DNA of 64,000 nucleotides, taken from Duncaniella muris (GTDB lineage Bacteria; Bacteroidota; Bacteroidia; Bacteroidales; Muribaculaceae). Location: contig NZ_PUEC01000008.1 in the NCBI RefSeq assembly GCF_003024805.1, positions 1-64,000 on the forward strand, read 5' to 3'. The notes beneath the pieces are model-generated. The model made no database searches. It saw only the letters and a list, made by a program, of their open reading frames with translations, and had not been told where the DNA came from. The stretch's first letter is position 1. Every line of letters begins with the position of its first letter. This document shows, piece after piece, positions 1-64,000 of the stretch. Position numbers and translations under genes: made by a program.

Positions 1-541
1 CTGCCTCGCAATATGTGTAGTGGCTACATGGAAGTATCGCCACAAACACCTCGACCTTTCGTATCCCGGCTGTTGCCTCATCGACTATTTCCAATCTGTC
101 TCCGGCAAAATCGATATACATCTGGTCTCCGGCGCGGTGCTCCACATGCCCGATGGCATTGGTCTGCAGCATGAACTGCCTGAGTTTCATCCCGAAAGAT
201 GCCTTCAGATAGCCATCGGGATGGCCGGTATGATACTCTTCATACAACTTCTTGACCGTCATGCCCTTTCGAGAAAGTCGCGCCGCATAATCGGGCAATA
301 GGGCTTCAAGCCTGACCTGCCGCTCCGACGGTTTACGTTCCCTCGCCCCTGGTATGGCAAATAGTTCCTGTAGCCGCGCATCACTCAGCGACGGCAGCTT
401 CTCAGCGGGTATACCGCTGTCCTGATACATTCTCACATATCGACGCACGGTGTTGCGGGAGATATCAAAAGCACTGCAGATGCTTTTTATTCCCATCTCC
501 GATGCGTGACATAAGAGAATGTTTTTAAATTTTGTGTTCAT
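1..541 (-). CDS. istA: IS21-like transposase IstA, N-terminal part (cut by window edge)
   Basis: Reading the minus strand from the ATG at 541 gives an open frame of about 180 codons running out of the window. The N-terminus (MNTKFKNILLCHASEMGIKS) leads into a helix-turn-helix with the pattern ISRNTVRRYVRMY at about residues 28-40, as in IstA proteins. Near residue 143 the stretch GDQMYIDFAGDRL fits the first aspartate of the DDE integrase core; the other catalytic residues would lie beyond the edge. IstA cuts and joins the element ends together with the ATPase IstB. Nothing in the visible part shows inactivation. The family is clear from the sequence; activity cannot be judged from a fragment. 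Confidence 0.85.
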   Translation of the reverse strand, partial: MNTKFKNILLCHASEMGIKSICSAFDISRNTVRRYVRMYQDSGIPAEKLPSLSDARLQELFAIPGARERKPSERQVRLEALLPDYAARLSRKGMTVKKLYEEYHTGHPDGYLKASFGMKLRQFMLQTNAIGHVEHRAGDQMYIDFAGDRLEIVDEATAGIRKVEVFVAILPCSHYTYCEA

Positions 542-701
542 GTTTTCTTTGAATTATATCCCCCGTCGGCCAAAACGGAATTCAAAGATACATATAAAAT
601 CCCCTGCTGACATTACGTCGACAGGGGTCATTTTTATATTGGGCAAAAGGGTCAGTGATATTTTGGCTTAAGGGGTCAATTCAACCTGGTCTAAGGGGTC
701 A
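1..701 (-). mobile_element. IS21-family insertion sequence, one end (continues beyond window)
   Basis: The element holds the start of an IstA-type transposase reading leftwards out of the window. On its outer side, between the transposase start and position 701, (G)GGGTCA occurs four times at 624-630, 649-654, 672-678 and 695-701, spaced about 23-25 bp. Multiple terminal transposase-binding repeats of this kind are known for IS21-family ends. Read inward from 701 the element begins TGACCCCTTAG. A hairpin with CCCCTG/CAGGGG arms lies at about 606-627. I place the outer boundary at 701 because the neighbouring ferredoxin reading frame loses family likeness there. IstB, the other end and any target duplication lie outside the window. 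Confidence 0.8.
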
Positions 702-888
702 TCCGAGCCTGGGTTTTCCACATTGCCTTCTTTGGACATGAGCGGACGCATTTTCCACATTCAATGCACTTGTCGTGGTCTATGACTGGATAGCCGTCGG
801 GACCTTGTGCAATGGCACCCACCGGGCAAAGACGTATCAATGGACACACATGGTCATGCGGACATAGTTTTCGGTTGACTCCTATCAT
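691..888 (-). CDS. small 4Fe-4S ferredoxin, 3' end replaced by the IS21 insertion
   Basis: A 65-residue protein with two iron-sulfur cysteine clusters: an N-terminal set (CPHDHVCPLIRLCP) and a classical CIECGKCVRSCP at about residues 41-52. It overlaps the preceding membrane 4Fe-4S gene by 35 bp, so the two are probably co-transcribed and may act as electron donor and acceptor modules. The last residues (RMTP) and the stop codon at 691-693 are encoded by the end of the insertion sequence, whose boundary is at 701. The original C-terminus has therefore been lost. Both cysteine sets survive, so a shortened functional protein is possible, but any gene further downstream is cut off. The redox partner is unknown. 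Confidence 0.7.
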   Translation of the reverse strand: MIGVNRKLCPHDHVCPLIRLCPVGAIAQGPDGYPVIDHDKCIECGKCVRSCPKKAMWKTQARMTP

Positions 889-1588
889 CAGTTATTTGGT
901 TTTGAGGTTTGATTTTCATGATTTTGAGTGGGCATGACGCTACACATTTGCCGCATTTGATACAATCGGCGTGAAGATAGCCAGTCTCTGAGCCGCGACT
1001 ATCGTAAGGTGTAATCTGCATGGGACATACCCTTGCGCAACTTTTGCATTTCATTTGGCAAGAGATGTCAACGTAGACGCTGGTGAACGCCTTAGGATAC
1101 GGAGCTTTCTTTGGAGCAACCCATGATGAAAGTGTTCCCATAGGGCAGAATGAGCACCACGTCCGTGGTGCGTAGATGAACGAGAGGGTCACTCCTACCA
1201 CTGTGGTTATCGCTATGATATTCCAAAACACACGCCCTATGGCATTCCAATCACCCCATGCGAAATACATCTGCACACCAAACACGGTAAATATGAAGAG
1301 AACCATAAACAGACGGAAGCCGAATGTGCGGACAAAGGGTGGAATAGGGCGATGAGGCGAGTATTTCGCCAATAGACGGTCGTACATATTACCTCTAGGA
1401 CAAGCGTTGCCACACCACCATCGGCCACGGCTCACGGAAAATGCCACAGGAGCTATCATGCATACCAACGCCAACAATCCTATTGCCGGATAGAAATAAC
1501 CTATCGCGAGATAAGCCAACAGTATCCAGTAAAGCGACCAGCCTTTGGTCGGTAAATATCTGTGAAATCTTTTCTGTGCCATAATCAT
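854..1588 (-). CDS. membrane 4Fe-4S protein, NapH/NosR-like
   Basis: A 244-residue membrane iron-sulfur protein. About four hydrophobic segments lie within residues 18-155, with cysteine motifs WWCGNACPRG (near residue 57) and WCSFCPMG (near residue 147) in loops, typical of the NapH/YccM/NosR C-terminal domain. Two soluble 4Fe-4S clusters follow (CKSCARVCP and CIKCGKCVASCP). Such proteins move electrons across or along the inner membrane between quinols and periplasmic or cytoplasmic acceptors. It overlaps the small ferredoxin gene at its 3' end and is divergent from a LysR regulator 80 bp away, a layout that often means direct regulation. The ATG at 1582 (MAQKR) is an equally possible start. 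The specific electron acceptor cannot be read from the sequence. Confidence 0.75.
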   Translation of the reverse strand: MIMAQKRFHRYLPTKGWSLYWILLAYLAIGYFYPAIGLLALVCMIAPVAFSVSRGRWWCGNACPRGNMYDRLLAKYSPHRPIPPFVRTFGFRLFMVLFIFTVFGVQMYFAWGDWNAIGRVFWNIIAITTVVGVTLSFIYAPRTWCSFCPMGTLSSWVAPKKAPYPKAFTSVYVDISCQMKCKSCARVCPMQITPYDSRGSETGYLHADCIKCGKCVASCPLKIMKIKPQNQITDDRSQPKTMSA

Positions 1589-1643
1589 TTTTAATATGGC
1601 ACAAAATTAATGCCTTTATGATAGAGCAACAACAGATTTTAGC

Positions 1644-1651
1644 TATCTTTG
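1644..1651 (+). promoter_or_regulatory. Bacteroidota -7 element before the LysR gene
   Basis: TATCTTTG fits TAnnTTTG and lies 18 bp before the ATG at 1669. Because it falls downstream of the more distal ATG at 1618, it argues for the 1669 start. A -33 element is not obvious. Confidence 0.5.
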
Positions 1652-1668
1652 CATTGAATTTATCTATC

Positions 1669-2619
1669 ATGACTCTTCAACAGCTGAAATACATAATAGC
1701 GATAGACCGATACCGCAATTTCGCAAAAGCCGCTGCGGAACTTGATGTAACGCAGCCTACACTCAGCGCGCTTCTCCTAAAGCTGGAGAATGAACTCGGA
1801 GTACGCCTTTTTGAGCGTAGCAACAAGAGTGTGCGCCCAACGGCCACCGGAGAAACAGTGATAAGGCAGGCTGAGAAAATTTTAAGTCAGACCGAGTTGA
1901 TTTCAGAGACAATCTCGGAGCAGAAAGGCGAAGTATCCGGTTCGCTTTCAATCGGTATCGGGGCCAGCATCGCACCTTATCTCATGCCGTGGTTCATCAA
2001 AAAATACACAGACCGTTATCTAAATGTAAGGCTGACTGTCAACGAGATGAGGGGTGATATGACCATCGACTCTCTCCGCTTGGGAAAGATTGATATCGGA
2101 ATCGCAATCAGTGGCAATACCTCTCAGGAAACTATTGAAATTCCTTTCTATTGCGAGCCGTTCCACGTCTATGTGGCTAATGATTGTCTGTTGAAAATGC
2201 CTAAATTCAATCCGGCAGATCTGCTGCATGAAAAGATGTGGATAATGAAGGAGTCACAATGTATGCGCGAGAGCGCATTCAGTTTTTGCAAAACAAGGAG
2301 TATCGGTCGTCATATCTATGAGGCTGGAAGCATCGAGACACTGATACGCATTGTCGATATAAACGGAGGCTTCACAATCATACCGGAAATGCACCTTCCA
2401 TTTCTGACAGACGCACAGCGGGAAAATGTACGACCGATAGAGGGTGAATATGTCTCGCGACGGTGTGTCTCAATCTATATCCGCAAGGATTTTATAAGAT
2501 ACCGCATGTTGAAAAGTTTGATTGAAATCATGTTGTCAATTATTCCTAACAAAATGATTGACAGCAATATGCATAACAAGATCGCATTAATATCAAAGAA
2601 TTGCCATACATTATATTGA
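1669..2619 (+). CDS. LysR-family transcriptional regulator
   Basis: A 316-residue LysR-type regulator. The N-terminal winged helix-turn-helix covers about residues 1-60 (MTLQQLKYIIAI, then the recognition-helix stretch VTQPTLSALLLKLE and LGVRLFERS). The effector-binding domain begins near residue 90 with the pattern GSLSIGIGASIAPYLMP. Start and overall pattern resemble the OxyR-like branch. An upstream in-frame ATG at 1618 would add 17 residues but lies before a good -7 element, so I reject it. The gene is divergent from the membrane 4Fe-4S gene, the most likely target. The C-terminal 30 residues beyond the usual domain end are poorly conserved-looking. The effector is unknown. Confidence 0.85.
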   Translation: MTLQQLKYIIAIDRYRNFAKAAAELDVTQPTLSALLLKLENELGVRLFERSNKSVRPTATGETVIRQAEKILSQTELISETISEQKGEVSGSLSIGIGASIAPYLMPWFIKKYTDRYLNVRLTVNEMRGDMTIDSLRLGKIDIGIAISGNTSQETIEIPFYCEPFHVYVANDCLLKMPKFNPADLLHEKMWIMKESQCMRESAFSFCKTRSIGRHIYEAGSIETLIRIVDINGGFTIIPEMHLPFLTDAQRENVRPIEGEYVSRRCVSIYIRKDFIRYRMLKSLIEIMLSIIPNKMIDSNMHNKIALISKNCHTLY

Positions 2620-2639
2620 ATTACAACAGGTGCGAGATC

Positions 2640-2666
2640 GACTAAGAGGTTGTTTAAAACGGCCGT
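2640..2666. repeat. copy of the AGAGGT-type intergenic element
   Basis: The sequence AAGAGGTTGTTTAAAACGGCC at 2644-2664 matches one arm of the palindromic element seen at 43338, 48226, 55174 and 60681. It lies between the LysR stop and the lacZ promoter. The opposite arm is degenerate here. Confidence 0.45.
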
Positions 2667-2723
2667 GATGTCGCCCAAAACTTTATAGGTTTATAATTAC
2701 GCTGATGCAGGAAACTTCCAACA

Positions 2724-5960
<3,237 letters not shown>

Positions 5961-5993
5961 CCAACTTCTGAAATAACAGACCGCAGACAATAT

Positions 5994-6031
5994 CACCGTC
6001 TCAGTCCGCAAAAAACCGGACCGGGACGGTG
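5994..6031. terminator. hairpin between lacZ and the GlsB-like gene
   Basis: CACCGTC (5994-6000) pairs with GACGGTG (6025-6031), with an inner AGTCCG/CGGACC stem. It lies between convergent genes and could end transcription from both sides. U-runs are weak on the plus strand. Confidence 0.5.
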
Positions 6032-6064
6032 GTATTCAAATATTTTAACCTAAATATTTTCAAG

Positions 6065-6316
6065 TCACCTTGCAACAGCCCGGCTCAGAAGCCCGACAAT
6101 CCACAGAAGGAAGATGGCTCCGACCACAGACGTTATCAGATTACCTATGATCCCTACGGCCGTGATGCCAAGCAGTCCGAAAAGCCAACCGCCAAGCACA
6201 CCGCCGATTATGCCAACTATCAGATTCACGACAACTCCAAAACCGCCACCTCGCATAAGCTTGCCGGCAACAAAACCGGACAGAATCCCAATGATTATAT
6301 ACCACAAAAAGTTCAT
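6065..6316 (-). CDS. GlsB/YeaQ/YmgE-family small membrane protein
   Basis: An 83-residue protein made almost entirely of three glycine-rich hydrophobic helices, with the family signature GILSGFVAGKLMRGGGFG near the N-terminus and a second helix GGVLGGWLFGLLG. Members are annotated as transglycosylase-associated or general stress proteins of the inner membrane; their biochemical role is not established. The length matches the family, so the gene is complete. It stands alone and is convergent with lacZ. Its upstream region is AT-rich, and I could not identify a convincing promoter. Confidence 0.85.
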   Translation of the reverse strand: MNFLWYIIIGILSGFVAGKLMRGGGFGVVVNLIVGIIGGVLGGWLFGLLGITAVGIIGNLITSVVGAIFLLWIVGLLSRAVAR

Positions 6317-6493
6317 AGCTGAAATAGTTTTAACAGGTTTTCGATATTCTCTCCAACGGCTTACCGCCCTTTTTGGTTCAGACCACCACAGAGAGGCTGT
6401 TCATTTTCCGAAGCAGAAGCCTTATATATAATATATATTTATTAAATTTGTGGCCTCTAAGAAAGACGCCTTATACACATGCGCACGATTATT

Positions 6494-6584
6494 GTTACAA
6501 TCCGCATAACATTGTAACATTTTTGTAATTTTTATTATTCATAAATAACACACTACAAACCAGCATATTACTTAAAATTGTAAC
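6494..6584 (+). promoter_or_regulatory. three ATTGTAAC sites upstream of the ECF sigma gene
   Basis: GTTACAAT (6494-6501) and ATTGTAAC (6511-6518) form a perfect 8-bp inverted repeat with a 9-bp spacer, and a third ATTGTAAC follows at 6577-6584. They lie 60-150 bp upstream of the sigma-factor promoter in the AT-rich gap 6317-6732. This gap holds nothing else I can support. Possible binding sites for an unknown regulator. Confidence 0.4.
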
Positions 6585-6646
6585 AACTTTGTCATTAAAT
6601 TAACATATTTTTACATTAAATTTCTGAATATTCCGTCCCAAGGCTG

Positions 6647-6654
6647 TAATTTTG
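6647..6654 (+). promoter_or_regulatory. -7 element of the ECF sigma gene
   Basis: TAATTTTG fits TAnnTTTG. It overlaps the upstream ATG at 6652, which shows that codon is not the start and supports the ATG at 6733, giving a leader of about 70 nt. Confidence 0.6.
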
Positions 6655-6732
6655 AACTGTCAAACAAAAACAAGCACCGACAAGCAATCGAAATTAACAA
6701 CTCTCCATAACCTCAATAAAAACGCTTCAATT

Positions 6733-7236
6733 ATGGGAACTCAGGAATTTCAGAACAAGCTTATGAGCCTTCAGAGCAACCTTCTCAACTTTGCGTACAT
6801 GCTCACATCCAACCGTGACAACGCTTATGACCTGCTGCAGGACACCACCCTGAAGGCCCTTGACAACGAAAGCAAGTATGTTGACAACACCAACTTCAAA
6901 GGCTGGGTTTTCACCATCATGCGCAATATTTTTATCAACAACTATCGTCGCGTAGCACGCTCGGCAACTGTCATTGACCAGACTGAAGATCTCTATCACC
7001 TGAACCTCTCGCAGGATTCAGGTTTAGAAACCCCCGAAGGATCATTCGGAGCAAACGAGATCACAGATGCGATCAACGCTTTCCCCGATGAATACCGCAT
7101 CCCCTTCTCGATGCACGTGGCCGGTTACAAATACAATGAGATCGCTGAAAAGATGAACCTCCCCCTCGGCACCATCAAGAGCCGCATCTTCTTCGCTCGC
7201 AAGAAACTCCAGACCCAGTTTGCCGACTACCGCTAA
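6733..7236 (+). CDS. ECF-type RNA polymerase sigma factor
   Basis: A 167-residue sigma-70 family protein. Region 2 covers about residues 10-75 (LLNFAYMLTSNRDNAYDLLQ, then FKGWVFTIMRNIFINNYRR) and region 4 about 110-160, with the helix-turn-helix YNEIAEKMNLPLGTIKSRIF. The linker is short, as in ECF factors. No anti-sigma (FecR) gene is next to it, and the SusC in this window lacks an N-terminal signalling domain, so it is not a classical transport-linked regulator. The gene is monocistronic between a long AT-rich upstream region and a strong terminator. Such orphan ECF factors in Bacteroidales are often controlled by expression level; that applies here only by inference. Confidence 0.88.
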   Translation: MGTQEFQNKLMSLQSNLLNFAYMLTSNRDNAYDLLQDTTLKALDNESKYVDNTNFKGWVFTIMRNIFINNYRRVARSATVIDQTEDLYHLNLSQDSGLETPEGSFGANEITDAINAFPDEYRIPFSMHVAGYKYNEIAEKMNLPLGTIKSRIFFARKKLQTQFADYR

Positions 7237-7432
7237 GGCGCGCGACGACGACTGACCTGATGAATGCAGGGCTCAAAGTCCAAACGTCATCATAATAAAA
7301 AACTATTTTGTAGAGATTAAGTTTCATGTTTCAACTATAGCTGTTTCCAAACAAGGTTAAATAAAGGTAAATAAGATTGGTTTAAACACACACATACGGA
7401 AACAATTTTAAGGTATTGATTTGAACACACTA

Positions 7433-7466
7433 AAGTCCGGCGCGAAGCGATTTCGCAGCCGGACTT
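7433..7466. terminator. bidirectional terminator between sigma factor and alpha-galactosidase
   Basis: AAGTCCGGC (7433-7441) pairs perfectly with GCCGGACTT (7458-7466), and an inner GCGAA/TTCGC extends the stem. It lies between convergent genes. The rest of the 7237-7542 gap holds nothing else I can identify. Confidence 0.75.
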
Positions 7467-7542
7467 GTCATTTAGAGGCCGTTAAAGACCCCGTTTCTCT
7501 ATATCTATTACTCTAATCCACTTTTCTATTCTGTGACACCGG

Positions 7543-9756
7543 TCATTCGGCTGTCAGCAGCAGGACTCTCGAACCCCATTCGGTGCGTTTGTCCTTGTCG
7601 ACATTATAGCCTACCGGCATTTCCAAGCCATTGTCCATCAGATAACGGCCGGAAAAAGTTTTGCCTTCATATCGGAGCGGTTTATTGTCTATACGGTTTA
7701 TCTCGCGCACCTTATAATTCCGGTCGGGATCCAGGCCGGCCATCTTCACGCGCGGAAGCTGCTGATTGCGGAATGCCTCGGTCTTCCACCAGAAATAGAC
7801 GGCCTTGTCTTTTTCAGGAGTGGCATACAGAAGAGAGGCCACACCAAGGCCCTCGTAAGGCGACTGCAGGCGATAGATATCACCCTGCTGCACAACAGGA
7901 CGTATCTCCTTGTACTCGGCTATCGCCTTTCGACACTGCTCCCTTTCAGCCTCTGACATGTCGCGCGGCTGTATCTCCATGCCCAGGCGCCCGCTCATAG
8001 CCACGTCAATGCGGTATTTCAGCGGCATAGAGCGATAAGTCTGATGGTTGGGAGTGGCACTGATATGCGAAGCCATAGCAACGGCAGGGAAAAAGTAGGA
8101 AGCACCCCACTGCATGTAGACTCTCTGAAGGGCATCGGTGTTGTCGCTAACCCAGAATTCGTCAAACCAGGGGAGCACACCGTAGTTTGCACGACCGCCA
8201 CCGCTTGCACATGCCTGTATGGTCAGGTCGGGATACTTGGCGCGGATGCGGTCAAGCACTTTGGCCAGACCTTTGTGATAGTCTATGTAGAGATGGCTCT
8301 GATTATCGGCTGAAAGATATTGCGAACCGTGGCTGCGGACCGACATGTTGGCGTCCCATTTGATATAGTCGATTTCAGGATATTTCGTCATCAGAGTGTC
8401 GACTACCTCAAACACCAGATCCTGAACCTTAGGGTTTGAGAGGTCAAGCACAAGCTGGGTGCCACCGCGTCCATAGACGTGATCGCGGTGGCCGGGCTTG
8501 ATCACGTATTCGGGATGCTTCTCATAAAGTTCGCTTTTGGAGTTAGTCATCTCAGGCTCTATCCATATGCCGAACTTTATGCCCTTGCTTTTGGCCGCAT
8601 CAATCAACCCCTGTATTCCGTGGGGCAGCTTGCGGGTGTCAACAATCCAGTCGCCGAGGCCCTGCGTGGCGTTGTCGCGCGGATGCTTCACGCCAAACCA
8701 GCCATCGTCCATGACGAAGAGTTCGCCTCCCATCGAAGCTATATCAGCCATCATATTTTCCATCCCGGTTTCTTCGACATCGAAATAGACACCTTCCCAG
8801 CTGTTTAGCAAGATCTTGCGGAGTTCATTGCCGTGGGCAATCCTGTGGTTACGGCCCCAGCGGTGGAAATGGCGGCTCACTCCGCTCATGCCCTCGTTGC
8901 TGTAAGTAAAGGCCAGCGGCGGGGTTACGAACACCTCGTCTTTCTTCAGATGATACTCCGAATTGTCCTCATTAATGCCGGCGAAAAAACGATGATAATC
9001 AGTCTCGTCAGTGTCAATTACCAGCTTGTAGTTTCCGCTGTAGCAAAGGGCGGCCCCGATGACGCGGCCGTCATTCTCACGCGGCTTTCCGTCAAGCGAA
9101 AGCATCAGCTCGCCGTGGGCAGTATGGGAGTTGCGCACACCGTCGCGGTTTTTGATCACACGCATTCCGTGTGTCAGGCGCGAGCAGTCAACCCGGCTTT
9201 CATTGCCCCAGCTTCCGTAGAGTTGCGAGAGCCAGACATCGCCATAGCGCACAGGCAGACATCCTGAAGCGAAACGGTCGAGGGTCACAATGCCTTTCTC
9301 CTGATGAGAAATTTCGGTCCATGTCTCGATGACATCTTCAGCCGGATATGTACGATAGTTGACACTGACAGTGAAAGGATAATGGGAATCCCGAAGCTTC
9401 ACGGTTGTGATTTCCGAGTCGCCGTCCCTGCGGGCCGACGTACTTTCCACTTTAAGATCAAGCGTCATGTTTCCATCGGCATGAACCGCACTCAGAGCTG
9501 CTTCACGTGTAGTGTCAAGCCCATAGGCGGGATATGCGTCGGCCACGGGGCATCCGGCCGCCCTGAGATTGTCAGCGTCAGAGTCGGAGATACGGCCGCC
9601 GTAATAGAGAAATTTCAGATTTTTCCCTTTTTCGGCATCAAGCACCATTGAGGTCGACGGAGTGTCAAGTTTCAGCACTTTGGCATATGCGCTCCACGGA
9701 AGTCCTGCAAGCAGGACAGCAGCGAGTGAGACGCGCCCTATCATTCTGTGTTTCAT
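7543..9756 (-). CDS. secreted GH36 alpha-galactosidase
   Basis: A 737-residue protein with a signal peptide (about 1-25). The beta-sandwich N-terminal domain is followed by the GH36 barrel (about 290-640) with MDDGWFG, then the nucleophile Asp468 in KWDANMS, SGGGRANYG and the acid/base Asp538 in VSDNTDALQR. It removes terminal alpha-galactose. It is the last gene of the run glpA-B-C-T-HAD and starts 39 bp after the HAD gene in the same direction, which suggests co-transcription, although TAAACAATCTCTTA in the gap resembles a recurrent element. Placing an alpha-galactosidase with glycerol-3-phosphate genes is odd unless the substrate is an alpha-galactosylated glycerol phosphate or glycolipid. 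Raffinose-type sugars remain an alternative. Confidence 0.9.
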   Translation of the reverse strand: MKHRMIGRVSLAAVLLAGLPWSAYAKVLKLDTPSTSMVLDAEKGKNLKFLYYGGRISDSDADNLRAAGCPVADAYPAYGLDTTREAALSAVHADGNMTLDLKVESTSARRDGDSEITTVKLRDSHYPFTVSVNYRTYPAEDVIETWTEISHQEKGIVTLDRFASGCLPVRYGDVWLSQLYGSWGNESRVDCSRLTHGMRVIKNRDGVRNSHTAHGELMLSLDGKPRENDGRVIGAALCYSGNYKLVIDTDETDYHRFFAGINEDNSEYHLKKDEVFVTPPLAFTYSNEGMSGVSRHFHRWGRNHRIAHGNELRKILLNSWEGVYFDVEETGMENMMADIASMGGELFVMDDGWFGVKHPRDNATQGLGDWIVDTRKLPHGIQGLIDAAKSKGIKFGIWIEPEMTNSKSELYEKHPEYVIKPGHRDHVYGRGGTQLVLDLSNPKVQDLVFEVVDTLMTKYPEIDYIKWDANMSVRSHGSQYLSADNQSHLYIDYHKGLAKVLDRIRAKYPDLTIQACASGGGRANYGVLPWFDEFWVSDNTDALQRVYMQWGASYFFPAVAMASHISATPNHQTYRSMPLKYRIDVAMSGRLGMEIQPRDMSEAEREQCRKAIAEYKEIRPVVQQGDIYRLQSPYEGLGVASLLYATPEKDKAVYFWWKTEAFRNQQLPRVKMAGLDPDRNYKVREINRIDNKPLRYEGKTFSGRYLMDNGLEMPVGYNVDKDKRTEWGSRVLLLTAE

Positions 9757-9795
9757 ATGGCAGATGTTAAGAGATTGTTTAATTACAAGTGTTAC

Positions 9796-10689
9796 TTAGA
9801 GACTATTTCTGGATTCGAGCAGAAGTTCGCCGAATTCGAGAATGCTTTTTGCCGTAATGTCGGGCATAGGATCGGATGCAAGCGCAGTTTCAAGTGTTGT
9901 CTCGCCTGAAAGCACCAGCACTCCGAGCGCTCCGGCGTTACGGGCCATAGCCACATCTGTGTAGATGCGGTCGCCACACATGGCAATCTCGTCGGCGGCA
10001 AAGCCGTAACGGTGACGTATGCCTGAAAGCATGTCGGGGTTGGGCTTCCCGATCACAATATCCGGCAGCCTCCCGGTGGCATATTCGATCGCGCTGCAAA
10101 GCGAGCCGCAGTCCACAAGCACTGTCGGTTGATCTGTGGGGCAGACTCGGTCAGGATTCGTGGCTATATAGGGAACGCCTTGCGAGGCGAGCCATGCGGC
10201 ATGACAGAGGCGCGGATATTCCAGAGTGGTATCAAAGGCCACCACCAGGGCTTCAGGCAGCACTCCGGTCTCCACCGGGGCGATCTCGAAGCCTGCGGCC
10301 TCAAACTCGGCAAGCATACTGGGGGTGCCGAGTGCGAAGATCTTTCTGACGCCGGGCATATTGGCTTTGAGATAGTCAATGGTGGCGACTGCCGTGGTGT
10401 ACATTTTCTCCGGTCCGGTCTTGATTCCGAGCCGTTCGAGTTTGACGAGATAGTCGGCGATGCTGCGGGTAGGATTGTTGGTCAGAAACGAATATCCTAT
10501 GCCGTTGGCTTCGAGCATTTCAAGAAACGGACGTGTGAAGGGGAAGAGCGTGGCGCCCATATAGATGGTGCCGTCCATGTCAAGAGCCACATGGCGCACC
10601 TTGCGGCATGCCTCCATCAGGCGCTCGCGGTCAAGCGGCGAGATCCAGGTGGCGCATCCGGCAATCAGACTGTCATTATTTGCTTTCAT
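9796..10689 (-). CDS. HAD-superfamily phosphatase, NagD/PGP type
   Basis: A 297-residue HAD phosphatase of the NagD-like class with a C2 cap. Motifs: LDMDGTIYMG (nucleophile and general acid aspartates), FLTNNPTRS (motif II), IGKPNPDM with the motif III lysine, and CGDRIYTDVAMA (Mg-binding aspartates). The start at 10689 is preceded by AGGAG and overlaps the glpT stop by 14 bp (ATGAAAGCAAATAA), pointing to translational coupling. A longer frame from 10761 would run deep into glpT and is unlikely. The family includes phosphatases acting on glycerol-3-phosphate and 2-phosphoglycolate. With glpT next door, hydrolysis of glycerol-3-phosphate or overflow control of its pool is a reasonable guess. 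Substrate not proven. Confidence 0.82.
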   Translation of the reverse strand: MKANNDSLIAGCATWISPLDRERLMEACRKVRHVALDMDGTIYMGATLFPFTRPFLEMLEANGIGYSFLTNNPTRSIADYLVKLERLGIKTGPEKMYTTAVATIDYLKANMPGVRKIFALGTPSMLAEFEAAGFEIAPVETGVLPEALVVAFDTTLEYPRLCHAAWLASQGVPYIATNPDRVCPTDQPTVLVDCGSLCSAIEYATGRLPDIVIGKPNPDMLSGIRHRYGFAADEIAMCGDRIYTDVAMARNAGALGVLVLSGETTLETALASDPMPDITAKSILEFGELLLESRNSL

Positions 10690-12211
10690 GGCTTTCTCCT
10701 TCGTGAAGACCGTCAATAGCCTCCTGTTCTTCATAAAATCTGTTGCTGCGCGCATAGCCATCGCGGGGAGCCATCCACATTGAGATGAATGTCAGCGCTC
10801 CGAGAATGCCTACGGCGATAATTATATAGAACACCATGTTCCATCCCCAGCGGTCGGCCACGATGCCGATACCGATTGCAGAGACGAAAGATCCGAAATA
10901 ACCGAATATTCCGGCCAGGCCGTTGGCTGTAGCCGAAGCCTCTTTAGTAGCATGGTTGGCAGAGGCTATGCCTATCAGAGCCTGGGGGCCATAGATAAAG
11001 AATCCGGCCATAGCAAGGAATAGCGTGGAGACTATTATCGGCAGTCCGGGGAACATAATGAAGATCCCCATGAAGACAACAGCTAAAGCCATGCACACAA
11101 AACACATCCGGTGGGCCTTGCCATGAAAAATATGGTCTGTGGCCCATCCGGCGAAAATGGTGCCTATTATAGCGAAGATTTCAAAAGCGCCCACTGACCA
11201 GGCTGCATCCTCGATTGACATGTTGCGCGCTTCGGTCAGGAATTTAGGGCCCCAGTCGAGAATGCCCATACGCATCACATAGACAAAGATGTTGGCTATG
11301 CAGAGAGTCCATATCCACCGGTTGGTCCACACCATAGCTTTGAGGAATTTACCGCGCGAGGGAGTCTTGCCGCCCTTGGCATCTGACTTTCCGGTATGGG
11401 TGCCGGGCAATTCAGGGAGGCCTACAGAGCGAGGATCGTCACGAAGGCCGACATAGAGCCACAAAGCTCCGCAGACAGCCAGACAGGCCGGAAGCCAGAA
11501 ACACCATTTCCAGGCATCCCAGTGGGAAGCATAGCTGAGAATGGTCTTCATATGCTCGCTGTCAGAAGGATCGAGATTGAGGTTTGCCGCAATGGTCTGT
11601 ATTATCTCAGGATTTCCGCTAAGGTCACGACCCATAGTGCCCATGATATAGCCGCAGACCACCACTGCCGCGGCAGCGCCGATAGAGTGAGAGGTGTTCC
11701 AGATAGACATCTTTGTGGCCAGTTGCGAGGGGTGGATCCATGACGGGAGCAGACGTGCGCACGGCGGATAGCCCACTCCCTGGAAATACTGGTTGAGGAC
11801 TATGGTCACTGCCATCAGCATGATCAGCATGTTGATGAAATCAGGTCCGCTGTCCACGCCTGTGATCCAAGAGCTGATGTTGACGCCGAAGCCGAACATG
11901 AAGTTGGAGGCGGCACAAAGCAGCAGGCCGACGGCCATGATGACGCGGGCGCTGAAACGGTCGACAATGAAGCCGTTGACAAAACGCGAAAGGCCGTAGA
12001 TCAGCGATCCGACACCGATCACAATTCCGAAACTTGTGTTTGAGATGCCGTATTGCGCCGTTAGGCCGGGCATGGCGATCGAGAAATTCTTTCTGACAAA
12101 ATAATAGATCGCATAGCCGATCATGGAGACAACTATGGTGCGCATCTGCCATGACTTGAACTGCTTGACCACTTCCGGTTTCCATCCGGCATAAATGTTT
12201 TCAGTCGACAT
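10676..12211 (-). CDS. glpT: sn-glycerol-3-phosphate transporter, MFS organophosphate antiporter
   Basis: A 511-residue major facilitator protein with about 12 membrane helices and the organophosphate:phosphate antiporter features: MIGYAIYYFVRKNFSIAMPGL in the first helix and loop, and GVGYPPCARLLPSWIHPSQLATKMSIWNTSHSIGA in two consecutive parts. The conserved arginine of the first helix region (YFVRKN) would contact the phosphate. It imports glycerol-3-phosphate in exchange for phosphate. It lies 29 bp after glpC in the same direction, so uptake and oxidation are co-expressed. UhpT or PgtP-type specificity is possible by sequence class, but the glpABC context favours GlpT. The C-terminal extension after the last helix is charged and short. 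Confidence 0.9.
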   Translation of the reverse strand: MSTENIYAGWKPEVVKQFKSWQMRTIVVSMIGYAIYYFVRKNFSIAMPGLTAQYGISNTSFGIVIGVGSLIYGLSRFVNGFIVDRFSARVIMAVGLLLCAASNFMFGFGVNISSWITGVDSGPDFINMLIMLMAVTIVLNQYFQGVGYPPCARLLPSWIHPSQLATKMSIWNTSHSIGAAAAVVVCGYIMGTMGRDLSGNPEIIQTIAANLNLDPSDSEHMKTILSYASHWDAWKWCFWLPACLAVCGALWLYVGLRDDPRSVGLPELPGTHTGKSDAKGGKTPSRGKFLKAMVWTNRWIWTLCIANIFVYVMRMGILDWGPKFLTEARNMSIEDAAWSVGAFEIFAIIGTIFAGWATDHIFHGKAHRMCFVCMALAVVFMGIFIMFPGLPIIVSTLFLAMAGFFIYGPQALIGIASANHATKEASATANGLAGIFGYFGSFVSAIGIGIVADRWGWNMVFYIIIAVGILGALTFISMWMAPRDGYARSNRFYEEQEAIDGLHEGESHESK

Positions 12212-12240
12212 ATCTGATTTGGTATTAAGAGGCTATATTT

Positions 12241-13488
12241 TCATTTCACACCGTTGGCTTTCATCGTCGCTTCCACGTCAAGGGCTTCGGCGAGGATAGT
12301 CACCGGATTTTCCACCTTAACCCCGGTGCTCATCTCGATCTGCATCTTGCAGGTCTCGCAATCGGTGGCCACAAGGTCGACACCCGCTTCAATGATGCGG
12401 TCAAAGAGCTCTCGCCCTATGGCCTGTGAATAGGCGTAGTTCTCTTTTTTGAATCCATAGGTTCCGGCTATTCCGCAACACGACGATTCAAGCGGCACAA
12501 GAGTGAGGCCGGGAATGCTCCTGAGCAGCGACACGGAATGAATAGCCCATCCGAGTTTCTGCATATGACAGGGGGTGTGATAGGTGATGCGCCGACGATA
12601 GTCTTTCCGGAACACGAGTTTCACCCGTCCTTCATCCACAAGACGGTTCAGGAAGGCGGTGGCAAGCAGGATGCTGTCACGCACGTCGGCATTGTCCACA
12701 TCGAGCAGGTGAGGATACTCGTCACGAATGGTGAACACACAGGTCGAGCTGGTGGCTATGACCTGCTGACCCCGGCTGACGGCCTTCCGGATCGACCCGA
12801 TGTTAAGACGGGCATCGCGCCGGGCTTCGTCAACCATCTTGTTGGCGATCTTGGCCACTCCGCAGCAGCGCTCCTTCTCCAGCAGGCTGACTCCGTAGCC
12901 GATGGCATTCATCAGCTTGACAAAGTCGCGGCCGAGCGCCGGATTGTTGTAGTTGACGAAACAGCCGTGGAAATATGACAGCCGGCGTGGAAAACTCGAC
13001 TGGTCAGGAGCCTCGCGGCGCATCCACGACTCGAATGTCTCTGAAGAGTAGGTAGGAAAATTTCTGTGGTGGTCGATGCCGAGCGTAAAGTCCATGACGC
13101 TTTTGGTCAGCGGCATCCTGAGAGCCGTATTGACAATGAATGACATCGAGGTCGCCATCTTGCCCATGAAATCGGTGCTCGCAAGCATGCGGTCACGCAG
13201 TGAAACCTGACGCTTGTCATATCTGATGCGCGCGGTCTGGATGATGTCACCGATCTTTACGTTTGACGGACAGGCCACCTCACAGCGCTTGCAGTTGAGA
13301 CAATATTTCAACGCAGCATCATAAAACTCTGGATTTTTCAGTCTGTAACGTTCTCCGTCAGGCCCGGCCTGCTTCGGCCCCGGATAGTCGGGATTGACGG
13401 CGAGCACCGGGCAGTAGACAGTGCAGATCGTACACTTTATGCACTGTTCGAGATTGTTCGGACTGATATTTTTTATCTGGTATTCCAT
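12241..13488 (-). CDS. glpC: anaerobic glycerol-3-phosphate dehydrogenase subunit C
   Basis: A 415-residue iron-sulfur protein. Two 4Fe-4S clusters lie near the N-terminus (CIKCTICTVYCP at about residue 17 and CLNCKRCEVACP at about residue 63), followed by two cysteine-rich CCG domains (LEKERCCGVAK and LESSCCGIAGTYG). This is the GlpC architecture: the subunit anchors GlpAB to the membrane and passes electrons to menaquinone. It follows glpB by 20 bp in the same operon. Length and motifs match the family, with no missing cysteine ligand that I can see. The homologous lactate-utilisation protein LutA has a similar domain, but the glpAB neighbours decide the call. Confidence 0.93.
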   Translation of the reverse strand: MEYQIKNISPNNLEQCIKCTICTVYCPVLAVNPDYPGPKQAGPDGERYRLKNPEFYDAALKYCLNCKRCEVACPSNVKIGDIIQTARIRYDKRQVSLRDRMLASTDFMGKMATSMSFIVNTALRMPLTKSVMDFTLGIDHHRNFPTYSSETFESWMRREAPDQSSFPRRLSYFHGCFVNYNNPALGRDFVKLMNAIGYGVSLLEKERCCGVAKIANKMVDEARRDARLNIGSIRKAVSRGQQVIATSSTCVFTIRDEYPHLLDVDNADVRDSILLATAFLNRLVDEGRVKLVFRKDYRRRITYHTPCHMQKLGWAIHSVSLLRSIPGLTLVPLESSCCGIAGTYGFKKENYAYSQAIGRELFDRIIEAGVDLVATDCETCKMQIEMSTGVKVENPVTILAEALDVEATMKANGVK

Positions 13489-13508
13489 CGTAAAAATTGG
13501 TTTTACTG

Positions 13509-14780
13509 TTAGGCTTGGGCTTCTGAATTGTCTGCCCGGCCGGCTGCAATTATGTTTCGTGCCACCTGGAGAGCCGAAAGTATGGCGACCCCTCCACCCG
13601 ATCCTTCGCGTATCGGGTTCGATCCGCCGAGAATAGCACCCACAGCATAGACATTTCCGGCAGGAACACCGTTGAACATCACATGGAAGTCACGGTCTGT
13701 AGTCACCCCGAACTGCATGTAGGGCTGATTGTCGAAAATGCTTTTTCCGCACCAGAGACTGCGGTCTGACGGAGCCTCGACATCAGCTCCGAGCACCGGT
13801 TCATAGATGCGGTCAGGCTCAGCGACAAGCCCCTGGCTGAAAAAGCTCCCGGTAGCGAGAATGAAATTGTCGGCCTGCAGGCTCATGCCGCTGAGGTTAG
13901 CGGTTTCTATCTCTTTAAGGGCAGGGCCTTCCATGTAACCGCGGGTCACGTTGTCGCCAAGGAAATAAGTGCCTCCGAGCTGTTCGAAATAACGGCGGAG
14001 ACGTATCTGCGAGCGCATCCCGCAGACCGACATAGGCAACACCGGCACACACAGCAACTTGGGTATCACCATAGAGCGCAACTCTCTGACCGGCTGCTCG
14101 GAATCAATCCCGACCACTGCTGGCATGAATACCACATCGGAGTTTCCGGCCGCACGGTTGATCTCGGAGGCAAGCATCTCAAGCACCGGGCCTTTCAGCA
14201 CTTTGGCTATAGCCGCAGCGCGCATTTCGGAGGAGTTTCTGCGCAGGCGCTCTATGGCCGGAAGCGTTATTTCGGCATAATCGCAGGGCAGATTGTGTTT
14301 CTTCAGTCCGTCGGCAAGAAAACCGGGAAGGAAATCAAGAAAGCCCTTGAAATTTATGATCGTAGCCTTGCGCCATCCGGTTTCCGACGGATTCTCGCAT
14401 GTGGCGTAGTCATCCATCGTAAGCCAGGAAGGCTCACACAGTCCAAGCGGCGTAAGGCGGAAATGATTTTTTGAAGAGTCGCCGATGAATGTCAGCCCGG
14501 CATCCGCAAAGATCTGTTTGGCATCATCGGCAAGAGCCGGGATCGACTCCGCTCCAATCTTGGAATAAGGATGTCCGGCGGGCAGAGTTCCTATAGCCTC
14601 AAGCGGATGAAGCAGCTCCTTGCCATCGGCATGTCCAAGCAGCCCGAAAGAGCCGGAATGGAAGTGCAGAGCACTCTGCCCGGAAGATATGATTGCGACT
14701 TTGCTGCCTGACCGTGCGAGTTTCACTCCGGCCATGAGGCCGCTGAGACCTCCTCCTATTATAATGGTATCGTATTTCAT
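13509..14780 (-). CDS. glpB: anaerobic glycerol-3-phosphate dehydrogenase subunit B
   Basis: A 423-residue flavoprotein. The N-terminal dinucleotide-binding motif IIGGGLSGLMAGVKLARSG starts at residue 7, and the middle and C-terminal parts carry the GlpB pattern (FLATGSFFSQGL-type FAD contact, seen as FILATGSFFSQG, and IREGSGGGVAILSA near the end). GlpB forms the soluble catalytic dimer with GlpA and relays electrons to GlpC. It lies 12 bp after glpA and 20 bp before glpC. The order glpA-B-C is the same as in Escherichia coli. The gene looks intact. Confidence 0.92.
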   Translation of the reverse strand: MKYDTIIIGGGLSGLMAGVKLARSGSKVAIISSGQSALHFHSGSFGLLGHADGKELLHPLEAIGTLPAGHPYSKIGAESIPALADDAKQIFADAGLTFIGDSSKNHFRLTPLGLCEPSWLTMDDYATCENPSETGWRKATIINFKGFLDFLPGFLADGLKKHNLPCDYAEITLPAIERLRRNSSEMRAAAIAKVLKGPVLEMLASEINRAAGNSDVVFMPAVVGIDSEQPVRELRSMVIPKLLCVPVLPMSVCGMRSQIRLRRYFEQLGGTYFLGDNVTRGYMEGPALKEIETANLSGMSLQADNFILATGSFFSQGLVAEPDRIYEPVLGADVEAPSDRSLWCGKSIFDNQPYMQFGVTTDRDFHVMFNGVPAGNVYAVGAILGGSNPIREGSGGGVAILSALQVARNIIAAGRADNSEAQA

Positions 14781-14792
14781 CGGAATTATTTT

Positions 14793-16463
14793 TTATCGGT
14801 CGGCATTTTCGTTTGTCACACACTCGCAGGCTTCTTCATGAGGCTGAAGTCCGCAGACTCCTCTGTAGAGCCAGGCCATGAACTGGGCCTCGACAAGAGT
14901 CTGCCCCCATGCCACCGGCATCATTCCTTTCCAGCGCTCGTTGATGAAACTTGCGAGGTCTTCGAGCGCCGCCGGCGGATTTCCGGTCTCGTCTCTCAGT
15001 ATGGCAGCCGCTCGGCAGGCACACAATCCGCCCTGGCAGGTGCCCATGCCCATACGGGTGCGGCGGCGGAGATTGATCAGGCTGTCGGCATGGAGTTTCT
15101 TAATGGCATATTTGATCTCCCCTACCGACACCTGTTCGCATTCGCAGACAAGAGCATCATCCTCATCGGCATTATAGCTTATTTCTGCGCTCATGGTGCC
15201 GTGGCGCCCCTGGGCGGCTTTCTGGTCTGTGCTCAGTTCGATTATATGTGATTTGCGCTTTCGGACTCCGGACTCCGGCTCCGGAGTTTCCGATCCCGGA
15301 AGTGGGATCTCGGCCGTGCGACACAAGCGACCTTCTATTCCAAGTTTGCGGCAGGCCATGTCGGAGGCCCATTCCGCCATCAGGCGGTAGGTCATGAGCT
15401 TGCCTCCAGAAATAGTGATCATGCCTTCGACTCCGTCGCGCACGGCATGGTCCATGCAGACTATGCCACGGCTGATGCTGCGGCCCGACGGATCATCGTC
15501 AGACGCTATCAGAGGTCTCACTCCGGCATAGGCGCGGAGAATTCGCGTATAGGCCAGACAGGGGGCAATCTTTATGCCCTCGCGCAGAAGCACATCTACC
15601 TCTTCGCCTGTGACATCCATTCTGTCCACCTGATCAATCGGAATCCGGCTCGAAGTCGTGCCGATGAGCGAAATGGTGTCACCCGGCACGAGGATATCCG
15701 CATCAGCAGGCTTGCGGCAACGGTTGATGACCACGTTGTTGACTCTGTGGCCGAATATCAGCAGGGCGCCTTTGGCCGGAAACATGTTCACCTTTATGCC
15801 GGCCATCGAGCATATACGCTGCCCCCATATGCCTCCGGCGTTGATCACAAGCGAGGAGCGGACCTTGAATTTCTGACCGGTGCGCTGTTCGCGCAGCTCC
15901 ACTCCGCTGACACGCCCCGACTCCATAAGCAGATCCGTGACCTCATGATATGTCAGAATATCCGCTCCGTGGTTACGCGCGTCCATGACATTGGCCGTAG
16001 TAAGCCGGAATGGGTCGATGGCACCGTCAGGCACTCTGACCGCACCTATTATATCTTTGTTGACCGCAGGCTCCATTGCTATGGCTATGGCCGGATCTAT
16101 GACCTCGGCGTTGATGCCGGCCTGCAGGCATGATTCCACAAATTTCTTCTGATAGCCCAGATCATCCTCCGGGAGCGTGACAAACAGGCCTCCGGTTTCT
16201 TCCACACAGTGACGCGCTATACGCCGCAGAATCATATTCTCCTTTATGCACTCGCTGGCCGATTCCTGATCGGTGACGGCATAACGGGCTCCGCTGTGAA
16301 GCAGCCCGTGGTTGCGGCCGGTAGCGCCGGCTGTAAAGTCAAAGCGTTCTACCAGCAATACAGAAAGACCGCGCATAGCACAGTCGCGGGCTGTTCCGGC
16401 ACCGGTAGCGCCGGCTCCGATCACTATTACGTCATAGTGCTCTTTGCAATGGTTCATGTTCAT
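14793..16463 (-). CDS. glpA: anaerobic glycerol-3-phosphate dehydrogenase subunit A
   Basis: A 556-residue FAD-dependent enzyme oxidising sn-glycerol-3-phosphate to dihydroxyacetone phosphate. The Rossmann motif VIVIGAGATGAGTARDCAMRG starts near residue 12, and TGRNHGLLHSGARYAV is the GlpA/GlpD substrate-FAD signature. The C-terminal part carries a BFD-like [2Fe-2S] domain with CECEQV and GTCQGGLCACR (about residues 440-490), which marks GlpA rather than GlpD. It is the first gene of the minus operon, downstream of a well-formed promoter and a ladder of TTTCG half-sites, and divergent from glpR. The ATG at 16457 is an alternative start. Confidence 0.93.
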   Translation of the reverse strand: MNMNHCKEHYDVIVIGAGATGAGTARDCAMRGLSVLLVERFDFTAGATGRNHGLLHSGARYAVTDQESASECIKENMILRRIARHCVEETGGLFVTLPEDDLGYQKKFVESCLQAGINAEVIDPAIAIAMEPAVNKDIIGAVRVPDGAIDPFRLTTANVMDARNHGADILTYHEVTDLLMESGRVSGVELREQRTGQKFKVRSSLVINAGGIWGQRICSMAGIKVNMFPAKGALLIFGHRVNNVVINRCRKPADADILVPGDTISLIGTTSSRIPIDQVDRMDVTGEEVDVLLREGIKIAPCLAYTRILRAYAGVRPLIASDDDPSGRSISRGIVCMDHAVRDGVEGMITISGGKLMTYRLMAEWASDMACRKLGIEGRLCRTAEIPLPGSETPEPESGVRKRKSHIIELSTDQKAAQGRHGTMSAEISYNADEDDALVCECEQVSVGEIKYAIKKLHADSLINLRRRTRMGMGTCQGGLCACRAAAILRDETGNPPAALEDLASFINERWKGMMPVAWGQTLVEAQFMAWLYRGVCGLQPHEEACECVTNENADR

Positions 16464-16515
16464 ATGGATTTTAACCGGATTAATTTGGAAGGAGAAGAAT
16501 TCAAGCTACATCAAA

Positions 16516-16553
16516 TTTCGAATCACTTTCGAAACATAATATTTTTGATTTCG
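16516..16553 (-). promoter_or_regulatory. TTTCG half-site ladder, candidate GlpR operator
   Basis: TTTCG occurs at 16516-16520, 16527-16531 and 16549-16553, offset by 11 and 22 bp, so all lie on one face of the helix. The first two sit in the repeat TTTCGAATCACTTTCGAAA. They fall just downstream of the glpA -7 box, where a bound repressor would block transcription. TTTCG-like cores are common in DeoR-family sites. Confidence 0.5.
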
Positions 16554-16556
16554 CAA

Positions 16557-16587
16557 CAAAAGTAAGAATCTTTTATTAAAAAACAAA
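16557..16587 (-). promoter_or_regulatory. glpA operon promoter
   Basis: On the minus strand TTTG (16587-16584), 19 bp, then TACTTTTG (16564-16557) match the Bacteroidota promoter exactly. The leader to the glpA ATG is about 85-90 nt and holds the TTTCG ladder. Confidence 0.7.
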
Positions 16588-16704
16588 ATATTTTTGCAAT
16601 GACAAATGTTAAAATAGAGCTGTTTTTTAACAGACCTCCGGATAGAGGTCCGTATTCATGAAAGTTTTTTAACTTATTATATGTGAATTTTCAAATATAA
16701 TTAA

Positions 16705-16712
16705 TACATTTG
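16705..16712 (+). promoter_or_regulatory. -7 element of glpR
   Basis: TACATTTG fits TAnnTTTG. It overlaps the upstream ATG at 16710, which supports initiation at 16752 instead. Confidence 0.55.
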
Positions 16713-16751
16713 TCTCTGACACAATACATATCTCTTTATACCTTAATATAT

Positions 16752-17552
16752 ATGACAAAAGAAGAACGCCATAACCTGATCCTTGAGACTCTCATCCGCC
16801 ATGAATCCATACCGGTTTCGAGCCTGTCGTTACTCTTGGACGTATCAGCGGTTACGATCCGAAAAGATCTCACCGAACTCGAAAGTGCGAACAAGCTCTA
16901 TAGAAGTCACGGCAAAGCCGTACTGATCAACCCGTATATCAACAACCGCTCCATTCTGGAGAAAGAAAAACTTGCCCGCAAAGAGAAAGAACTGATTGGC
17001 CGCGAAGCCGCATCGATGATCACTCAGGACGATTCGATCATAATAGCCTCAGGCTCCACAGTCCTGGCCTTTGCCCGCTGCATCAAGCCGATACATCGGC
17101 TGACCGTGATAAGTGCATCTCTGAAAGTGTCGGAGTATCTCGGCACCAACGAAAACATAGAAGTGATCCAGCTCGGAGGCACCCTGCGCCACAGCAGTCT
17201 CTCAGTGGTAGGGAAACATGCCGAAGCCCCGCTGAGCGAATTCTGCTGCAGTAAACTGTTCATTGGAGTAGACGGCATAGACCTCGACTTCGGCCTGACC
17301 ACCACTGATATACGCGAAGCAGACCTGAACAAGGTGATGATGCGCACGGCACAGAAGACCATCGTCCTGGCCGACTCGTCGAAATTCCGCCGCCGCGGCT
17401 TCAGCAAGATAGCCAATATCACTGATATAGATACCATTATCACCGACTCGAACATACCTCCCACAATCAGTCAGGCCATTGAGGATCTCGGTATCGAATT
17501 GAAAATCATCGACATCAAAAACACCGCGCCGGGCATAGATTCTCAGATCTGA
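16752..17552 (+). CDS. glpR: DeoR-family regulator, probable glycerol-3-phosphate repressor
   Basis: A 266-residue DeoR/GlpR regulator. The N-terminal winged helix-turn-helix spans about residues 1-55 (MTKEERHNLILETLIRH, then VSAVTIRKDLTELE). The sugar-phosphate sensor domain (about 75-235) has SGSTVLAFA, VIQLGGTLRHSSLSVVG and VLADSSKF. GlpR-type proteins repress glycerol-3-phosphate genes and release DNA when the ligand binds. It is divergent from glpA across a 288-bp region with a TTTCG ladder, and lies directly upstream, same strand, of the Sus-type operon, whose start region carries another TTTCG-containing inverted repeat. The ligand assignment rests on context; a sugar-phosphate ligand is the alternative. 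Confidence 0.82.
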   Translation: MTKEERHNLILETLIRHESIPVSSLSLLLDVSAVTIRKDLTELESANKLYRSHGKAVLINPYINNRSILEKEKLARKEKELIGREAASMITQDDSIIIASGSTVLAFARCIKPIHRLTVISASLKVSEYLGTNENIEVIQLGGTLRHSSLSVVGKHAEAPLSEFCCSKLFIGVDGIDLDFGLTTTDIREADLNKVMMRTAQKTIVLADSSKFRRRGFSKIANITDIDTIITDSNIPPTISQAIEDLGIELKIIDIKNTAPGIDSQI

Positions 17553-17648
17553 CTCTGAAGCAGCCCGCCGGACCATCAGCTCATTCTCCACACTCTCCCT
17601 TCTTCATACCCCGGACCTGACACATCAGCGCCATAGCAACACACGTCG

Positions 17649-17663
17649 CTTTCGCAACGAAAG
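17649..17663 (+). promoter_or_regulatory. CTTTCG-CAA-CGAAAG inverted repeat
   Basis: A perfect 6-bp inverted repeat with a 3-bp spacer in the 541-bp gap between glpR and the Sus operon. It shares the TTTCG core with the glpA operator region, so it may be a GlpR site. I see no gene in 17553-18093. Confidence 0.4.
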
Positions 17664-17780
17664 GCAACATTCCATCCCGAAACACAGCCCGAAAACAACA
17701 ACTTACACACCCTTACAGAAGTTTTTCTGCAACCCATTACGTAATTTAGCCAAATTTAGATAAAAAAGTGCAAAAAAAAT

Positions 17781-17845
17781 TTTGCAGATTAACATATATA
17801 TTATACTTTTGTTGCGAGTTGAAACCTAAAATCTTTCGTTTCAAC
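17781..17845 (+). promoter_or_regulatory. Sus-operon promoter with inverted repeat at the start site
   Basis: TTTG (17781-17784), 19 bp, TACTTTTG (17804-17811). Immediately after, GTTGAAAC (17818-17825) and GTTTCAAC (17838-17845) form a perfect inverted repeat spanning the expected start site, with CTTTCG inside it (17833-17838). A repressor bound here would block the operon. The 5' leader to 18094 is about 270 nt. Confidence 0.65.
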
Positions 17846-18093
17846 CAAAATTCAAAACCAAACCAGTGAACTGTTCCTCAGGCAAAATAACTAAAAAGCC
17901 TCTTCCAGCACTCTCCAGCCGACAGCAAAAACGAACTTGAATCTAACCCTAAAATCTACTTCCGACAAGCAGGACAAACGAAACCGGCCTTTTTGCGCCG
18001 GATTTTCCGGCCACAACAAAATCTGCGGATTGTCAGCATAGAGAAAATGCCCGACCATAAAATACAAAAAACAAAATAACCCAAATCAACCTT

Positions 18094-19071
18094 ATGAAAA
18101 AACCATTCCTTGAAACGCTCACGGCGATAGCACTATGCTTTGTCGGATTTTCGTCGTGTGGTGTTGACGACACCGCGGAAGACGCAGTGCCCCGTCTGAA
18201 GGTCGATCAGAACCGAGTGGAGCTGATCAGAACCGGCACCCTCTCATCCGGAGCGACTGCAACTCTCACAATCACCGCCAACAAAGGCTACAATGTCACC
18301 AGCGACGCCGAATGGCTTTCGGTCGACAAACCTACAGGCCGTGGCGCCGTCAATGTCAGCATTCTCGCCGAAAAGAATGAAAGCGGAGCCGTGCGCAAAG
18401 GTCTGCTAACCATCACCTCCGGATCAAACCTGAGCGAGACAATCACCGTGGTTCAGAACCTCGAAGAAGACCGTGACGACCACATGCCGGTGGGCCACAT
18501 ATATTTTAATGACGATTTTGCCTGGTGTGTGGGCGGCACCGATGATGTCGGCAGCCAGACCATCGGCGATGCCCGCAATATCTACACCTGGAATTATGAG
18601 GCCAACGGTTTCACAAGCTCTCTCCCCACATTCCAGTCTCTCTATGAAGACCTCAACTCAAACGCCAAGACGGTCTATACGATGAACGGCTACATCAAAT
18701 TTGACAAGACCAACACCATCACGGCAATAGCAATCCGCAACCTCGGCATCGCCGCTGAAAAATCGACAAACGTCAAAGTCAGCTTCCGTTGCGCCCGCTA
18801 CAACACCGACAAAACCACAGTCGTGGTAGCCATCGAAGGCGAAGGCTCGATCGACGGAGGCTCGCAGGCCGGCACCCGGATTGTCAGCGCCCCGGTAGCA
18901 ATGTCAGCCGACAAACTCACCTGGTCAGATGTCAGCGTCAACATCCGGGGCATATCTTCAAAGACCAAAATCATCATCGGCGAACAGACCTATGTCAAGG
19001 ACGGCATCAACAACAGCGGCACATTCCGCTGGTATATGGACGACCTCAAGGTTGAACGTATCGAACGATAA
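18094..19071 (+). CDS. BACON-domain surface lipoprotein, probable glycan-binding protein
   Basis: A 325-residue lipoprotein with a signal peptide ending in FSSCG (lipid-modified cysteine near residue 23). One BACON domain covers about residues 35-120 (ITANKGYNVTSDAEWLSVDK is typical). A C-terminal domain of about 190 residues begins HIYFNDDFAWCVGG and contains DARNIYTWNYEANGF and RWYMDDLKVERIE. The same C-terminal domain ends the next protein, so the two are paralogues. It is the first gene of the Sus operon, an unusual place, since surface glycan-binding proteins normally follow susD. Likely role: capture of the polymer at the cell surface. No catalytic motif is visible. Confidence 0.75.
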   Translation: MKKPFLETLTAIALCFVGFSSCGVDDTAEDAVPRLKVDQNRVELIRTGTLSSGATATLTITANKGYNVTSDAEWLSVDKPTGRGAVNVSILAEKNESGAVRKGLLTITSGSNLSETITVVQNLEEDRDDHMPVGHIYFNDDFAWCVGGTDDVGSQTIGDARNIYTWNYEANGFTSSLPTFQSLYEDLNSNAKTVYTMNGYIKFDKTNTITAIAIRNLGIAAEKSTNVKVSFRCARYNTDKTTVVVAIEGEGSIDGGSQAGTRIVSAPVAMSADKLTWSDVSVNIRGISSKTKIIIGEQTYVKDGINNSGTFRWYMDDLKVERIER

Positions 19072-19103
19072 CATCCTCTTAATTAACCGAATAATCAATA
19101 GAC

Positions 19104-20705
19104 ATGAAACTGCATAAAAATTTCATCTTCGCATCGGCACTCGCCCTCGCGTCAGGTCTGGGACTCGCGCTCACGGGCTGCAACGATGATGACGAGAAGA
19201 TACCGGCCTATTTCAAAGCCGACAACCGCGAATTCACTCTTGAATACGACGGCCTGACCGACAAAGGCGAAGAACCCTCGCTGACACTTAACACAAGCGG
19301 CAGCTGGAAAGTGAGCCAGAAAGACGAGTGGATACACCTTTCAAGAGAATCAGGCACACGCGGCAGTCACAAGATCTTTGTGACTGCCGATGAGAATACC
19401 GGAGATCCACGCACCGGATTCGTTGAAATCAAACTCTCCGGAAGCAACAAGACCGAGCTTTTGGCCGTAAGCCAGAACAAGAAGGTAGGCACACTCGCCG
19501 TATCGCCCGCACTAATCAGCGTGACAACCCTCGGAAATGCCGCCGAAGGCGAGACTCTTGCCTTCACCATTGACACCAATTCAGACTGGACCGTCTCACT
19601 GCCTGCCGGCTGCGACTGGATAACTCCGTCAAAGACCTCAGGCCAGGCCGGTAAGGAAAAAATCTCATTCACCGCAGCGCTCAATCAGACCGGAGCCGAA
19701 CGCGAGGCCCGGATCACCGTCACTGCAGGAGCTCTTTCCCGCTACACCACAGTGCGCCAGGACGGCACAGTCTTCTCCGTCAGCGAAAACGGCAAACCCA
19801 TAAGCAAACTGACTTTCGCCGCCTCTGACGCCGCCGGCCTCAGCACCGAGCTGACCGTAGGCTGCATTGAATCATGGACACTCACCGCCAAACCCCAGTG
19901 GCTGACCGTAACCCCGTCAAGCGGCGATGCGGGAGAAACCAAAGTCACTCTGACAGCAGAAGTCAACACCGAGGCCGCCCGTGAAGACTACATCACAATC
20001 ACCACCGCCCACGGTCTTGTGCTCACCGCCCCTGTGCTCCAGCTCTCAGACCGCCCCGAACCTGACTCAAAGGCAGTAGGTTTCGTCTACTACAACGATG
20101 ATTTCTCCTGGGTCAAAGGCGGAGCCGACCAGGTAAGCAACATCAACGGCGGAGCCCCCAACGATGCCCGCAACATCTACACCTGGGACTTCAAGACCAA
20201 CGGATTTGACGATGTGCTTGCGCTCTTCAATCAGAAATACACCGACTACAATGCCTCGGCCAAAGTCATCTACGCTATGGACGGCTACCTGAAGTCCAAC
20301 AAAGGAGGCGCACAGACAGCAATCGCAATCAAGGATGCCCTTCCCATTGAAGGCGGACACTATGCCAACGTCGACGTGACTTTCCGCGCAGCCAAAAACG
20401 GCACCGACCCGATGACCGTCTCAGTTGTGATCGAAGGCGAGGGCGAAATCGTCGACGGCGTGAGCGCCACACAGAGCAAGGAACTCGAACCTTTCAACAA
20501 CTCCGACAAAACCATCCCCTGGACATGGACCGACATGAAAGTGACCGTCAAAGGGGCCACAGCCAATACCAGGATCATCATCGGCGCGACTCCGTTCATC
20601 AACAACGGGTTCAAGTCAGTGGCAACTTATCCCGACAACGGAAAGACCTCTTACTACCGCTGGTTCATGGACGATCTTAAAGTAACCCGAATCGAGACCA
20701 AATAA
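19104..20705 (+). CDS. multi-BACON surface lipoprotein, paralogue of the preceding gene
   Basis: A 533-residue lipoprotein (LTGC lipobox, cysteine near residue 26). Three BACON-like domains follow one another at about 35-125, 130-215 and 220-320 (NTSGSWKVSQKDEWIHLS, DTNSDWTVSLPAGCDWITPS and ESWTLTAKPQWLTVTPSSG). The last 200 residues (VYYNDDFSWVKGGADQV, DARNIYTWDFKTNGFDD, RWFMDDLKVTRIE) match the C-terminus of the gene just upstream, probably the binding module, with the BACON domains as spacers lifting it from the membrane. The gap to the upstream gene is 32 bp and to susC 15 bp, so these are co-transcribed. No enzyme signature seen. Confidence 0.75.
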   Translation: MKLHKNFIFASALALASGLGLALTGCNDDDEKIPAYFKADNREFTLEYDGLTDKGEEPSLTLNTSGSWKVSQKDEWIHLSRESGTRGSHKIFVTADENTGDPRTGFVEIKLSGSNKTELLAVSQNKKVGTLAVSPALISVTTLGNAAEGETLAFTIDTNSDWTVSLPAGCDWITPSKTSGQAGKEKISFTAALNQTGAEREARITVTAGALSRYTTVRQDGTVFSVSENGKPISKLTFAASDAAGLSTELTVGCIESWTLTAKPQWLTVTPSSGDAGETKVTLTAEVNTEAAREDYITITTAHGLVLTAPVLQLSDRPEPDSKAVGFVYYNDDFSWVKGGADQVSNINGGAPNDARNIYTWDFKTNGFDDVLALFNQKYTDYNASAKVIYAMDGYLKSNKGGAQTAIAIKDALPIEGGHYANVDVTFRAAKNGTDPMTVSVVIEGEGEIVDGVSATQSKELEPFNNSDKTIPWTWTDMKVTVKGATANTRIIIGATPFINNGFKSVATYPDNGKTSYYRWFMDDLKVTRIETK

Positions 20706-20720
20706 AAACGACAGACAACA

Positions 20721-23687
20721 ATGAAACACAGACATAACACAGCAAGAAATCTCAAGGGATTGTTTTGCACCTTGTTCCTCGGTCTGATTTCAGCGGCATT
20801 CATGACCGCTGCCGCGCAGGTGACCGGCACTGTGACCGACACCGACGGTGAACCTCTGACCGGAGCCACAATCATAGTCCAGGGCACCAAGCTCGCAGCG
20901 GCAGCCGACATCGACGGCAACTTCTCGCTCGACGCCAAGCCCGGCCAGGTAATGAGAGTGACCTATGTAGGCAAACTTCCGGCCGATGTCAAGGTTCAGT
21001 CCGGAAAGACACATTATAATATAGTACTCGACTCCGATGACAAGATGCTCGACGAGGTTGTCGTCGTAGGCTACGGCACAATGGAGAAAAAGCGCGTGAC
21101 CTCGGCCATCACCTCGATCAGCGCCGACGACATGATGTCGGGTCTCGGCGGAGCCACTATCGCCACCGCACTCCAGGGCAAGATCTCAGGCCTGACCACC
21201 ACAGGCAGCGCATCGCCCAACGCCTCTAACGGCTATCAGCTCCGCGGCGTGGCTTCAGTCAACGCCGGCCAGGGCCCGCTGGTAGTGATCGACGGTATCC
21301 CCGGCGGTGACCTCCGCGCCATAAATCAGGAAGACATCCAGTCAATCGACGTGCTCAAAGACGCATCAGCCGGAGCCATCTACGGCACACGCGCCGCAGC
21401 CGGTGTGATCCTCGTGACAACAAAGAAGGCCAAAGAAGGCAAGACCCAGGTCAACTACTCGTGTGAGCTCTCGATCGAAAGCGTGCGCAAGCACCTCGAC
21501 CTCCTCTCCTCTCAGGAATACATCGAACGCGGCCTCGGCCAGGATTACGGCTATGACACCGACTGGTACAAGGAACTCACCCGCGACAATCCCCTCAGCC
21601 AGCGCCATGTGCTGACCATCTCCGGCGGCACCAAAGACCTCCAGCTCTACTCCTCGCTCATGTACTCCGACCAGCAAGGCATAGTGCGTGGCGACGGCCG
21701 CACCGACTATTCCGGCCGCATCAACGGCCGCTACCGCATGTGGGACGGCGTTGCCGAACTCAGCATGAAAGCCCAGTTCCGCCAGGCCGACCGCGACAAG
21801 CGCAACGGGTCCTACACATTTCAGAAAGCCATCGAACTTAACCCGACCATACCTCTGTGGGACCCCTCAAACCCCTCTGACTACAATGTTGACGGCGTAG
21901 GCATGGGCGGCAACTCCTGGAATCCCGTAGCAGACATCGAATATAAAGATTACTCGGCCAAAGACCAGTGGTTCCTCGGCGACGCAACCCTCAAGATCAA
22001 TCTTATGAAAGGCCTATCCGTGCAGGGCACAATGGGCCTCGACATGCGCCAGCATCAGTATTACCTCTACTACAACCAGAAACACCGCGAAAGCGTCACT
22101 TCAAGCAAACGCGGCAAGGCTACCCATGAATTCAGCAAGTCACTCAACAAATCGTTTGAAGCCTATGCCAACTATATGCGCGAATTCGGCGAACACTTCG
22201 TCGACGCCGTGGCCGGCTACAGTTTCTATGAAAACGAAGGCACCGAAAGCTTCGAGATGACAAACGCCAACTTCACCGTTGACGGCATCGGCCCTTGGGA
22301 CATGAGCGCAGGCACAGACCTCAGCGACGGCCAGGCATCAATGGCCTCCAACAAGAATCCTCGCCAGCGCCTGCTCTCGTTCTTCGGCCGAGCAAACTAC
22401 TCTTACGCCGACAAATACATGGCAACCGTGAGCTACCGCCGCGAAGGCTCGTCAAAATTCGGCAAAAACAACCGATGGGGCAACTTCTGGTCTGTCTCCG
22501 GAGGATGGCGCATCTCACGCGAGAACTTCATGGAGGGAATCGACTGGATCAACGACCTGAAACTGCGTGTGGGCTACGGCGTCACCGGCAACAACGACTT
22601 CGGCAGCGGCTACACCGTGCGCACCTACAAGTCAAACGATATGTATCCCACAAACGGCATCTGGCAGCCCGGCTACGGCTCAACCAAAAACATCAACCCC
22701 GATCTGAAATGGGAAGAAAAGAAGGAGCTCAACATCGGTCTTGACTACTCGGTGCTCAACAACCGCATCTTCGGCAAATTCGACTGGTATCACCGCCGCG
22801 TGGACGACATGCTTTTCGAAGTAGCCGCCCCCGTCCCCCCGATGGTCTACACCACCGTGATGAAAAACATCGGCAGCCTCACCAACACAGGCTGGGAATT
22901 CGAAATCACCGGAGTGCCCTTCCAGGGCCGCGAGTTCACATGGACCTCTACCGCCCGCATCTCCCACAACACCACAAAGATCAAAAACCTCGGTGACAGC
23001 GACTCGTTTATGCTCCCCTCGGCCATGCCCGCGTCAATGGGCTATGAGCAGAAGCTCGTCAACGGCTCCAAAATCGGTCAGTTCTGGCTCTTCAAATATG
23101 CCGGTCTCGATGAAAACGGCAAGTGGCTCATCTATGACAAGGACAATAATGTGGTCCCTGCCAAAGACGGCTCTGTCAACAACCTCGTCGACGCCAACAA
23201 ACACTGGGTGGGCAATGCGATCCCCAAGGCGATCATCTCATGGGAAAACAACTTCCGCTACCGAAACTTCGACCTCGGCATCAATCTGCGCTCATGGCTT
23301 GACTACGATGTGTTCAGCGAAATCATCCTCTACCACGGTCTCCAGACCAACTCTCAGGAAAACGTGCTGAAGATAGCCTACACCGACAATGCCGCCATCA
23401 ACGACACCCGCATCACCTCTGACTACTTCCTGAGCGATGCCTCCTTCCTCAAGATCGACGCCGTCTCGCTTGGCTATACGCTCGACACCGGCAAGTGGAA
23501 CAAATATCTGACCCGCGCCCGCTTCTACGTGACCGCCCGCGATCTCTACACCTGGACACGATACAAAGGCTACAACCCCGAAGTGAGCATCAACGGCCTC
23601 TATCCCGGCGTGGAATATGTCCGCAACGCAACCAACATGTACCCGCAGACCACCCGCTGGACATTCGGTCTCCAGCTGACATTCTAA
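20721..23687 (+). CDS. susC: SusC-like TonB-dependent outer-membrane transporter
   Basis: A 988-residue protein: signal peptide (about 1-33), a carboxypeptidase-regulatory-like domain (about 34-110, VTGTVTDTDGEPLTGATI), the TonB-box region and plug (LDEVVVVGYGTMEKKRVT, then ALQGKISGLTTTG and VIDGIPGGDLRAINQEDIQS), and a 22-strand barrel ending in aromatic TFGLQLTF. It imports the oligomers delivered by SusD using TonB energy. It has no N-terminal secretin/TonB signalling domain, so it is not under a FecR/ECF system. The transported ligand is not readable from the barrel; the neighbouring phosphodiesterases suggest a glycerol-phosphate polymer. Confidence 0.95.
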   Translation: MKHRHNTARNLKGLFCTLFLGLISAAFMTAAAQVTGTVTDTDGEPLTGATIIVQGTKLAAAADIDGNFSLDAKPGQVMRVTYVGKLPADVKVQSGKTHYNIVLDSDDKMLDEVVVVGYGTMEKKRVTSAITSISADDMMSGLGGATIATALQGKISGLTTTGSASPNASNGYQLRGVASVNAGQGPLVVIDGIPGGDLRAINQEDIQSIDVLKDASAGAIYGTRAAAGVILVTTKKAKEGKTQVNYSCELSIESVRKHLDLLSSQEYIERGLGQDYGYDTDWYKELTRDNPLSQRHVLTISGGTKDLQLYSSLMYSDQQGIVRGDGRTDYSGRINGRYRMWDGVAELSMKAQFRQADRDKRNGSYTFQKAIELNPTIPLWDPSNPSDYNVDGVGMGGNSWNPVADIEYKDYSAKDQWFLGDATLKINLMKGLSVQGTMGLDMRQHQYYLYYNQKHRESVTSSKRGKATHEFSKSLNKSFEAYANYMREFGEHFVDAVAGYSFYENEGTESFEMTNANFTVDGIGPWDMSAGTDLSDGQASMASNKNPRQRLLSFFGRANYSYADKYMATVSYRREGSSKFGKNNRWGNFWSVSGGWRISRENFMEGIDWINDLKLRVGYGVTGNNDFGSGYTVRTYKSNDMYPTNGIWQPGYGSTKNINPDLKWEEKKELNIGLDYSVLNNRIFGKFDWYHRRVDDMLFEVAAPVPPMVYTTVMKNIGSLTNTGWEFEITGVPFQGREFTWTSTARISHNTTKIKNLGDSDSFMLPSAMPASMGYEQKLVNGSKIGQFWLFKYAGLDENGKWLIYDKDNNVVPAKDGSVNNLVDANKHWVGNAIPKAIISWENNFRYRNFDLGINLRSWLDYDVFSEIILYHGLQTNSQENVLKIAYTDNAAINDTRITSDYFLSDASFLKIDAVSLGYTLDTGKWNKYLTRARFYVTARDLYTWTRYKGYNPEVSINGLYPGVEYVRNATNMYPQTTRWTFGLQLTF

Positions 23688-23715
23688 AAATTGGTAGATA
23701 AAAAACTGACGAACT

Positions 23716-25368
23716 ATGAAATTTAACTTCAAACATATAGCTCTGGCACTGCTCGGAGGCGCCACTCTCTTCTCCTGCGACCTTGACGAGAAATTCTACT
23801 CCAGCGTGACCCCTGACACATTCATCACCTGTCCGGAGAACACCTACGCCATTCTCTGCCGCCCCTTCACCCACTGGAAATGGTATCTCGGCGCCGAACG
23901 CTGGTATCTCCAGGAACTGACCACCGACGAGATGACCTGCCCGACACGCGGCAACGACTTCTATAACAACGGCGAGTACATCCGCCTGCAGGAACACACC
24001 TGGACCGGCGATGACCGCCATGTCAAAAACGTGTGGGACGGAACCATGAGCGCCATCGCCCGTACTCTCGAAGCCAAAGAAGACCTCTCTGGTGTCAACT
24101 ACAACGCCATCGGCCTCTCTGACGAAATAAAGAAAGACCACATCAACCAGCTAAACGCCATCCTCGGATGGTACTACATGCGCGGTCTTGACTACTTCGG
24201 AGGTCTGCCGATTTTCCGCAGCAACAACGACGCTCCCTGCGCCCGCTCTACCGACAAGGAGACTTTTGAATTCTGCGAGGACCTTTTCAAGAACGCCATA
24301 CCCTCCATACTCCCGAAATCGAGCCTCGGAGAAGCCCAGGACGGCTATATCAAGAAAGCAGCAGCCGCAATGATGCTCGCCGAACTATACTTCAACGCCG
24401 AAGCCTACGGAGGAGGTGACCGCTATGCCGATTGTGCCGCAATCTGCGAAGACCTGATCAGAGGCGAATACGGCCCCTACGCCATTGACAATACCTGGTA
24501 CGGCCCCCACTGTTTCGACAACGACAAATCGACAGAAGCCGTCTGGTATGTGCCCTCACAGAACTCAAAGATGGAATTCAACTGGTATTACCGCTACTTC
24601 TACAACCACCAGGCCGACAAATACTTCAACTGCCCATTCCCGGCTTCGCGCTACAACGGATTCATCCTTTCTCCCTCACGCGAGAAAGAAGGCGGCCCGG
24701 TCATGGACTACAAGCTGGGCAAAAGCTACGAGAAATACAACGATGCCGACCTGCGCAAGAAACCCTACGTCTACCACGGCAACAAGGAGTATGAAGGAAT
24801 GTTCTGCGTAGGGCTGCAGAAGAACCCCTACACCGGCGAAGTGGCCATAGGCCAGAAAGACATGGCCGGAAAGCCTGTGGTCCTTGTGGACTACGTCAAT
24901 ATCACCGGCAACAGCAGCACCATGATGGACGGTTCGGAAGTCTCCGGAGTGCGTCTGGTCAAGATGCCCATCCCGAACATCGACGATAAGGATCTTCTCT
25001 GGAACCCCGACTATCCCTGCATGCGTTTCACCGAGGTCTACTACATGCTTGCCGAATGCAAATGGCGCGCAGGCGACAAAAAGGGTGCCGCTCAGCTCAT
25101 CAACGAAGTGCGCAAACGCAACTTCGCCAACGGCAACGACCCGGACCCCGTGACCGAAGCAAACCTTGATGTCTACCGCATGGCCGATGAATGGCAGATT
25201 GAATTCCTCGGTGAAGGCCGCCGCCGCACCGACCTCATCCGCCTCGGCCTCTACACCACAGAAAGCTGGTGGGCCCACAAGCCGACTGACGACACCAAGA
25301 AGCGTTTCCCGCTGCCCTCTGAGGCTATGGCTGGAAATCCCCTACTAAAGCAGAACCCCGGTTATTGA
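23716..25368 (+). CDS. susD: SusD-like substrate-binding lipoprotein
   Basis: A 550-residue RagB/SusD family lipoprotein (lipobox LFSC, cysteine near residue 21), with tetratricopeptide-type helices in the N-terminal half (NAILGWYYMRGLDYFGGLPIF; KKAAAAMMLAELYFNAEAYGG) and the conserved C-terminal pattern MRFTEVYYMLAECKWRAGDK and WQIEFLGEGRRRTDLIRLG. It covers SusC as a lid and binds the substrate. It lies 28 bp after susC. Aromatic residues are plentiful in loops, as expected for a binding site. Complete at both ends. Confidence 0.95.
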   Translation: MKFNFKHIALALLGGATLFSCDLDEKFYSSVTPDTFITCPENTYAILCRPFTHWKWYLGAERWYLQELTTDEMTCPTRGNDFYNNGEYIRLQEHTWTGDDRHVKNVWDGTMSAIARTLEAKEDLSGVNYNAIGLSDEIKKDHINQLNAILGWYYMRGLDYFGGLPIFRSNNDAPCARSTDKETFEFCEDLFKNAIPSILPKSSLGEAQDGYIKKAAAAMMLAELYFNAEAYGGGDRYADCAAICEDLIRGEYGPYAIDNTWYGPHCFDNDKSTEAVWYVPSQNSKMEFNWYYRYFYNHQADKYFNCPFPASRYNGFILSPSREKEGGPVMDYKLGKSYEKYNDADLRKKPYVYHGNKEYEGMFCVGLQKNPYTGEVAIGQKDMAGKPVVLVDYVNITGNSSTMMDGSEVSGVRLVKMPIPNIDDKDLLWNPDYPCMRFTEVYYMLAECKWRAGDKKGAAQLINEVRKRNFANGNDPDPVTEANLDVYRMADEWQIEFLGEGRRRTDLIRLGLYTTESWWAHKPTDDTKKRFPLPSEAMAGNPLLKQNPGY

Positions 25369-25434
25369 TCACACTGCAATTGCCTTCATTCTCCTCTCTC
25401 TTTCAGAAAAAACACCTGTTAATTTCCAATCTCT

Positions 25435-26973
25435 ATGAAACTTTTCAGATATATGGCCTCGGCGATGGTGGCAGTCAGCCTCCTCGCATCATGCTCCGAT
25501 GATGTTGTCGCCGAACGCCGCCCAGGAGCCGATTCGGATCCCCTTACCATCAAAGCACAGTTCGGCAAAAACCTCGTGGGCCGTGTGACGGTTGACGGAC
25601 AGCCCCGCCAGGGTGTGGTTGTCAGCGACGGCATCAATGTGATGACAACCGACGCCAACGGCGAATACCAGATGTACACCACAGGCCGCCAGCACGTGTT
25701 CATTTCCGTGCCTGCCGACTGCGAGCTCCCCACCCTGCTCGGCGACCCGAAGTTCTACAAGACCCTCGACTATTCCGACGCCGCGATCATCCAGCGCGAT
25801 TTCCGTCTGGTGTCAATCCCAAAGAAAACAGAATGGACCCTCTTCACTATGGCCGACCCGCAGATCGGCAACGAAAAAGACATCACTGATTTCGTGGGAA
25901 TGATTCCCAGAATGGCCGAATTCGCCTCCAGCCTGCCGTCAAACGTCTATGGCATCTCGCTCGGCGACATAGTCTGGAACAAGCCCGAATACTTCGACAC
26001 CTATGCGAAAGAGATGCGCAACATCCCCGTGCCGGTTTTCTCTGTGATAGGTAACCATGATCACAACGAAGGAATCAAAAACGACACCGAAAGTGATAAG
26101 GATTTCCGCGATGCCCTCGGCCCGACATACTACTCCGCTAATATCGGAGACTGCCACCTCGTAGTGCTCGACGACGTTTTCTACCGTGGTGTCAACGGCC
26201 GTAACGACTACACGGGCACCATCACCGAGGCCCAGCTCGAATGGCTTGAAAAGGATCTCAGCTATGTTGATCCGGACAAAGCCGTCATCATCGGCCTCCA
26301 CATACCCACCAAGCGCCGAAACAGCTCTACCCATGTCACCAACAACCAGGCTCTCTATGATCTGGTCAAGGACTTCAGGGAAGTGCAGATCCTCTCCGGC
26401 CACAGCCACAACCACTACACCACTACCATAGCCTCAAACATCACCGAGACGACTTTCGCAGCCGTGATGGGAGCCTACTGGTATCCGCTTTGCAACGATG
26501 GCTCGCCACGTGGCTACGGCGCTCTTGACTTCAAAGGCAATACCCTGGTCAACAAATACTTCATCGGCGACGGCTGTGACCGCGACTACCAGATGAAGCT
26601 TTACCACCCGGAAGACGCCGTGTTATGGAATCCCTCTAAGAATGCAGGAGATCCCTATGACAAGATCCTTGCCAACATCTTCTGCTGGCATGAAGACTGG
26701 ACTGTCGAAGTCAAGGAAGACGCAGGATCCTGGACAGTTCTGCCGGCGAGCGCCCGACTAATTCCCTCGCAGAACGGCGGAAAATGCTGGGACCCCGATG
26801 TGCGCAAATGTCTTGTTGACGGAGTCATCCCCGCAAACCACGGCGGATCAGCTCCTGAAAACAATAACGACCACATGTTCCTCTACACTCCGCAGCCAGG
26901 CTGGCAGAGCGTGAGCTTCCGCGCCACTGACAGCTTCGGCAACGTCTACACAGAGACCATTACCAACAACTAA
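25435..26973 (+). CDS. calcineurin-like phosphoesterase with N- and C-terminal accessory domains
   Basis: A 512-residue lipoprotein (LLASCS, cysteine near residue 20). The N-terminal domain (about 40-120) has the MetallophosN-type fold pattern (GRVTVDGQPRQGVVVSDG). The catalytic core carries the dimetal ligands ADPQIGN, SLGDIVW, VIGNHDHNE, IGLHIPT and SGHSHNH. The C-terminal part (about 380-510) resembles MetallophosC. It hydrolyses phosphate mono- or diesters at the surface or in the periplasm. It sits 66 bp after susD and before GH31 and the glycerophosphodiesterase. That pairing implies a phosphorylated glycan. It could cleave the polymer backbone or release terminal phosphate; its exact bond is unknown. 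Confidence 0.85.
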   Translation: MKLFRYMASAMVAVSLLASCSDDVVAERRPGADSDPLTIKAQFGKNLVGRVTVDGQPRQGVVVSDGINVMTTDANGEYQMYTTGRQHVFISVPADCELPTLLGDPKFYKTLDYSDAAIIQRDFRLVSIPKKTEWTLFTMADPQIGNEKDITDFVGMIPRMAEFASSLPSNVYGISLGDIVWNKPEYFDTYAKEMRNIPVPVFSVIGNHDHNEGIKNDTESDKDFRDALGPTYYSANIGDCHLVVLDDVFYRGVNGRNDYTGTITEAQLEWLEKDLSYVDPDKAVIIGLHIPTKRRNSSTHVTNNQALYDLVKDFREVQILSGHSHNHYTTTIASNITETTFAAVMGAYWYPLCNDGSPRGYGALDFKGNTLVNKYFIGDGCDRDYQMKLYHPEDAVLWNPSKNAGDPYDKILANIFCWHEDWTVEVKEDAGSWTVLPASARLIPSQNGGKCWDPDVRKCLVDGVIPANHGGSAPENNNDHMFLYTPQPGWQSVSFRATDSFGNVYTETITNN

Positions 26974-26991
26974 CCCTGACCTCAGCCAACA

Positions 26992-29244
26992 ATGCGAAAA
27001 GCCATAAAAAAATTCCTTTCATTAGCCTTGATGATGTCATCAGGGCTAATGGCCTTTGCCGACACTGCCGCAAGCAATCCGCTTGTGTTCGGCAACAACC
27101 GCCTCTCGATCATCACCCCGACGCTCCTGCGCCTGGAATATGCCACCGACGCCCGCTTCATTGATGCCCCGACCCTCTTTGCCTATGACCGCAGCAGCAT
27201 GCTCTCGCCCTCTGACATCTCTGTCCGCGAACTCGGCGACAACTGCTACGAGATCACCACTCCGGCTCTGAGAATCTGGTATAAGCATGACGGTTTCCCC
27301 TTCTCGACTTCGAATCTCCACGTGTTTTACACTCTTGACGGCAAAGAGAAGAAATTCACCAATCGCTTCCTCCCCAAAAACAATCTCGGAGGTCCGGTGG
27401 AGACTCTTGACCGTGTCACCAAGGAAATTCCGATGAATGACGGAATCCTGAGCAAGGACGGATGGTATATGATCGACGACGAACGCACCGACCTGCTCGT
27501 CAACGGATGGATCAGCCCGCGCGACACCGAATCGCACATCCAGGATCAGTATTGCTTCGTCTACGGCAACGATTACAAGGCCGCCCTCTCAAGCCTTGGC
27601 GCTATCAGCGGCAAGGTGCCGATGACCCGCAAATACATACACGGTGTCTGGTATTGCCGCTACTGGGACTATACCTCCGATGAATTCCTCGACATCATCC
27701 GCGGCTATGACAAAAATGACTTCCCGCTTGACAACATTGTGTTTGACATGGGATGGCACACCAACGACGCAACCGTCGGCACAGGCCACAACGGACATCT
27801 AAACTGGAACGGCTACACCTGGAACCGCGAACTCATTCCCGATCCGAAAGCTCTGATCGACTCCTGCCATGCCCGTGGCGTGACAGTCTCGCTCAACGAC
27901 CATCCGCATGACGGCATGCGCCCCCACGAGGAACACTATCCGGCATTCATCAAGGCTCTCGGTGTCACTGACGGAACCGTGCCTCTGTTCAACACAGCCG
28001 ACAGCAACTATATGGCCAAATTCTTTGACTATGCCCACCGCCCGAGCGAAGACATGGGCGTGGACTTCTGGTGGCTTGACTGGCAGCAGAACTATCTCTA
28101 CCCGCATGTGCGCGGCCATCACTCCACAACCCTCGCCTGGATCAACGAACTTTACTACCGCGATTCGCAGCGCAACGGCAAACGTGGTGCCGGTTACAGC
28201 CGATGGGCCGGATGGGGCGACCACCGTCACCCCATCCAGTTCTCCGGCGATGCCCAGGCCAACTGGGAGCTTCTCGCCTTCGAGGTTAAACTCACTGCTT
28301 GCAGCGGTCAGGGCGGATGCTACTACTGGGCACATGACATAGGCGGTTTCCGCGGTGACCCGAACCCGGAACTGACTGTCAGATGGACTCAGTTCGGCGC
28401 TCTGTCGGCTGCCCTGCGTGTCCATTCCACCAAAGACAAGCGCCTCGACCGACGCCCCTGGATCAGTGGCGACCGCGAGACAAAAGCTATGAGAAAGATG
28501 TACCACATGCGTTCCGAAATGATGCCCTACATCTATTCGAGCGTCTGGCAGACCCACAACACTATGGTGCCGCTCAACCGCTCGATGTTCATCGACTATG
28601 GCGACCAGAAGGAATCGTTCAGCCAGCCCCAGCAGTTCACTTTCGGCGACATCCTGCTTGCTGCTCCTATCTCGACACCCGGCAGCGGTGCAGACAAGAC
28701 TGCCGCGCAGAAAGTCTGGTTCCCCAAAGGCGAAGTCTGGTATGACTATTTCACCCACGAACGCAAAGACGGAGGCCAGACCGCACAGATCGAAAAGCCT
28801 CTTGAGGAATTCCCGCTCTATGTGAGAGGCGGATGGATACTCCCCATGCAGCCCTACACTCCGCGTCCGGCCACAGCCGCGCTCGAAACGCTCGTCATGC
28901 GCGTCTACCCCGCGGCCAAAGATGCCGACAACGTGTTCAGCCTCTATGAGGATGACGGCATATCGCTTGACTATCAGAAGGGCATCTATTCCACAACCGC
29001 GCTCCGCTACACCCAGAAAGGCAACCGCGCCTGCGTGACAGTGGCACCCGCCGAAGGTTCATATCCCGGCCAGACCATGCGCCGCTCCTACAGGCTGCAG
29101 CTTCCAGGACTGAAAGACGGTGCCAAGGTGACGGTCAACGGCAAAAAAGCCAAGGTTGAATATGACGAAGCCGCCGGATGCCCGGTGGTCAGAGTTGCCT
29201 CCACTCCTGTAAACAAACCCGTAACCATTGAGTATAATATATAA
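26992..29244 (+). CDS. GH31-family alpha-glycosidase
   Basis: A 750-residue secreted enzyme (signal peptide about 1-24). A beta-sandwich (about 30-210) precedes the GH31 barrel. The likely nucleophile is Asp363 in WWLDWQQN and the acid/base Asp420 in FSGDAQANWE; HDIGGFRGD follows and the C-terminal beta domains end the chain. GH31 includes alpha-glucosidases, alpha-xylosidases, alpha-galactosidases and alpha-N-acetylgalactosaminidases. WWLDWQQ is a variant of the usual motif, so the sugar released is uncertain. The stop overlaps the next start by one base. In this setting it would strip alpha-linked sugars from a glycerol-phosphate chain (inference). Confidence 0.88.
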   Translation: MRKAIKKFLSLALMMSSGLMAFADTAASNPLVFGNNRLSIITPTLLRLEYATDARFIDAPTLFAYDRSSMLSPSDISVRELGDNCYEITTPALRIWYKHDGFPFSTSNLHVFYTLDGKEKKFTNRFLPKNNLGGPVETLDRVTKEIPMNDGILSKDGWYMIDDERTDLLVNGWISPRDTESHIQDQYCFVYGNDYKAALSSLGAISGKVPMTRKYIHGVWYCRYWDYTSDEFLDIIRGYDKNDFPLDNIVFDMGWHTNDATVGTGHNGHLNWNGYTWNRELIPDPKALIDSCHARGVTVSLNDHPHDGMRPHEEHYPAFIKALGVTDGTVPLFNTADSNYMAKFFDYAHRPSEDMGVDFWWLDWQQNYLYPHVRGHHSTTLAWINELYYRDSQRNGKRGAGYSRWAGWGDHRHPIQFSGDAQANWELLAFEVKLTACSGQGGCYYWAHDIGGFRGDPNPELTVRWTQFGALSAALRVHSTKDKRLDRRPWISGDRETKAMRKMYHMRSEMMPYIYSSVWQTHNTMVPLNRSMFIDYGDQKESFSQPQQFTFGDILLAAPISTPGSGADKTAAQKVWFPKGEVWYDYFTHERKDGGQTAQIEKPLEEFPLYVRGGWILPMQPYTPRPATAALETLVMRVYPAAKDADNVFSLYEDDGISLDYQKGIYSTTALRYTQKGNRACVTVAPAEGSYPGQTMRRSYRLQLPGLKDGAKVTVNGKKAKVEYDEAAGCPVVRVASTPVNKPVTIEYNI

Positions 29245-30035
29245 TGTACAAAATGAAAATCTCACGTCTGCTTGCCGCCGCCGCTCTTCTTGTGGCGGCC
29301 GGCAGCATGGCGGCTGACACTCCGAAAGTAATCGCACACCGCGGCTACTGGAAAGCCGAAGGCTCGGCCCAGAATTCAATCCGCTCGATAGTCAAAGCCG
29401 ACTCGATCAACTGCTATGCATCGGAATTCGATGTATGGATGACGGCAGACAGCGTTCTTGTGGTCAACCATGATCCGGATATCAACGGAGTCCACATAGA
29501 ATCATCGCCGGCATCACGTGTGCTCGCCGAAAAACTCTCCAACGGAGAGCACGTCCCGACTCTCGAAGCCTATCTCGCCACAGCATCACACCTGCCATCA
29601 CGCATAGTCTGCGAGATGAAGCGCCACGACAGCCGCTCACACGAAAAAGCTGCCGTCAAAGCAATCCTGGCTCTGGTAAAGAAATACGGACTTCAGGACA
29701 AGGTCGACTACATAACCTTCTCAAGCGACGGCTTCAAAAATTTCATAAAATATGCACCGAAAGGCACAGGAGTCTACTATCTCGACGGCGACTACATGCC
29801 CGCCCAGATCAAACATATGGGAGGCACCGGCATCGACTATGCCATGAAAGTCATCAGAAAGCATCCGGAATGGATCAAGGAATGCCACGATCTCGGACTC
29901 CTTGTCAATGTCTGGACCGTAAACTCCGAAGCCGACATGAAATGGTGTATCGACCACAGTGTTGATTTCATTACCACCAATGAGCCCGAACGCCTGCAGT
30001 CGTTGCTGAAATCACGCGCGAAAAAACAAAAATGA
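29244..30035 (+). CDS. glycerophosphodiester phosphodiesterase
   Basis: A 263-residue GDPD-family protein with a signal peptide (about 1-24), so it works outside the cytoplasm. Catalytic pattern: IAHRGYW (His32), SEFDVW (Glu61 and Asp63, metal ligands), NHDPDI (His76) and CEMKRH. The family hydrolyses glycerophosphodiesters to sn-glycerol-3-phosphate and an alcohol. The usual E-N after HRG reads Q-N here (AQNSIRS), a small deviation. Its start is joined to the GH31 stop (TAATG) and its stop overlaps the next start (ATGA), so the three genes are translationally coupled. The product is the substrate of the GlpT and GlpABC encoded nearby. Confidence 0.9.
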   Translation: MYKMKISRLLAAAALLVAAGSMAADTPKVIAHRGYWKAEGSAQNSIRSIVKADSINCYASEFDVWMTADSVLVVNHDPDINGVHIESSPASRVLAEKLSNGEHVPTLEAYLATASHLPSRIVCEMKRHDSRSHEKAAVKAILALVKKYGLQDKVDYITFSSDGFKNFIKYAPKGTGVYYLDGDYMPAQIKHMGGTGIDYAMKVIRKHPEWIKECHDLGLLVNVWTVNSEADMKWCIDHSVDFITTNEPERLQSLLKSRAKKQK

Positions 30036-30934
30036 TAAAAATGCGCCTGCTCCCACGCCTGATCTCTTCCGCCGTCCTTCTGTGGCTTGCAGCGACAGCG
30101 GCGGCAAGTGACGGCAGGCCGGAAAAGCATGAGTTTGCCTATGCCGACACCGTGCGCACCTACAGCATTTATCTTCCTGAAGACCTGCGCCCGGATGCTC
30201 CGCTCGTGGTCTACACCCACGGCTATGGATCGGCCAGACGCTGGCTTAACGATCTGAACGCCACAGCCGAACGCCACGGATTTGCCGTATGCTACCCGGA
30301 CGGCTCTCCGGATTCCCGCGGAAAAGACGGCTGGAAAGTCGGCTATCCGCCGCAGGAGTCAATGAGCGTGGACGAAGCCGACTTTTTCCGCTGTCTGATA
30401 AACGAAGTCACCTCTCGCTTCCGGCTCAGCCGCGACAATGTGTTCATGGCCGGCATGTCAAACGGCGGCGACCTCTGCTATCAGCTTGCCTTCACAGCTC
30501 CGGAGCTTTTCAAAGCCTATGCCTCAGTAGCCGGTCTCGCCTTTGAATGGCTGTGCAAGAACCACAGACTGTCGCTCCCCGTCCATTTCCTTGAGATCCA
30601 CGGAAACGCCGACCGCACCTCGCGCTGGGAAGGTGACCTGACCAATGACGGAGGCTGGGGCTGCTACATAGCAGTGCCGGAAGCAATCGGCATGATCGCC
30701 GGCAATAACGGCTGCCGGAAAGTCACCACCGACTCTCTCTGCTCCATGCGCGATCCGCAGCGACTGATCACCCGCACTGTCCACTCCGGAGCTCCGTCTG
30801 GCCGCGAGGTGGTGCTCTATGAAATTCATGGAGGGAAACACTCCTGGGCCGACAAAGACTTGCCGACTGCCGAAATCATCTGGAACTTCTTCAGCAGCCG
30901 TCTGACCGGCGCCATGAAACCCGGTGGCCGATGA
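30032..30934 (+). CDS. secreted alpha/beta-hydrolase esterase, PHB-depolymerase/LpqC-like
   Basis: A 300-residue protein with a signal peptide (about 1-25). It shows the alpha/beta-hydrolase pattern of the poly(3-hydroxybutyrate) depolymerase-like esterases: VYTHGYGS (oxyanion region), Ser143 in AGMSNGGDLCYQLA, a late aspartate in EIHGNADRT and the histidine in EIHGGKHSW. Members include feruloyl and acetyl esterases. It overlaps the phosphodiesterase gene by 4 bp and ends the operon before a hairpin terminator. If the operon targets teichoic acid, removing D-alanyl or acyl esters would be a suitable task; that is inference. No PHB context exists here. Confidence 0.8.
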   Translation: MIKMRLLPRLISSAVLLWLAATAAASDGRPEKHEFAYADTVRTYSIYLPEDLRPDAPLVVYTHGYGSARRWLNDLNATAERHGFAVCYPDGSPDSRGKDGWKVGYPPQESMSVDEADFFRCLINEVTSRFRLSRDNVFMAGMSNGGDLCYQLAFTAPELFKAYASVAGLAFEWLCKNHRLSLPVHFLEIHGNADRTSRWEGDLTNDGGWGCYIAVPEAIGMIAGNNGCRKVTTDSLCSMRDPQRLITRTVHSGAPSGREVVLYEIHGGKHSWADKDLPTAEIIWNFFSSRLTGAMKPGGR

Positions 30935-31003
30935 AATTACCCCGGACACAGCATACATATATACCGAACAGCTCATAATCTCTCATAAAAACAATTTCTG
31001 AAA

Positions 31004-31055
31004 GTAGCTCGGAAAATCAGGCTCTTCCAACAAAAGCTTGATTTTCATGAGCTAC
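31004..31055 (+). terminator. terminator of the Sus operon
   Basis: GTAGCTC (31004-31010) pairs with GAGCTAC (31049-31055), and AAAATCA pairs with TGATTTT inside; TTTTG follows. It ends the operon beginning at 18094. The downstream gene's -7 boxes overlap its 3' edge. Confidence 0.65.
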
Positions 31056-31068
31056 TTTTGTACTTTTG
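31053..31068 (+). promoter_or_regulatory. tandem -7 elements before the AlkD-like gene
   Basis: TACTTTTG occurs twice head to tail (31053-31060 and 31061-31068), each a perfect TAnnTTTG box, 36-44 bp before the ATG at 31104. A clear -33 box is not seen. Confidence 0.5.
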
Positions 31069-31103
31069 CATGACGCTAACACAAACTGATTATCCACATC
31101 CCC

Positions 31104-31841
31104 ATGAATATCACCGAATTTATCGACACTTGGAAAGAAGCCCTCGCCTCTGACATCACACCCGGCAAACGCGAAATCCTGCAACGCTTCTTCAAAACCG
31201 GTCCCGGACAATACGGCGAAGGTGACATCTTTCTGGGCAACACCGTCCCGGCAATCCGGAAAGTATCACGCCTCATGTCTGACGCCCCGCTGGAAGCCGT
31301 TGAAGCCATGCTCTCCTCCCCCGTCCATGACCACCGTCTGTCGGCACTCCTTGTTCTCGTTGAGCGCTATCGCCGAAACCGCAAAGACCCGTCGGCACGC
31401 CGTGAGATAATCGACTTCTATCTCTCACACACCTCCGGAATCAACAACTGGGATCTCGTCGACCTCTCGGCCCCAAAAATTCTGGGTGAATACGTCTGCC
31501 AAAGCGGCCAGCCAGACCTGCTCGAAACCCTCAGCCACTCCGAAAACCTATGGGAACAGCGCATAGCCATAGTATCCACATTTACACTGCTCAAAAACGG
31601 CATAACCCTGCCCACCGTCTCGATCGCCACGCGCTATCTCACCCACACCCACGACCTGATCCACAAGGCAACCGGATGGATGCTTCGCGAAATGGGCAAA
31701 CGCGGAAACGAACCATTGCTCCTCCAATTCCTGGACCGCCATGCCGCCGTCATGCCACGGACAATGCTGCGCTATGCCATAGAAAAACTTCCCGCACCAC
31801 TTCGAAAGCACTATCTCGACCTAAAAAGCACCGTCAAATAA
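31104..31841 (+). CDS. DNA alkylation repair protein, AlkD-like
   Basis: A 245-residue all-helical HEAT-like-repeat protein of the AlkD family. Recognisable stretches are GDIFLGNTVPAIRKVSR near residue 40, HDHRLSALLVLVERY, INNWDLVDLSAPKILGEY and HKATGWMLREMGKRG near residue 190. AlkD glycosylases excise positively charged N3- and N7-alkylated purines without base flipping. The WDLVD aspartate corresponds to the conserved active-site aspartate. It has its own promoter, is unrelated to the operon upstream, and is complete. Confidence 0.88.
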   Translation: MNITEFIDTWKEALASDITPGKREILQRFFKTGPGQYGEGDIFLGNTVPAIRKVSRLMSDAPLEAVEAMLSSPVHDHRLSALLVLVERYRRNRKDPSARREIIDFYLSHTSGINNWDLVDLSAPKILGEYVCQSGQPDLLETLSHSENLWEQRIAIVSTFTLLKNGITLPTVSIATRYLTHTHDLIHKATGWMLREMGKRGNEPLLLQFLDRHAAVMPRTMLRYAIEKLPAPLRKHYLDLKSTVK

Positions 31842-31911
31842 ACGAATTTTAGATCCATATCAGAACAAAAATCACTCAACCACTATTTTTCATCATTTTT
31901 TTTCAAAAATA

Positions 31912-31943
31912 TTTGCACAGAATTAAAAATGCGCTTAACTTTG
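31912..31943 (+). promoter_or_regulatory. tRNA-Asp promoter
   Basis: TTTG (31912-31915), 20 bp, TAACTTTG (31936-31943), about 68 bp before the tRNA. Confidence 0.7.
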
Positions 31944-32011
31944 CACTCGCAAAACGGAAATAACGGCAATGTTGAGCGAAACGAAAGCCTCCGTAAAGCA
32001 AGACTCAACTT

Positions 32012-32085
32012 GGTGTGGTAGTTCAGCTGGTTAGAATACCTGCCTGTCACGCAGGGGGTCGCGGGTTCGAGTCCCGTCCATACCG
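32012..32085 (+). tRNA. tRNA-Asp (anticodon GTC)
   Basis: A 74-nt cloverleaf: acceptor GGTGTGG pairs with CCATACC, D-arm GTTCAGCTGGTTAGAAT, anticodon stem-loop CCTGCCTGTCACGCAGG with GTC, and T-arm GCGGGTTCGAGTCCCGT. CCA is not encoded, as the 3' end reads GCT. A 106-codon minus-strand frame over this tRNA is spurious. Confidence 0.96.
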
Positions 32086-32099
32086 CTGAGGAGAGAGGA

Positions 32100-32147
32100 G
32101 AATGAGTAATTGTTTGGCTTCGGCCATCATTACTCATTCTTTTTTTG
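32100..32147 (+). terminator. terminator after tRNA-Asp
   Basis: GAATGAGTAAT (32100-32110) pairs perfectly with ATTACTCATTC (32129-32139), followed by seven T residues. A strong intrinsic terminator. Confidence 0.9.
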
Positions 32148-32202
32148 CAGCTACCGCAAAAAATCAGCGCCAAAACATTCCGGCCTCCACGCGGCAGAAC
32201 CA

Positions 32203-32242
32203 AAAATCGGTCGGAACATCACTTGATGTTCCGACCGATTTT
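32203..32242 (-). terminator. terminator after tRNA-Met
   Basis: A 19-bp perfect inverted repeat, AAAATCGGTCGGAACATCA and its complement, separated by two bases. On the minus strand it ends in TTTTT. Confidence 0.88.
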
Positions 32243-32245
32243 CTG

Positions 32246-32319
32246 TAGCGAGACCGAGAATTGAACTCGGGACCTCCGGGTTATGAATCCGACGCTCTAA
32301 CCAACTGAGCTATCTCGCC
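32246..32319 (-). tRNA. tRNA-Met (anticodon CAT), probably elongator
   Basis: A 74-nt cloverleaf on the minus strand: acceptor GGCGAGA pairs with TCTCGCT (one G-U), D-arm TAGCTCAGTTGGTTAGAGC, anticodon loop TTCATAA within GTCGGATTCATAACCCGGAG, and T-arm CCGAGTTCAATTCTCGG. The anticodon surroundings match elongator tRNA-Met; an AUA-decoding tRNA-Ile with modified CAT is the alternative. CCA is not encoded. Confidence 0.93.
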
Positions 32320-32355
32320 ATGATTTTATATAGTGTTGCAACGCTTTTGCGGGTA

Positions 32356-32386
32356 CAAAGGTAGAAAGTTTTTTTGATATGACAAA
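32356..32386 (-). promoter_or_regulatory. tRNA-Met promoter
   Basis: On the minus strand TTTG (32386-32383), 19 bp, TACCTTTG (32363-32356), about 37 bp before the tRNA. Confidence 0.7.
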
Positions 32387-32501
32387 ACTTTTTTGCTCTA
32401 TTTTTAACAAAATATCAGATTTTACTGTTTTACTGTTTCGGACACTCTCAACCACACCTTTCATTGCCGCCTGAAGACGCTCTACGGCAGCCGCAAATCA
32501 C

Positions 32502-32789
32502 CTATCTGGCAGTAAGATACACACCGCCAACGATCGCCAGTCCCCCGGCAAGCATCCACAGCGTTATAGGCTCGCCCAATATAACCGACGACGCGATTAT
32601 GGTCACCAGCGGATTGAAGTAAATATAGTTCGATGCCTTTTCAGGCTCAAGCACCTTGACCTCGCTGGTCCACAATATATAACACAGGAATGATGCCAGC
32701 ACTCCAAGAAACAGAAGATTCATGGCCACCGACAAGGAAGCAATCGAACTGACCCGGCAGAAAGATTGAGGTGGCTTCCGGCAGGGCAC
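32502..32789 (-). pseudogene. EamA/DMT transporter, C-terminal remnant
   Basis: The frame encodes about 75 residues that match the end of an EamA-family drug/metabolite transporter: SVAMNLLFLGVLASFLCYIL, EPEKASNYIYFNPLVTIIAS and a last helix ending GGVYLTAR. A full protein has about 300 residues and ten helices. Here the N-terminal two thirds are missing, and the first 15 codons (MPCRKPPQSFCRVSS) do not look like transporter sequence. No matching upstream part is seen before the GH2 gene. A decayed gene is the simplest reading. Confidence 0.75.
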
Positions 32790-32919
32790 CTCTCCTCAGG
32801 ACGCGGCTCCATTGCCGATGGCCGGAGGCTGTGAGTTTGTGATTTTTTGTGTAACTTTACGCTCTCGAAACCCTAGGCTCCACATGAGGCTGCACAAACA
32901 TCACATTCAGTAACTTGCC

Positions 32920-35346
32920 ATGAAACATAAACTTCTTTCGGCCCTCCTTGCATTCACCCTGACCACCCCCGTATTTGCCGCGGACTCAGGCCGGACGGTC
33001 GAAAACTTCAACTTCGGATGGAAATTCCATGCCGGAGACACCTGCGGAGCGCCCGACCGCTCTTTCAACGACAGCCGGTGGACTCCCGTCAGCCTTCCGC
33101 ACGACTTCCAGATCTCACAGCCCTGGGTAGCGCCCGCGGCCGACGAGAAAGCCGACATGACCAACTCGGCCGCCAACACCCGCAGCCGCCTCAGCGCCCG
33201 CGCCTTCAAGGAAATGGGCGCCGGATGGTATCGCAAGACCTTCAAGGCCGACCCCGCATGGAAAGGCCGCAGAGTCCTGCTTGACTTCGAAGGCATAATG
33301 CTCACCGGCGATGTCTACTTCAACGGCTCGCGTGTAGGCGGCACAGACTACGGCTATCTCGGATTCGAGACCGACATCACTTCGCTCATCGACTTCGACG
33401 GCGACAACATTGTGGCCGTGCGAGCCGATACCGGCAAACCCGAAAACTCCCGCTGGTACACCGGCGGCGGCCTCTACCGCAACGTCAATCTGATAGTCAC
33501 CGATCCCAGGCTGCATTTCACACGCCATCCCCTCCGCATCACCACCCCCGATGTCAGCGACAGCAGTGCATCAGTGGTCATCGACGCCGAACTCACCAAC
33601 GCCATCAAGAACTACAAGGAAATCCGTGTGCTCGCAGAGATCACCGATGCCGACGGACAGACAGTCAGCTCACGCACCCTGACACTCCCCTTCAACCGCC
33701 GTCAGCGCACCAACGAATACCGCGTCGACAGCCTGCGCATAGCCTCCCCGCGTCTGTGGGACTGCGACTCGCCTCACCTCTATACACTCAGCCTCACCCT
33801 CTTCGCCCCCGACGGAAAAGTGGCCGACCGCATATCCGAGACATTCGGCATCCGCAGCATCGAATACTCCCCCGACTTCGGCTTCCGTCTCAACGGCAAA
33901 AAACTGCTCCTCAAAGGCATCGCCAACCACCACACGCTCGGTGCCCTCGGAGCCGCAGCCTACCCGGCAGCGATCGAGAAACGCATCAGAATACTCAAAG
34001 ACTTCGGTTTCAACCACATCCGCTGCTCCCACAACCCCTACAGCAAACAGTTCATGGACCTCTGCGACCGCTACGGCATCCTTGTAGTCGATGAACTTTA
34101 TGACAAATGGACGCGCCAGAACGCCGGAGGCCGCAAGGAATGGATGGAACAATGGCCCGTCGACCTGCCCGAATGGGTCAGACGTGACCGCAACCACCCC
34201 TCGGTAATCATGTGGAGTCTCGGCAACGAGCTCCAGATGCTCTGGAACCTCCCCTTTGCCGACTGGGGCGTTACACCCTACCGCCTGCAGAAAACCCTCC
34301 TCAAGCGCTACGACACCACCCGCCCCCTGACCGTGGCCATGCACCCCCGCTACCGCGACGTCAACACCGACTCCCTCCCCGCCCCTCTGGCCCTGGCCAC
34401 CGACATCGCCTCTTATAATTACAGATATATGTATTTCCCCGGCGACAGCCGCCGATTTCCAGGAATGATTTTCTACCAGAGCGAGGCCAACACATCCGGC
34501 ATGGGCCCGAATTTCTACGAAATGGACCTCGACCGCGTGGTAGGTCTGGCCTACTGGGGCATGATCGACTATCTCGGCGAATCGGCCGGATGGCCCGCCA
34601 AGGGCTGGACCCAGGGCATATTCGACATCTCGCTCGAACCAAAACCCATAGCCTGGTTCCTGCGAAGCATTTTCAAGCCGGAAGAACCGGTGGTCCACAT
34701 CGGAGTCATCGACAGTGACGAGCAGCTCATGTGGAACGACGTCCAGGTAGGCACTCAGAAACTGTCCGACCACTGGAACCGCACCCCCGGAAGCAGCCTG
34801 ACGCTCTACACCTTCACCAACGCCGATGAAGTCGAGCTGCGCCTCAACGGCAAAAGCCTCGGCCGCAAGCGCAATGCCGTAGCCGACCCCAAAACCCGCA
34901 ACCGCATTGTCTGGGAAAACATCCCCTACAGCCACGGCTATCTCGAAGCCATAGCCTACCGCGACGGGCAGGGCCGCCCCGTAACCATCCACCGCATCGA
35001 GACAAGCGGACGCGCCTCCCGCCTCACCGCCACCGCCGACAACCCCTCATGGAAAGCCGACGGCATGGACCTCCAGCACGTACGCATCGAAGCCATTGAC
35101 AGTCACAAGCGCCGCGACCCGCAAGCCTCAGCCCCGCTGACATTCAGCGTTGACGGCCCGGCCGAAATAGTCGGAGTGATCAACGGCGACCTCTGCAGCC
35201 ACGAACTCTCAACCGGCAACACCCGCAGCCTCCACAACGGCACCGCCACCGTGATACTCCGCTCCACCGCCACACCCGGCCCGGTAACCCTCACCGCATC
35301 CTCGCCTGAATACAAAGACCTCAAAATCCGCCTCACAAGCAAATAA
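32920..35346 (+). CDS. secreted GH2 glycosidase, beta-galactosidase-like
   Basis: An 808-residue protein with a signal peptide (about 1-21) and GH2 domains in order: jelly roll (about 25-190), immunoglobulin-like, TIM barrel (about 300-580), then C-terminal beta domains including the DUF4982/GH2-C5 type. The acid/base is Glu437 in WSLGNELQM and the nucleophile Glu522 in YQSEANTSGMG. This QSE-type shorter GH2 group covers beta-galactosidases, beta-glucuronidases and others, so the released sugar is uncertain. It probably forms a transcription unit with the esterase 52 bp downstream and the Dus gene after that, suggesting attack on an acylated hemicellulose or host glycan. No SusCD pair accompanies it. 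Confidence 0.88.
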   Translation: MKHKLLSALLAFTLTTPVFAADSGRTVENFNFGWKFHAGDTCGAPDRSFNDSRWTPVSLPHDFQISQPWVAPAADEKADMTNSAANTRSRLSARAFKEMGAGWYRKTFKADPAWKGRRVLLDFEGIMLTGDVYFNGSRVGGTDYGYLGFETDITSLIDFDGDNIVAVRADTGKPENSRWYTGGGLYRNVNLIVTDPRLHFTRHPLRITTPDVSDSSASVVIDAELTNAIKNYKEIRVLAEITDADGQTVSSRTLTLPFNRRQRTNEYRVDSLRIASPRLWDCDSPHLYTLSLTLFAPDGKVADRISETFGIRSIEYSPDFGFRLNGKKLLLKGIANHHTLGALGAAAYPAAIEKRIRILKDFGFNHIRCSHNPYSKQFMDLCDRYGILVVDELYDKWTRQNAGGRKEWMEQWPVDLPEWVRRDRNHPSVIMWSLGNELQMLWNLPFADWGVTPYRLQKTLLKRYDTTRPLTVAMHPRYRDVNTDSLPAPLALATDIASYNYRYMYFPGDSRRFPGMIFYQSEANTSGMGPNFYEMDLDRVVGLAYWGMIDYLGESAGWPAKGWTQGIFDISLEPKPIAWFLRSIFKPEEPVVHIGVIDSDEQLMWNDVQVGTQKLSDHWNRTPGSSLTLYTFTNADEVELRLNGKSLGRKRNAVADPKTRNRIVWENIPYSHGYLEAIAYRDGQGRPVTIHRIETSGRASRLTATADNPSWKADGMDLQHVRIEAIDSHKRRDPQASAPLTFSVDGPAEIVGVINGDLCSHELSTGNTRSLHNGTATVILRSTATPGPVTLTASSPEYKDLKIRLTSK

Positions 35347-35398
35347 CAACCGGCAACAGATCAACCCACACCTATTTATATTTATATCTAACACGCTC

Positions 35399-36196
35399 AT
35401 GAAACTTTCATCCCATATCCTCGGCCTCGCCTCGGCCATCATGCTCGGCACCGCACTCCCCTCAGCCGTCAGCGCCGAAAACCGCGTCATCGAAATCAGT
35501 TCCCCCAACATGCGTGTCTACCTCCCTGACACCGCCAAAGCCACCGGCCGCGCCGTAGTGGCCCTCCCCGGAGGAGGCTACTCCCACCTCGCCCTCAACC
35601 ATGAAGGCCATGACTGGGCACCATTCTTCAACGAACGCGGCATAGCCTACGCCGTCGTAGCCTACACAATGCCCAAAGGCGACCGCAGCCTCCCCATCGG
35701 CGACGCCTGCAACGCAGTAAAACTCCTCCGCGACAGCGCCGGAGTCTGGAACCTCGACCCCGCGCAGATCGGCATAATGGGCTCATCGGCCGGCGGCCAC
35801 CTCGCATCCACCGTAGCCACACACGCCCCGGCCGAATCACGTCCCGATTTCCAGATACTCTTCTATCCCGTCATCACAATGGACAAGGCCTACACCCACC
35901 GCGGATCTCATGACAACCTCCTCGGTAAAGACGCAGATGAAACTCTTGAAACAGAATACTCAAACGAAAAACAAGTCACTGCCGAAACACCCCGCGCCTT
36001 CCTGATCCTCAGCAGCGACGACCGAGCCGTCCCCCCGGCCAACTCCGTCAACTACTACACCGCCCTCCTGGCCAACGGCATCCCCGCCGCCCTCCACATC
36101 TACCCCACCGGCGGCCACGGATGGGGCTTCCACAACTCCTTCAGCTACCACGACCAGGTGCTCGACGAACTCAGCGCCTGGCTCAAAAGCTTCTGA
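35399..36196 (+). CDS. secreted alpha/beta-hydrolase, acetyl-xylan-esterase-like
   Basis: A 265-residue protein with a signal peptide (about 1-26). The fold pattern of the BD-FAE/Axe-like carbohydrate esterases is clear: LPGGGYSHLA (oxyanion), Ser130 in MGSSAGGHLAS, Asp in LSSDDRAVPP and His in GGHGWGFH near the end. Such enzymes remove acetyl or feruloyl groups from sugar backbones so that glycosidases can act. It lies 52 bp after the GH2 gene and 29 bp before the Dus start, all on the plus strand, so co-expression with GH2 is likely. The acyl group is unknown. Confidence 0.85.
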   Translation: MKLSSHILGLASAIMLGTALPSAVSAENRVIEISSPNMRVYLPDTAKATGRAVVALPGGGYSHLALNHEGHDWAPFFNERGIAYAVVAYTMPKGDRSLPIGDACNAVKLLRDSAGVWNLDPAQIGIMGSSAGGHLASTVATHAPAESRPDFQILFYPVITMDKAYTHRGSHDNLLGKDADETLETEYSNEKQVTAETPRAFLILSSDDRAVPPANSVNYYTALLANGIPAALHIYPTGGHGWGFHNSFSYHDQVLDELSAWLKSF

Positions 36197-36225
36197 TCCA
36201 CAAGCAAGCCCCCCTATCTCACACA

Positions 36226-37179
36226 ATGCCTGCAACACCCCCAACCGGCGGCTTCCGGCTGATGGCCGCACCGCTTCAGGGCTACACAGAGGCTCCCTTC
36301 CGCCATTTCCATGCCGAAATCTATGGCGGCGGGGAGTCTCTGACCTACTTCTCACCATTTCTGCGCATCGAGAAAGGTAGCGTCCGTCCGCGCGACCTGC
36401 GCGACATCACCTCGCCCCTCAACGCCAACCACCGGCTCATCCCCCAGATCATTTTCCGCGACGCCACCGAATTCCGCACCCTGACATCAGCCGTCCGCAG
36501 CGCCGGCCACAGCCATCTGGACCTCAACCTCGGCTGCCCCTTCGTCCCCCAGGTCCGCAAAGGCCGCGGAGCCGGACTCCTCAGGCAGCCCGACCTGCTC
36601 CGGGAGATAGCCGGCATAATGACCGCAGACTACCCTGACATCACCTTCTCCGTCAAAATGCGCCTCGGCATCACCGACCCTGACGAATGGCAAAGCCTCA
36701 TGCCGGCCATCAGCCTCATGCCCCTGAGCCACCTCACCGTCCATCCGCGCACAGCCTCGCAGCAATACAGCGGACAGCTCCATCTCGACAGCTTCGAAGC
36801 CCTCGCCGCCGCCTGCCCCCACCCCCTCGTCTTCAACGGCGAGATCACCACACCGCAGCAGATCGACCACCTGCGTCAGCGCTACCCCACGCTCTCAGGC
36901 ATCATGCTCGGCCGCGGCCTCCTGCGCCGCCCCTCCCTCATAGCCGAATGGACCGCCGGACGCGAATGGACCCCCGCCGACATCCGCAGCCACCTCCTCC
37001 GCCTCCACGAAGCCATCCTCGACCACTACACCCGCACCCTCAGCGGCGACACCCAGATTCTATCGAAAATCAAACCCCTCTGGGACTACTTCGCAGACAG
37101 CTTCGACCGCAAAACCATCAAAAAACTCCTCAAATCCCCCACCCTCCCCCTCTACCGCCAAAACCTCCCCCCGGCATAG
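36226..37179 (+). CDS. tRNA-dihydrouridine synthase family protein
   Basis: A 317-residue FMN-dependent TIM-barrel enzyme that reduces uridines in the tRNA D-loop. Signatures: LMAAPLQGYTEAPFRHF near residue 11, DLNLGCPFVPQVRKGRGAGLL (catalytic cysteine, about residue 105), VKMRLGI, LTVHPRTASQQYSG, FNGEI and GIMLGRGLLRRPSL. The ORF can be extended to 36121, but those codons lie inside the esterase gene; the ATG at 36226 directly precedes the conserved barrel start. Which tRNA positions it modifies cannot be read here. It is probably a housekeeping gene riding behind the GH2 operon. The C-terminal coding sequence runs straight into the repeat block. Confidence 0.9.
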   Translation: MPATPPTGGFRLMAAPLQGYTEAPFRHFHAEIYGGGESLTYFSPFLRIEKGSVRPRDLRDITSPLNANHRLIPQIIFRDATEFRTLTSAVRSAGHSHLDLNLGCPFVPQVRKGRGAGLLRQPDLLREIAGIMTADYPDITFSVKMRLGITDPDEWQSLMPAISLMPLSHLTVHPRTASQQYSGQLHLDSFEALAAACPHPLVFNGEITTPQQIDHLRQRYPTLSGIMLGRGLLRRPSLIAEWTAGREWTPADIRSHLLRLHEAILDHYTRTLSGDTQILSKIKPLWDYFADSFDRKTIKKLLKSPTLPLYRQNLPPA

Positions 37180-37232
37180 CCTGAATCAATCCGCCCGCAT
37201 CCGAATTGCCTCGACACATCCCACGCACATCC

Positions 37233-37380
37233 GACCCGCCAATCAACCCGAATCAACCAATGCACGTCCGACCCGCCGATCAACCCGAATCAACCAACGC
37301 GCGTCCGACCCCCCAATCAACCCGAATCAACCCGCGCGCATCCGACCCGCCAATCAACCCGGATCAACCAATGCGCGTCC
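37233..37380 (+). repeat. four tandem copies of a 37-bp unit
   Basis: Four exact 37-bp units (37233-37269, 37270-37306, 37307-37343, 37344-37380) share GACCCGCCAATCAACCCG, AATCAACC and GC(A/G)CGTCC-like ends. A degenerate partial copy lies just before. One single copy recurs at 41008-41037, next to the same downstream sequence. There are no spacers, so this is not CRISPR. No gene is carried. Confidence 0.85.
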
Positions 37381-37652
37381 GGAGGACGCAGATTTACTCG
37401 TAGCCCATGACACCGCAGCGCACAGCGCAAAGGTGTCACGGGGAAAAAACACCCCCAAAAAAAGTGTCCGAAGGACACTGATTTACCATCGTCATATCAT
37501 AACGCATACAAATTGACGTGCACATCCCGTCCGGAACCGTAAACCGGTGTCCTGACGGACACACATTCTTGCCTGACATCCACTACCCCCGACACCTTTG
37601 CGCTTTGCGCACGGTGTCGGGGGCTACGACTAAATCGGTGTCCTGCGGACAC
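37381..37652. repeat. repeat block A: palindromic composite, two copies in opposite orientation
   Basis: Each composite has a long hairpin flanked by small GTGTCC/GGACAC hairpins next to GTAAA or GATTTAC. The reverse copy has arms CCCATGACACC (37404-37414) and GGTGTCACGGG (37432-37442) and a small hairpin at 37464-37478. The forward copy has small hairpins at 37547-37562 and 37638-37652 and a perfect 11-bp long stem, CCCCCGACACC (37586-37596) with GGTGTCGGGGG (37613-37623), enclosing TGCGC-TTT-GCGCA. It lies between convergent genes. Positions 37180-37821 hold no gene. Confidence 0.8.
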
Positions 37653-37821
37653 CCGCCACCCCCGCCCCTGCCTCGGAGAGGCTGGATAACAAACAAAAAA
37701 CAGGACTGATCCTGCCAAAGCAAGAATCAGCCCTGATTTTAAACCGTTATCCCTAAGAATCGGGAATTATCGCATGTGCACTTTCATTGTACACATGCGA
37801 ATATAACGTCTCATACTTTTA

Positions 37822-38722
37822 TTAATAGACGGTTACACGTTCATATGTGATCGTGCCTTCCGTTTTCGAATAAAGCAAATCTTTATAATACCATCCACTC
37901 TGATAATCAACGACCAATACATTTGCATCAGATGATTTTATCTTGAACCATTCAAAACCTCCATATGAAGCTCCTGGTTCCCATCGGTTATCATATCCGA
38001 AATCTCCACCCGAAAGAGCGGAAATCGGTTCATCATGATTAAAATATACTGTATTATAGGAGTTTGACATAAACGAATCAAATTTATTGTCATTTGAAAC
38101 CGGAGTCTGCGACAGATAAAGATATTGGTAATTTAGATGGTCTGTTCCATACTCAGCCTTTGAGGTCCAGTCTTCTCCATATATATCTATCAGTATCAGG
38201 ATCAACACCTATAAAGCTCCTGCTCCTCAAAATACCGGAAAAGCTTTTTACCTTCCAATATCCATACTGTCCTGAGAATCGTTTAGCCTCCATAGGTGAG
38301 GACCGTTTCCAGACAAACGTCTTTTCTATACCGACGTTTCTCGCGGAAAACTGATCGCTGCCATTAAACGTCACGTTTTCATGAATTCCCCAAGCCACAA
38401 CCTCAAATACGCTTTTATAGCTAATTTTAAGCCAGTTAAGATCTGGAGAATATTCCCATGTTCCGTTATCCGTTTCCCTGAAGTCCATAACACAAGGATT
38501 GGTTTTGCATGTATAGGCCGTTACAGAAGCACTGTTGTTTGAATTCAGATCAACGATAGTCACAACAGGCCGCCCGTTGTCATCAACAGTTTCAATACGC
38601 CAGGTACCTACAAACTTTTCATCTGAGCCTCCGGCTACGCCAGGCTCATCATTCTTTGAATCAGAGCATGAAACCAGAGCAAAAGTCGTCGCTATAAGCA
38701 GAGTCAATAGCAAATTTCGCAT
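37822..38722 (-). pseudogene. lipoprotein gene split by a frameshift
   Basis: Two adjacent minus-strand frames look like one lipoprotein. The first (38722 to 38153) has a lipobox ending ALVSCS and a beta-rich body (KFVGTWRIETVDDNGRP, NGTWEYSPDLNWLKI). The second (38208 to 37822) continues in another frame (DIYGEDWTSKAEYGTDHLNYQYLY) and ends TYERVTVY. They overlap by about 56 bp, placing the shift at about 38153-38215. The composition and style match the two lipoproteins upstream on the same strand. A sequencing or assembly error is the alternative to real decay. Function unknown; lipocalin-like beta barrels are a guess. Confidence 0.6.
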
Positions 38723-38730
38723 AATCCTGT

Positions 38731-39150
38731 TTATTTACGGTTGAAGGTTAAAGATACACCCCAGCTATTCATCAGACTGTTTGTCCACAACATTTTATTT
38801 TCGCCTGAGAAAGTCATGGTTATAACACTTTGGCCCCATGCATTCGCAAAGTTACTGTTTGACGGAACTGAAAGTTTATCACCGGTAACGGTATATTTTC
38901 CGCTTGCCTTAGACTCCTTCTGCCCTCCTACCACAAGATAATCCGTGTAGGTCCCGTCAGCGGAAAGTGTGACAAAAAAAGTATCATCGCCATCCGATCC
39001 CTGCCAGGAGCCCACAAATGTTTTGCCTTCATAAATACCCGGTTCATCTGAACTGTCTTTGTTGTCACTGCATGCAGCAAAAGCAAAACATGATACCAAT
39101 ACAACGAAAAGTGTTGCAAATTTGAACTGATTTTTAATTGAAAATTTCAT
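38731..39150 (-). CDS. small lipoprotein, lipocalin-like
   Basis: A 139-residue lipoprotein: signal peptide with CFAFAACSD (cysteine near residue 26), an acidic linker (DNKDSSDEPG), then a compact beta-rich domain with FVGSWQGSDGDDTFFVTLSADGTYTDYL split over two stretches and a C-terminal WGVSLTFNRK. The GSW...G..F.D.Y pattern recalls the lipocalin-like and META-type domains common among Bacteroidales surface lipoproteins. It is 8 bp upstream of the frameshifted gene, in the same direction, and 57 bp after a larger related lipoprotein, so the three probably form one unit. The DNA here is visibly AT-richer than the flanks. No function can be assigned. Confidence 0.65.
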   Translation of the reverse strand: MKFSIKNQFKFATLFVVLVSCFAFAACSDNKDSSDEPGIYEGKTFVGSWQGSDGDDTFFVTLSADGTYTDYLVVGGQKESKASGKYTVTGDKLSVPSNSNFANAWGQSVITMTFSGENKMLWTNSLMNSWGVSLTFNRK

Positions 39151-39207
39151 AATTTGTTTGTTAAAAAAAAAATGGTTAATATAAAAAAGATAAATTCTTC
39201 AGCGTTT

Positions 39208-40308
39208 TCATTGGATTTTAGACAAATATACAATGGTGGAATTAGGCATGGTGACCATCAGGCTGGAAGAAGCCGTTATCTCCATCTTGTAAACCTTTGT
39301 AGCCGGACTGCCGCATTTCCAATCCGGGAAATAGCTTGCTGTTCCTGATGTTCCTGACTCCCAGTCAACAGAAGTGAAATTGCAGGTCACGTACGATCCT
39401 GATACAGAAAAAGTTCCGCTTGCACACAACGAAATGTCACCCCATGAGCCGTATTTCCGGAACGAATTTTCGAAATATACCACGCTTCCGTCAGCCAAAA
39501 ACCGAAATGTATATTTACCGTTTTTGTCCGTCCAGCCAAAAGCCGATGTCAGATTAGACTTCAGATTTGAAACTGACGGCATATCCGAACGCGTCCCCAT
39601 GCGAAACTCCATCTTTGTAGTCCCCCTCTGCAGAACGAGACTCTTATCACTCAGAGTCACGACATTCCACAACGTCGTCTTGATGGTCAGTGTCTTGTTG
39701 AGAGGAGCAAACGAGTAAGACCCCGTGTTGAATTCAGAGTATGAGTTGCTCCCCGGCGCGTCAAGCACGTATTCATCATACACCCCGCCAGGATAGAACG
39801 TAATGACAGTTTTCCCATCGGTTGACACCCATGTGTTCTGAAGGGTGTACAACTGGGTTTCAGGACTTTCAATCTCATTTCCGTCACCATCGGTCATAAC
39901 GGAATTATCTTTTGTCAGAATGAACGTCGAAAACTGGCCTGTCGGTATCAGCCTGCCGCTTTCTATCCGGCATTCCATCTGATAGTCACCGGATAGATCG
40001 CCTGAAGTACTGGCATACGCACCTTTGCACACAAGACGTCCACCGCTTGCCGACCATGTAAAATATGCCACTGAAAAAGAATCCGGTCCTTCATACTCCA
40101 TTGAACCTGTCTTGTCGGAATTCAGGCGAAGAGTTATGTTCTGATATTTCACGGCACCATTGTTTACATAACAGCGCGTGCCATACCAATTTCCGGCAAG
40201 ATTGTCAGTTGCAGATTCCGGTCCATCTCCACTGCAACCTGTAGTGACTGCCAAAATGCAGACCATCAGCAATTGCACGAATGATTTGAGTCGTGTCATA
40301 ACAAACAT
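39208..40308 (-). CDS. lipoprotein of unknown function
   Basis: A 366-residue lipoprotein (TTGCSGDG, cysteine near residue 25). It has at least three repeated beta-rich modules with the pattern W...DG...F..DG.....Y: NLAGNWYGTRCYVNNG at about 38, TWVSTDGKTVITFYPGG at about 160 and WTDKNGKYTFRFLADGSVVYF at about 262. These resemble the single module of the 139-residue lipoprotein next to it. The ATG at 40299 (MTRLKS) is a plausible alternative start. It is first in the lipoprotein run, about 50 bp downstream of a U-tract hairpin belonging to a candidate RNA. Recruited probably as a unit with its neighbours. Confidence 0.65.
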   Translation of the reverse strand: MFVMTRLKSFVQLLMVCILAVTTGCSGDGPESATDNLAGNWYGTRCYVNNGAVKYQNITLRLNSDKTGSMEYEGPDSFSVAYFTWSASGGRLVCKGAYASTSGDLSGDYQMECRIESGRLIPTGQFSTFILTKDNSVMTDGDGNEIESPETQLYTLQNTWVSTDGKTVITFYPGGVYDEYVLDAPGSNSYSEFNTGSYSFAPLNKTLTIKTTLWNVVTLSDKSLVLQRGTTKMEFRMGTRSDMPSVSNLKSNLTSAFGWTDKNGKYTFRFLADGSVVYFENSFRKYGSWGDISLCASGTFSVSGSYVTCNFTSVDWESGTSGTASYFPDWKCGSPATKVYKMEITASSSLMVTMPNSTIVYLSKIQ

Positions 40309-40354
40309 TACACCACAGGCTCCCCTCTCCGGTATCTATCAGGATTGGTTTATA

Positions 40355-40560
40355 AAACAAAAAAGCGTGAGAGCCGTACTTGTTGCCCGTTCCGCTTGTT
40401 GAGGCCTTCGCATTGCCTGGTATAGTAGAACGGACAACGCAGAAGCCTCACGCAGAATATGTGTAACAACACCGACAGCCTGCACTCTCGCGCCCGCTTC
40501 GGTGGAATATACATATCCACAAGGCATCTACTGTTGTCTCATTCCTGACTATACCATGAA
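40355..40560 (-). ncRNA. candidate structured RNA ending in a U-tract hairpin
   Basis: On the minus strand the 3' part folds as GCGTGAG (40453-40447) with CTCACGC (40371-40365), then GTTGTCCGTTC (40438-40428) with GAACGGGCAAC (40392-40382), an 11-bp stem with one U-G pair that would be a mismatch in the opposite transcript. TTTTTT-G-TTTT follows. Upstream lie GCGC-GAGA-GUGC (40493-40482), a GTGGA/TCCAC hairpin (40520-40502), and GGTATAGT (40555-40548), fully complementary to ACTATACC (40426-40419) in the last loop. GAGGCTTCTGC and GCGAAGGCCTC could form an alternative pairing. I do not recognise a named family. It precedes the lipoprotein gene by about 50 bp, so it may be a leader or an independent RNA. 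Confidence 0.5.
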
Positions 40561-40733
40561 GAAAGTTGCGAAGTTTCAACAAGCCAAGAAAGAGCGTCGA
40601 GTAAACGCTTTTCAGTATGTCATTGCAGAGCCGTCAGCCCTGCTGTTTTCGGCAAGCCGAATGGCAAGCCATCTTTTACGCCGACCCTCCCGCATCACCC
40701 TTGACCGGGCTTCTGCGATACGGTCTGCGGCCA

Positions 40734-40762
40734 CAAAATTAATTATAATTTCTGAAATTTCA
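40734..40762 (-). promoter_or_regulatory. possible promoter for the structured RNA
   Basis: On the minus strand TTG (40762-40760) and, after 18 bp, TAATTTTG (40741-40734). A transcript from here to the U-tract at 40355 would be about 375 nt. The stretch 40561-40733 has no gene I can support. Confidence 0.4.
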
Positions 40763-40867
40763 ATAACTTCATCCAAAAACGCACCAAAAACGCGCCAAAA
40801 AGCCCCGGCAATGCCTCGGCACAACCAACGCATAACCCATGCACAACCCACAAACATCCCACGTATA

Positions 40868-41150
40868 TCCCGTCCGGAACCGTAAACCGGTGTCCTTACG
40901 GACACCACATTCTTGCCTCATATCCACTTCCCCCCGACACCTTTGCGCTTTGCGCACGGTGTCGGGGGCTACGACTAAATCGGTGTCCTACGGACACCCG
41001 CCCCCCCAATCAACCCGAATCAACCAATGCGCGTCCGGAGGACGCAGATTTACTCGTAGCCCGTGACACCGCAGCGCACAGCGCGCAGGCGTCACGGGAA
41101 AAACCACCCACCCCCCCAAAAAAAGTATCCGGAGGACACTGATTTACCAT
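40868..41150. repeat. repeat block B: palindromic composite, two copies in opposite orientation
   Basis: The forward copy has a small hairpin GTGTCC/GGACAC (40890-40905) and a long perfect stem CCCCCGACACC (40931-40941) with GGTGTCGGGGG (40958-40968), then a second small hairpin. One 37-bp unit (as in block A) follows, then the reverse copy with arms CCCGTGACACC (41060-41070) and GGCGTCACGGG (41088-41098). The order is the reverse of block A: forward-reverse here, reverse-forward there. The two blocks enclose the lipoprotein patch 37822-40308 and the candidate RNA. Confidence 0.8.
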
Positions 41151-41282
41151 CGTCCTATCATCTCGCCGACGGAATCTACAAAAATGGTACAAAGGTCCTG
41201 CCTATTGGTAACATCCAAAAGACGCGATTGCCCTAACTTTGCACAAAAATCATCAGCCAAAGCATGAAGCATCAGCCGCACG

Positions 41283-41492
41283 GAAATCGCAGAAACCATC
41301 ACCCACATAGCCTTCTACGCCGGATGGCCAAAAGCCTGGGCAGCATTCCGCCTCGCAAAAGAAGTCTGGGCCGACGACACTGCCGCCGCCGATTCTTGGT
41401 TCGCCCACCTCGCATTCGAGATTCCGGGCGACGACACATCAAACATCTGGCTTGAACCCGTAGCCGACCAAGACTACAGCCGACTCCCCTGA
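41283..41492 (+). pseudogene. carboxymuconolactone-decarboxylase/cupin fusion remnant
   Basis: Seventy codons without a start encode EIAETITHIAFYAGWPKAWA, which is the end of a CMD (AhpD-like) domain, followed by FRLAKEVWADD and then the end of a cupin domain, WFAHLAFEIPGDD and IWLEPVADQDYSRLP, before the stop at 41490. CMD-cupin fusion proteins have this order, but the middle is deleted here. A TGA stands just upstream in frame. A TAACTTTG -7 box at 41234-41241 suggests the old promoter survives, so an internal deletion joined the two ends. Nothing functional is expected. Confidence 0.7.
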
Positions 41493-41532
41493 CCTGAGGG
41501 GCAGCCCGGCCCGCCCCATCCGATCAGGCATC

Positions 41533-42237
41533 CTACTTCTGATTCTGCAGACGCTCCGCAAGCAGAGCGCTGTACTGGCGCCCCACCGGAATGGTCTGCC
41601 CGCTGGCCAGAGTGACGCTCTGACGGCTGAAACTCCGGATCTTGTCGACAGCCACTATAAACGAGCGGTGAATCCTCAGAAACTTCTTCTGGGGAAGCAT
41701 CGCTCCTATTGTCTTGAGTATCACGCGCGAGAGCGTACACGAACCGTCAGTGCGGAAAATCTTCGAATAGCCCTCCATAGCCTCGACATAGGCAATGTCA
41801 GCCAACGGAATAGACACATTATTGTATTCCTGCTTGACCACTATACACTTGTCAGCCTGCACATGCTCGTTATAGTCAAGCTTCTTTATAGCCTTCTCCA
41901 CCGCAAGTTTGAACCGGTCATAGGCAAAAGGCTTGTGCAGATAGTCGACGGCGTTGAGATTGAACCCGTCGAAAGCATAATCGAGATAGGCCGTGGTGAA
42001 TATGAAACAAGCCTCCGGAGGCACCGCAGCGGCAATTTCCAGGCCGTTGATACCCTCCATCTCCACATCGAGAAACGCCAGATCGAAATCACCCTTCTTA
42101 ATGACCTCGATCCCCTCGGCCGGATCGGAATAGGCCGACAGCTCTATGCCGCCGAAACGTTCACAGAATTTGGAGATGATATCCAGGGCCAGTGGCTCAT
42201 CGTCGATAGCCACACATCTGAGCTTTTGACTTGTCAT
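41533..42237 (-). CDS. LytTR-type response regulator
   Basis: A 234-residue regulator. The receiver domain (about 5-120) has acidic IDDEP, the phospho-acceptor Asp in LAFLDVEMEGINGLE, the switch threonine in FTTAY and the lysine in LHKPF. The C-terminal LytTR DNA-binding domain (about 130-232) has ADIAYVEAMEGYSKIF and KFLRIHRSFIVAVDKI. Its start overlaps the sensor kinase stop (ATGA), so the two are translationally coupled. LytTR regulators bind paired 9-bp direct repeats. The divergent NamZ gene is one candidate target, but no such repeat was identified by eye. Confidence 0.9.
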   Translation of the reverse strand: MTSQKLRCVAIDDEPLALDIISKFCERFGGIELSAYSDPAEGIEVIKKGDFDLAFLDVEMEGINGLEIAAAVPPEACFIFTTAYLDYAFDGFNLNAVDYLHKPFAYDRFKLAVEKAIKKLDYNEHVQADKCIVVKQEYNNVSIPLADIAYVEAMEGYSKIFRTDGSCTLSRVILKTIGAMLPQKKFLRIHRSFIVAVDKIRSFSRQSVTLASGQTIPVGRQYSALLAERLQNQK

Positions 42238-43262
42238 GAGAGTCTGATTTTTAGATCAACAATAAATTTTCCGTCCTTCTCCACGGTCTTCAGTTCGCAG
42301 GCATCCGGGAAAAGGCAGGCAAGCCGCACACGGCAGTTCTCCAGACCCACCGGAGCCTCGGTCCTGAACTCCTCAACGCGCTTGAGAATATCATTTTCAG
42401 TGTGGAATTCAAGCAAGCCCTCCTTAAGAGTGAGGCTTATGTCTATCAGGCAGTCGCGGTGGGTCGAAGTGCCGTATTTGAACACATTTTCAAGAAACGT
42501 GATCATGATCATCGGCGGGATGCGCGCGCTCTCGTCGTCCACATCGCAGCTCCATTTCACTTTGGTATGGCCGTTGAGACGCAACGACTGCAGGTCGATA
42601 TAGTTACGGATATAACGTATCTCCTCGCCCAGCGCCACAGTGTCGCGGTCTACCCCGGTATAGGTATATTTGACCAGTTCGATAAACTTCACGAAAGCCG
42701 TCTCTGTGCGTTCCGATGTGCCGATGAGCATACTGTAGAGCGAGTTGAGCGTATTGAAAAGGAAATGCGGGTTGATCTGGGCCTTATAGACGGCAAGCTC
42801 GGCAGTGTTCCTCTGCAGCTCCACCTCCTTCTTGATCATCAGCTGCCGGTAAAGTTCCTGGATAAACGACATGGACAGCGCATAGCCCATCACCAGCGAG
42901 AACATCATCCACACTCCGATTGCCTTGCTGTAGTTGCGTATCTGATTGTAAAGAGCCGTCAGTGACTCGGCGTTGAACGTCACCTCCGGAAGCCTGTACT
43001 GCGTCAGTATGTAGTTGCCTATCACAAGCACCACAAGAATCACACCGATAAGCCAGTACTTTCGTTCCACAAAAAGCTTGGGTATGTTGAGCAGACGCAC
43101 CGCGAAATAGTCGCCGTAGAGACAGGCAATCAGAAGCCACGTAAACCCCGGCCAGTCGGAGAGCCAGTAATAAGCCGGGCTCAGCACAATCAACAACGGC
43201 ATGAATACCAGACAGAAAGTCAGATCTATGATCCGGTCTACTTTTTTCTTTAAGAATTTCAT
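42234..43262 (-). CDS. LytS/YehU-type sensor histidine kinase
   Basis: A 342-residue membrane kinase. Four hydrophobic helices occupy about residues 12-140, followed by a coiled linker (ELQRNTAELAVYKAQ) and the His_kinase domain with the phospho-acceptor histidine in INPHFLFNTLNSL. The ATPase part has a partial N-box (MIMITFLENVFKYG) and glycine-poor lid (VGLENCRVRLACLF). No periplasmic sensor domain of size is present, so sensing is probably by the membrane part. It is divergent from namZ with 195 bp between them, and co-expressed with the LytTR gene. The signal is unknown. Confidence 0.9.
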   Translation of the reverse strand: MKFLKKKVDRIIDLTFCLVFMPLLIVLSPAYYWLSDWPGFTWLLIACLYGDYFAVRLLNIPKLFVERKYWLIGVILVVLVIGNYILTQYRLPEVTFNAESLTALYNQIRNYSKAIGVWMMFSLVMGYALSMSFIQELYRQLMIKKEVELQRNTAELAVYKAQINPHFLFNTLNSLYSMLIGTSERTETAFVKFIELVKYTYTGVDRDTVALGEEIRYIRNYIDLQSLRLNGHTKVKWSCDVDDESARIPPMIMITFLENVFKYGTSTHRDCLIDISLTLKEGLLEFHTENDILKRVEEFRTEAPVGLENCRVRLACLFPDACELKTVEKDGKFIVDLKIRLS

Positions 43263-43337
43263 GTCACAAATTTAACACTATTCGCCATCTTCTGAAAGCC
43301 GGTCGAAAAGAAAATTAGGGTGTCCGGAAAACCTTTT

Positions 43338-43393
43338 AGAGGTCGTTTAAAAACACCTCTTATTGCATATCTCCTCCAAACTTCTTATTTTTG
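43338..43393 (+). promoter_or_regulatory. namZ promoter with AGAGGT palindrome
   Basis: AGAGGT (43338-43343) and ACCTCT (43355-43360) form an inverted repeat around CGTTTAAAAAC. Two bases after it comes TTGC (43363-43366), 19 bp, and TATTTTTG (43386-43393). As at lacZ, the palindrome abuts the -33 box. The divergent kinase gene makes a terminator role unlikely. Confidence 0.6.
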
Positions 43394-43457
43394 CAGGCTT
43401 CCCGCATGAATTCCCACGGTTTTACCAAACCTGTATGCGGGGTGGAAGCGTTATAAT

Positions 43458-44789
43458 ATGATTATGAAAATGACCGGACTTCTATCAACTTTTCTGCTCG
43501 CCATAGCAGCCATAGGCTGCGGCAATGCCAATTCTTCCGCCACAGCTGACTCTCAGGACTCAGACACAGCTGCTGCTACCTCCCCGGCAGTCACCGGCCA
43601 CAAACCGGAAAGCCCCGCGGTGCTGCCAGGCATCGAGGTGCTCCGCCGCAACGGCTTCGAGGAACTCGACGGAATGCGAGTGGGCCTCATCACAAACCCT
43701 ACAGGCGTTGACAATTCGCTCAAATCGACAATCGACATCCTTGCCGAAGCCCACAACGTCAGGCTGACTGCTCTCTTCGCCCCCGAACACGGTGTCAGAG
43801 GCGACCATGTGGCCGGAGCCAACGTGGCCAATGACACCGATCCGAAAACCGGAGTGCCCGTCTACTCGCTCCACGGTAAAACCAAAAAGCCAACCCCGGA
43901 GATGCTTCAGAACGTAGATGTGCTCGTCTATGACATCCAGGACATCGGCACCCGCAGCTACACCTTCATTTCCACTATGGGGCTTGCTATGGAAGCCGCA
44001 GCCCAGAACGGGAAGAAATTCATGGTGCTCGACCGCCCGAATCCGCTCGGCGGAAACAAGGTGGAAGGCAGCATCGCCGAACAAGGCAATTTCTCCTTTG
44101 TCAGCCAGTATCCAATCCCCTACGTCTACGGACTGACCCCCGGCGAACTCGCCCGCTACCTCAACGGCGAGGGTCTGCTCAAAAGCGGCATGAAAGCCGA
44201 CCTGACAGTCATACCCATGAAAGGCTGGCACCGCTCCATGACATTCGCCGACACCGGAATGCCCTGGGTGCTCCCCTCGCCCCATATCCCCGACCCGACA
44301 ACAGCCCTGCTCTATCCGGCCACAGGCATCATGGGTGAGCTTGACTACGTATCGATCGGCGTAGGCTATACCCTCCCCTTCAAACTCACCGGTGCCGGTT
44401 GGATCAACGCCCAGAAACTTTCTGACCGCCTGACAGCACTGAAGATACCCGGTGTTGAGTTCCGCCCTATCCACTACAAACCCTTCTACGCCATCTTCAA
44501 AGGCGAAAACCTCCACGGAGTGGAAATCTATGTCCGCGATGCCGCGGCAGCCCCTCTGACCCTCATCCAGTTCTACATCATGCAGGAACTCGCCGCCATG
44601 TATCCCGGCCAGAAAGCATTCTCGAAAGCCACACCGGCCCGCATAAAGATGTTTGACATGGTCTGCGGATCATCAAAAGTCCGCGAACTCTTCCAGGAAA
44701 ACTACAAGGTCAAAGACATGGTCGACTACTGGAACAAAGACGTGGAAGCCTTCACCGCCCGCGCCGAAATCTACCGCCTCTACGAGTAA
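43458..44789 (+). CDS. namZ: exo-beta-N-acetylmuramidase family protein (DUF1343, GH171)
   Basis: A 443-residue lipoprotein (AAIGCGN, cysteine near residue 21) of the DUF1343 family. Conserved stretches are GLITNPTGVD, ALFAPEHGVRGD, VLVYDIQDIGTRSYTFISTM, MVLDRPNPLGG, GELDYVSIGVGYTLPF and an extended C-terminal domain ending in YDWNK-like VDYWNKDVEAF. Characterised members (NamZ) release terminal MurNAc from peptidoglycan fragments. The gene directly downstream is a BadF-type sugar kinase 36 bp away, giving a cell-wall sugar salvage pair. It is divergent from a LytS/LytT system. The family assignment is firm; enzyme activity is from family knowledge. Confidence 0.88.
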   Translation: MIMKMTGLLSTFLLAIAAIGCGNANSSATADSQDSDTAAATSPAVTGHKPESPAVLPGIEVLRRNGFEELDGMRVGLITNPTGVDNSLKSTIDILAEAHNVRLTALFAPEHGVRGDHVAGANVANDTDPKTGVPVYSLHGKTKKPTPEMLQNVDVLVYDIQDIGTRSYTFISTMGLAMEAAAQNGKKFMVLDRPNPLGGNKVEGSIAEQGNFSFVSQYPIPYVYGLTPGELARYLNGEGLLKSGMKADLTVIPMKGWHRSMTFADTGMPWVLPSPHIPDPTTALLYPATGIMGELDYVSIGVGYTLPFKLTGAGWINAQKLSDRLTALKIPGVEFRPIHYKPFYAIFKGENLHGVEIYVRDAAAAPLTLIQFYIMQELAAMYPGQKAFSKATPARIKMFDMVCGSSKVRELFQENYKVKDMVDYWNKDVEAFTARAEIYRLYE

Positions 44790-44825
44790 TCACACCTTAA
44801 TTATATAGTATCCGATAAACCGATC

Positions 44826-45671
44826 ATGACAGTCATAGCCGATGCCGGAAGCACCAAAATAGAATGGGCGCTGCTGGGAAAAGACTCCAGATGCAGCCTG
44901 CGCCTCTGCACCCGCGGATTCAATGCCGCCCAGTCTCACACCGACCGCCTCGTGGAGATCATACGCGAAGACGCCCCCGCACTCCTTGGCGATGCCACAG
45001 GCTGCAGCACCATATATTTCTACGGTGCCGGATGCATCGGAGAGCGCTGCCGGGAAGTAGGCTCGGTGCTGAAAGCTACCTTTGCGGCAGAGACAGCCCA
45101 CGTCGACAGCGACATGCTCGCCGCCGCCCGCGCCCTCTGCGGCTCCGAGCCCGGAATAGCCTGCATACTCGGCACCGGATCCAACTCCTGCCTCTATGAC
45201 GGCCGCCGTATCACGGCCAACACACCACCTATGGGCTTCATACTCGGCGACGAAGGCAGCGGCGCCTCCCTCGGCAAAGCCCTCCTGACCGGCATATTCA
45301 AACGCCGCCTGCCGCAAAACCTCATCTCACTGTTCACCGACCGCTACCCGGAAGCAGACAAAGCCGAAGTCATCCGCAACGTCTACCGAGGAGAGCGCCC
45401 GGCCGCCTATCTCGCCTCATTCGCCCCCTTCCTGAAAGAACATATCGGCATACCTGAGATCAGCCGACTCGTCACAGATGAATTCACCCGCTTCTTCCGG
45501 ATGAACATACTCGACTACGACAACGCCCGCGCTCTACCCGTCCACTTCATCGGCTCCATAGCCCACCACTTCGCCCCTCAGCTCCGCCGGGCAGCCGCAG
45601 ACTGCGGACTGACAATAGGCCGCATCACCCAAGCCCCGATGGACGCCCTCATCCGCTTCCACGGCCAATAA
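44826..45671 (+). CDS. BadF/BadG-type sugar kinase, possible MurNAc or GlcNAc kinase
   Basis: A 281-residue ASKHA-fold kinase. The phosphate-1 motif is IADAGSTKIEW at the N-terminus, phosphate-2 ACILGTGSNSCLYDG, and the sugar/adenosine region MGFILGDEGSGASLGK (about residues 137-152), all as in the N-acetylglucosamine kinase branch. It follows the muramidase by 36 bp on the same strand. Phosphorylation of released MurNAc, as described for MurK-type kinases in Tannerella, is the best guess; GlcNAc or glucosamine are alternatives. The family places it in the cytoplasm, so a MurNAc importer would be needed; none is seen next door. Complete gene. Confidence 0.82.
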   Translation: MTVIADAGSTKIEWALLGKDSRCSLRLCTRGFNAAQSHTDRLVEIIREDAPALLGDATGCSTIYFYGAGCIGERCREVGSVLKATFAAETAHVDSDMLAAARALCGSEPGIACILGTGSNSCLYDGRRITANTPPMGFILGDEGSGASLGKALLTGIFKRRLPQNLISLFTDRYPEADKAEVIRNVYRGERPAAYLASFAPFLKEHIGIPEISRLVTDEFTRFFRMNILDYDNARALPVHFIGSIAHHFAPQLRRAAADCGLTIGRITQAPMDALIRFHGQ

Positions 45672-45683
45672 AAATCCCCGCAG

Positions 45684-45706
45684 GCGTCCGTAGGACACTG
45701 ATTTAC
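45684..45706 (+). repeat. solo fragment of the palindromic repeat family (D)
   Basis: GCGTCC (45684-45689) and GGACAC (45693-45698) followed by TGATTTAC match the small hairpin edge of blocks A to C. The long hairpin is missing. It lies 12 bp after the kinase stop. Confidence 0.65.
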
Positions 45707-45774
45707 TTCCACCACGTGACCGTGACATCCTCTATTCCAAGACAGTGTAACCACCCCCAATACCTCGAAGAGGC

Positions 45775-45796
45775 TTGCAAACATCCTTGTTTGCAA
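45775..45796. terminator. hairpin between convergent genes
   Basis: TTGCAAAC pairs with GTTTGCAA around a six-base loop. It lies between the kinase and the cyclo-ligase gene ends. The rest of 45672-45942 holds only the solo repeat fragment. Confidence 0.55.
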
Positions 45797-45942
45797 AACA
45801 TGCCCGCCACACGTCCATAAGATAAAACGCGCCTTACCAGTCCTTTATCCACGCGACAGCACCCGCTCCCATTCACCGTTCGGTCATTTGGCCGGAGGGC
45901 TTGGAGGCGGACAGATGGAAGGGGGGGAGCGCCGTGGAAAAA

Positions 45943-46500
45943 TCAGTGGCGGTATTTCCTGATAACAATGTGATTGTTCTGGGTGATGACCACGTCAACC
46001 TGCACGTCATGCGGATCGGCTTCAATCTCATCAACGAGCTGAAAATCATAGGCCACACCCACTTTGCGGGCACGGCTTCCGGCGAGAAGGCGGTCGTAAT
46101 AACCCTTGCCGCGGCCCACACGGTTGCCGCTGCGGTCATAGGCCACAGCCGGGACCACGATCATCTCCATCTCATCGACCGAAGAAGTGTCAGTCCCCGT
46201 AGGCTCCTCGATATGGAACGAACCGAGGCTCAGGCGCGATTCATCGTATGGAAGAATCTCAAGATTCACACCGTTGACGCGCGGAACATAGAAATGCTTG
46301 CGTCCGCACCACTTTCTGATAAACGCCCGCGTTGACAGTTCGTCAGGAAGCGAATGATACATCAAAATCCTGTCTGACAGCATGAATTCGGCAGTCTGTT
46401 CGAGCAGGCTGAACACCTGTTCGGCCGCCGCCTGCTTTTCCTCCTCACTCAGAAGAGTCTTGCGGGCCTTTATATTGCGCCTTATGTCATCTTTTTTCAT
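45943..46500 (-). CDS. 5-formyltetrahydrofolate cyclo-ligase
   Basis: A 185-residue enzyme of one-carbon metabolism that converts 5-formyl-THF to 5,10-methenyl-THF using ATP. N-terminal basic segment MKKDDIRRNIKARKTLLSEEE, the hydrophobic middle RILMYHSLPDELSTR, and the nucleotide-binding signature VPAVAYDRSGNRVGRGKGYYDRLL (written here in parts: VPAVAYDRSGNR and GRGKGYYDRLL) near residue 135. The length is normal. It lies 25 bp downstream of the S41 protease gene on the minus strand, so the two may be co-transcribed although functionally unrelated. Complete. Confidence 0.92.
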   Translation of the reverse strand: MKKDDIRRNIKARKTLLSEEEKQAAAEQVFSLLEQTAEFMLSDRILMYHSLPDELSTRAFIRKWCGRKHFYVPRVNGVNLEILPYDESRLSLGSFHIEEPTGTDTSSVDEMEMIVVPAVAYDRSGNRVGRGKGYYDRLLAGSRARKVGVAYDFQLVDEIEADPHDVQVDVVITQNNHIVIRKYRH

Positions 46501-46525
46501 AGTCCCGGTGGAAGCTTTAGAGAAT

Positions 46526-48148
46526 CTATTTTATCTCCTTGACCGGAAAAGCCGCCTTGCCGGAGGCGAGAGCCTCGACTCCGCTGACAACCGTCGGGTC
46601 AAGTTCGTTGAACACCTTGAAATAGCCCTCTACGCCAAGCACATTACGGACTATCATGGCTTTCAGTTGATTAACAAGCAGATCACGGGAAATGTTTATG
46701 TAGTACCAGCGGGGAGCCACACCGGCCTTCTGCGAGTAGCTGACAAAGTCCTGAAGCAGAGTGTCATCGTCAGGGAGCATGCGCAGAAGAGCAGCCACAC
46801 CGCCTGACTTTTCAAGCCTGTCGCGGTTTCGGTCGGTATAGTCGAAAGTATATTTCTGAATCAGACCGGCATTGACTACGTTGAGATAATACGACGTGAT
46901 GCCGGCAGTGTCATTCGGGACGAAAATGTCAGGCATGATGCCCCCGCCGCCATAGACGGTGCGTCCGTGCATGGTCTCGAAGGCAAGCGACTTGTCGAGC
47001 TTTATGGAATCGGCGCTGTAGAACTCGCCGTGTTCGTAGCGGTTGATGATATCGCGGTCATAATCCGTTCCCGGAGCGTAGGTCTTCTGGATGCAGCGCC
47101 CCGACGGAGTGTAGTAGCGGGCTATGGTCAGACGCAGGGCACTGCTGTCAGGCAGTTCGATCTGATTCTGAACCAGACCCTTGCCGAACGAGCGGCGGCC
47201 TATCACCAGTCCGCGGTCATTGTCCTGGATAGCACCGGCGAAGATCTCGCTCGCGCTTGCCGAGACCTCGTCGATCAGAACCACCAGCTCGGTGTTGAGC
47301 AGCGATCCGGAACCGTCGCTGAACGTAGGGCGGTCATCGGGAGCAGTCTTTCCGCGCATACTCACTATCGGCGAGCCGGCAGGCAGGAATTCATTGGCCA
47401 TCAGCACGGCGGGCTCCATGAAGCCGCCGCCGTTGCCGCGGAGGTCTATTACAAACTTCTCGGCCCCGTCGGCCATAAGGTTGACAACCGAGGTGAGAAA
47501 TTCGCTGTAGGTGTTCGACCCGAATTTATTGATCTTGACATAGCCGGTCTTCGGAGCGATCATATAGGCGGCGTCGATAGAGGTCACAGGGATGTCGCCG
47601 CGGACCACCTCGAAAGGAAGAATCTTTTTCGACGTGTGGCGTTTGATGCCGAGCTTCACCACACTCCCCTTAGGCCCGCGCAGCGAAGAGCGCACCTTGA
47701 CATCGCTCCATTTCTGCCCGGCCACAATGGTGTCGTTGATGCTCACAATCTTGTCGCCGGCAAGCAGACCGGCCTTCTCCGAGGGTCCGCCGGAAATCAC
47801 CTCAAGCACATTAATGCTGTCGTTGAGCAGATTGAACGATATGCCGATGCCTGAAAACGAGCCGCTCAGCTCCTCGTTGACGTTCTGAAGATCCGAGGCG
47901 GGGATATAGACCGAGTGGGGGTCGAGATGCGAGAGCAACCCGGCAAACGAAGCCTCAAGCAGACTGTCGGGGTCAACATCGTCGACATACGAGCGGTCGA
48001 TTATTTCCAGAATCGTGTCAAGCTTGCTTCTGGAATTCCACCTTGCGGAATTATTGAAAAAAGATTTACCGATCCACATTCCGGCCACGAGAGCCACTGC
48101 AATGGCAAGCGGCATCCAGACGGATGTTTTCTTAAGACGGTTGTTCAT
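46526..48148 (-). CDS. S41-family carboxyl-terminal processing protease
   Basis: A 540-residue protease with an N-terminal signal-anchor helix (about 12-30), a PDZ domain (about 80-165; SGIGISFNLLNDSINVLEV and AGLLAGDKIVSIND) and the S41 catalytic core. The serine is in VVLIDEVSASASEIFAGAIQD (quoted in parts: LIDEVSASAS, EIFAGAIQD) and the lysine in GRRSFGKGLVQ. It cleaves periplasmic proteins at their C-terminus. The C-terminal extension of about 150 residues is typical of Bacteroidota Ctp proteins. A copy of the AGAGGT element lies about 80 bp upstream. The gene is complete. Confidence 0.92.
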   Translation of the reverse strand: MNNRLKKTSVWMPLAIAVALVAGMWIGKSFFNNSARWNSRSKLDTILEIIDRSYVDDVDPDSLLEASFAGLLSHLDPHSVYIPASDLQNVNEELSGSFSGIGISFNLLNDSINVLEVISGGPSEKAGLLAGDKIVSINDTIVAGQKWSDVKVRSSLRGPKGSVVKLGIKRHTSKKILPFEVVRGDIPVTSIDAAYMIAPKTGYVKINKFGSNTYSEFLTSVVNLMADGAEKFVIDLRGNGGGFMEPAVLMANEFLPAGSPIVSMRGKTAPDDRPTFSDGSGSLLNTELVVLIDEVSASASEIFAGAIQDNDRGLVIGRRSFGKGLVQNQIELPDSSALRLTIARYYTPSGRCIQKTYAPGTDYDRDIINRYEHGEFYSADSIKLDKSLAFETMHGRTVYGGGGIMPDIFVPNDTAGITSYYLNVVNAGLIQKYTFDYTDRNRDRLEKSGGVAALLRMLPDDDTLLQDFVSYSQKAGVAPRWYYINISRDLLVNQLKAMIVRNVLGVEGYFKVFNELDPTVVSGVEALASGKAAFPVKEIK

Positions 48149-48225
48149 AGAAGGTTTTTACAAAAAAATTAGCTTTTTGATGTTTTTATCTTATCAGAGA
48201 CAATGTAATAATGTACGAATAGCAA

Positions 48226-48259
48226 TAAGAGGTTGTCAAAAAAACAACGGCCTCTAAGT
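48226..48259 (-). repeat. AGAGGT-type palindromic element
   Basis: TAAGAGGTTGT and ACAACGGCCTCTA face each other across a run of A. On the minus strand it reads TTAGAGGCCGTTG, seven T, GACAACCTCTTA. It lies between the dCMP deaminase stop and the S41 protease start and is followed by TTGC, as at namZ. Confidence 0.55.
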
Positions 48260-48282
48260 ATGGGCCGGCGTGGAGCAGGCGG

Positions 48283-48753
48283 CTAATTACTATAAACGCC
48301 GTCAGTCTCGCAGGCATCCGATATATGGCAGCATTCCACCCCTGCACGGCGCAGCAGATCTATGCCGTCGGTGATGCGGTAGAGTTCGTTGAACACCACC
48401 CTCTTTATTCCGGCCTGGATGATCAGCTTCGCGCAGTCCAGACAGGGAGAAGCGGTAACATAGAGCGTCGAACCCTCGGCAGAGTTGTTTGAGCGGGCCA
48501 CCTTGGTGATGGCATTGGCTTCGGCGTGGAGCACATAGGTCTTGGTCTGACCGCTCTCGTCCTCGCAGACATTCTCGAAGCCTGCCGGAGTTCCGTTGAA
48601 CCCGTCGGAAATAATAGTGCGCCCCTTAACCATCAGCGCCCCGACTTTCCGCCGTTCGCAATAGGAATTCTCGGCCCATATGCGGGCCATGCGCAGATAG
48701 CGTCTGTCGAGCAGCTCCTGCTTGCCGTTATGTTCCTTGCCGTCATGTTCCAT
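48283..48753 (-). CDS. deoxycytidylate (dCMP) deaminase family protein
   Basis: A 156-residue zinc deaminase. The catalytic HAEANAI (His and Glu) is near residue 86 and the zinc cysteines are in SPCLDCAKLII near residue 113. The N-terminal DRRYLRMARIWAENSYCERRKVGALMV (in parts: RYLRMARIWAENSYC, RRKVGALMVK) is typical of ComEB-like dCMP deaminases, which make dUMP for thymidylate synthesis. The length is normal. It reads towards the S41 protease with 134 bp between them. Cytosine or riboflavin-type deaminases are less likely by pattern. Confidence 0.9.
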   Translation of the reverse strand: MEHDGKEHNGKQELLDRRYLRMARIWAENSYCERRKVGALMVKGRTIISDGFNGTPAGFENVCEDESGQTKTYVLHAEANAITKVARSNNSAEGSTLYVTASPCLDCAKLIIQAGIKRVVFNELYRITDGIDLLRRAGVECCHISDACETDGVYSN

Positions 48754-48985
48754 AATCGGTCGATTTATTCAGTGCAAAGATAGTGAGAATAATTCTATTA
48801 AATCACATTTCATCGCAAAATATAACACATCCGTCCCAAAAATGTGCACAAAACATAGCCACGTAATCCTTTAAACGGTCAGATCATCGCTTAAAAGCAA
48901 ACGATGCCAGGATTTGTCAGACAGATCTTTTTTTGCAAAGGGTTATGTAATTATCGCGGTGGCCGGGGGCGTTGGCGGGGAAAGA

Positions 48986-49016
48986 TTGCCTATGTGCGGG
49001 AAATTGATTACTTTTG
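48986..49016 (+). promoter_or_regulatory. promoter of the META lipoprotein gene
   Basis: TTGC (48986-48989), 19 bp, TACTTTTG (49009-49016). The leader to 49177 is about 150 nt and could fold: CAGGCGC-N4-GCGTCTG (49032-49049) and TCGGGGTTT...AAAACCCGA (49082-49115). The gap 48754-48985 shows nothing else. Confidence 0.6.
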
Positions 49017-49176
49017 TGGTGTAGTTAGATCAGGCGCGGTGGCGTCTGACTGTTGTCAATTCTTCACGGAGGGCGCACAAAGTCGGGGTTTCGGATGTTT
49101 AATCTCTAAAACCCGATGGGCTCCCGAAGTTGTAGCCGGAGTTCCCGAACGTCCTTCCGAAATTAAAAAAACATAT

Positions 49177-50070
49177 ATGATTATGAAATCTGTTTCTCTG
49201 TTAGCAACCGCCATTTCAGCAACTTTGCTTATGTCAGGCTGCAATGTATTCAAAAAAAACGGCACTACCGTGGATAGCGAAAACGCAAACGTAAAGACTA
49301 CTACCGTAACCGGACAGCCGAAACCGGCATCTGCCGAAACTCTGATCGAGCCTCTGCTCGGAAGCTGGTCTGTCACCACTATCAACGGCGAGGAGGTGAA
49401 GGTCAACGGCGACAATCATCCCGAAGTGACTTTCAAGGCTATCCCTGAAGCGAAGACCGCCATTCTGGTGATCGGCTTCAACGGCTGCAATTATCTCAAC
49501 GGTTCATGGATTGTCAAAGGCACGAAGCTCAATCCCAACGGCGAGTTTATCACCTCGCTCAAAGCTTGTCCGGACGCGCCTTATGAATTCGCTTTCAACC
49601 AGGCTATCAACCAGGTGGCTTCCTACAGTGTGATCGACAACAACTCCATCTCGCTCAATTCCGAATCAGGCACGGCTCTCATGACTCTGCGCAAGCGCAA
49701 TCTATCGTTCCTCAACGGCGCATGGCAGGTGACTACCATCAAGGGTACTCCGGTTCCTGCCTCGACAGCCATCAAGGTGGTGATCGATATTGACGAATGC
49801 AAAATCCACGGCAATGCCGGCTGCAACATTCTCAACGGCACCGTGGTCATCAACCTCGACAAGGGCGACGGCATAGAGTTCAAGGATCTCGCCACCACCC
49901 GCATGACCTGCCCTGACATTGCCACCGAACAGTCATTCCTCGTGGCTCTCGAAGAGGTGGCCACATGCACTGAAGGTGCCTCTGCCGACCAGGCTATCAT
50001 GAAGGATTCCGACGGAATGCCGATGCTGACCCTTATCCGCATCTCTCCCGACCAGCTCAATGAAGAATAG
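49177..50070 (+). CDS. META-domain (HslJ-like) lipoprotein with two domains
   Basis: A 297-residue lipoprotein (LMSGCNVF, cysteine near residue 20) with two META domains in tandem: GSWSVTTINGEEV to about residue 170 and GAWQVTTIKGTPV to the end. Each has a cysteine-containing FNGCNYLNG or NAGCNILNG strand and a late S.A..T..T or TTRMTCPD stretch. META proteins are surface or periplasmic and of unclear function; HslJ is linked to novobiocin resistance. A longer frame from 48904 would pass through the promoter and lacks a signal peptide, so I choose 49177 (49183 is also possible). It ends 7 bp before the M24 peptidase start. Confidence 0.8.
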   Translation: MIMKSVSLLATAISATLLMSGCNVFKKNGTTVDSENANVKTTTVTGQPKPASAETLIEPLLGSWSVTTINGEEVKVNGDNHPEVTFKAIPEAKTAILVIGFNGCNYLNGSWIVKGTKLNPNGEFITSLKACPDAPYEFAFNQAINQVASYSVIDNNSISLNSESGTALMTLRKRNLSFLNGAWQVTTIKGTPVPASTAIKVVIDIDECKIHGNAGCNILNGTVVINLDKGDGIEFKDLATTRMTCPDIATEQSFLVALEEVATCTEGASADQAIMKDSDGMPMLTLIRISPDQLNEE

Positions 50071-50077
50071 TCCGATA

Positions 50078-51268
50078 ATGAAACCCATAGACATCAGCCA
50101 TCTGCTGCTCCTCACTCCCGAAGAGCAGCAGATGCGCATTGACAGGGTCAGGGCCCGGATGGCTGCCGATCAGCTTCCGGCCATGCTGATTTCTGACAAT
50201 GCCAACAAATATTATCTGACCGGACGTGTCTACGCCGGATACATCTATCTGCCTCTGGAAGGTCCGGTCATCTATTTTGTGCGCCGGCCGGTGGAACTCG
50301 AAGGCGACGGTGTGGTCTATATCCGCAAGCCTGAAGAGATAGGCCAGACTGTGGGGCTGAACGTTCCCGAAGCCATAGGCCTCGAACTGGATGTGCTCCC
50401 CTACTCTACGGCCATGCGCCTGAAGAGCGTCTTTCCGCAGAGCGAGCTTAAAAACGCCTCTGCGGTCATGCGCCAGGCCCGCGCGGTGAAGACTGCCGGT
50501 GAGATCGACATGATACGCCGCTCAGGAGTGAAGCATGTCCATGTCTACAGCCGCATCCCTCATCTCTATCAGCCGGGCATGAACGATCTTGAGCTTCAGG
50601 TGGAGATCGAGAAACTCAGCCGTCTGGAAGGTTGCCTCGGCCAGTTCCGCATCAGTGGAGACTCGATGGAGCTTTATATGGGCAACGTGCTTGTGGGCGA
50701 CAATGCCGACTTCCCCTCGCCCTACGATTTCGCAATGGGCGGCCAGGGCATGGATCCCTCGCTGCCGGTGGGTGCCAACGGCAACACCATCAAGCCGGGC
50801 AATACGGTGATGGTCGACATGAACGGCAATTTTGACGGCTACATGACTGACATGACCCGTGTATTCGCCCTTGGCAATGTCGATCCGCTGGCTCTCAAGG
50901 CCCATCAGTGTTCAATCGACATCCACCGCGAGCTCTGCGCCATGATGCGTCCGGGAGCCGAGGCCAAGGCGCTCTATGCCAAGGCCGAGGAGATGGTCAG
51001 AGAGTGCGGCCTGCACCCCTACTTCATGGGCCACCGCCAGCATGCAGGCTTCATAGGCCACGGCATCGGCATAGAGATCAACGAGCTTCCGGTGATCGCT
51101 CCCCGCTCGCGCGACATCATCGCCGCAGGCAATGTGATAGCCCTCGAACCGAAATTCGTGATTCCGGGCACAGGTGCCGTAGGCATCGAGAATACCTATG
51201 CCGTCAATGACGATGGCATTGAATGCCTGACCCCGGCCCCTGAGGAGATTTCCTATTTCGACGTCTGA
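50078..51268 (+). CDS. M24-family Xaa-Pro aminopeptidase-like protein
   Basis: A 396-residue protein. The N-terminal creatinase-type domain (about 15-135; LPAMLISDNANKYYLTGR) precedes the pita-bread M24 domain with metal-ligand stretches VMVDMNGNFDGYMTDMTRVF, GHGIGIEINELP and ALEPKFVIPG, and the final IENTYAVNDDG. The ligands Asp, Asp, His, Glu, Glu appear present, so it is probably an active metallopeptidase removing N-terminal residues before proline. The ATG at 50060 overlaps the META stop, while that at 50078 follows it by 7 bp and begins the conserved part. It belongs with the META gene in one transcript. Confidence 0.87.
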   Translation: MKPIDISHLLLLTPEEQQMRIDRVRARMAADQLPAMLISDNANKYYLTGRVYAGYIYLPLEGPVIYFVRRPVELEGDGVVYIRKPEEIGQTVGLNVPEAIGLELDVLPYSTAMRLKSVFPQSELKNASAVMRQARAVKTAGEIDMIRRSGVKHVHVYSRIPHLYQPGMNDLELQVEIEKLSRLEGCLGQFRISGDSMELYMGNVLVGDNADFPSPYDFAMGGQGMDPSLPVGANGNTIKPGNTVMVDMNGNFDGYMTDMTRVFALGNVDPLALKAHQCSIDIHRELCAMMRPGAEAKALYAKAEEMVRECGLHPYFMGHRQHAGFIGHGIGIEINELPVIAPRSRDIIAAGNVIALEPKFVIPGTGAVGIENTYAVNDDGIECLTPAPEEISYFDV

Positions 51269-51318
51269 CCGACAGGCCGCCACACTCCCCTCCCACTCAC
51301 CACAGCCAACACCTGAAA

Positions 51319-52773
51319 ATGCAATCTTTAGAAGATATAGTAAAAAAAATCGACCTCCCGCTCTTCCACTCCATCGGCGAGGCAGCCGACTCGATCAGCC
51401 GCCCCTGCTATGCCGTGGGGGGATGCGTGCGCGATCTGTTTCTTGACCGCCCGTCAAAGGATTTCGACTTCGTGACCGTGGGCAGCGGCATCGAACTGGC
51501 CGAGATAGTGGCCTCGCGCCTCGGCCGGGGCACACACCTCAACGTGTTCCGCAACTTCGGCACCGCGCAGGTCAAGCGCCACGACACGGAACTCGAATTC
51601 GTAGGCGCACGCCGCGAAAGCTATGACCGCAACTCGCGCAAGCCGGTGGTCGAGGACGGCACTCTCGAAGAAGACCTCTCGCGCCGCGACTTCACCGTCA
51701 ACGCTTTGGCTCTGTGTGTCAACCGCAACGGCTTCGGGCAGCTCGTGGATCTCTTCGACGGACTGGCCGACATGGAGCGCCGTATTCTGCGCACTCCGCT
51801 CGATCCCGATGTCACTTTCAGCGACGATCCTCTGCGCATGATGCGGGCCATCCGCTTCGCCACTCAGCTCGATTTCACCATCCTGCCTGAGACCTTCGAG
51901 GCCATACGCCGCAATGCCGAGCGCATACGCATCATCTCAAAAGAGCGCATTGTCGACGAGCTGATGAAGATCATGCACTCCCGCCGCCCGTCAACCGGCT
52001 GGGATCTGCTGCTGAAATCAGGTCTGCTTGCCATCATCTTCCCCGAGCTGGCCGCCATGAAGGGGGTGGACGTGGTCAACGGACGCGGCCACAAGGACAA
52101 TTTCTACCACACTATGGCCGTGCTCGACAACGTGGCCGAGAAGAGCGACGACGTGTGGTTGCGCTGGGGAGCGCTTATGCATGACATAGCCAAGCCCGTC
52201 ACCAAGCGCTGGGACGAAAAAATAGGCTGGACCTTCCACAACCACAATTTCATCGGTGCCAAGATGGTGCCGCGCATTTTCCGCCGCATGAGGCTCCCGC
52301 AGGATTCAAAGATGAAATATGTGGCCAAACTCGTAGAGCTCCACATGCGCCCCATAGCACTGGTGGAGGACGAGGTCACGGATTCGGCTGTGCGCCGTCT
52401 GATCCACGACGCGGGCGATGACATTGAAGATCTGATGACTCTCTGCGAGGCCGACATCACCTCCAAGAATCAGGAAAAAGTGCGCCGGATTCTCGACAAT
52501 TTCGCGCTTGTGCGCCGCAAGATGGTAGACCTCAACGAGCGTGACCACATCCGCAACTTCAAGCCGCCGGTCGACGGCACCGAGATCATGGAGACTTTCG
52601 GCATTTCAGGCGGTCCGGTAGTAGGCCAGATCAAGAGTGCCATCAAAAATGCGGTGCTTGACGGCGTGATCCACAACGACCACGGGGAAGCCCGCGAACT
52701 GATGCTGCGCCTGGCCGCCGAGCAGGGCCTCTATCCGGTCAGCGGCGCCAAGGAACAAGAGGGTGTTTCATAA
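51319..52773 (+). CDS. cca: tRNA nucleotidyltransferase / poly(A) polymerase family, with HD domain
   Basis: A 484-residue protein. The class II nucleotidyltransferase head has YAVGGCVRDLFLDRPSKDFDFV (in parts: AVGGCVRDLFL, KDFDFVTVG), RRDFTVNALAL and the neck FSDDPLRMMRAIRFATQL. The HD domain follows at about 255-400 (FYHTMAVLDNVAEKS, LMHDIAKP, HNFIGAKMVPRI). It adds or repairs CCA on tRNA 3' ends; neither tRNA gene in this window encodes CCA, so such an enzyme is needed. It is 50 bp after the M24 gene. The C-terminus overlaps a short AAGAGGGTGTTTC motif. Confidence 0.9.
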   Translation: MQSLEDIVKKIDLPLFHSIGEAADSISRPCYAVGGCVRDLFLDRPSKDFDFVTVGSGIELAEIVASRLGRGTHLNVFRNFGTAQVKRHDTELEFVGARRESYDRNSRKPVVEDGTLEEDLSRRDFTVNALALCVNRNGFGQLVDLFDGLADMERRILRTPLDPDVTFSDDPLRMMRAIRFATQLDFTILPETFEAIRRNAERIRIISKERIVDELMKIMHSRRPSTGWDLLLKSGLLAIIFPELAAMKGVDVVNGRGHKDNFYHTMAVLDNVAEKSDDVWLRWGALMHDIAKPVTKRWDEKIGWTFHNHNFIGAKMVPRIFRRMRLPQDSKMKYVAKLVELHMRPIALVEDEVTDSAVRRLIHDAGDDIEDLMTLCEADITSKNQEKVRRILDNFALVRRKMVDLNERDHIRNFKPPVDGTEIMETFGISGGPVVGQIKSAIKNAVLDGVIHNDHGEARELMLRLAAEQGLYPVSGAKEQEGVS

Positions 52774-52832
52774 CAAGAGTTACACCCCCCAAAAAAATTT
52801 CAGAGTTTCTTTAATTAGAGAGAGAGTTACTT

Positions 52833-53168
52833 ATGTACTATATCACCAAGCGATTCGAACTTGCAGGCTGCCACCGCCTCGAACTGTCATATGAAAGCAA
52901 ATGCAGCCGCCTGCACGGCCACAACTGGATTGTGACCGTCCACTGCCGCTCACGCCAGCTCAACGCCGACGGTATGGTGGCCGATTTCAGCCACATCAAG
53001 GAGCACATCACCTCTTATCTCGACCACGGCAATTTCAACGAACTTCTCCCCTTCAACCCCACGGCCGAGAACATTGCCCGCTGGATCTGCGAGCAGATTC
53101 CCCACTGCTACCGCGTGGACGTGCAGGAAAGCGAGGGCAACGTGGCAAGCTACGAGACTGACGAATAA
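52833..53168 (+). CDS. queD: 6-carboxytetrahydropterin synthase QueD
   Basis: A 111-residue pterin enzyme in queuosine biosynthesis. Zinc ligands are in GCHRLELS (His) and LHGHNW (two His); the catalytic pattern continues with GMVADFSHIKEHI, YLDHGNFNEL, PTAENIARWI and the C-terminal ESEGNVASYE. Typical length. It precedes queE by 43 bp, and both act in the path from GTP to 7-carboxy-7-deazaguanine. A hairpin GGGTGT/ACACCC lies upstream at 52762-52787, but it does not match a preQ1 riboswitch that I know. Confidence 0.93.
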   Translation: MYYITKRFELAGCHRLELSYESKCSRLHGHNWIVTVHCRSRQLNADGMVADFSHIKEHITSYLDHGNFNELLPFNPTAENIARWICEQIPHCYRVDVQESEGNVASYETDE

Positions 53169-53211
53169 TCCATTCCCCCACCAACACTCCCCCCACCACT
53201 ACTCCTTTTTT

Positions 53212-53793
53212 ATGAGCTACCGTATAAACGAGATTTTCTATTCGCTTCAGGGCGAGGGCTACTTCACGGGCACTCCCGCGGTGTTTCTGCGCATGAGCGG
53301 CTGCAATCTGAAATGCGGCTTCTGCGACACCCGCCACGAGGAACACACTCTGATGAGTCCCGCGCAGATTGTAGAGGCAATCGGGCAATATCCCACACGC
53401 CACATAATCATCACCGGAGGCGAACCCTCGCTGCAACTCGATCAGATGCTGGTCGATCTGCTCCATGACGAGGGCTGGTTCATACAGATCGAGACCAACG
53501 GCACCAATCCTCTGCCCGAAGGGATTGACTGGGTGACTTGTTCGCCGAAGCAGGGCCCTGGGGGTGAGATAGCCGTGCGCCTGCGCAACATCGACGAACT
53601 CAAAGTGGTCTACGAAGGTCAGGATGTCGAGTCCATAGCCAACTCGCTTCCGGCCATGCACTATTTCCTACAGCCCTGCAGCTCACCTCGCTACGACGGC
53701 GGTTCGAACACGGCTGCAACCGTCAGCTACATCCTCGCCAACCCCCACTGGCGCCTCTCCCTTCAGACCCACAAACTGATCGACATACAGTAG
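53212..53793 (+). CDS. queE: 7-carboxy-7-deazaguanine synthase QueE
   Basis: A 193-residue radical SAM enzyme that converts 6-carboxytetrahydropterin to CDG. The cluster motif is CNLKCGFCD near residue 32, preceded by EIFYSLQGEGYFTGTPAVFLR (in parts: FYSLQGEGYFTG, PAVFLRMSG). Later motifs are IIITGGEPSLQLD, IQIETNGT and TCSPKQGPG. The start at 53212 is chosen because the longer frame from 53074 lies inside queD and is low-complexity. The small size fits the shorter QueE type of this phylum. It works with queD just upstream. Confidence 0.93.
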   Translation: MSYRINEIFYSLQGEGYFTGTPAVFLRMSGCNLKCGFCDTRHEEHTLMSPAQIVEAIGQYPTRHIIITGGEPSLQLDQMLVDLLHDEGWFIQIETNGTNPLPEGIDWVTCSPKQGPGGEIAVRLRNIDELKVVYEGQDVESIANSLPAMHYFLQPCSSPRYDGGSNTAATVSYILANPHWRLSLQTHKLIDIQ

Positions 53794-54048
53794 GCAGCTT
53801 TATAATCGGAGCGTTACGTCAGGATTGATCGCCTTGACAAGATCGATACAACGACTTTTAAGAGTCGTGTTTACTTTTGATTTATGTTAAGATTTAGAGA
53901 ATATTTTCGAGTCAATTTTTAGATTTTGTGAAAGAGTTATGGGGTTCCATAATGACTGAACTAAAGCTTAAAATTGGTCGAAAAAAGCTATAAAGATTTC
54001 ATAAAGTTAAATCTAAGAATTCAAAATATTTTAATTATTAGCATTCCA
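53794..54048. other. AT-rich gap after queE
   Basis: This stretch is much richer in A/T than its neighbours. ACGACT/AGTCGT (53851-53868) could end the queE transcript, and TACTTTTG at 53872-53879 looks like a -7 box. On the minus strand 53879 to 53802 reads SKVNTTLKSRCIDLVKAINP and then DVTLRL with a stop, possibly the tail of a lost gene. I cannot identify it. Confidence 0.3.
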
Positions 54049-54480
54049 TCCGGGGCGGTAAATCGGTGTCCTCGTCCGGACACCACATGCTGGAGGGGAT
54101 CGCAAACCCGTGACACCTGCGCGCTGTGCGCTGCGGTGTCACGGGCTACGAGTAAACCGATGTCCTGACGGACATCACCATCCGGTCTCAGCACGCGCAG
54201 CGTGACCTGGACAGATCCAAAGGCAGCGCCAAACCCGGCAGGCAGGGTCCGGATGGTCACACAAGCAACGGAGGACGGCGGCAAGGCGGGGGACGGACGG
54301 TCACACAGGCAACGGAGGACGGCGGCAAGGCGGGGGACGGACGGGCAGCGGGCAGCGGGTGTCCGCCAGGACACCGGTTTACTCGTAGCCCCCGACACCG
54401 CAGCGCTTTGCGCACAGGTGTCGGGGGGATACATTCAAACAAATGTGGTGTCCGGCAGGACACCGATTTACCGTTCCGAA
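54049..54480. repeat. repeat block C: palindromic composites with a 44-bp tandem duplication
   Basis: The forward copy starts at a small hairpin near 54066-54084, then a long perfect stem CCCGTGACACC (54107-54117) with GGTGTCACGGG (54135-54145), then GATGTCC/GGACATC. A 44-bp unit is repeated at 54255-54298 and 54299-54342, with a partial third at about 54513. The reverse copy has a small hairpin near 54359-54374, long perfect arms CCCCCGACACC (54389-54399) and GGTGTCGGGGG (54417-54427), and a last small hairpin ending in GATTTACCG. No gene is encoded. Confidence 0.8.
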
Positions 54481-54597
54481 TGGACCCGCAGATGACGGGT
54501 GCCCGCAAGACGAGGCCCGGATGGTCCAGCAAGCAACGGGGGACTATGTTTTTTGCCCTCTCCCGCATTATCGCACTAAAACGGGGACGGTGGTGAT

Positions 54598-54605
54598 TAT
54601 CTTTG
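54598..54605 (+). promoter_or_regulatory. -7 element of the hypothetical gene
   Basis: TATCTTTG fits TAnnTTTG, 39 bp before the ATG at 54645. Confidence 0.55.
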
Positions 54606-54644
54606 CAGTAATAATACAAACGAAAAGTCAAAATTTACTGCGCT

Positions 54645-55124
54645 ATGAAAAAACATACACGAAAGCCACTCTGTCCGGTATCAAAAAACTTCTATTCCAC
54701 TATCACAGACCGCGTAAGAGACTCTCTGAGGAGTGTAGGCCGTGAGGATGCCGCGGAGGCGACTATGGGCTGCATTGACCGTTATATGGCTGACGGCACT
54801 CTGCCTCCGGGCGGCTCAGACGCCGCTACGATTCTGGTTTTCAACCTGCTACGCATAGAGATTGATAAGGCTCTCCAGCGTTCACGCCGTGCACGTCAGC
54901 GCGCCGCCGAAAGAGTGGCCGATGCCGCCCGAAAACACCGTGAGCCCGCAGCCGTTGCGGCAGTGTCTGCCCCCGCAGCAGCCGAACAGGATGTTGACTC
55001 CGATGATGCCGAGGACGAAGAACCGGAGCCGTTCAGACCGCGAAACCGCCGCGAACGCCGCCTTTACGAGCAGGAGGTGCGCCGTGCGGCAAACAGGCTG
55101 CGCCGCCGTCTGGCCCGACAGTAA
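54645..55124 (+). CDS. hypothetical protein, helical with charged C-terminus
   Basis: A 159-residue protein I do not recognise. The first half (about 10-85) looks like a compact helical domain (FYSTITDRVRDSLRSVG, AAEATMGCIDRYMADGTLPP, ATILVFNLLRIEIDKALQRS). The second half is low-complexity: alanine- and arginine-rich, an acidic patch (DSDDAEDEEPEP), then a very basic tail ending RRRLARQ. The basic tail could bind nucleic acid. It has its own -7 box, follows repeat block C directly and precedes the 5'-nucleotidase, which has a separate promoter. No signal peptide. The neighbourhood gives no clue to function. Confidence 0.6.
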   Translation: MKKHTRKPLCPVSKNFYSTITDRVRDSLRSVGREDAAEATMGCIDRYMADGTLPPGGSDAATILVFNLLRIEIDKALQRSRRARQRAAERVADAARKHREPAAVAAVSAPAAAEQDVDSDDAEDEEPEPFRPRNRRERRLYEQEVRRAANRLRRRLARQ

Positions 55125-55173
55125 GCACCCCAACGGAGCGCCCCGAAGTCTTTCGCCGGCCATGATGATTTTT

Positions 55174-55231
55174 AGAGCTCGTTTAAAAACAACCTCTTGC
55201 CTCCGGTATTCAAGGATTTTTGCTAATTTTG
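55174..55231 (+). promoter_or_regulatory. AGAG-type palindrome and promoter of the 5'-nucleotidase
   Basis: AGAGCTCGTTTAAAAACAACCTCT (quoted in parts: AGAGCTCGTTTAAAA at 55174, ACAACCTCT to 55197) is the same element as at namZ. TTGC (55197-55200) abuts it and TAATTTTG follows at 55224-55231; the 23-bp gap is longer than usual, so the -33 call is weak. Confidence 0.5.
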
Positions 55232-55310
55232 CCGATGCGTTTTGCGGGAGTGAGAAACTTTTGCGAAGTGCCGTTTGTAATGTAATTTAGATATTATATC
55301 AATATAGCAT

Positions 55311-56843
55311 ATGAAACTCAACAGATTACTGATAGCGTGTGCTTTAGCGGCCCTCTTCGGCGTGAGCAGCTGCACGAAGAAAGACGATTCGGCCAACCGG
55401 CTTGTGATTCTCCACACAAACGACACCCACTCGGCCATCGACCCCGACCGCCACAACCTCGGTGGCGCGGCCCGGCGCAGTGTGCTGATTGACAGCGTAA
55501 GAGGTGCCAATGATAACGTGATGCTGATTGATGCCGGCGATGCAGTGCAGGGCTCGCTCTACTACACCCTCTTCGGCGGAGAAGTGGAGCGCAAGGTCAT
55601 GAACGCTATGGGCTATGACATACAGATTCTCGGCAACCACGAGTTTGACAAAGGCATGGAGCAGCTCGCCAAGGAGTGGAAACAGCTCAACGCCGTGCGC
55701 CTCAGCACCAACTATGACTTCAGCGGATCGACGCTCGAAGGCCTTTTTGTACCCTCGATGATGAAAAAGATCGGCGACAAGACCGTGGGCTTCATCGGCA
55801 TCAATCTTGATCCGGCTGGAATTGTGACCGAGTCGAACTACGCCGGTGTCAAATACATCGACGGCATAAAGGCTGCCAACGAAGAGGCTGCCCGGCTCAA
55901 GAAAGACGGCGCCGACATGGTGATTGCCGTGACCCATATCGGCTATGACAACGAGCCCGGCTACAGCGACCTTGACATAGCCAGAAATTCACGCGACATC
56001 GACGTGGTCATCGGCGGTCACTCCCACACGGTGATTGACCCGGCCGACAAGCGCGCCGGAGTGCCCGCCTGGAGAGTGGCAAATGCCGACGGTGACACTA
56101 TCAGTGTGCTGCAGACCGGATCAAGCGGTGTGAACCTCGGCGAGATCGACATTGACCTTGACACCAAGGAGGTCAGCGCCAAGCTGATCTCCGTTGACAG
56201 CCGTCTGGACAGCCGCGTTGGCTCGAAGATCGAATCAATCGTGGCCCCATACCGCGCCAAAGTCGACTCGATGCGCTCGCAGGTGATAGGCAACTCGCCT
56301 TTCGAGTTCGAACGCAAGTCGACAGAGATGCTCAATCTGCTGAGCGATTTCGTCAAGATCCGCGGAGAGGAAATCTGCGGAAAGCCTGTCGACCTGGCCA
56401 TCATGAACAAGGGCGGTATCCGCAACTCACTTGCCGCCGGCCCCATCACCCAGGGCGAGATCATTGACATCGCTCCGTTTGACAACTCTATAGTAGTCAT
56501 CGAGATCAAGGGCCAGGACCTGATAGACAACTTCGGCATCATGGCCGCGCAGGACGGCAACGGAGTGAGCGGCAATGTCAAGGCGGTCTATGATCCCTCG
56601 ACCAAGGCTGTCAACAGCGTGACCATCGACGGCAAGCCTATTGACCCGAAACGCAGCTACCGCCTTGCCACGATCGACTATCTCGCCGCAGGCAATGACT
56701 ATATGGAGCCTCTGAAAAAGGGCGTGACTCTCGCCAAGAGCAATGAAGTGCTCTATAAGATACTCATCGACTACATTTCGGCCGGGAAACTCGACAAACT
56801 GCTGTCGGCTCCTGACAAAAAGGCCCGCATGACAAGCTTCTAA
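55311..56843 (+). CDS. secreted 5'-nucleotidase / UshA-like phosphoesterase
   Basis: A 510-residue lipoprotein (GVSSCTK, cysteine near residue 21). The N-terminal metallophosphatase domain has ILHTNDTHSAI, LIDAGDAVQGS, ILGNHEFDKG, VTHIGYDNE and GGHSHTV, giving a complete dimetal set. The C-terminal 5'-nucleotidase domain (about 320-500) has NKGGIRNSL, GEIIDIAPFDNSIVV and TIDYLAAGNDYM. It hydrolyses extracellular nucleotides or sugar nucleotides to nucleosides and phosphate. Both halves are in one chain, as in UshA; many Bacteroidales encode them as two genes (from memory). The next gene follows by 6 bp. Confidence 0.9.
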   Translation: MKLNRLLIACALAALFGVSSCTKKDDSANRLVILHTNDTHSAIDPDRHNLGGAARRSVLIDSVRGANDNVMLIDAGDAVQGSLYYTLFGGEVERKVMNAMGYDIQILGNHEFDKGMEQLAKEWKQLNAVRLSTNYDFSGSTLEGLFVPSMMKKIGDKTVGFIGINLDPAGIVTESNYAGVKYIDGIKAANEEAARLKKDGADMVIAVTHIGYDNEPGYSDLDIARNSRDIDVVIGGHSHTVIDPADKRAGVPAWRVANADGDTISVLQTGSSGVNLGEIDIDLDTKEVSAKLISVDSRLDSRVGSKIESIVAPYRAKVDSMRSQVIGNSPFEFERKSTEMLNLLSDFVKIRGEEICGKPVDLAIMNKGGIRNSLAAGPITQGEIIDIAPFDNSIVVIEIKGQDLIDNFGIMAAQDGNGVSGNVKAVYDPSTKAVNSVTIDGKPIDPKRSYRLATIDYLAAGNDYMEPLKKGVTLAKSNEVLYKILIDYISAGKLDKLLSAPDKKARMTSF

Positions 56844-56849
56844 GAGACA

Positions 56850-57224
56850 ATGAACGGATGGCTTACATTGGGCTTGCTTGTCATAAGCAACATTTTCATG
56901 ACTTTCGCTTGGTACGGACAGCTGAAACTGTCGGAAATGAAGGTCATAACCTCGCAGACCCCGCTGATGCTGGTGATACTGCTCTCATGGGGCATCGCTC
57001 TGTTTGAATATTTTTTCATGGTTCCGGCAAACCGCTACGGTTTCTCCGGCAACGGCGGCCAGTTTTCGCTGCTGCAGCTGAAGGTCATGCAGGAGGTGAT
57101 CTCACTGGTGGTGTTCTCGATTTTCACCATAGTGTTTTTCAAGGGCGAGGCGCTCCACTGGAATCACTTTCTGGCATTCTGCCTGCTGATAGCAGCCGTC
57201 TATCTGGTATTTATGGACAGCTGA
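56850..57224 (+). CDS. DMT-type membrane protein, DUF486
   Basis: A 124-residue protein with four hydrophobic helices (LLVISNIFMTFAWYGQLK, PLMLVILLSWGIALFEYFFM, VISLVVFSIFTIVFF and FLAFCLLIAAVYLVFM, each shown in part). The PANRYGF loop after helix 2 is characteristic of DUF486, a small relative of drug/metabolite transporters. Function is not established for the family. It starts 6 bp after the 5'-nucleotidase stop and is probably co-transcribed. It is convergent with the U32 gene, 13 bp away, with no room for an obvious terminator. Confidence 0.87.
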   Translation: MNGWLTLGLLVISNIFMTFAWYGQLKLSEMKVITSQTPLMLVILLSWGIALFEYFFMVPANRYGFSGNGGQFSLLQLKVMQEVISLVVFSIFTIVFFKGEALHWNHFLAFCLLIAAVYLVFMDS

Positions 57225-57237
57225 AAAAGAGCCGCTC

Positions 57238-59091
57238 TTACTCTCCTACGTGATAAAGATTCATCCGGCAAGCCTGACAGTCGAAGTCGGCCCGGAGTCT
57301 TACAGGTCCGCTGATCAAGGTCAGCGGACCTTTCCATTCCTTGCCGGAGGGTTCGCGGAGACACTTTCCGAGCTCGCGCCGCAGGCAATAGCGGGTGGTC
57401 ATCACCGGAGCCTGCGAGTTGTCTCCGCCGGTTTCCACGGCAGAGCCTATGGCCGATGCTCCGTGATCGCTGTAGAACTCGCGGGCAAGGCGGTTGGCCA
57501 CGTTGTCATGGACCGTAAGCACAGAGCCTTGGGGAAGCCCTGCATCAGGCTTCTCAGGGAGCCGGTAGGAATAGGAATAGGTCATGCGTGAGGCGCGCTC
57601 CAGAGCCTCCACGCAGTCGCGGCGAAGCGAGGCAAGGGCTGAGGCAGGTATGAAATAATCGCCTGCAAGGTCTACTATACGGCCTGCACGATAGACGGTG
57701 GCGCCGAGCTTGTCGAGAATCTTGCGGCGCGGGGCGGCCTGCGGGGTGACGGCGGTCTGCAGGGGTGAGTCGAGTGTGGCCACTACCGAGGCCGAGACTC
57801 CGCGCTCGTCAGTCATCTCAAGCATCAGGCGGTCGGGCAGGCGGAGGTGGAGCGACATGTCGACCGCCAGCGTCCGGCGCGTCTTGGCCGCGGTGATCTG
57901 ATCGTCGAAATTCTTGTCGCGGTTGCGGTAGAGCGCAGTGCCAGCCGGAATGGTCTGGGGCGAGGCCGGGAAAAGACGGTTGCCATCCGCACGGTTTAGC
58001 CTGAAGCCGGTAAAAGCTCCTGCAGGGGTAAAAAATCCGAGACCGTCACCGTTGGCCAGAGGCGCGTCGAGGCGTGCGGTGATGAATTTTGCATTGCAGG
58101 CGGTGACTGTGCCTATCTTCTGGCCGATGGCCTTAGGGCTTGCCATTGAGGCCATTCCCTTGGCAGGGGCGCGCCCGGTGAGGAAATAGGGGGTGAATCC
58201 GCGGTTGAAACTCTTTTCGAGCGAGGGACTGAAACCGAGGCTGACACATCCGGCCGACTGGCGGACATAGCGGCCGCCGCTCTCACTGACCAGGCGGTCG
58301 AGAATGCGGCTGTAGGCTCCTACGGTATTCTTGACATAGGCATCGTCCTTGAGACGGCCTTCGATCTTGAAGGAGGTGACTCCGGCCCCGGCCAGTTCGG
58401 GCATTACCGACGAGCGGTTCAGATCGCGCAGCGAAAGCAGATGGCGCCCGCTGACAAGCTGACGACCGGAGCCGTCGACAAGGTCAAAGGGCAGACGGCA
58501 GATCTGGGCACACTCTCCGCGGTTGGCGCTGCGGCCGGTGGTGACGAAACTTGCACGGCAGTCGCCGCTGTAGCTGACACAGAGCGCACCGTGGATGAAA
58601 GCTTCGAGCGGAGTCTGAGGCACTGCGGCATGAATTTCGGCTATCTCTTTCAGAGAGAGCTCGCGGGCAAGCACCAGGCGTGAGAAGCCTGCATCGGCCA
58701 GAAAACGGGCCTTGGCGGCATCACGGATGTCGCACTGGGTGCTGGCATGAAGCTCGATGGGTGGCAGATCCATGCGCAGAAGGCCCATGTCCTGGACTAT
58801 AAGGGCATCGACACCGGCACGATAGAGCTCACCGACAAGCCTTTCGACTGATCTGATCTCATCGTCATAGACAATCGTGTTGACGGTGGCATAGATCCGG
58901 GCGCCGAACCTATGGGCGAATTCTGCAGCCCGTCCTATCTCGGCCACGGAATTGGCCGCGGCCCGGCGGGCACCGTGACTCGACGCACCGATGTAGACCG
59001 CATCGGCACCTGCCGTGACTGCTGCGATTGCGGTGTCGGCCGTGCGGGCCGGAGCAAGGAGTTCGAGATGAGTTGCAGTTGATTTGCCCAT
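57238..59091 (-). CDS. U32-family protein, RlhA-like
   Basis: A 617-residue protein of the peptidase U32 family. The N-terminal barrel has LELLAPARTADTAIAAVTAGADAVYIG (quoted in parts: LELLAPARTADTA, AGADAVYIG) and ATVNTIVYDDE. The cluster region has FIHGALCVSYSGDCRAS and RGECAQICRLPFDL, conserved cysteines thought to bind iron-sulfur. A second half (about 300-610) includes the DUF3656-type domain and ends with clustered cysteines (FDCQACRMNLYHVGE). Members of this longer class act in rRNA hydroxylation (RlhA) rather than proteolysis. That role is by homology. No functional partner is adjacent. Confidence 0.85.
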   Translation of the reverse strand: MGKSTATHLELLAPARTADTAIAAVTAGADAVYIGASSHGARRAAANSVAEIGRAAEFAHRFGARIYATVNTIVYDDEIRSVERLVGELYRAGVDALIVQDMGLLRMDLPPIELHASTQCDIRDAAKARFLADAGFSRLVLARELSLKEIAEIHAAVPQTPLEAFIHGALCVSYSGDCRASFVTTGRSANRGECAQICRLPFDLVDGSGRQLVSGRHLLSLRDLNRSSVMPELAGAGVTSFKIEGRLKDDAYVKNTVGAYSRILDRLVSESGGRYVRQSAGCVSLGFSPSLEKSFNRGFTPYFLTGRAPAKGMASMASPKAIGQKIGTVTACNAKFITARLDAPLANGDGLGFFTPAGAFTGFRLNRADGNRLFPASPQTIPAGTALYRNRDKNFDDQITAAKTRRTLAVDMSLHLRLPDRLMLEMTDERGVSASVVATLDSPLQTAVTPQAAPRRKILDKLGATVYRAGRIVDLAGDYFIPASALASLRRDCVEALERASRMTYSYSYRLPEKPDAGLPQGSVLTVHDNVANRLAREFYSDHGASAIGSAVETGGDNSQAPVMTTRYCLRRELGKCLREPSGKEWKGPLTLISGPVRLRADFDCQACRMNLYHVGE

Positions 59092-59207
59092 ATGGAGTCC
59101 GTTGTGTTAAATAGCGTTAAAACAGAATGTTTATATTAAACCTTAGCGCCTTTGTCGAGTCAAAAAGACATAAAACGTAATAGAATTAGCTTTTTGATTA
59201 TAATGAT

Positions 59208-59251
59208 TGCTCTGCGTCGGCTCGTGAAGAGTGGCGCAGAGCACGTTTTTT
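59208..59251 (+). terminator. terminator-like hairpin with no plus-strand gene before it
   Basis: TGCTCTGCG (59208-59216) pairs perfectly with CGCAGAGCA (59235-59243), followed by CG and six T. It is oriented for plus-strand transcription, but the only gene upstream is on the minus strand. A small plus-strand RNA is possible. The gap 59092-59395 has no protein gene. Confidence 0.4.
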
Positions 59252-59297
59252 ACGGTGGCGGCTGACGCAGACGGTCAGACTGTCAGCAAAGCGAAAA

Positions 59298-59331
59298 CCC
59301 TCGCGGCGCTTTCTAATAAACGCTGCGAGGG
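59298..59331 (-). terminator. terminator of the mannan operon
   Basis: CCCTCGCGGCG (59298-59308) pairs with CGCTGCGAGGG (59321-59331). On the minus strand it is followed by TTTTCGC, placing it 65-98 bp after the epimerase stop. Confidence 0.65.
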
Positions 59332-59395
59332 CTGTGATTATTGCCGGAGGGTGGCATCATCCACCAATGGAGTTTTCCATCAGCGGAACGGGGTC

Positions 59396-60628
59396 TTATC
59401 CCTCTATGAAGCTGTCAAGAGATCTGACGGCTTCGATGCACATGCGTGAATTGTGGTAGGGACATTTCCAGAATCCGGCCTTGTCATCGGCGGTGTTGAC
59501 TGAACCGTCGGCCCGGCGCGACCAGTGCCACTCGCCGGCGGGGTCCACAAGATTGTCGGCTATGTAGCGCCATGACTGCAGGGCGCGGTCGAGCTGCACG
59601 GGCTGTCCGTGGAACTGCGCGAGCCAGAGCTGCCCGATGACGTTTTCAGCCTGCACCCACCAGTGCTTGTCGTTGTCATAGTTTCCGGCGGGATGGCGCT
59701 CGTAGACCATTGACCCGTCCACGCAGCGGCCCTGAAGGGCAGCCTGGGCTATATGGGCCGTGTGGTCGAGGGTCTTGGCGGTCAACTGCGGGTCACCGAT
59801 GACGTGGGCTGTCTCAAGCAGCAGCCATGAGGCTTCGATGTCATGTCCGTAGCTCTCGGCTCCGGGCTGGATGTTCCAGTCATCGTCAAAGAAGAGAGTC
59901 AGATGGTGGCTGACGGGATTTTCGATGCGGTTAAGGAAGATCTGAAGCAGATTGACGGTGGCTTCCTCTACATCGGCCACACGTGTCTCCAACGATGCCG
60001 GACATTTTTCTTTCAGCGCGCGGAGCAGGTTGGTGTAGCCTTCAAGGATGTGGAGATGGGTGTTCATGGTCTTGGAGGCGTTGGCGTCATGGTCGCTCAG
60101 GCGCATGTCGGCTATCGGCTGCCAGTCACGGGTGGTGGCCTCGATATAGCCGTTTTTCACGCGGTCGCGCGAATGGGTCTCGATGGCGTCGAAAAGCTCT
60201 GTGGCGAGGCGTAGCGACTCTTCATCACCGCAGGCGCGATAGTATTCCGCGAGACCGTAGATGATGAAGGCGATGGCGTAGAACTGCTTTTTGGTGTCGA
60301 GGGGCGATCCGTCGGCGTTGAGACTCCAGAAAGCGCCGCCGAATTCGCGGTCAATGAAGCGGTCTGCAATGTAGTTGCGCGCACGGGTGGCCGCCGCGAG
60401 ATAATCGGGGTTTCCGGTGGCGAGAGCGGCTGCGGAGAATGACCAGAGGATGCGGGCATTGAGTATGGCGCCCTTGGGAGCGTCGGCGTCGAGATTGTCA
60501 GAACCGTCGCGGCGTCCGTAGAAGCCTCCGCGCGGATCGGTCATCCGGTCGAGCCAGTAAGGGAGTATGTTGCGGGTCAGGTTGTCAAGCAGTTCCTGAC
60601 GGAAGACTTTTAGAGTTTCCTGATTCAT
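59396..60628 (-). CDS. cellobiose 2-epimerase (AGE family)
   Basis: A 410-residue (alpha/alpha)6-barrel epimerase. Family stretches are ILPYWLDRMTDPRGGFYGRRDG, ARILWSFSAAALATGNP, EFGGAFWSLNADG, NTHLHILEGYTNLLR, SYGHDIEASWLLLE, KHWWVQAENVIG and the final KCPYHNSRMCIE. The His residues of the barrel (NTHLH, YGHD, CPYHNSR) are in place for C2 proton transfer. In mannan use it converts beta-mannosyl-mannose to beta-mannosyl-glucose, the substrate of the GH130 phosphorylase encoded upstream. It is the last gene of the cassette. Length matches the characterised Bacteroides fragilis enzyme as I recall. Confidence 0.9.
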   Translation of the reverse strand: MNQETLKVFRQELLDNLTRNILPYWLDRMTDPRGGFYGRRDGSDNLDADAPKGAILNARILWSFSAAALATGNPDYLAAATRARNYIADRFIDREFGGAFWSLNADGSPLDTKKQFYAIAFIIYGLAEYYRACGDEESLRLATELFDAIETHSRDRVKNGYIEATTRDWQPIADMRLSDHDANASKTMNTHLHILEGYTNLLRALKEKCPASLETRVADVEEATVNLLQIFLNRIENPVSHHLTLFFDDDWNIQPGAESYGHDIEASWLLLETAHVIGDPQLTAKTLDHTAHIAQAALQGRCVDGSMVYERHPAGNYDNDKHWWVQAENVIGQLWLAQFHGQPVQLDRALQSWRYIADNLVDPAGEWHWSRRADGSVNTADDKAGFWKCPYHNSRMCIEAVRSLDSFIEG

Positions 60629-60680
60629 TTCTGAAGAGTTGATACGGGGTTCTGTATAAGAGAATGTTCAGAGATTGTTA

Positions 60681-60706
60681 GAGGTCGTTTAAAAACAATC
60701 CCTTAG
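60681..60706 (-). repeat. AGAGGT-type element in the mannan operon
   Basis: AGAGGTCGTTTAAAAACAAT followed by CCCTTAG lies between symporter and epimerase genes. On the minus strand GATTGTT...AACAATC also pairs. It belongs to the family seen at 43338, 48226 and 55174. Confidence 0.5.
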
Positions 60707-60729
60707 AGCGACTTCAAAAATCTGCCGTT

Positions 60730-62169
60730 TCAGACTGGTTCGACGAAGCGGTCGGGATCGTCATCAACAGGTTGCTCACGCTGGAGTTTGAGCCGGGCCA
60801 CGATATCTTTCATCTCTTTGGTGCCGAGCGGATAGAGCCAGACTATGAGCATGGAGAGGAGGGCAACTCCAGCAGGGATGAAGGTCATGAGCATCCAGAG
60901 ACATTCTATGGCGCTTGCGGGCTGGACTATGCTCATTCCCTGGTTGGCATCGGTACGTTCGATGTAGCCGCAGCCGCTGAGAAGCCACATGACTGCCGCG
61001 CCGCCGATGGCTCCGCCGAATTTCTGGGCCATAGAGGCCGAGGAGAAGATGAGGCCGGTAGAGGCCGAGCGGGTTTTCAGTTCGGAGTAGTCGCTGATAT
61101 CGGCATACATTGACCATACGAGCGGCGCCATCACGCCTGTGAGCACCGAGATGACTATCTGGAGCAGGAGCATCATCAGCAGACCGCCGTTTGACTCAGG
61201 CGAGAGGGTGAAGAAGATCACGCTGAAGATGATGAGCAGGGCGTCGACCAGAATGAAGGTGGGTTTCTTGCCGAATCTGTTGGTGACGGGCACTGCGAGA
61301 GCCACTCCTACCATGTTGGCAACCTCGCCGACTCCGAGGAAGAGGCCGGAGTAGAAGAGAAGCGAGAGTGAGAAGATGGCTATGTGCTGTTCGCCTCCGA
61401 TGATGTCGGCGAAGAAGAATGCCACAGTGGCACCGCGCACGGTGTTGAAGAGGTTGAAGCAGAGCGAGGCTCCGTTGAGAAGCCACCAGGGTTTGTTGGT
61501 CAGCAGCGCCTTGAGGTCTTTGCCGAGTGAGGCCGAGCTGACGGTGGTGAGCTGCTCGCGGGTGAAGTTGAAGCACAGGAGGAAGAGGACAAAGCAGCAG
61601 GCTGCTATCACTATCATGGCAAACTGCCAGCTGCTCTGGAGCGACATGCCCATCGAGGTGGAGAAGAACTTGCAGAGGGGATCCCAGGCGAAGAGGGCTA
61701 TGAAGGAGCCTCCGTAGGCGAAGAACATGCGGAAGGATGAGAAGACGGTCTTTTCCTGCGAGTCGTCGGTCATGACTCCGAGCATGGCTCCATAGGGGAC
61801 GTTGATGCCGGTGTAGACGGTCATCATGAGGATGTAGGTGACGTAGGCCCATACGAGTTTGGCTGCATAGCCCCAGTCAGGGGTGGTGAACAGGAGTATG
61901 CCGCAGATTGAGAAGGGGGCGGCCACCCACAGCAGGTAGGGGCGGTATTTGCCCCAGCGGGTCTTGGTGCGGTCGGCGACGATGCCCATCATGGGGTCAG
62001 AGACGGCGTCCCAGATGCGGGTGACAAGCAGGAGCACACCGGTGTCTACGAGGCTTATGCCGAATACGTTGGCATAGAAAAACGGGAGGTAGTAGCTGAA
62101 GACTTTCCAGAACATGGACGAGGCCATGTCACCGAAGCCGTAGCCTATTTTTTCTTTTAAAGGAGCCAT
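60730..62169 (-). CDS. GPH-family glycoside/cation symporter
   Basis: A 479-residue transporter with about 12 helices. The GPH pattern is clear: KIGYGFGDMASSMFW at the N-terminus, SDPMMGIVADRTKTRWGKYRPYLLW (quoted in parts: SDPMMGIVADRT, RWGKYRPYLLW) and GVMAPLVWSMYADISDYSELKT-type loop near residue 370 (APLVWSMYADISDYSE). It imports mannobiose or other beta-manno-disaccharides through the inner membrane with a cation. The start at 62169 gives the canonical N-terminus; the longer frame to 62232 runs through a hairpin. It lies between the phosphorylase and epimerase genes. Confidence 0.9.
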   Translation of the reverse strand: MAPLKEKIGYGFGDMASSMFWKVFSYYLPFFYANVFGISLVDTGVLLLVTRIWDAVSDPMMGIVADRTKTRWGKYRPYLLWVAAPFSICGILLFTTPDWGYAAKLVWAYVTYILMMTVYTGINVPYGAMLGVMTDDSQEKTVFSSFRMFFAYGGSFIALFAWDPLCKFFSTSMGMSLQSSWQFAMIVIAACCFVLFLLCFNFTREQLTTVSSASLGKDLKALLTNKPWWLLNGASLCFNLFNTVRGATVAFFFADIIGGEQHIAIFSLSLLFYSGLFLGVGEVANMVGVALAVPVTNRFGKKPTFILVDALLIIFSVIFFTLSPESNGGLLMMLLLQIVISVLTGVMAPLVWSMYADISDYSELKTRSASTGLIFSSASMAQKFGGAIGGAAVMWLLSGCGYIERTDANQGMSIVQPASAIECLWMLMTFIPAGVALLSMLIVWLYPLGTKEMKDIVARLKLQREQPVDDDPDRFVEPV

Positions 62170-62218
62170 ATCAGAATTTGAGGTAAGAAGACGTAAAAAA
62201 CAAGCTCTTAATGTTAAT

Positions 62219-62257
62219 GCGAATTGGCCCAATCGTCAGTCAATCGGGCCAATTCGC
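62219..62257 (-). other. strong hairpin between GH130 and symporter genes
   Basis: GCGAATTGGCCC (62219-62230) pairs perfectly with GGGCCAATTCGC (62246-62257). There is no U-tract after it. It sits in the mannan operon 9 bp before the GH130 stop and may stabilise or process the mRNA, or attenuate downstream expression. Confidence 0.6.
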
Positions 62258-62265
62258 AGGTGGTT

Positions 62266-63435
62266 TTATTCGCCGAGGATCTCAAGATTGCTGTCGATCA
62301 GGCGGTTGAGAGTGCGGACCGATTCTGAGGTGGAAAGTCCGTCTTCAGGGGTGTTGAGGCAATAGTCCACAAGGCGGTCGATGGTCGATGTGGCAACGTG
62401 CATGCGGGTGTCAGACGATGCGTAGTAGATGAATACTTTGCCGTCTTCGTCGGCGATCCAGCCGTTGGTGAAGAGGACGTTCATCACGTCGCCGATATAT
62501 TCGCCGCCCACCGGAGCCATGAAGTAGCCGCCGGGCGATGCGATTTTCTTCCAGGGCTCTTCAAGCGAGGTCATGTAGAGGTAGAGGACATAACGCAGGC
62601 CTGAGGCGCAGCCGCGCACGCCGTGGGCGAGATGGAGCCAGCCTTTGGAGGTCTTGATGGGGTGCGGGCCTTCGCCGTTTTTGGTTTCCTTGATGGTGTG
62701 GTAGTAACGGCGGTCGATGATGGTCTCTTCGGTTACTTCGGCATTGGTGATGTCGTCGATGAGCGCCCAGCCGATGCCGCCGCCGCTGCCGGTGTCGATG
62801 AAGCCGTCCTGCGGGCGGGTATAGAGGGCGTATTTTCCATTGACAAATTCAGGATGGAGCACTACGTTGCGCTGCTGCGACTTGCATTTCAGATCCGGGA
62901 GGCGTTCCCAGTTGATGAGGTCGCGGGTGCGGGCGATGCCGCAGGCTGCTGTGGCTGCCGAGAGATCGCCGGGGCATGAGTCGTCATGACGCTCTACGCA
63001 GAAGAGGCCGTAGACCCAGCCGTCTTCATGGTGGGTAAGGCGCATGTCATAGACGTTGGTGGCAGGATCTTCTGTGTCAGGCATGGTGACGGGGTGAGGC
63101 CAGAAGCGGAAGTTGTCGATGCCGTTGGGGCTTTCGGCCACTGCGAAGAATGACTTGCGGTCGTTGCCTTCGACACGGACCATGAGGATGTATTTGCCGT
63201 TCCACTTTATGGCGCCTGAGTTGAGAGTGGCGTTGCAGCCGATGCGCTCCATGAAGTAGGGGTTGGTGGCGGGGTTGAAGTCGTATTTCCATGTCGGGGG
63301 CACCATTTCGGCTGTGATGACCGGGTTGGCATAGCGCTCGTAGACGCCGTTGCCCTGAATCGGGGTGTTGGGACGGGTGACGAGTTCCTCGTAGCGGGCA
63401 AGGACAAGATTTTTACGATAATTGAAAAGATCCAT
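62266..63435 (-). CDS. 4-O-beta-D-mannosyl-D-glucose phosphorylase (GH130)
   Basis: A 389-residue five-bladed propeller phosphorylase of GH130. Typical stretches are [42 protein letters not shown] (in parts: [17 protein letters not shown]), [14 protein letters not shown] with the catalytic Asp, [28 protein letters not shown] (in parts) and [10 protein letters not shown]-like [12 protein letters not shown]. It phosphorolyses mannosyl-glucose to mannose-1-phosphate and glucose. The pattern and size match the GH130_1 enzyme described from B. fragilis, and the neighbours (GH26, symporter, epimerase) confirm the pathway. Complete. Confidence 0.92.
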
Positions 63436-63439
63436 CTGT

Positions 63440-63466
63440 TTAGAGGCTTTTAGAGACTGTTTTTAT
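63440..63466 (-). repeat. weak AGAGGC/AGAGAC element before GH130
   Basis: TTAGAGGC and TTAGAGAC-TGTTTTT stand side by side, similar to the half-sites at 9765-9800 and 60681. Possibly part of the same intergenic family. Confidence 0.3.
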
Positions 63467-63522
63467 GATTTTGTTATATGTATGACTGAACGGGTGGCCG
63501 CGGGAGAGAGTGGCATCAGAGG

Positions 63523-64000
63523 TCAGTCAACGAATATCGGTCGGGGTGTGGAGTGGAATTTCCGGAAGTCTGCTTCGGCGGGATGGCCTGTGTAGGGGAC
63601 GTAGAAATGGTTGGGTTTCTCGGTCTCGATGGCGTTGCGCCAGACGCAGACGTAGGCCACGGGGATGCTGTCGATGGCCGGAAGAAGCACTCGGGTGTAC
63701 CAGTCGGCGATCTCAAGGCCTTCAAGTCCGGTTTCGGTGAAGGCTGCGATCTTGCCGCGCTTGCGGGCTTCGTCGACCACGAACGGGAGCTGCGAGCGGA
63801 TGCGTCCGGTGTACTGTTCCACACCATTCTCGCCATCGAAGTGGTAGATGTCGGTGCCGAGGATGTCGACGTAGTCATCGCCGGGATATGTGGCGAAGTA
63901 TTCCTCGCGGGTGAGGTCTTTGTCAGGCGAGTAGGCCCAGAGAACGTTGTCGACTCCCGCGGCGTCGAAGCCCCGGCGGGTGCGTTTCCACAAATCGATG
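63523..64000 (-). CDS. GH26 endo-beta-1,4-mannanase, C-terminal part (cut by window edge)
   Basis: About 159 residues of a GH26 barrel, continuing beyond the window. The frame is open through 64000 (IDLWKRTRRGFDAAGV). Visible motifs are VLWAYSPDKDL, YPGDDYVDILGTDIYHFD and the nucleophile Glu in IAAFTETGLEGLE, then YVCVWRNA near the end. The acid/base Glu lies upstream, outside the window. It cuts beta-mannan to mannobiose. It heads the cassette GH26-GH130-symporter-epimerase, and the stop is 87 bp before the GH130 start. A signal peptide cannot be judged. Confidence 0.88.
   Translation of the reverse strand, partial: IDLWKRTRRGFDAAGVDNVLWAYSPDKDLTREEYFATYPGDDYVDILGTDIYHFDGENGVEQYTGRIRSQLPFVVDEARKRGKIAAFTETGLEGLEIADWYTRVLLPAIDSIPVAYVCVWRNAIETEKPNHFYVPYTGHPAEADFRKFHSTPRPIFVD

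Follow-up and report, generated by a model that had tools for sequence, protein, structure and literature searches.

A Sus-type locus of Duncaniella muris for predicted glycerol-3-phosphate use, with a glycosylated glycerol-phosphate polymer as its probable substrate

Results and discussion

The genome of Duncaniella muris (Muribaculaceae; assembly GCF_003024805.1, contig NZ_PUEC01000008.1) contains, at positions 7543–30934 of the 64,000-nt stretch analyzed in this study (the window), a set of genes that very probably constitutes one regulon yielding and consuming glycerol-3-phosphate. We consider it likely that this is a locus of the polysaccharide-utilization type, directed at a glycerol-phosphate backbone with alpha-linked sugar side groups, for which Gram-positive poly(glycosyl-glycerol-3-phosphate) wall teichoic acid offers the best fit. 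Enzyme activities, protein localization and the identity of the polymer are all inferred here. An earlier note on this DNA had proposed a regulon fitting glycerol-3-phosphate release, import and oxidation, which agrees with our results, and an alpha-glycosylated phosphodiester backbone, which we retain as a prediction.

Organization of the locus

Profile searches recovered every gene named in the earlier note in its place. The minus strand carries GH36-HAD-GlpT-GlpCBA, and the plus strand GlpR-BAC1-BAC2-SusC-SusD-MPE-GH31-GDPD-esterase, where MPE denotes a metallophosphoesterase. The regulator gene glpR (16752–17552), previously assigned to the minus-strand operon, is present and, on the plus strand, separates glpA from the polysaccharide utilization locus (PUL). 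As expected of a Sus-type PUL, the genes for the SusC/RagA TonB-dependent transporter (20721–23687, plus strand; 713.2 bits, cut-off 368.25) and the SusD-family lipoprotein (23716–25368, plus strand; Pfam match) are adjacent (20721–25368), and the carbohydrate-active enzymes GH31 and GH36 are co-located with them. The locus also includes two BACON proteins with lipoprotein-like starts (18094–20705, plus strand), which the earlier note did not mention: BAC1 (18094–19071), which has a C-terminal beta-sandwich domain and is a probable surface binding lipoprotein, and the BACON-repeat protein BAC2 (19104–20705), a probable surface lipoprotein. Signal peptides and lipoboxes were assigned by eye. 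The tight gene overlaps reported before are real, with 1 base shared by GH31 and GDPD (29244) and 4 bases by GDPD and the esterase; the overlap between the HAD and GlpT genes amounts to 86 bases, contingent on the choice of the HAD start.

Predicted import and oxidation of glycerol-3-phosphate

GlpA (14793–16463; 771.9 bits, cut-off 552.8), GlpB (13509–14780; 405.5 bits, cut-off 174.15) and GlpC (12241–13488; 569 bits, cut-off 279.9), all on the minus strand, each scored above their own NCBIfam equivalog cut-off and thus form a complete GlpABC, the anaerobic glycerol-3-phosphate dehydrogenase. The GlpA of the locus is the single match to its model in the genome. The adjoining minus-strand gene (10676–12211) encodes a transporter as previously noted, and its assignment as canonical GlpT was not upheld: it reached 272.3 bits against the TIGR00712 equivalog cut-off of 632.55 and is therefore called only GlpT-like here. 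Its best model was that of the broader OPA subfamily (TIGR00881), where its 295.2 bits were also below the cut-off of 407.75. A GlpT above the TIGR00712 cut-off does occur in the MPE loci of two Dysgonomonas (L076 and L084). The HAD-IIA phosphatase (9796–10761, minus strand), whose start codon is uncertain, has many solved relatives, among them the glycerol-3-phosphate phosphatases 7po7 and 4i9f. No glycerol kinase scored above the cut-off in a profile search of the genome, and glycerol-3-phosphate must therefore arrive as such.

This arrangement follows the same logic as the glp regulon of E. coli, in which the secreted GDPD GlpQ produces glycerol-3-phosphate that GlpT imports and GlpABC oxidizes under the DeoR-family repressor GlpR. 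Compared with E. coli, the D. muris locus adds Sus-type uptake and deglycosylating enzymes, in a genome without a glycerol kinase above the cut-off.

Phosphodiesterases and side-group enzymes

The secreted GDPD (PF03009; 29244–30035, plus strand; 77 bits, cut-off 23.6) retains its catalytic residues: across 13 aligned GDPDs, E61, D63, H76 and E124 were invariant and H32 and R33 nearly so. It is a putative glycerophosphodiesterase that may release sn-glycerol-3-phosphate from teichoic acid. One solved relative, 7ww4, is a 480-residue chain named beta-1,3(4)-glucanase, matched over residues 8–236. Similarity to the B. subtilis teichoicase GlpQ (5t91) is distant (E 4e-5), and both proteins share the PF03009 family and the His/Arg/Glu/Asp/His/Glu set described for GlpQ (PMC7086022). 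As with GlpQ, glycerol-3-phosphate would be the product of the locus GDPD, and glycosyl or alanyl groups at C2 would block the enzyme (PMC7086022). However, GlpQ is described as degrading wall teichoic acid of its own cell when phosphate is limiting (PMC7086022), whereas the GDPD found here resides in an uptake locus together with deglycosylating enzymes.

The MPE (25435–26973, plus strand), by eye a lipoprotein, has the domain order MetallophosN-Metallophos-MetallophosC. Its catalytic fold resembles both GpdQ, the glycerophosphodiesterase of Enterobacter aerogenes (PDB 3d03), and Rv0805, which were not separated by VIA-align scores (25.5 and 24.6, respectively); Rv0805 ranked highest in Foldseek. 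MPE and GDPD are fused in five of eight proteins scanned, and family, fold and this fusion mark the MPE as a putative phosphodiesterase.

The sugar-directed enzymes of the locus, and the GH89 and GH97 found in loci of relatives, are predicted exo-alpha-glycosidases. The secreted (by eye), alpha-galactosidase-like GH36 (7543–9756, minus strand; Pfam Melibiase, 363.8 bits) matched 12 solved chains at E 1e-20, all named alpha-galactosidases and one of them fused to a sucrose kinase; in six relatives GH36 also stands at the end of the glp operon. For the GH31 alpha-glycosidase (26992–29244, plus strand), the best solved chains were 7wj9 and 7wjc (E 3.4e-101). We take 7wj9 to be the GH31_u1 enzyme LlGH31_u1, with whose published residue numbers it agrees, and D341 to be the nucleophile of that enzyme. 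In a single pairwise alignment to LlGH31_u1, the catalytic Asp pair (D341 to D363, D394 to D420) and Gln343 were kept, and the +1-subsite residues were lost (Tyr99 to Phe122, His427 to a gap, Ser455 to Thr480). This nearest solved relative is described as a Lactococcus lactis alpha-1,3-glucosidase with D394 as catalytic Asp and without a signal peptide (PMC9061262), whereas the GH31 of the locus has one (by eye) and differs at the +1 site. Together, exo-alpha-glycosidases and phosphodiesterases make an alpha-glycosylated glycerol-phosphate polymer the probable substrate. No endo-glycanase was found in the locus of the window or among the neighbor proteins scanned, a subset of all neighbors. 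A GH2 in line with the glp operon of genome G013 shares 62% identity with the GH2 at 32920–35346 of the window. As GH2 enzymes are mostly beta-glycosidases, the side groups are possibly not all alpha-linked.

The secreted esterase (30032–30934, plus strand) resembles PHB depolymerases and feruloyl esterases, and among the loci compared its relatives occur near locus genes only in G153, G013 and G239 besides the window. A role in removing D-alanyl esters is conjecture. The cited kojibiosyl teichoic acid carries no D-alanyl esters and therefore offers the esterase no role.

A shared promoter element and conservation in relatives

The 14-base element TACTTTTGTTGCGA has exactly two copies in the 3.27-Mb genome, one before glpA (16551–16564, minus strand) and one before BAC1 (17804–17817, plus strand). 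Across 42 genomes, all 18 exact copies precede locus genes, some of them unlinked, and this supports the view that the glp operon and the PUL belong to one regulon. The exact 14-mer is absent from 11 of 22 chosen genomes with locus genes, including G024 and G182, and the HAD phosphatase genes of G132 and G163 have a copy of their own. An inverted repeat is clear at few of the sites. GlpR, which has both HTH_DeoR and DeoRC domains (163.8 bits for the latter) and a conserved position next to glpA, is the putative binder of the element.

Among 297 sampled genomes of the family, which are not phylogenetically independent and in many cases fragmented, glpA and GDPD lie at most 20 kb apart in 20 of the 65 having both, against an expectation of ~1.4. 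The earlier note had staked its reading on co-occurrence of the gene set in other genomes, which was thus found. Synteny of the locus is conserved across several genera, and with the glpA-GDPD linkage this shows that the gene arrangement is beyond chance. The whole linked locus minus the esterase occurs in G024, G182 and the isolate record L060 (Muribaculaceae bacterium Isolate-036 (Harlan)). Elsewhere the path recurs with substitutes, namely canonical GlpT, other GDPDs, GlpD replacing GlpABC, and unrelated SusCD pairs.

Of 78 MPE loci, 22 have the SusD orthologue, 21 SusC and 20 BACON proteins. The loci of G226, G105 and G178 lack SusCD, so that this SusCD is not essential to the set; in G287, on a short contig, it is missing between GlpR and MPE. 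Conversely, SusCD-MPE-GH31 occurs without nearby glp genes or GDPD in G132, G163 and G092, and in G155 as far as the 6-kb contig reaches, and SusCD-MPE does so in 5/6 Sphingobacterium and 2/2 Segatella loci. In 48 of the 78 MPE loci, many of them distant or truncated, the covered DNA contains no GlpT (≥27% identity), glpA/D or GDPD. An alkaline phosphatase (L117) and a Porin_O_P protein (L081) are also located in the vicinity of relatives.

Alternative substrates

The locus might instead scavenge glycerophosphodiesters (glycerophosphocholine, -ethanolamine, -inositol or deacylated phosphoglycolipids) from host, diet or dead-bacterial phospholipids, its glycosidases acting on glycosylated head groups. 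The GpdQ-like fold of the MPE agrees with this, as does the reported acceptance by GlpQ of glycerophosphodiesters with several head groups (PMC7086022), and small substrates would predict the loci without SusCD. However, the exo-alpha-glycosidases of the regulon and of its relatives, and the retention across genera of the surface binding and uptake genes counted above, would be left unexplained, and we regard this alternative as unlikely. Less probable still is an alpha-glucan or phosphorylated heteroglycan (e.g., alpha-1,3-glucan or a bacterial capsule) as main substrate, with glycerol-phosphate a mere side substituent cut by MPE and GDPD. The kinship of GH31 with an alpha-1,3-glucosidase (PMC9061262), the SusCD-MPE-GH31 sets without glp genes, the glucanase name of 7ww4 and the GH2 of G013 would suit such a glycan, but the scanned proteins include no endo-glycanase, and a full glycerol-3-phosphate operon under the common element is more in keeping with a main nutrient than with a minor substituent.

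Phosphate scavenging, induced by phosphate starvation, appears very improbable. GlpT exchanges glycerol-3-phosphate for phosphate, so that little net phosphate would be gained, GlpABC indicates use for carbon and electrons, and the adjoining regulator is GlpR. The Flavobacterium PusCD clusters are the closest model, as they place SusCD-like pairs beside secreted, periplasmic phosphodiesterases for organic phosphorus (PMC8115612), and the alkaline phosphatase and Porin_O_P protein near relatives would fit as well. These clusters are induced by low phosphate, and PUSI and PUSII are described in contrast to CAZyme-bearing PULs (PMC8115612). The locus of D. muris shares the SusCD and phosphodiesterases and differs from PUSI and PUSII, as described, in containing GH31 and GH36; its GlpR, GlpT, GlpABC and exo-alpha-glycosidases point to carbon use.

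We prefer a glycosylated glycerol-phosphate polymer, with wall teichoic acid specifically as the best, still tentative, candidate. Several observations count against this reading: the loci that lack part of the gene set, the genomes without the exact 14-mer, the GH2 of G013, the undecided fold match of the MPE, the altered +1 site of GH31, the distance between GDPD and GlpQ, the low score of the GlpT-like transporter, the kojibiosyl polymer without D-alanyl esters, and the scarcity of clear inverted repeats at the element. Lipoteichoic acid is the less likely of the two polymers named in the earlier note, because GlpABC oxidizes the sn-3 form of glycerol phosphate and GlpQ spares lipoteichoic acid of the sn-glycerol-1-phosphate form. 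The B. subtilis enzyme is described as cleaving wall teichoic acid (sn-glycerol-3-phosphate) and not lipoteichoic acid (PMC7086022).

Proposed pathway and implications

In the proposed pathway, the chain would be bound at the surface by the lipoproteins BAC1, BAC2 and SusD and cut by the surface lipoprotein MPE with its GpdQ-like fold, and the pieces would enter through SusC. Once in the periplasm, the pieces would lose their alpha-glucosyl and alpha-galactosyl groups to GH31 and GH36 and their acyl groups to the esterase, so that the C2 hydroxyl required by a GlpQ-type enzyme becomes accessible. GDPD could then free glycerol-3-phosphate for the OPA transporter to bring into the cell, where oxidation by GlpABC would yield dihydroxyacetone phosphate and supply carbon and electrons. 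GlpR would control both operons via the common promoter/operator element.

Such loci could, we tentatively suggest, represent a distinct Bacteroidota class of Sus-type systems that feed on glycosylated wall teichoic acids from Gram-positive neighbors and in which GlpR takes the place of a glycan sensor. Depolymerization would fall to phosphodiesterases (MPE and GDPD, surface and periplasmic, sometimes fused) in place of endo-glycanases, strain-specific decorations would be matched by interchangeable exo-glycosidases (GH31, GH36, GH89, GH97), and glycerol-3-phosphate would be the carbon and electron source. Teichoic acids rank among the most abundant Gram-positive cell-wall polymers, and searches of the open-licence PMC literature with narrow word combinations found no description of a gut system feeding on them. 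As the isolate record L060 has the locus minus the esterase, the question is directly testable. If true, the finding would suggest a probable function for the MetallophosN/C proteins seen next to SusCD pairs and a rule for recognizing phosphodiester-backbone loci, namely that phosphodiesterases accompany exo-glycosidases, that endo-glycanases are missing, and that a glycerol-3-phosphate operon shares the promoter element of the locus. It would also establish a nutritional link from Lactobacillus-like bacteria to the Muribaculaceae.

Gene content and predicted functions

Family scans of the window confirmed every gene named in the earlier note on this region. The source assembly, a Muribaculaceae genome, consists of 79 contigs with 3,267,414 bases and is 100% complete. 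The minus strand carries a GH36 gene (7543–9756), a HAD-IIA phosphatase (9796–10761), a GlpT-like transporter (10676–12211) and GlpC, GlpB and GlpA (together 12241–16463). On the plus strand follow GlpR with its DeoR domains (16752–17552), the BACON proteins BAC1 and BAC2 (together 18094–20705), SusC and SusD between BAC2 and the metallophosphoesterase MPE (25435–26973), and, after MPE and ending at 30934, GH31, the glycerophosphodiester phosphodiesterase (GDPD) and an esterase. Read by eye, export signals are present at the starts of GH36, GH31, GDPD and the esterase, and lipoprotein signals at the starts of BAC1, BAC2, SusD and MPE.

The nearest relative of GH31 was LlGH31_u1, an alpha-1,3-glucosidase, from which it differs at the +1 site (Tyr99 corresponds to Phe122, His427 to a gap, and Ser455 to Thr480). 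Glycerol-3-phosphate phosphatases are among the many relatives of the HAD protein. No solved relatives of MPE were found by phmmer at E 0.001, and GpdQ and Rv0805 tied against it in VIA-align rows that mainly covered model residues 90–501. Many calcineurin-like enzymes have Asp-x-His where MPE has D141-x-Q143. An alignment of 31 sequences showed D141 without exception and Q143 with few; this motif appears to be a metal-site variation in the MPE family. The fold search with BAC1 retrieved a BACON domain and a beta-sandwich with weak matches only (a CBM16 entry, TMt 0.54).

The window transporter is GlpT-like only, scoring best as TIGR00881 and not as glpT. The GlpA model, which does not cover GpsA-type dehydrogenases, had one match in the genome at E 0.001. 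No glycerol kinase in the genome exceeded the cut-off (best score 118.8 vs 590.35 bits), which was passed by 10 of 14 control genomes. With a single GlpA match and no kinase over the cut-off, glycerol phosphorylated by a kinase is probably not what supplies the glp operon, and its glycerol-3-phosphate would come from outside.

Conservation and linkage in Muribaculaceae

The 297 examined family genomes represent a sample of a larger group; being fragmented and related to one another, they give values that are descriptive. Among the matches listed, relatives of MPE at E 1e-20 were present in 71 of the 297 genomes, and orthologues scoring roughly 480 bits or higher (the lowest at 479.9) in 14. 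The earlier note had proposed a search for co-occurrence of the gene set in other genomes. Across the 14 orthologue loci, the block GH36-HAD-GlpT-GlpCBA|GlpR recurred beside MPE and GDPD in six relatives (G153, G024, G226, G105, G178 and G182); G287 carries a portion of the block at a contig edge. The block edges are fairly sharp, because the flanking genes differ between most genera.

The remaining genes are more variably arranged. G226, G105 and G178 lack SusCD and BAC1/BAC2 at this locus, and in G287 neither pair lies between GlpR and MPE. SusCD-MPE-GH31 occurs without adjoining glp genes in G132, G163, G092 and G155 (the latter on a 6-kb contig), and G013 has only MPE-GDPD-esterase at its MPE site, with the glp operon on a separate contig. 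Among the loci compared, the esterase lies near locus genes only in the window, G153, G013 and G239. A water-deer MAG contig that matches G287:C284 carries three GDPD genes in tandem (L072:7278-9631). In G092, a radical-SAM/SPASM maturase-like protein and a sulfatase-family enzyme are located within the glp operon, between GDPD and a SusC (L140:12311-15170), and the substrate there may be a variant that is sulfated or has another phosphodiester.

Linkage was scored as a pair within 20 kb in genomes containing both genes, and compared with the expectation for uniform placement in a 2.7-Mb genome. Among the matches listed, glpA was linked to GDPD in 20 of 65 genomes (1.4 expected), to MPE in 11 of 50 (1.5 expected) and to GH31 in 7 of 14 (0.3 expected). 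MPE was linked to GDPD in 14 of 43 genomes (2.2 expected) and to GH31 in 11 of 15 (0.9 expected), and GDPD to GH31 in 8 of 17 (0.4 expected).

A promoter element shared by the two arms

The 14-mer TACTTTTGTTGCGA, noticed first in the window and tested genome-wide afterwards, has only two exact copies in the genome, one before glpA (16551–16564) and one before BAC1 (17804–17817). We searched 42 hand-chosen genomes, 22 with locus genes and 20 from the same genus without an MPE orthologue. The exact 14-mer was present in 18 copies in 11 genomes, and all copies map before locus genes (glpA 10, BAC1 3, MPE 3, HAD 2); the reversed control pattern had one match, in the genome of the window. The 20 same-genus genomes contained no copies; glpA is absent there too, so they indicate only the background. 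In G132 and G163 the element is found at the MPE-SusCD-GH31 locus and, on another contig, at glpA and HAD; therefore, unlinked loci share it. This distribution suggests a single regulon. Against this reading, the exact 14-mer was absent from 11 of the 22 genomes with locus genes, including G024 and G182, which yet possess the complete linked locus except for the esterase.

The Bacteroidota -7 box is TAnnTTTG. The element looks like this box, with a conserved TTGCGA after it, and we infer that GlpR may bind it. A search for GlpR operators by inverted repeats gave clear results at a few sites only and no general consensus; the best repeat (10-base arms, 0 mismatches) came from G226, where a near match to the element precedes MPE.

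Past the esterase, separated from it by a DNA-alkylation-repair gene and two tRNAs, the window contains a GH2 gene (32920–35346) that is not preceded by the exact 14-mer. A 62% identical protein, cut by the stretch end (L162:1-1360), is in line with the G013 glp operon. The window GH2 may be a further regulon member.

Re-assembly of the gene set in wider relatives

An MPE profile search of named genomes yielded 187 confirmed places, the best 80 of which represent 78 loci. In 30 of these 78, a GlpT-like (at least 27% identity), glpA/glpD-like or GDPD gene was near MPE, and in 48 none of the three was found in the DNA examined. The parts of recurring loci are often non-orthologous to those of the window. 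In Dysgonomonas sp. 25 (L076), BAC1-BAC2-SusC-SusD-MPE-GH31 comes after a different kind of GDPD and a GlpT that scores 658.6 bits (cut-off 632.55), and in Dysgonomonas BGC7 (L084) a GDPD accompanies a GlpT of 724.1 bits. The order in Proteiniphilum (L081) is GlpR-BAC1-BAC2-SusC-SusD-MPE-GlpD-GlpT, and five further loci (L104, L107, L114, L124 and L128) combine MPE, a GlpT-like and a glpA/glpD-like gene in a single stretch; the only two dehydrogenases classified in these six loci, those of L081 and L107, are GlpD-like. The glp operons of G132 and G163 continue into GDPD, a second MPE and a SusC 27–31% identical to the window SusC. MetallophosN/C and GDPD are fused in five of eight scanned proteins (L094, L097, L098, L104 and L107; L119 entered the scan as a matched stretch and not as a whole frame). 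This repeated re-assembly from different parts is strong evidence that MPE, GDPD and glycerol-3-phosphate uptake serve a single path.

GlpT-like neighbours of 22–24% identity (L092, L093, L095, L110 and L122) are omitted from the stricter GlpT count, with L095 and L110 still entering via GDPD; the two classified scored best as TIGR00881, not glpT. A protein of ~322 residues recurs beside glycerol-3-phosphate or MPE loci (L149:1375-2340, L081:16045-17013, L162:2702-3688, L097:5682-6539), the copies being 47–75% identical to that of L149, which had no Pfam match at E 1e-5. GH89 (NAGLU) genes beside the MPE module (L077:11471-13987, L149:14575-16761) suggest that the substrates used by these species are decorated with alpha-GlcNAc. 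L073, titled 'uncultured Bacilli bacterium', contains a Bacteroidota SusCD-MPE-GH31 set with identities nearly equal to those of L074, an Alistipes MAG, and its label is probably a binning error.

Known systems and candidate polymers

No teichoic-acid PUL was found in the literature (open-licence PMC papers). The nearest described system found, PusCD of Flavobacterium, likewise combines SusCD with phosphodiesterases; however, PusCD responds to phosphate and is set against CAZyme-bearing PULs (PMC8115612).

Plain phospholipid scavenging and phosphate scavenging were both considered as roles of the locus and set aside. Two findings, the common promoter element and the recurrent re-assembly of one gene set, argue against a locus for alpha-glucan with an unrelated neighbouring glp operon. 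For a glycerol-phosphate polymer, stereochemistry would point to wall teichoic acid. GlpABC uses sn-glycerol-3-phosphate. GlpQ does not cut lipoteichoic acid (PMC7086022). Teichoic-acid-like capsules of Gram-negative bacteria (PMC5974469) are a possible alternative polymer. Because GlpABC takes the sn-3 compound and GlpQ spares lipoteichoic acid, the latter was set aside as first choice, and wall teichoic acid would be the favoured polymer.
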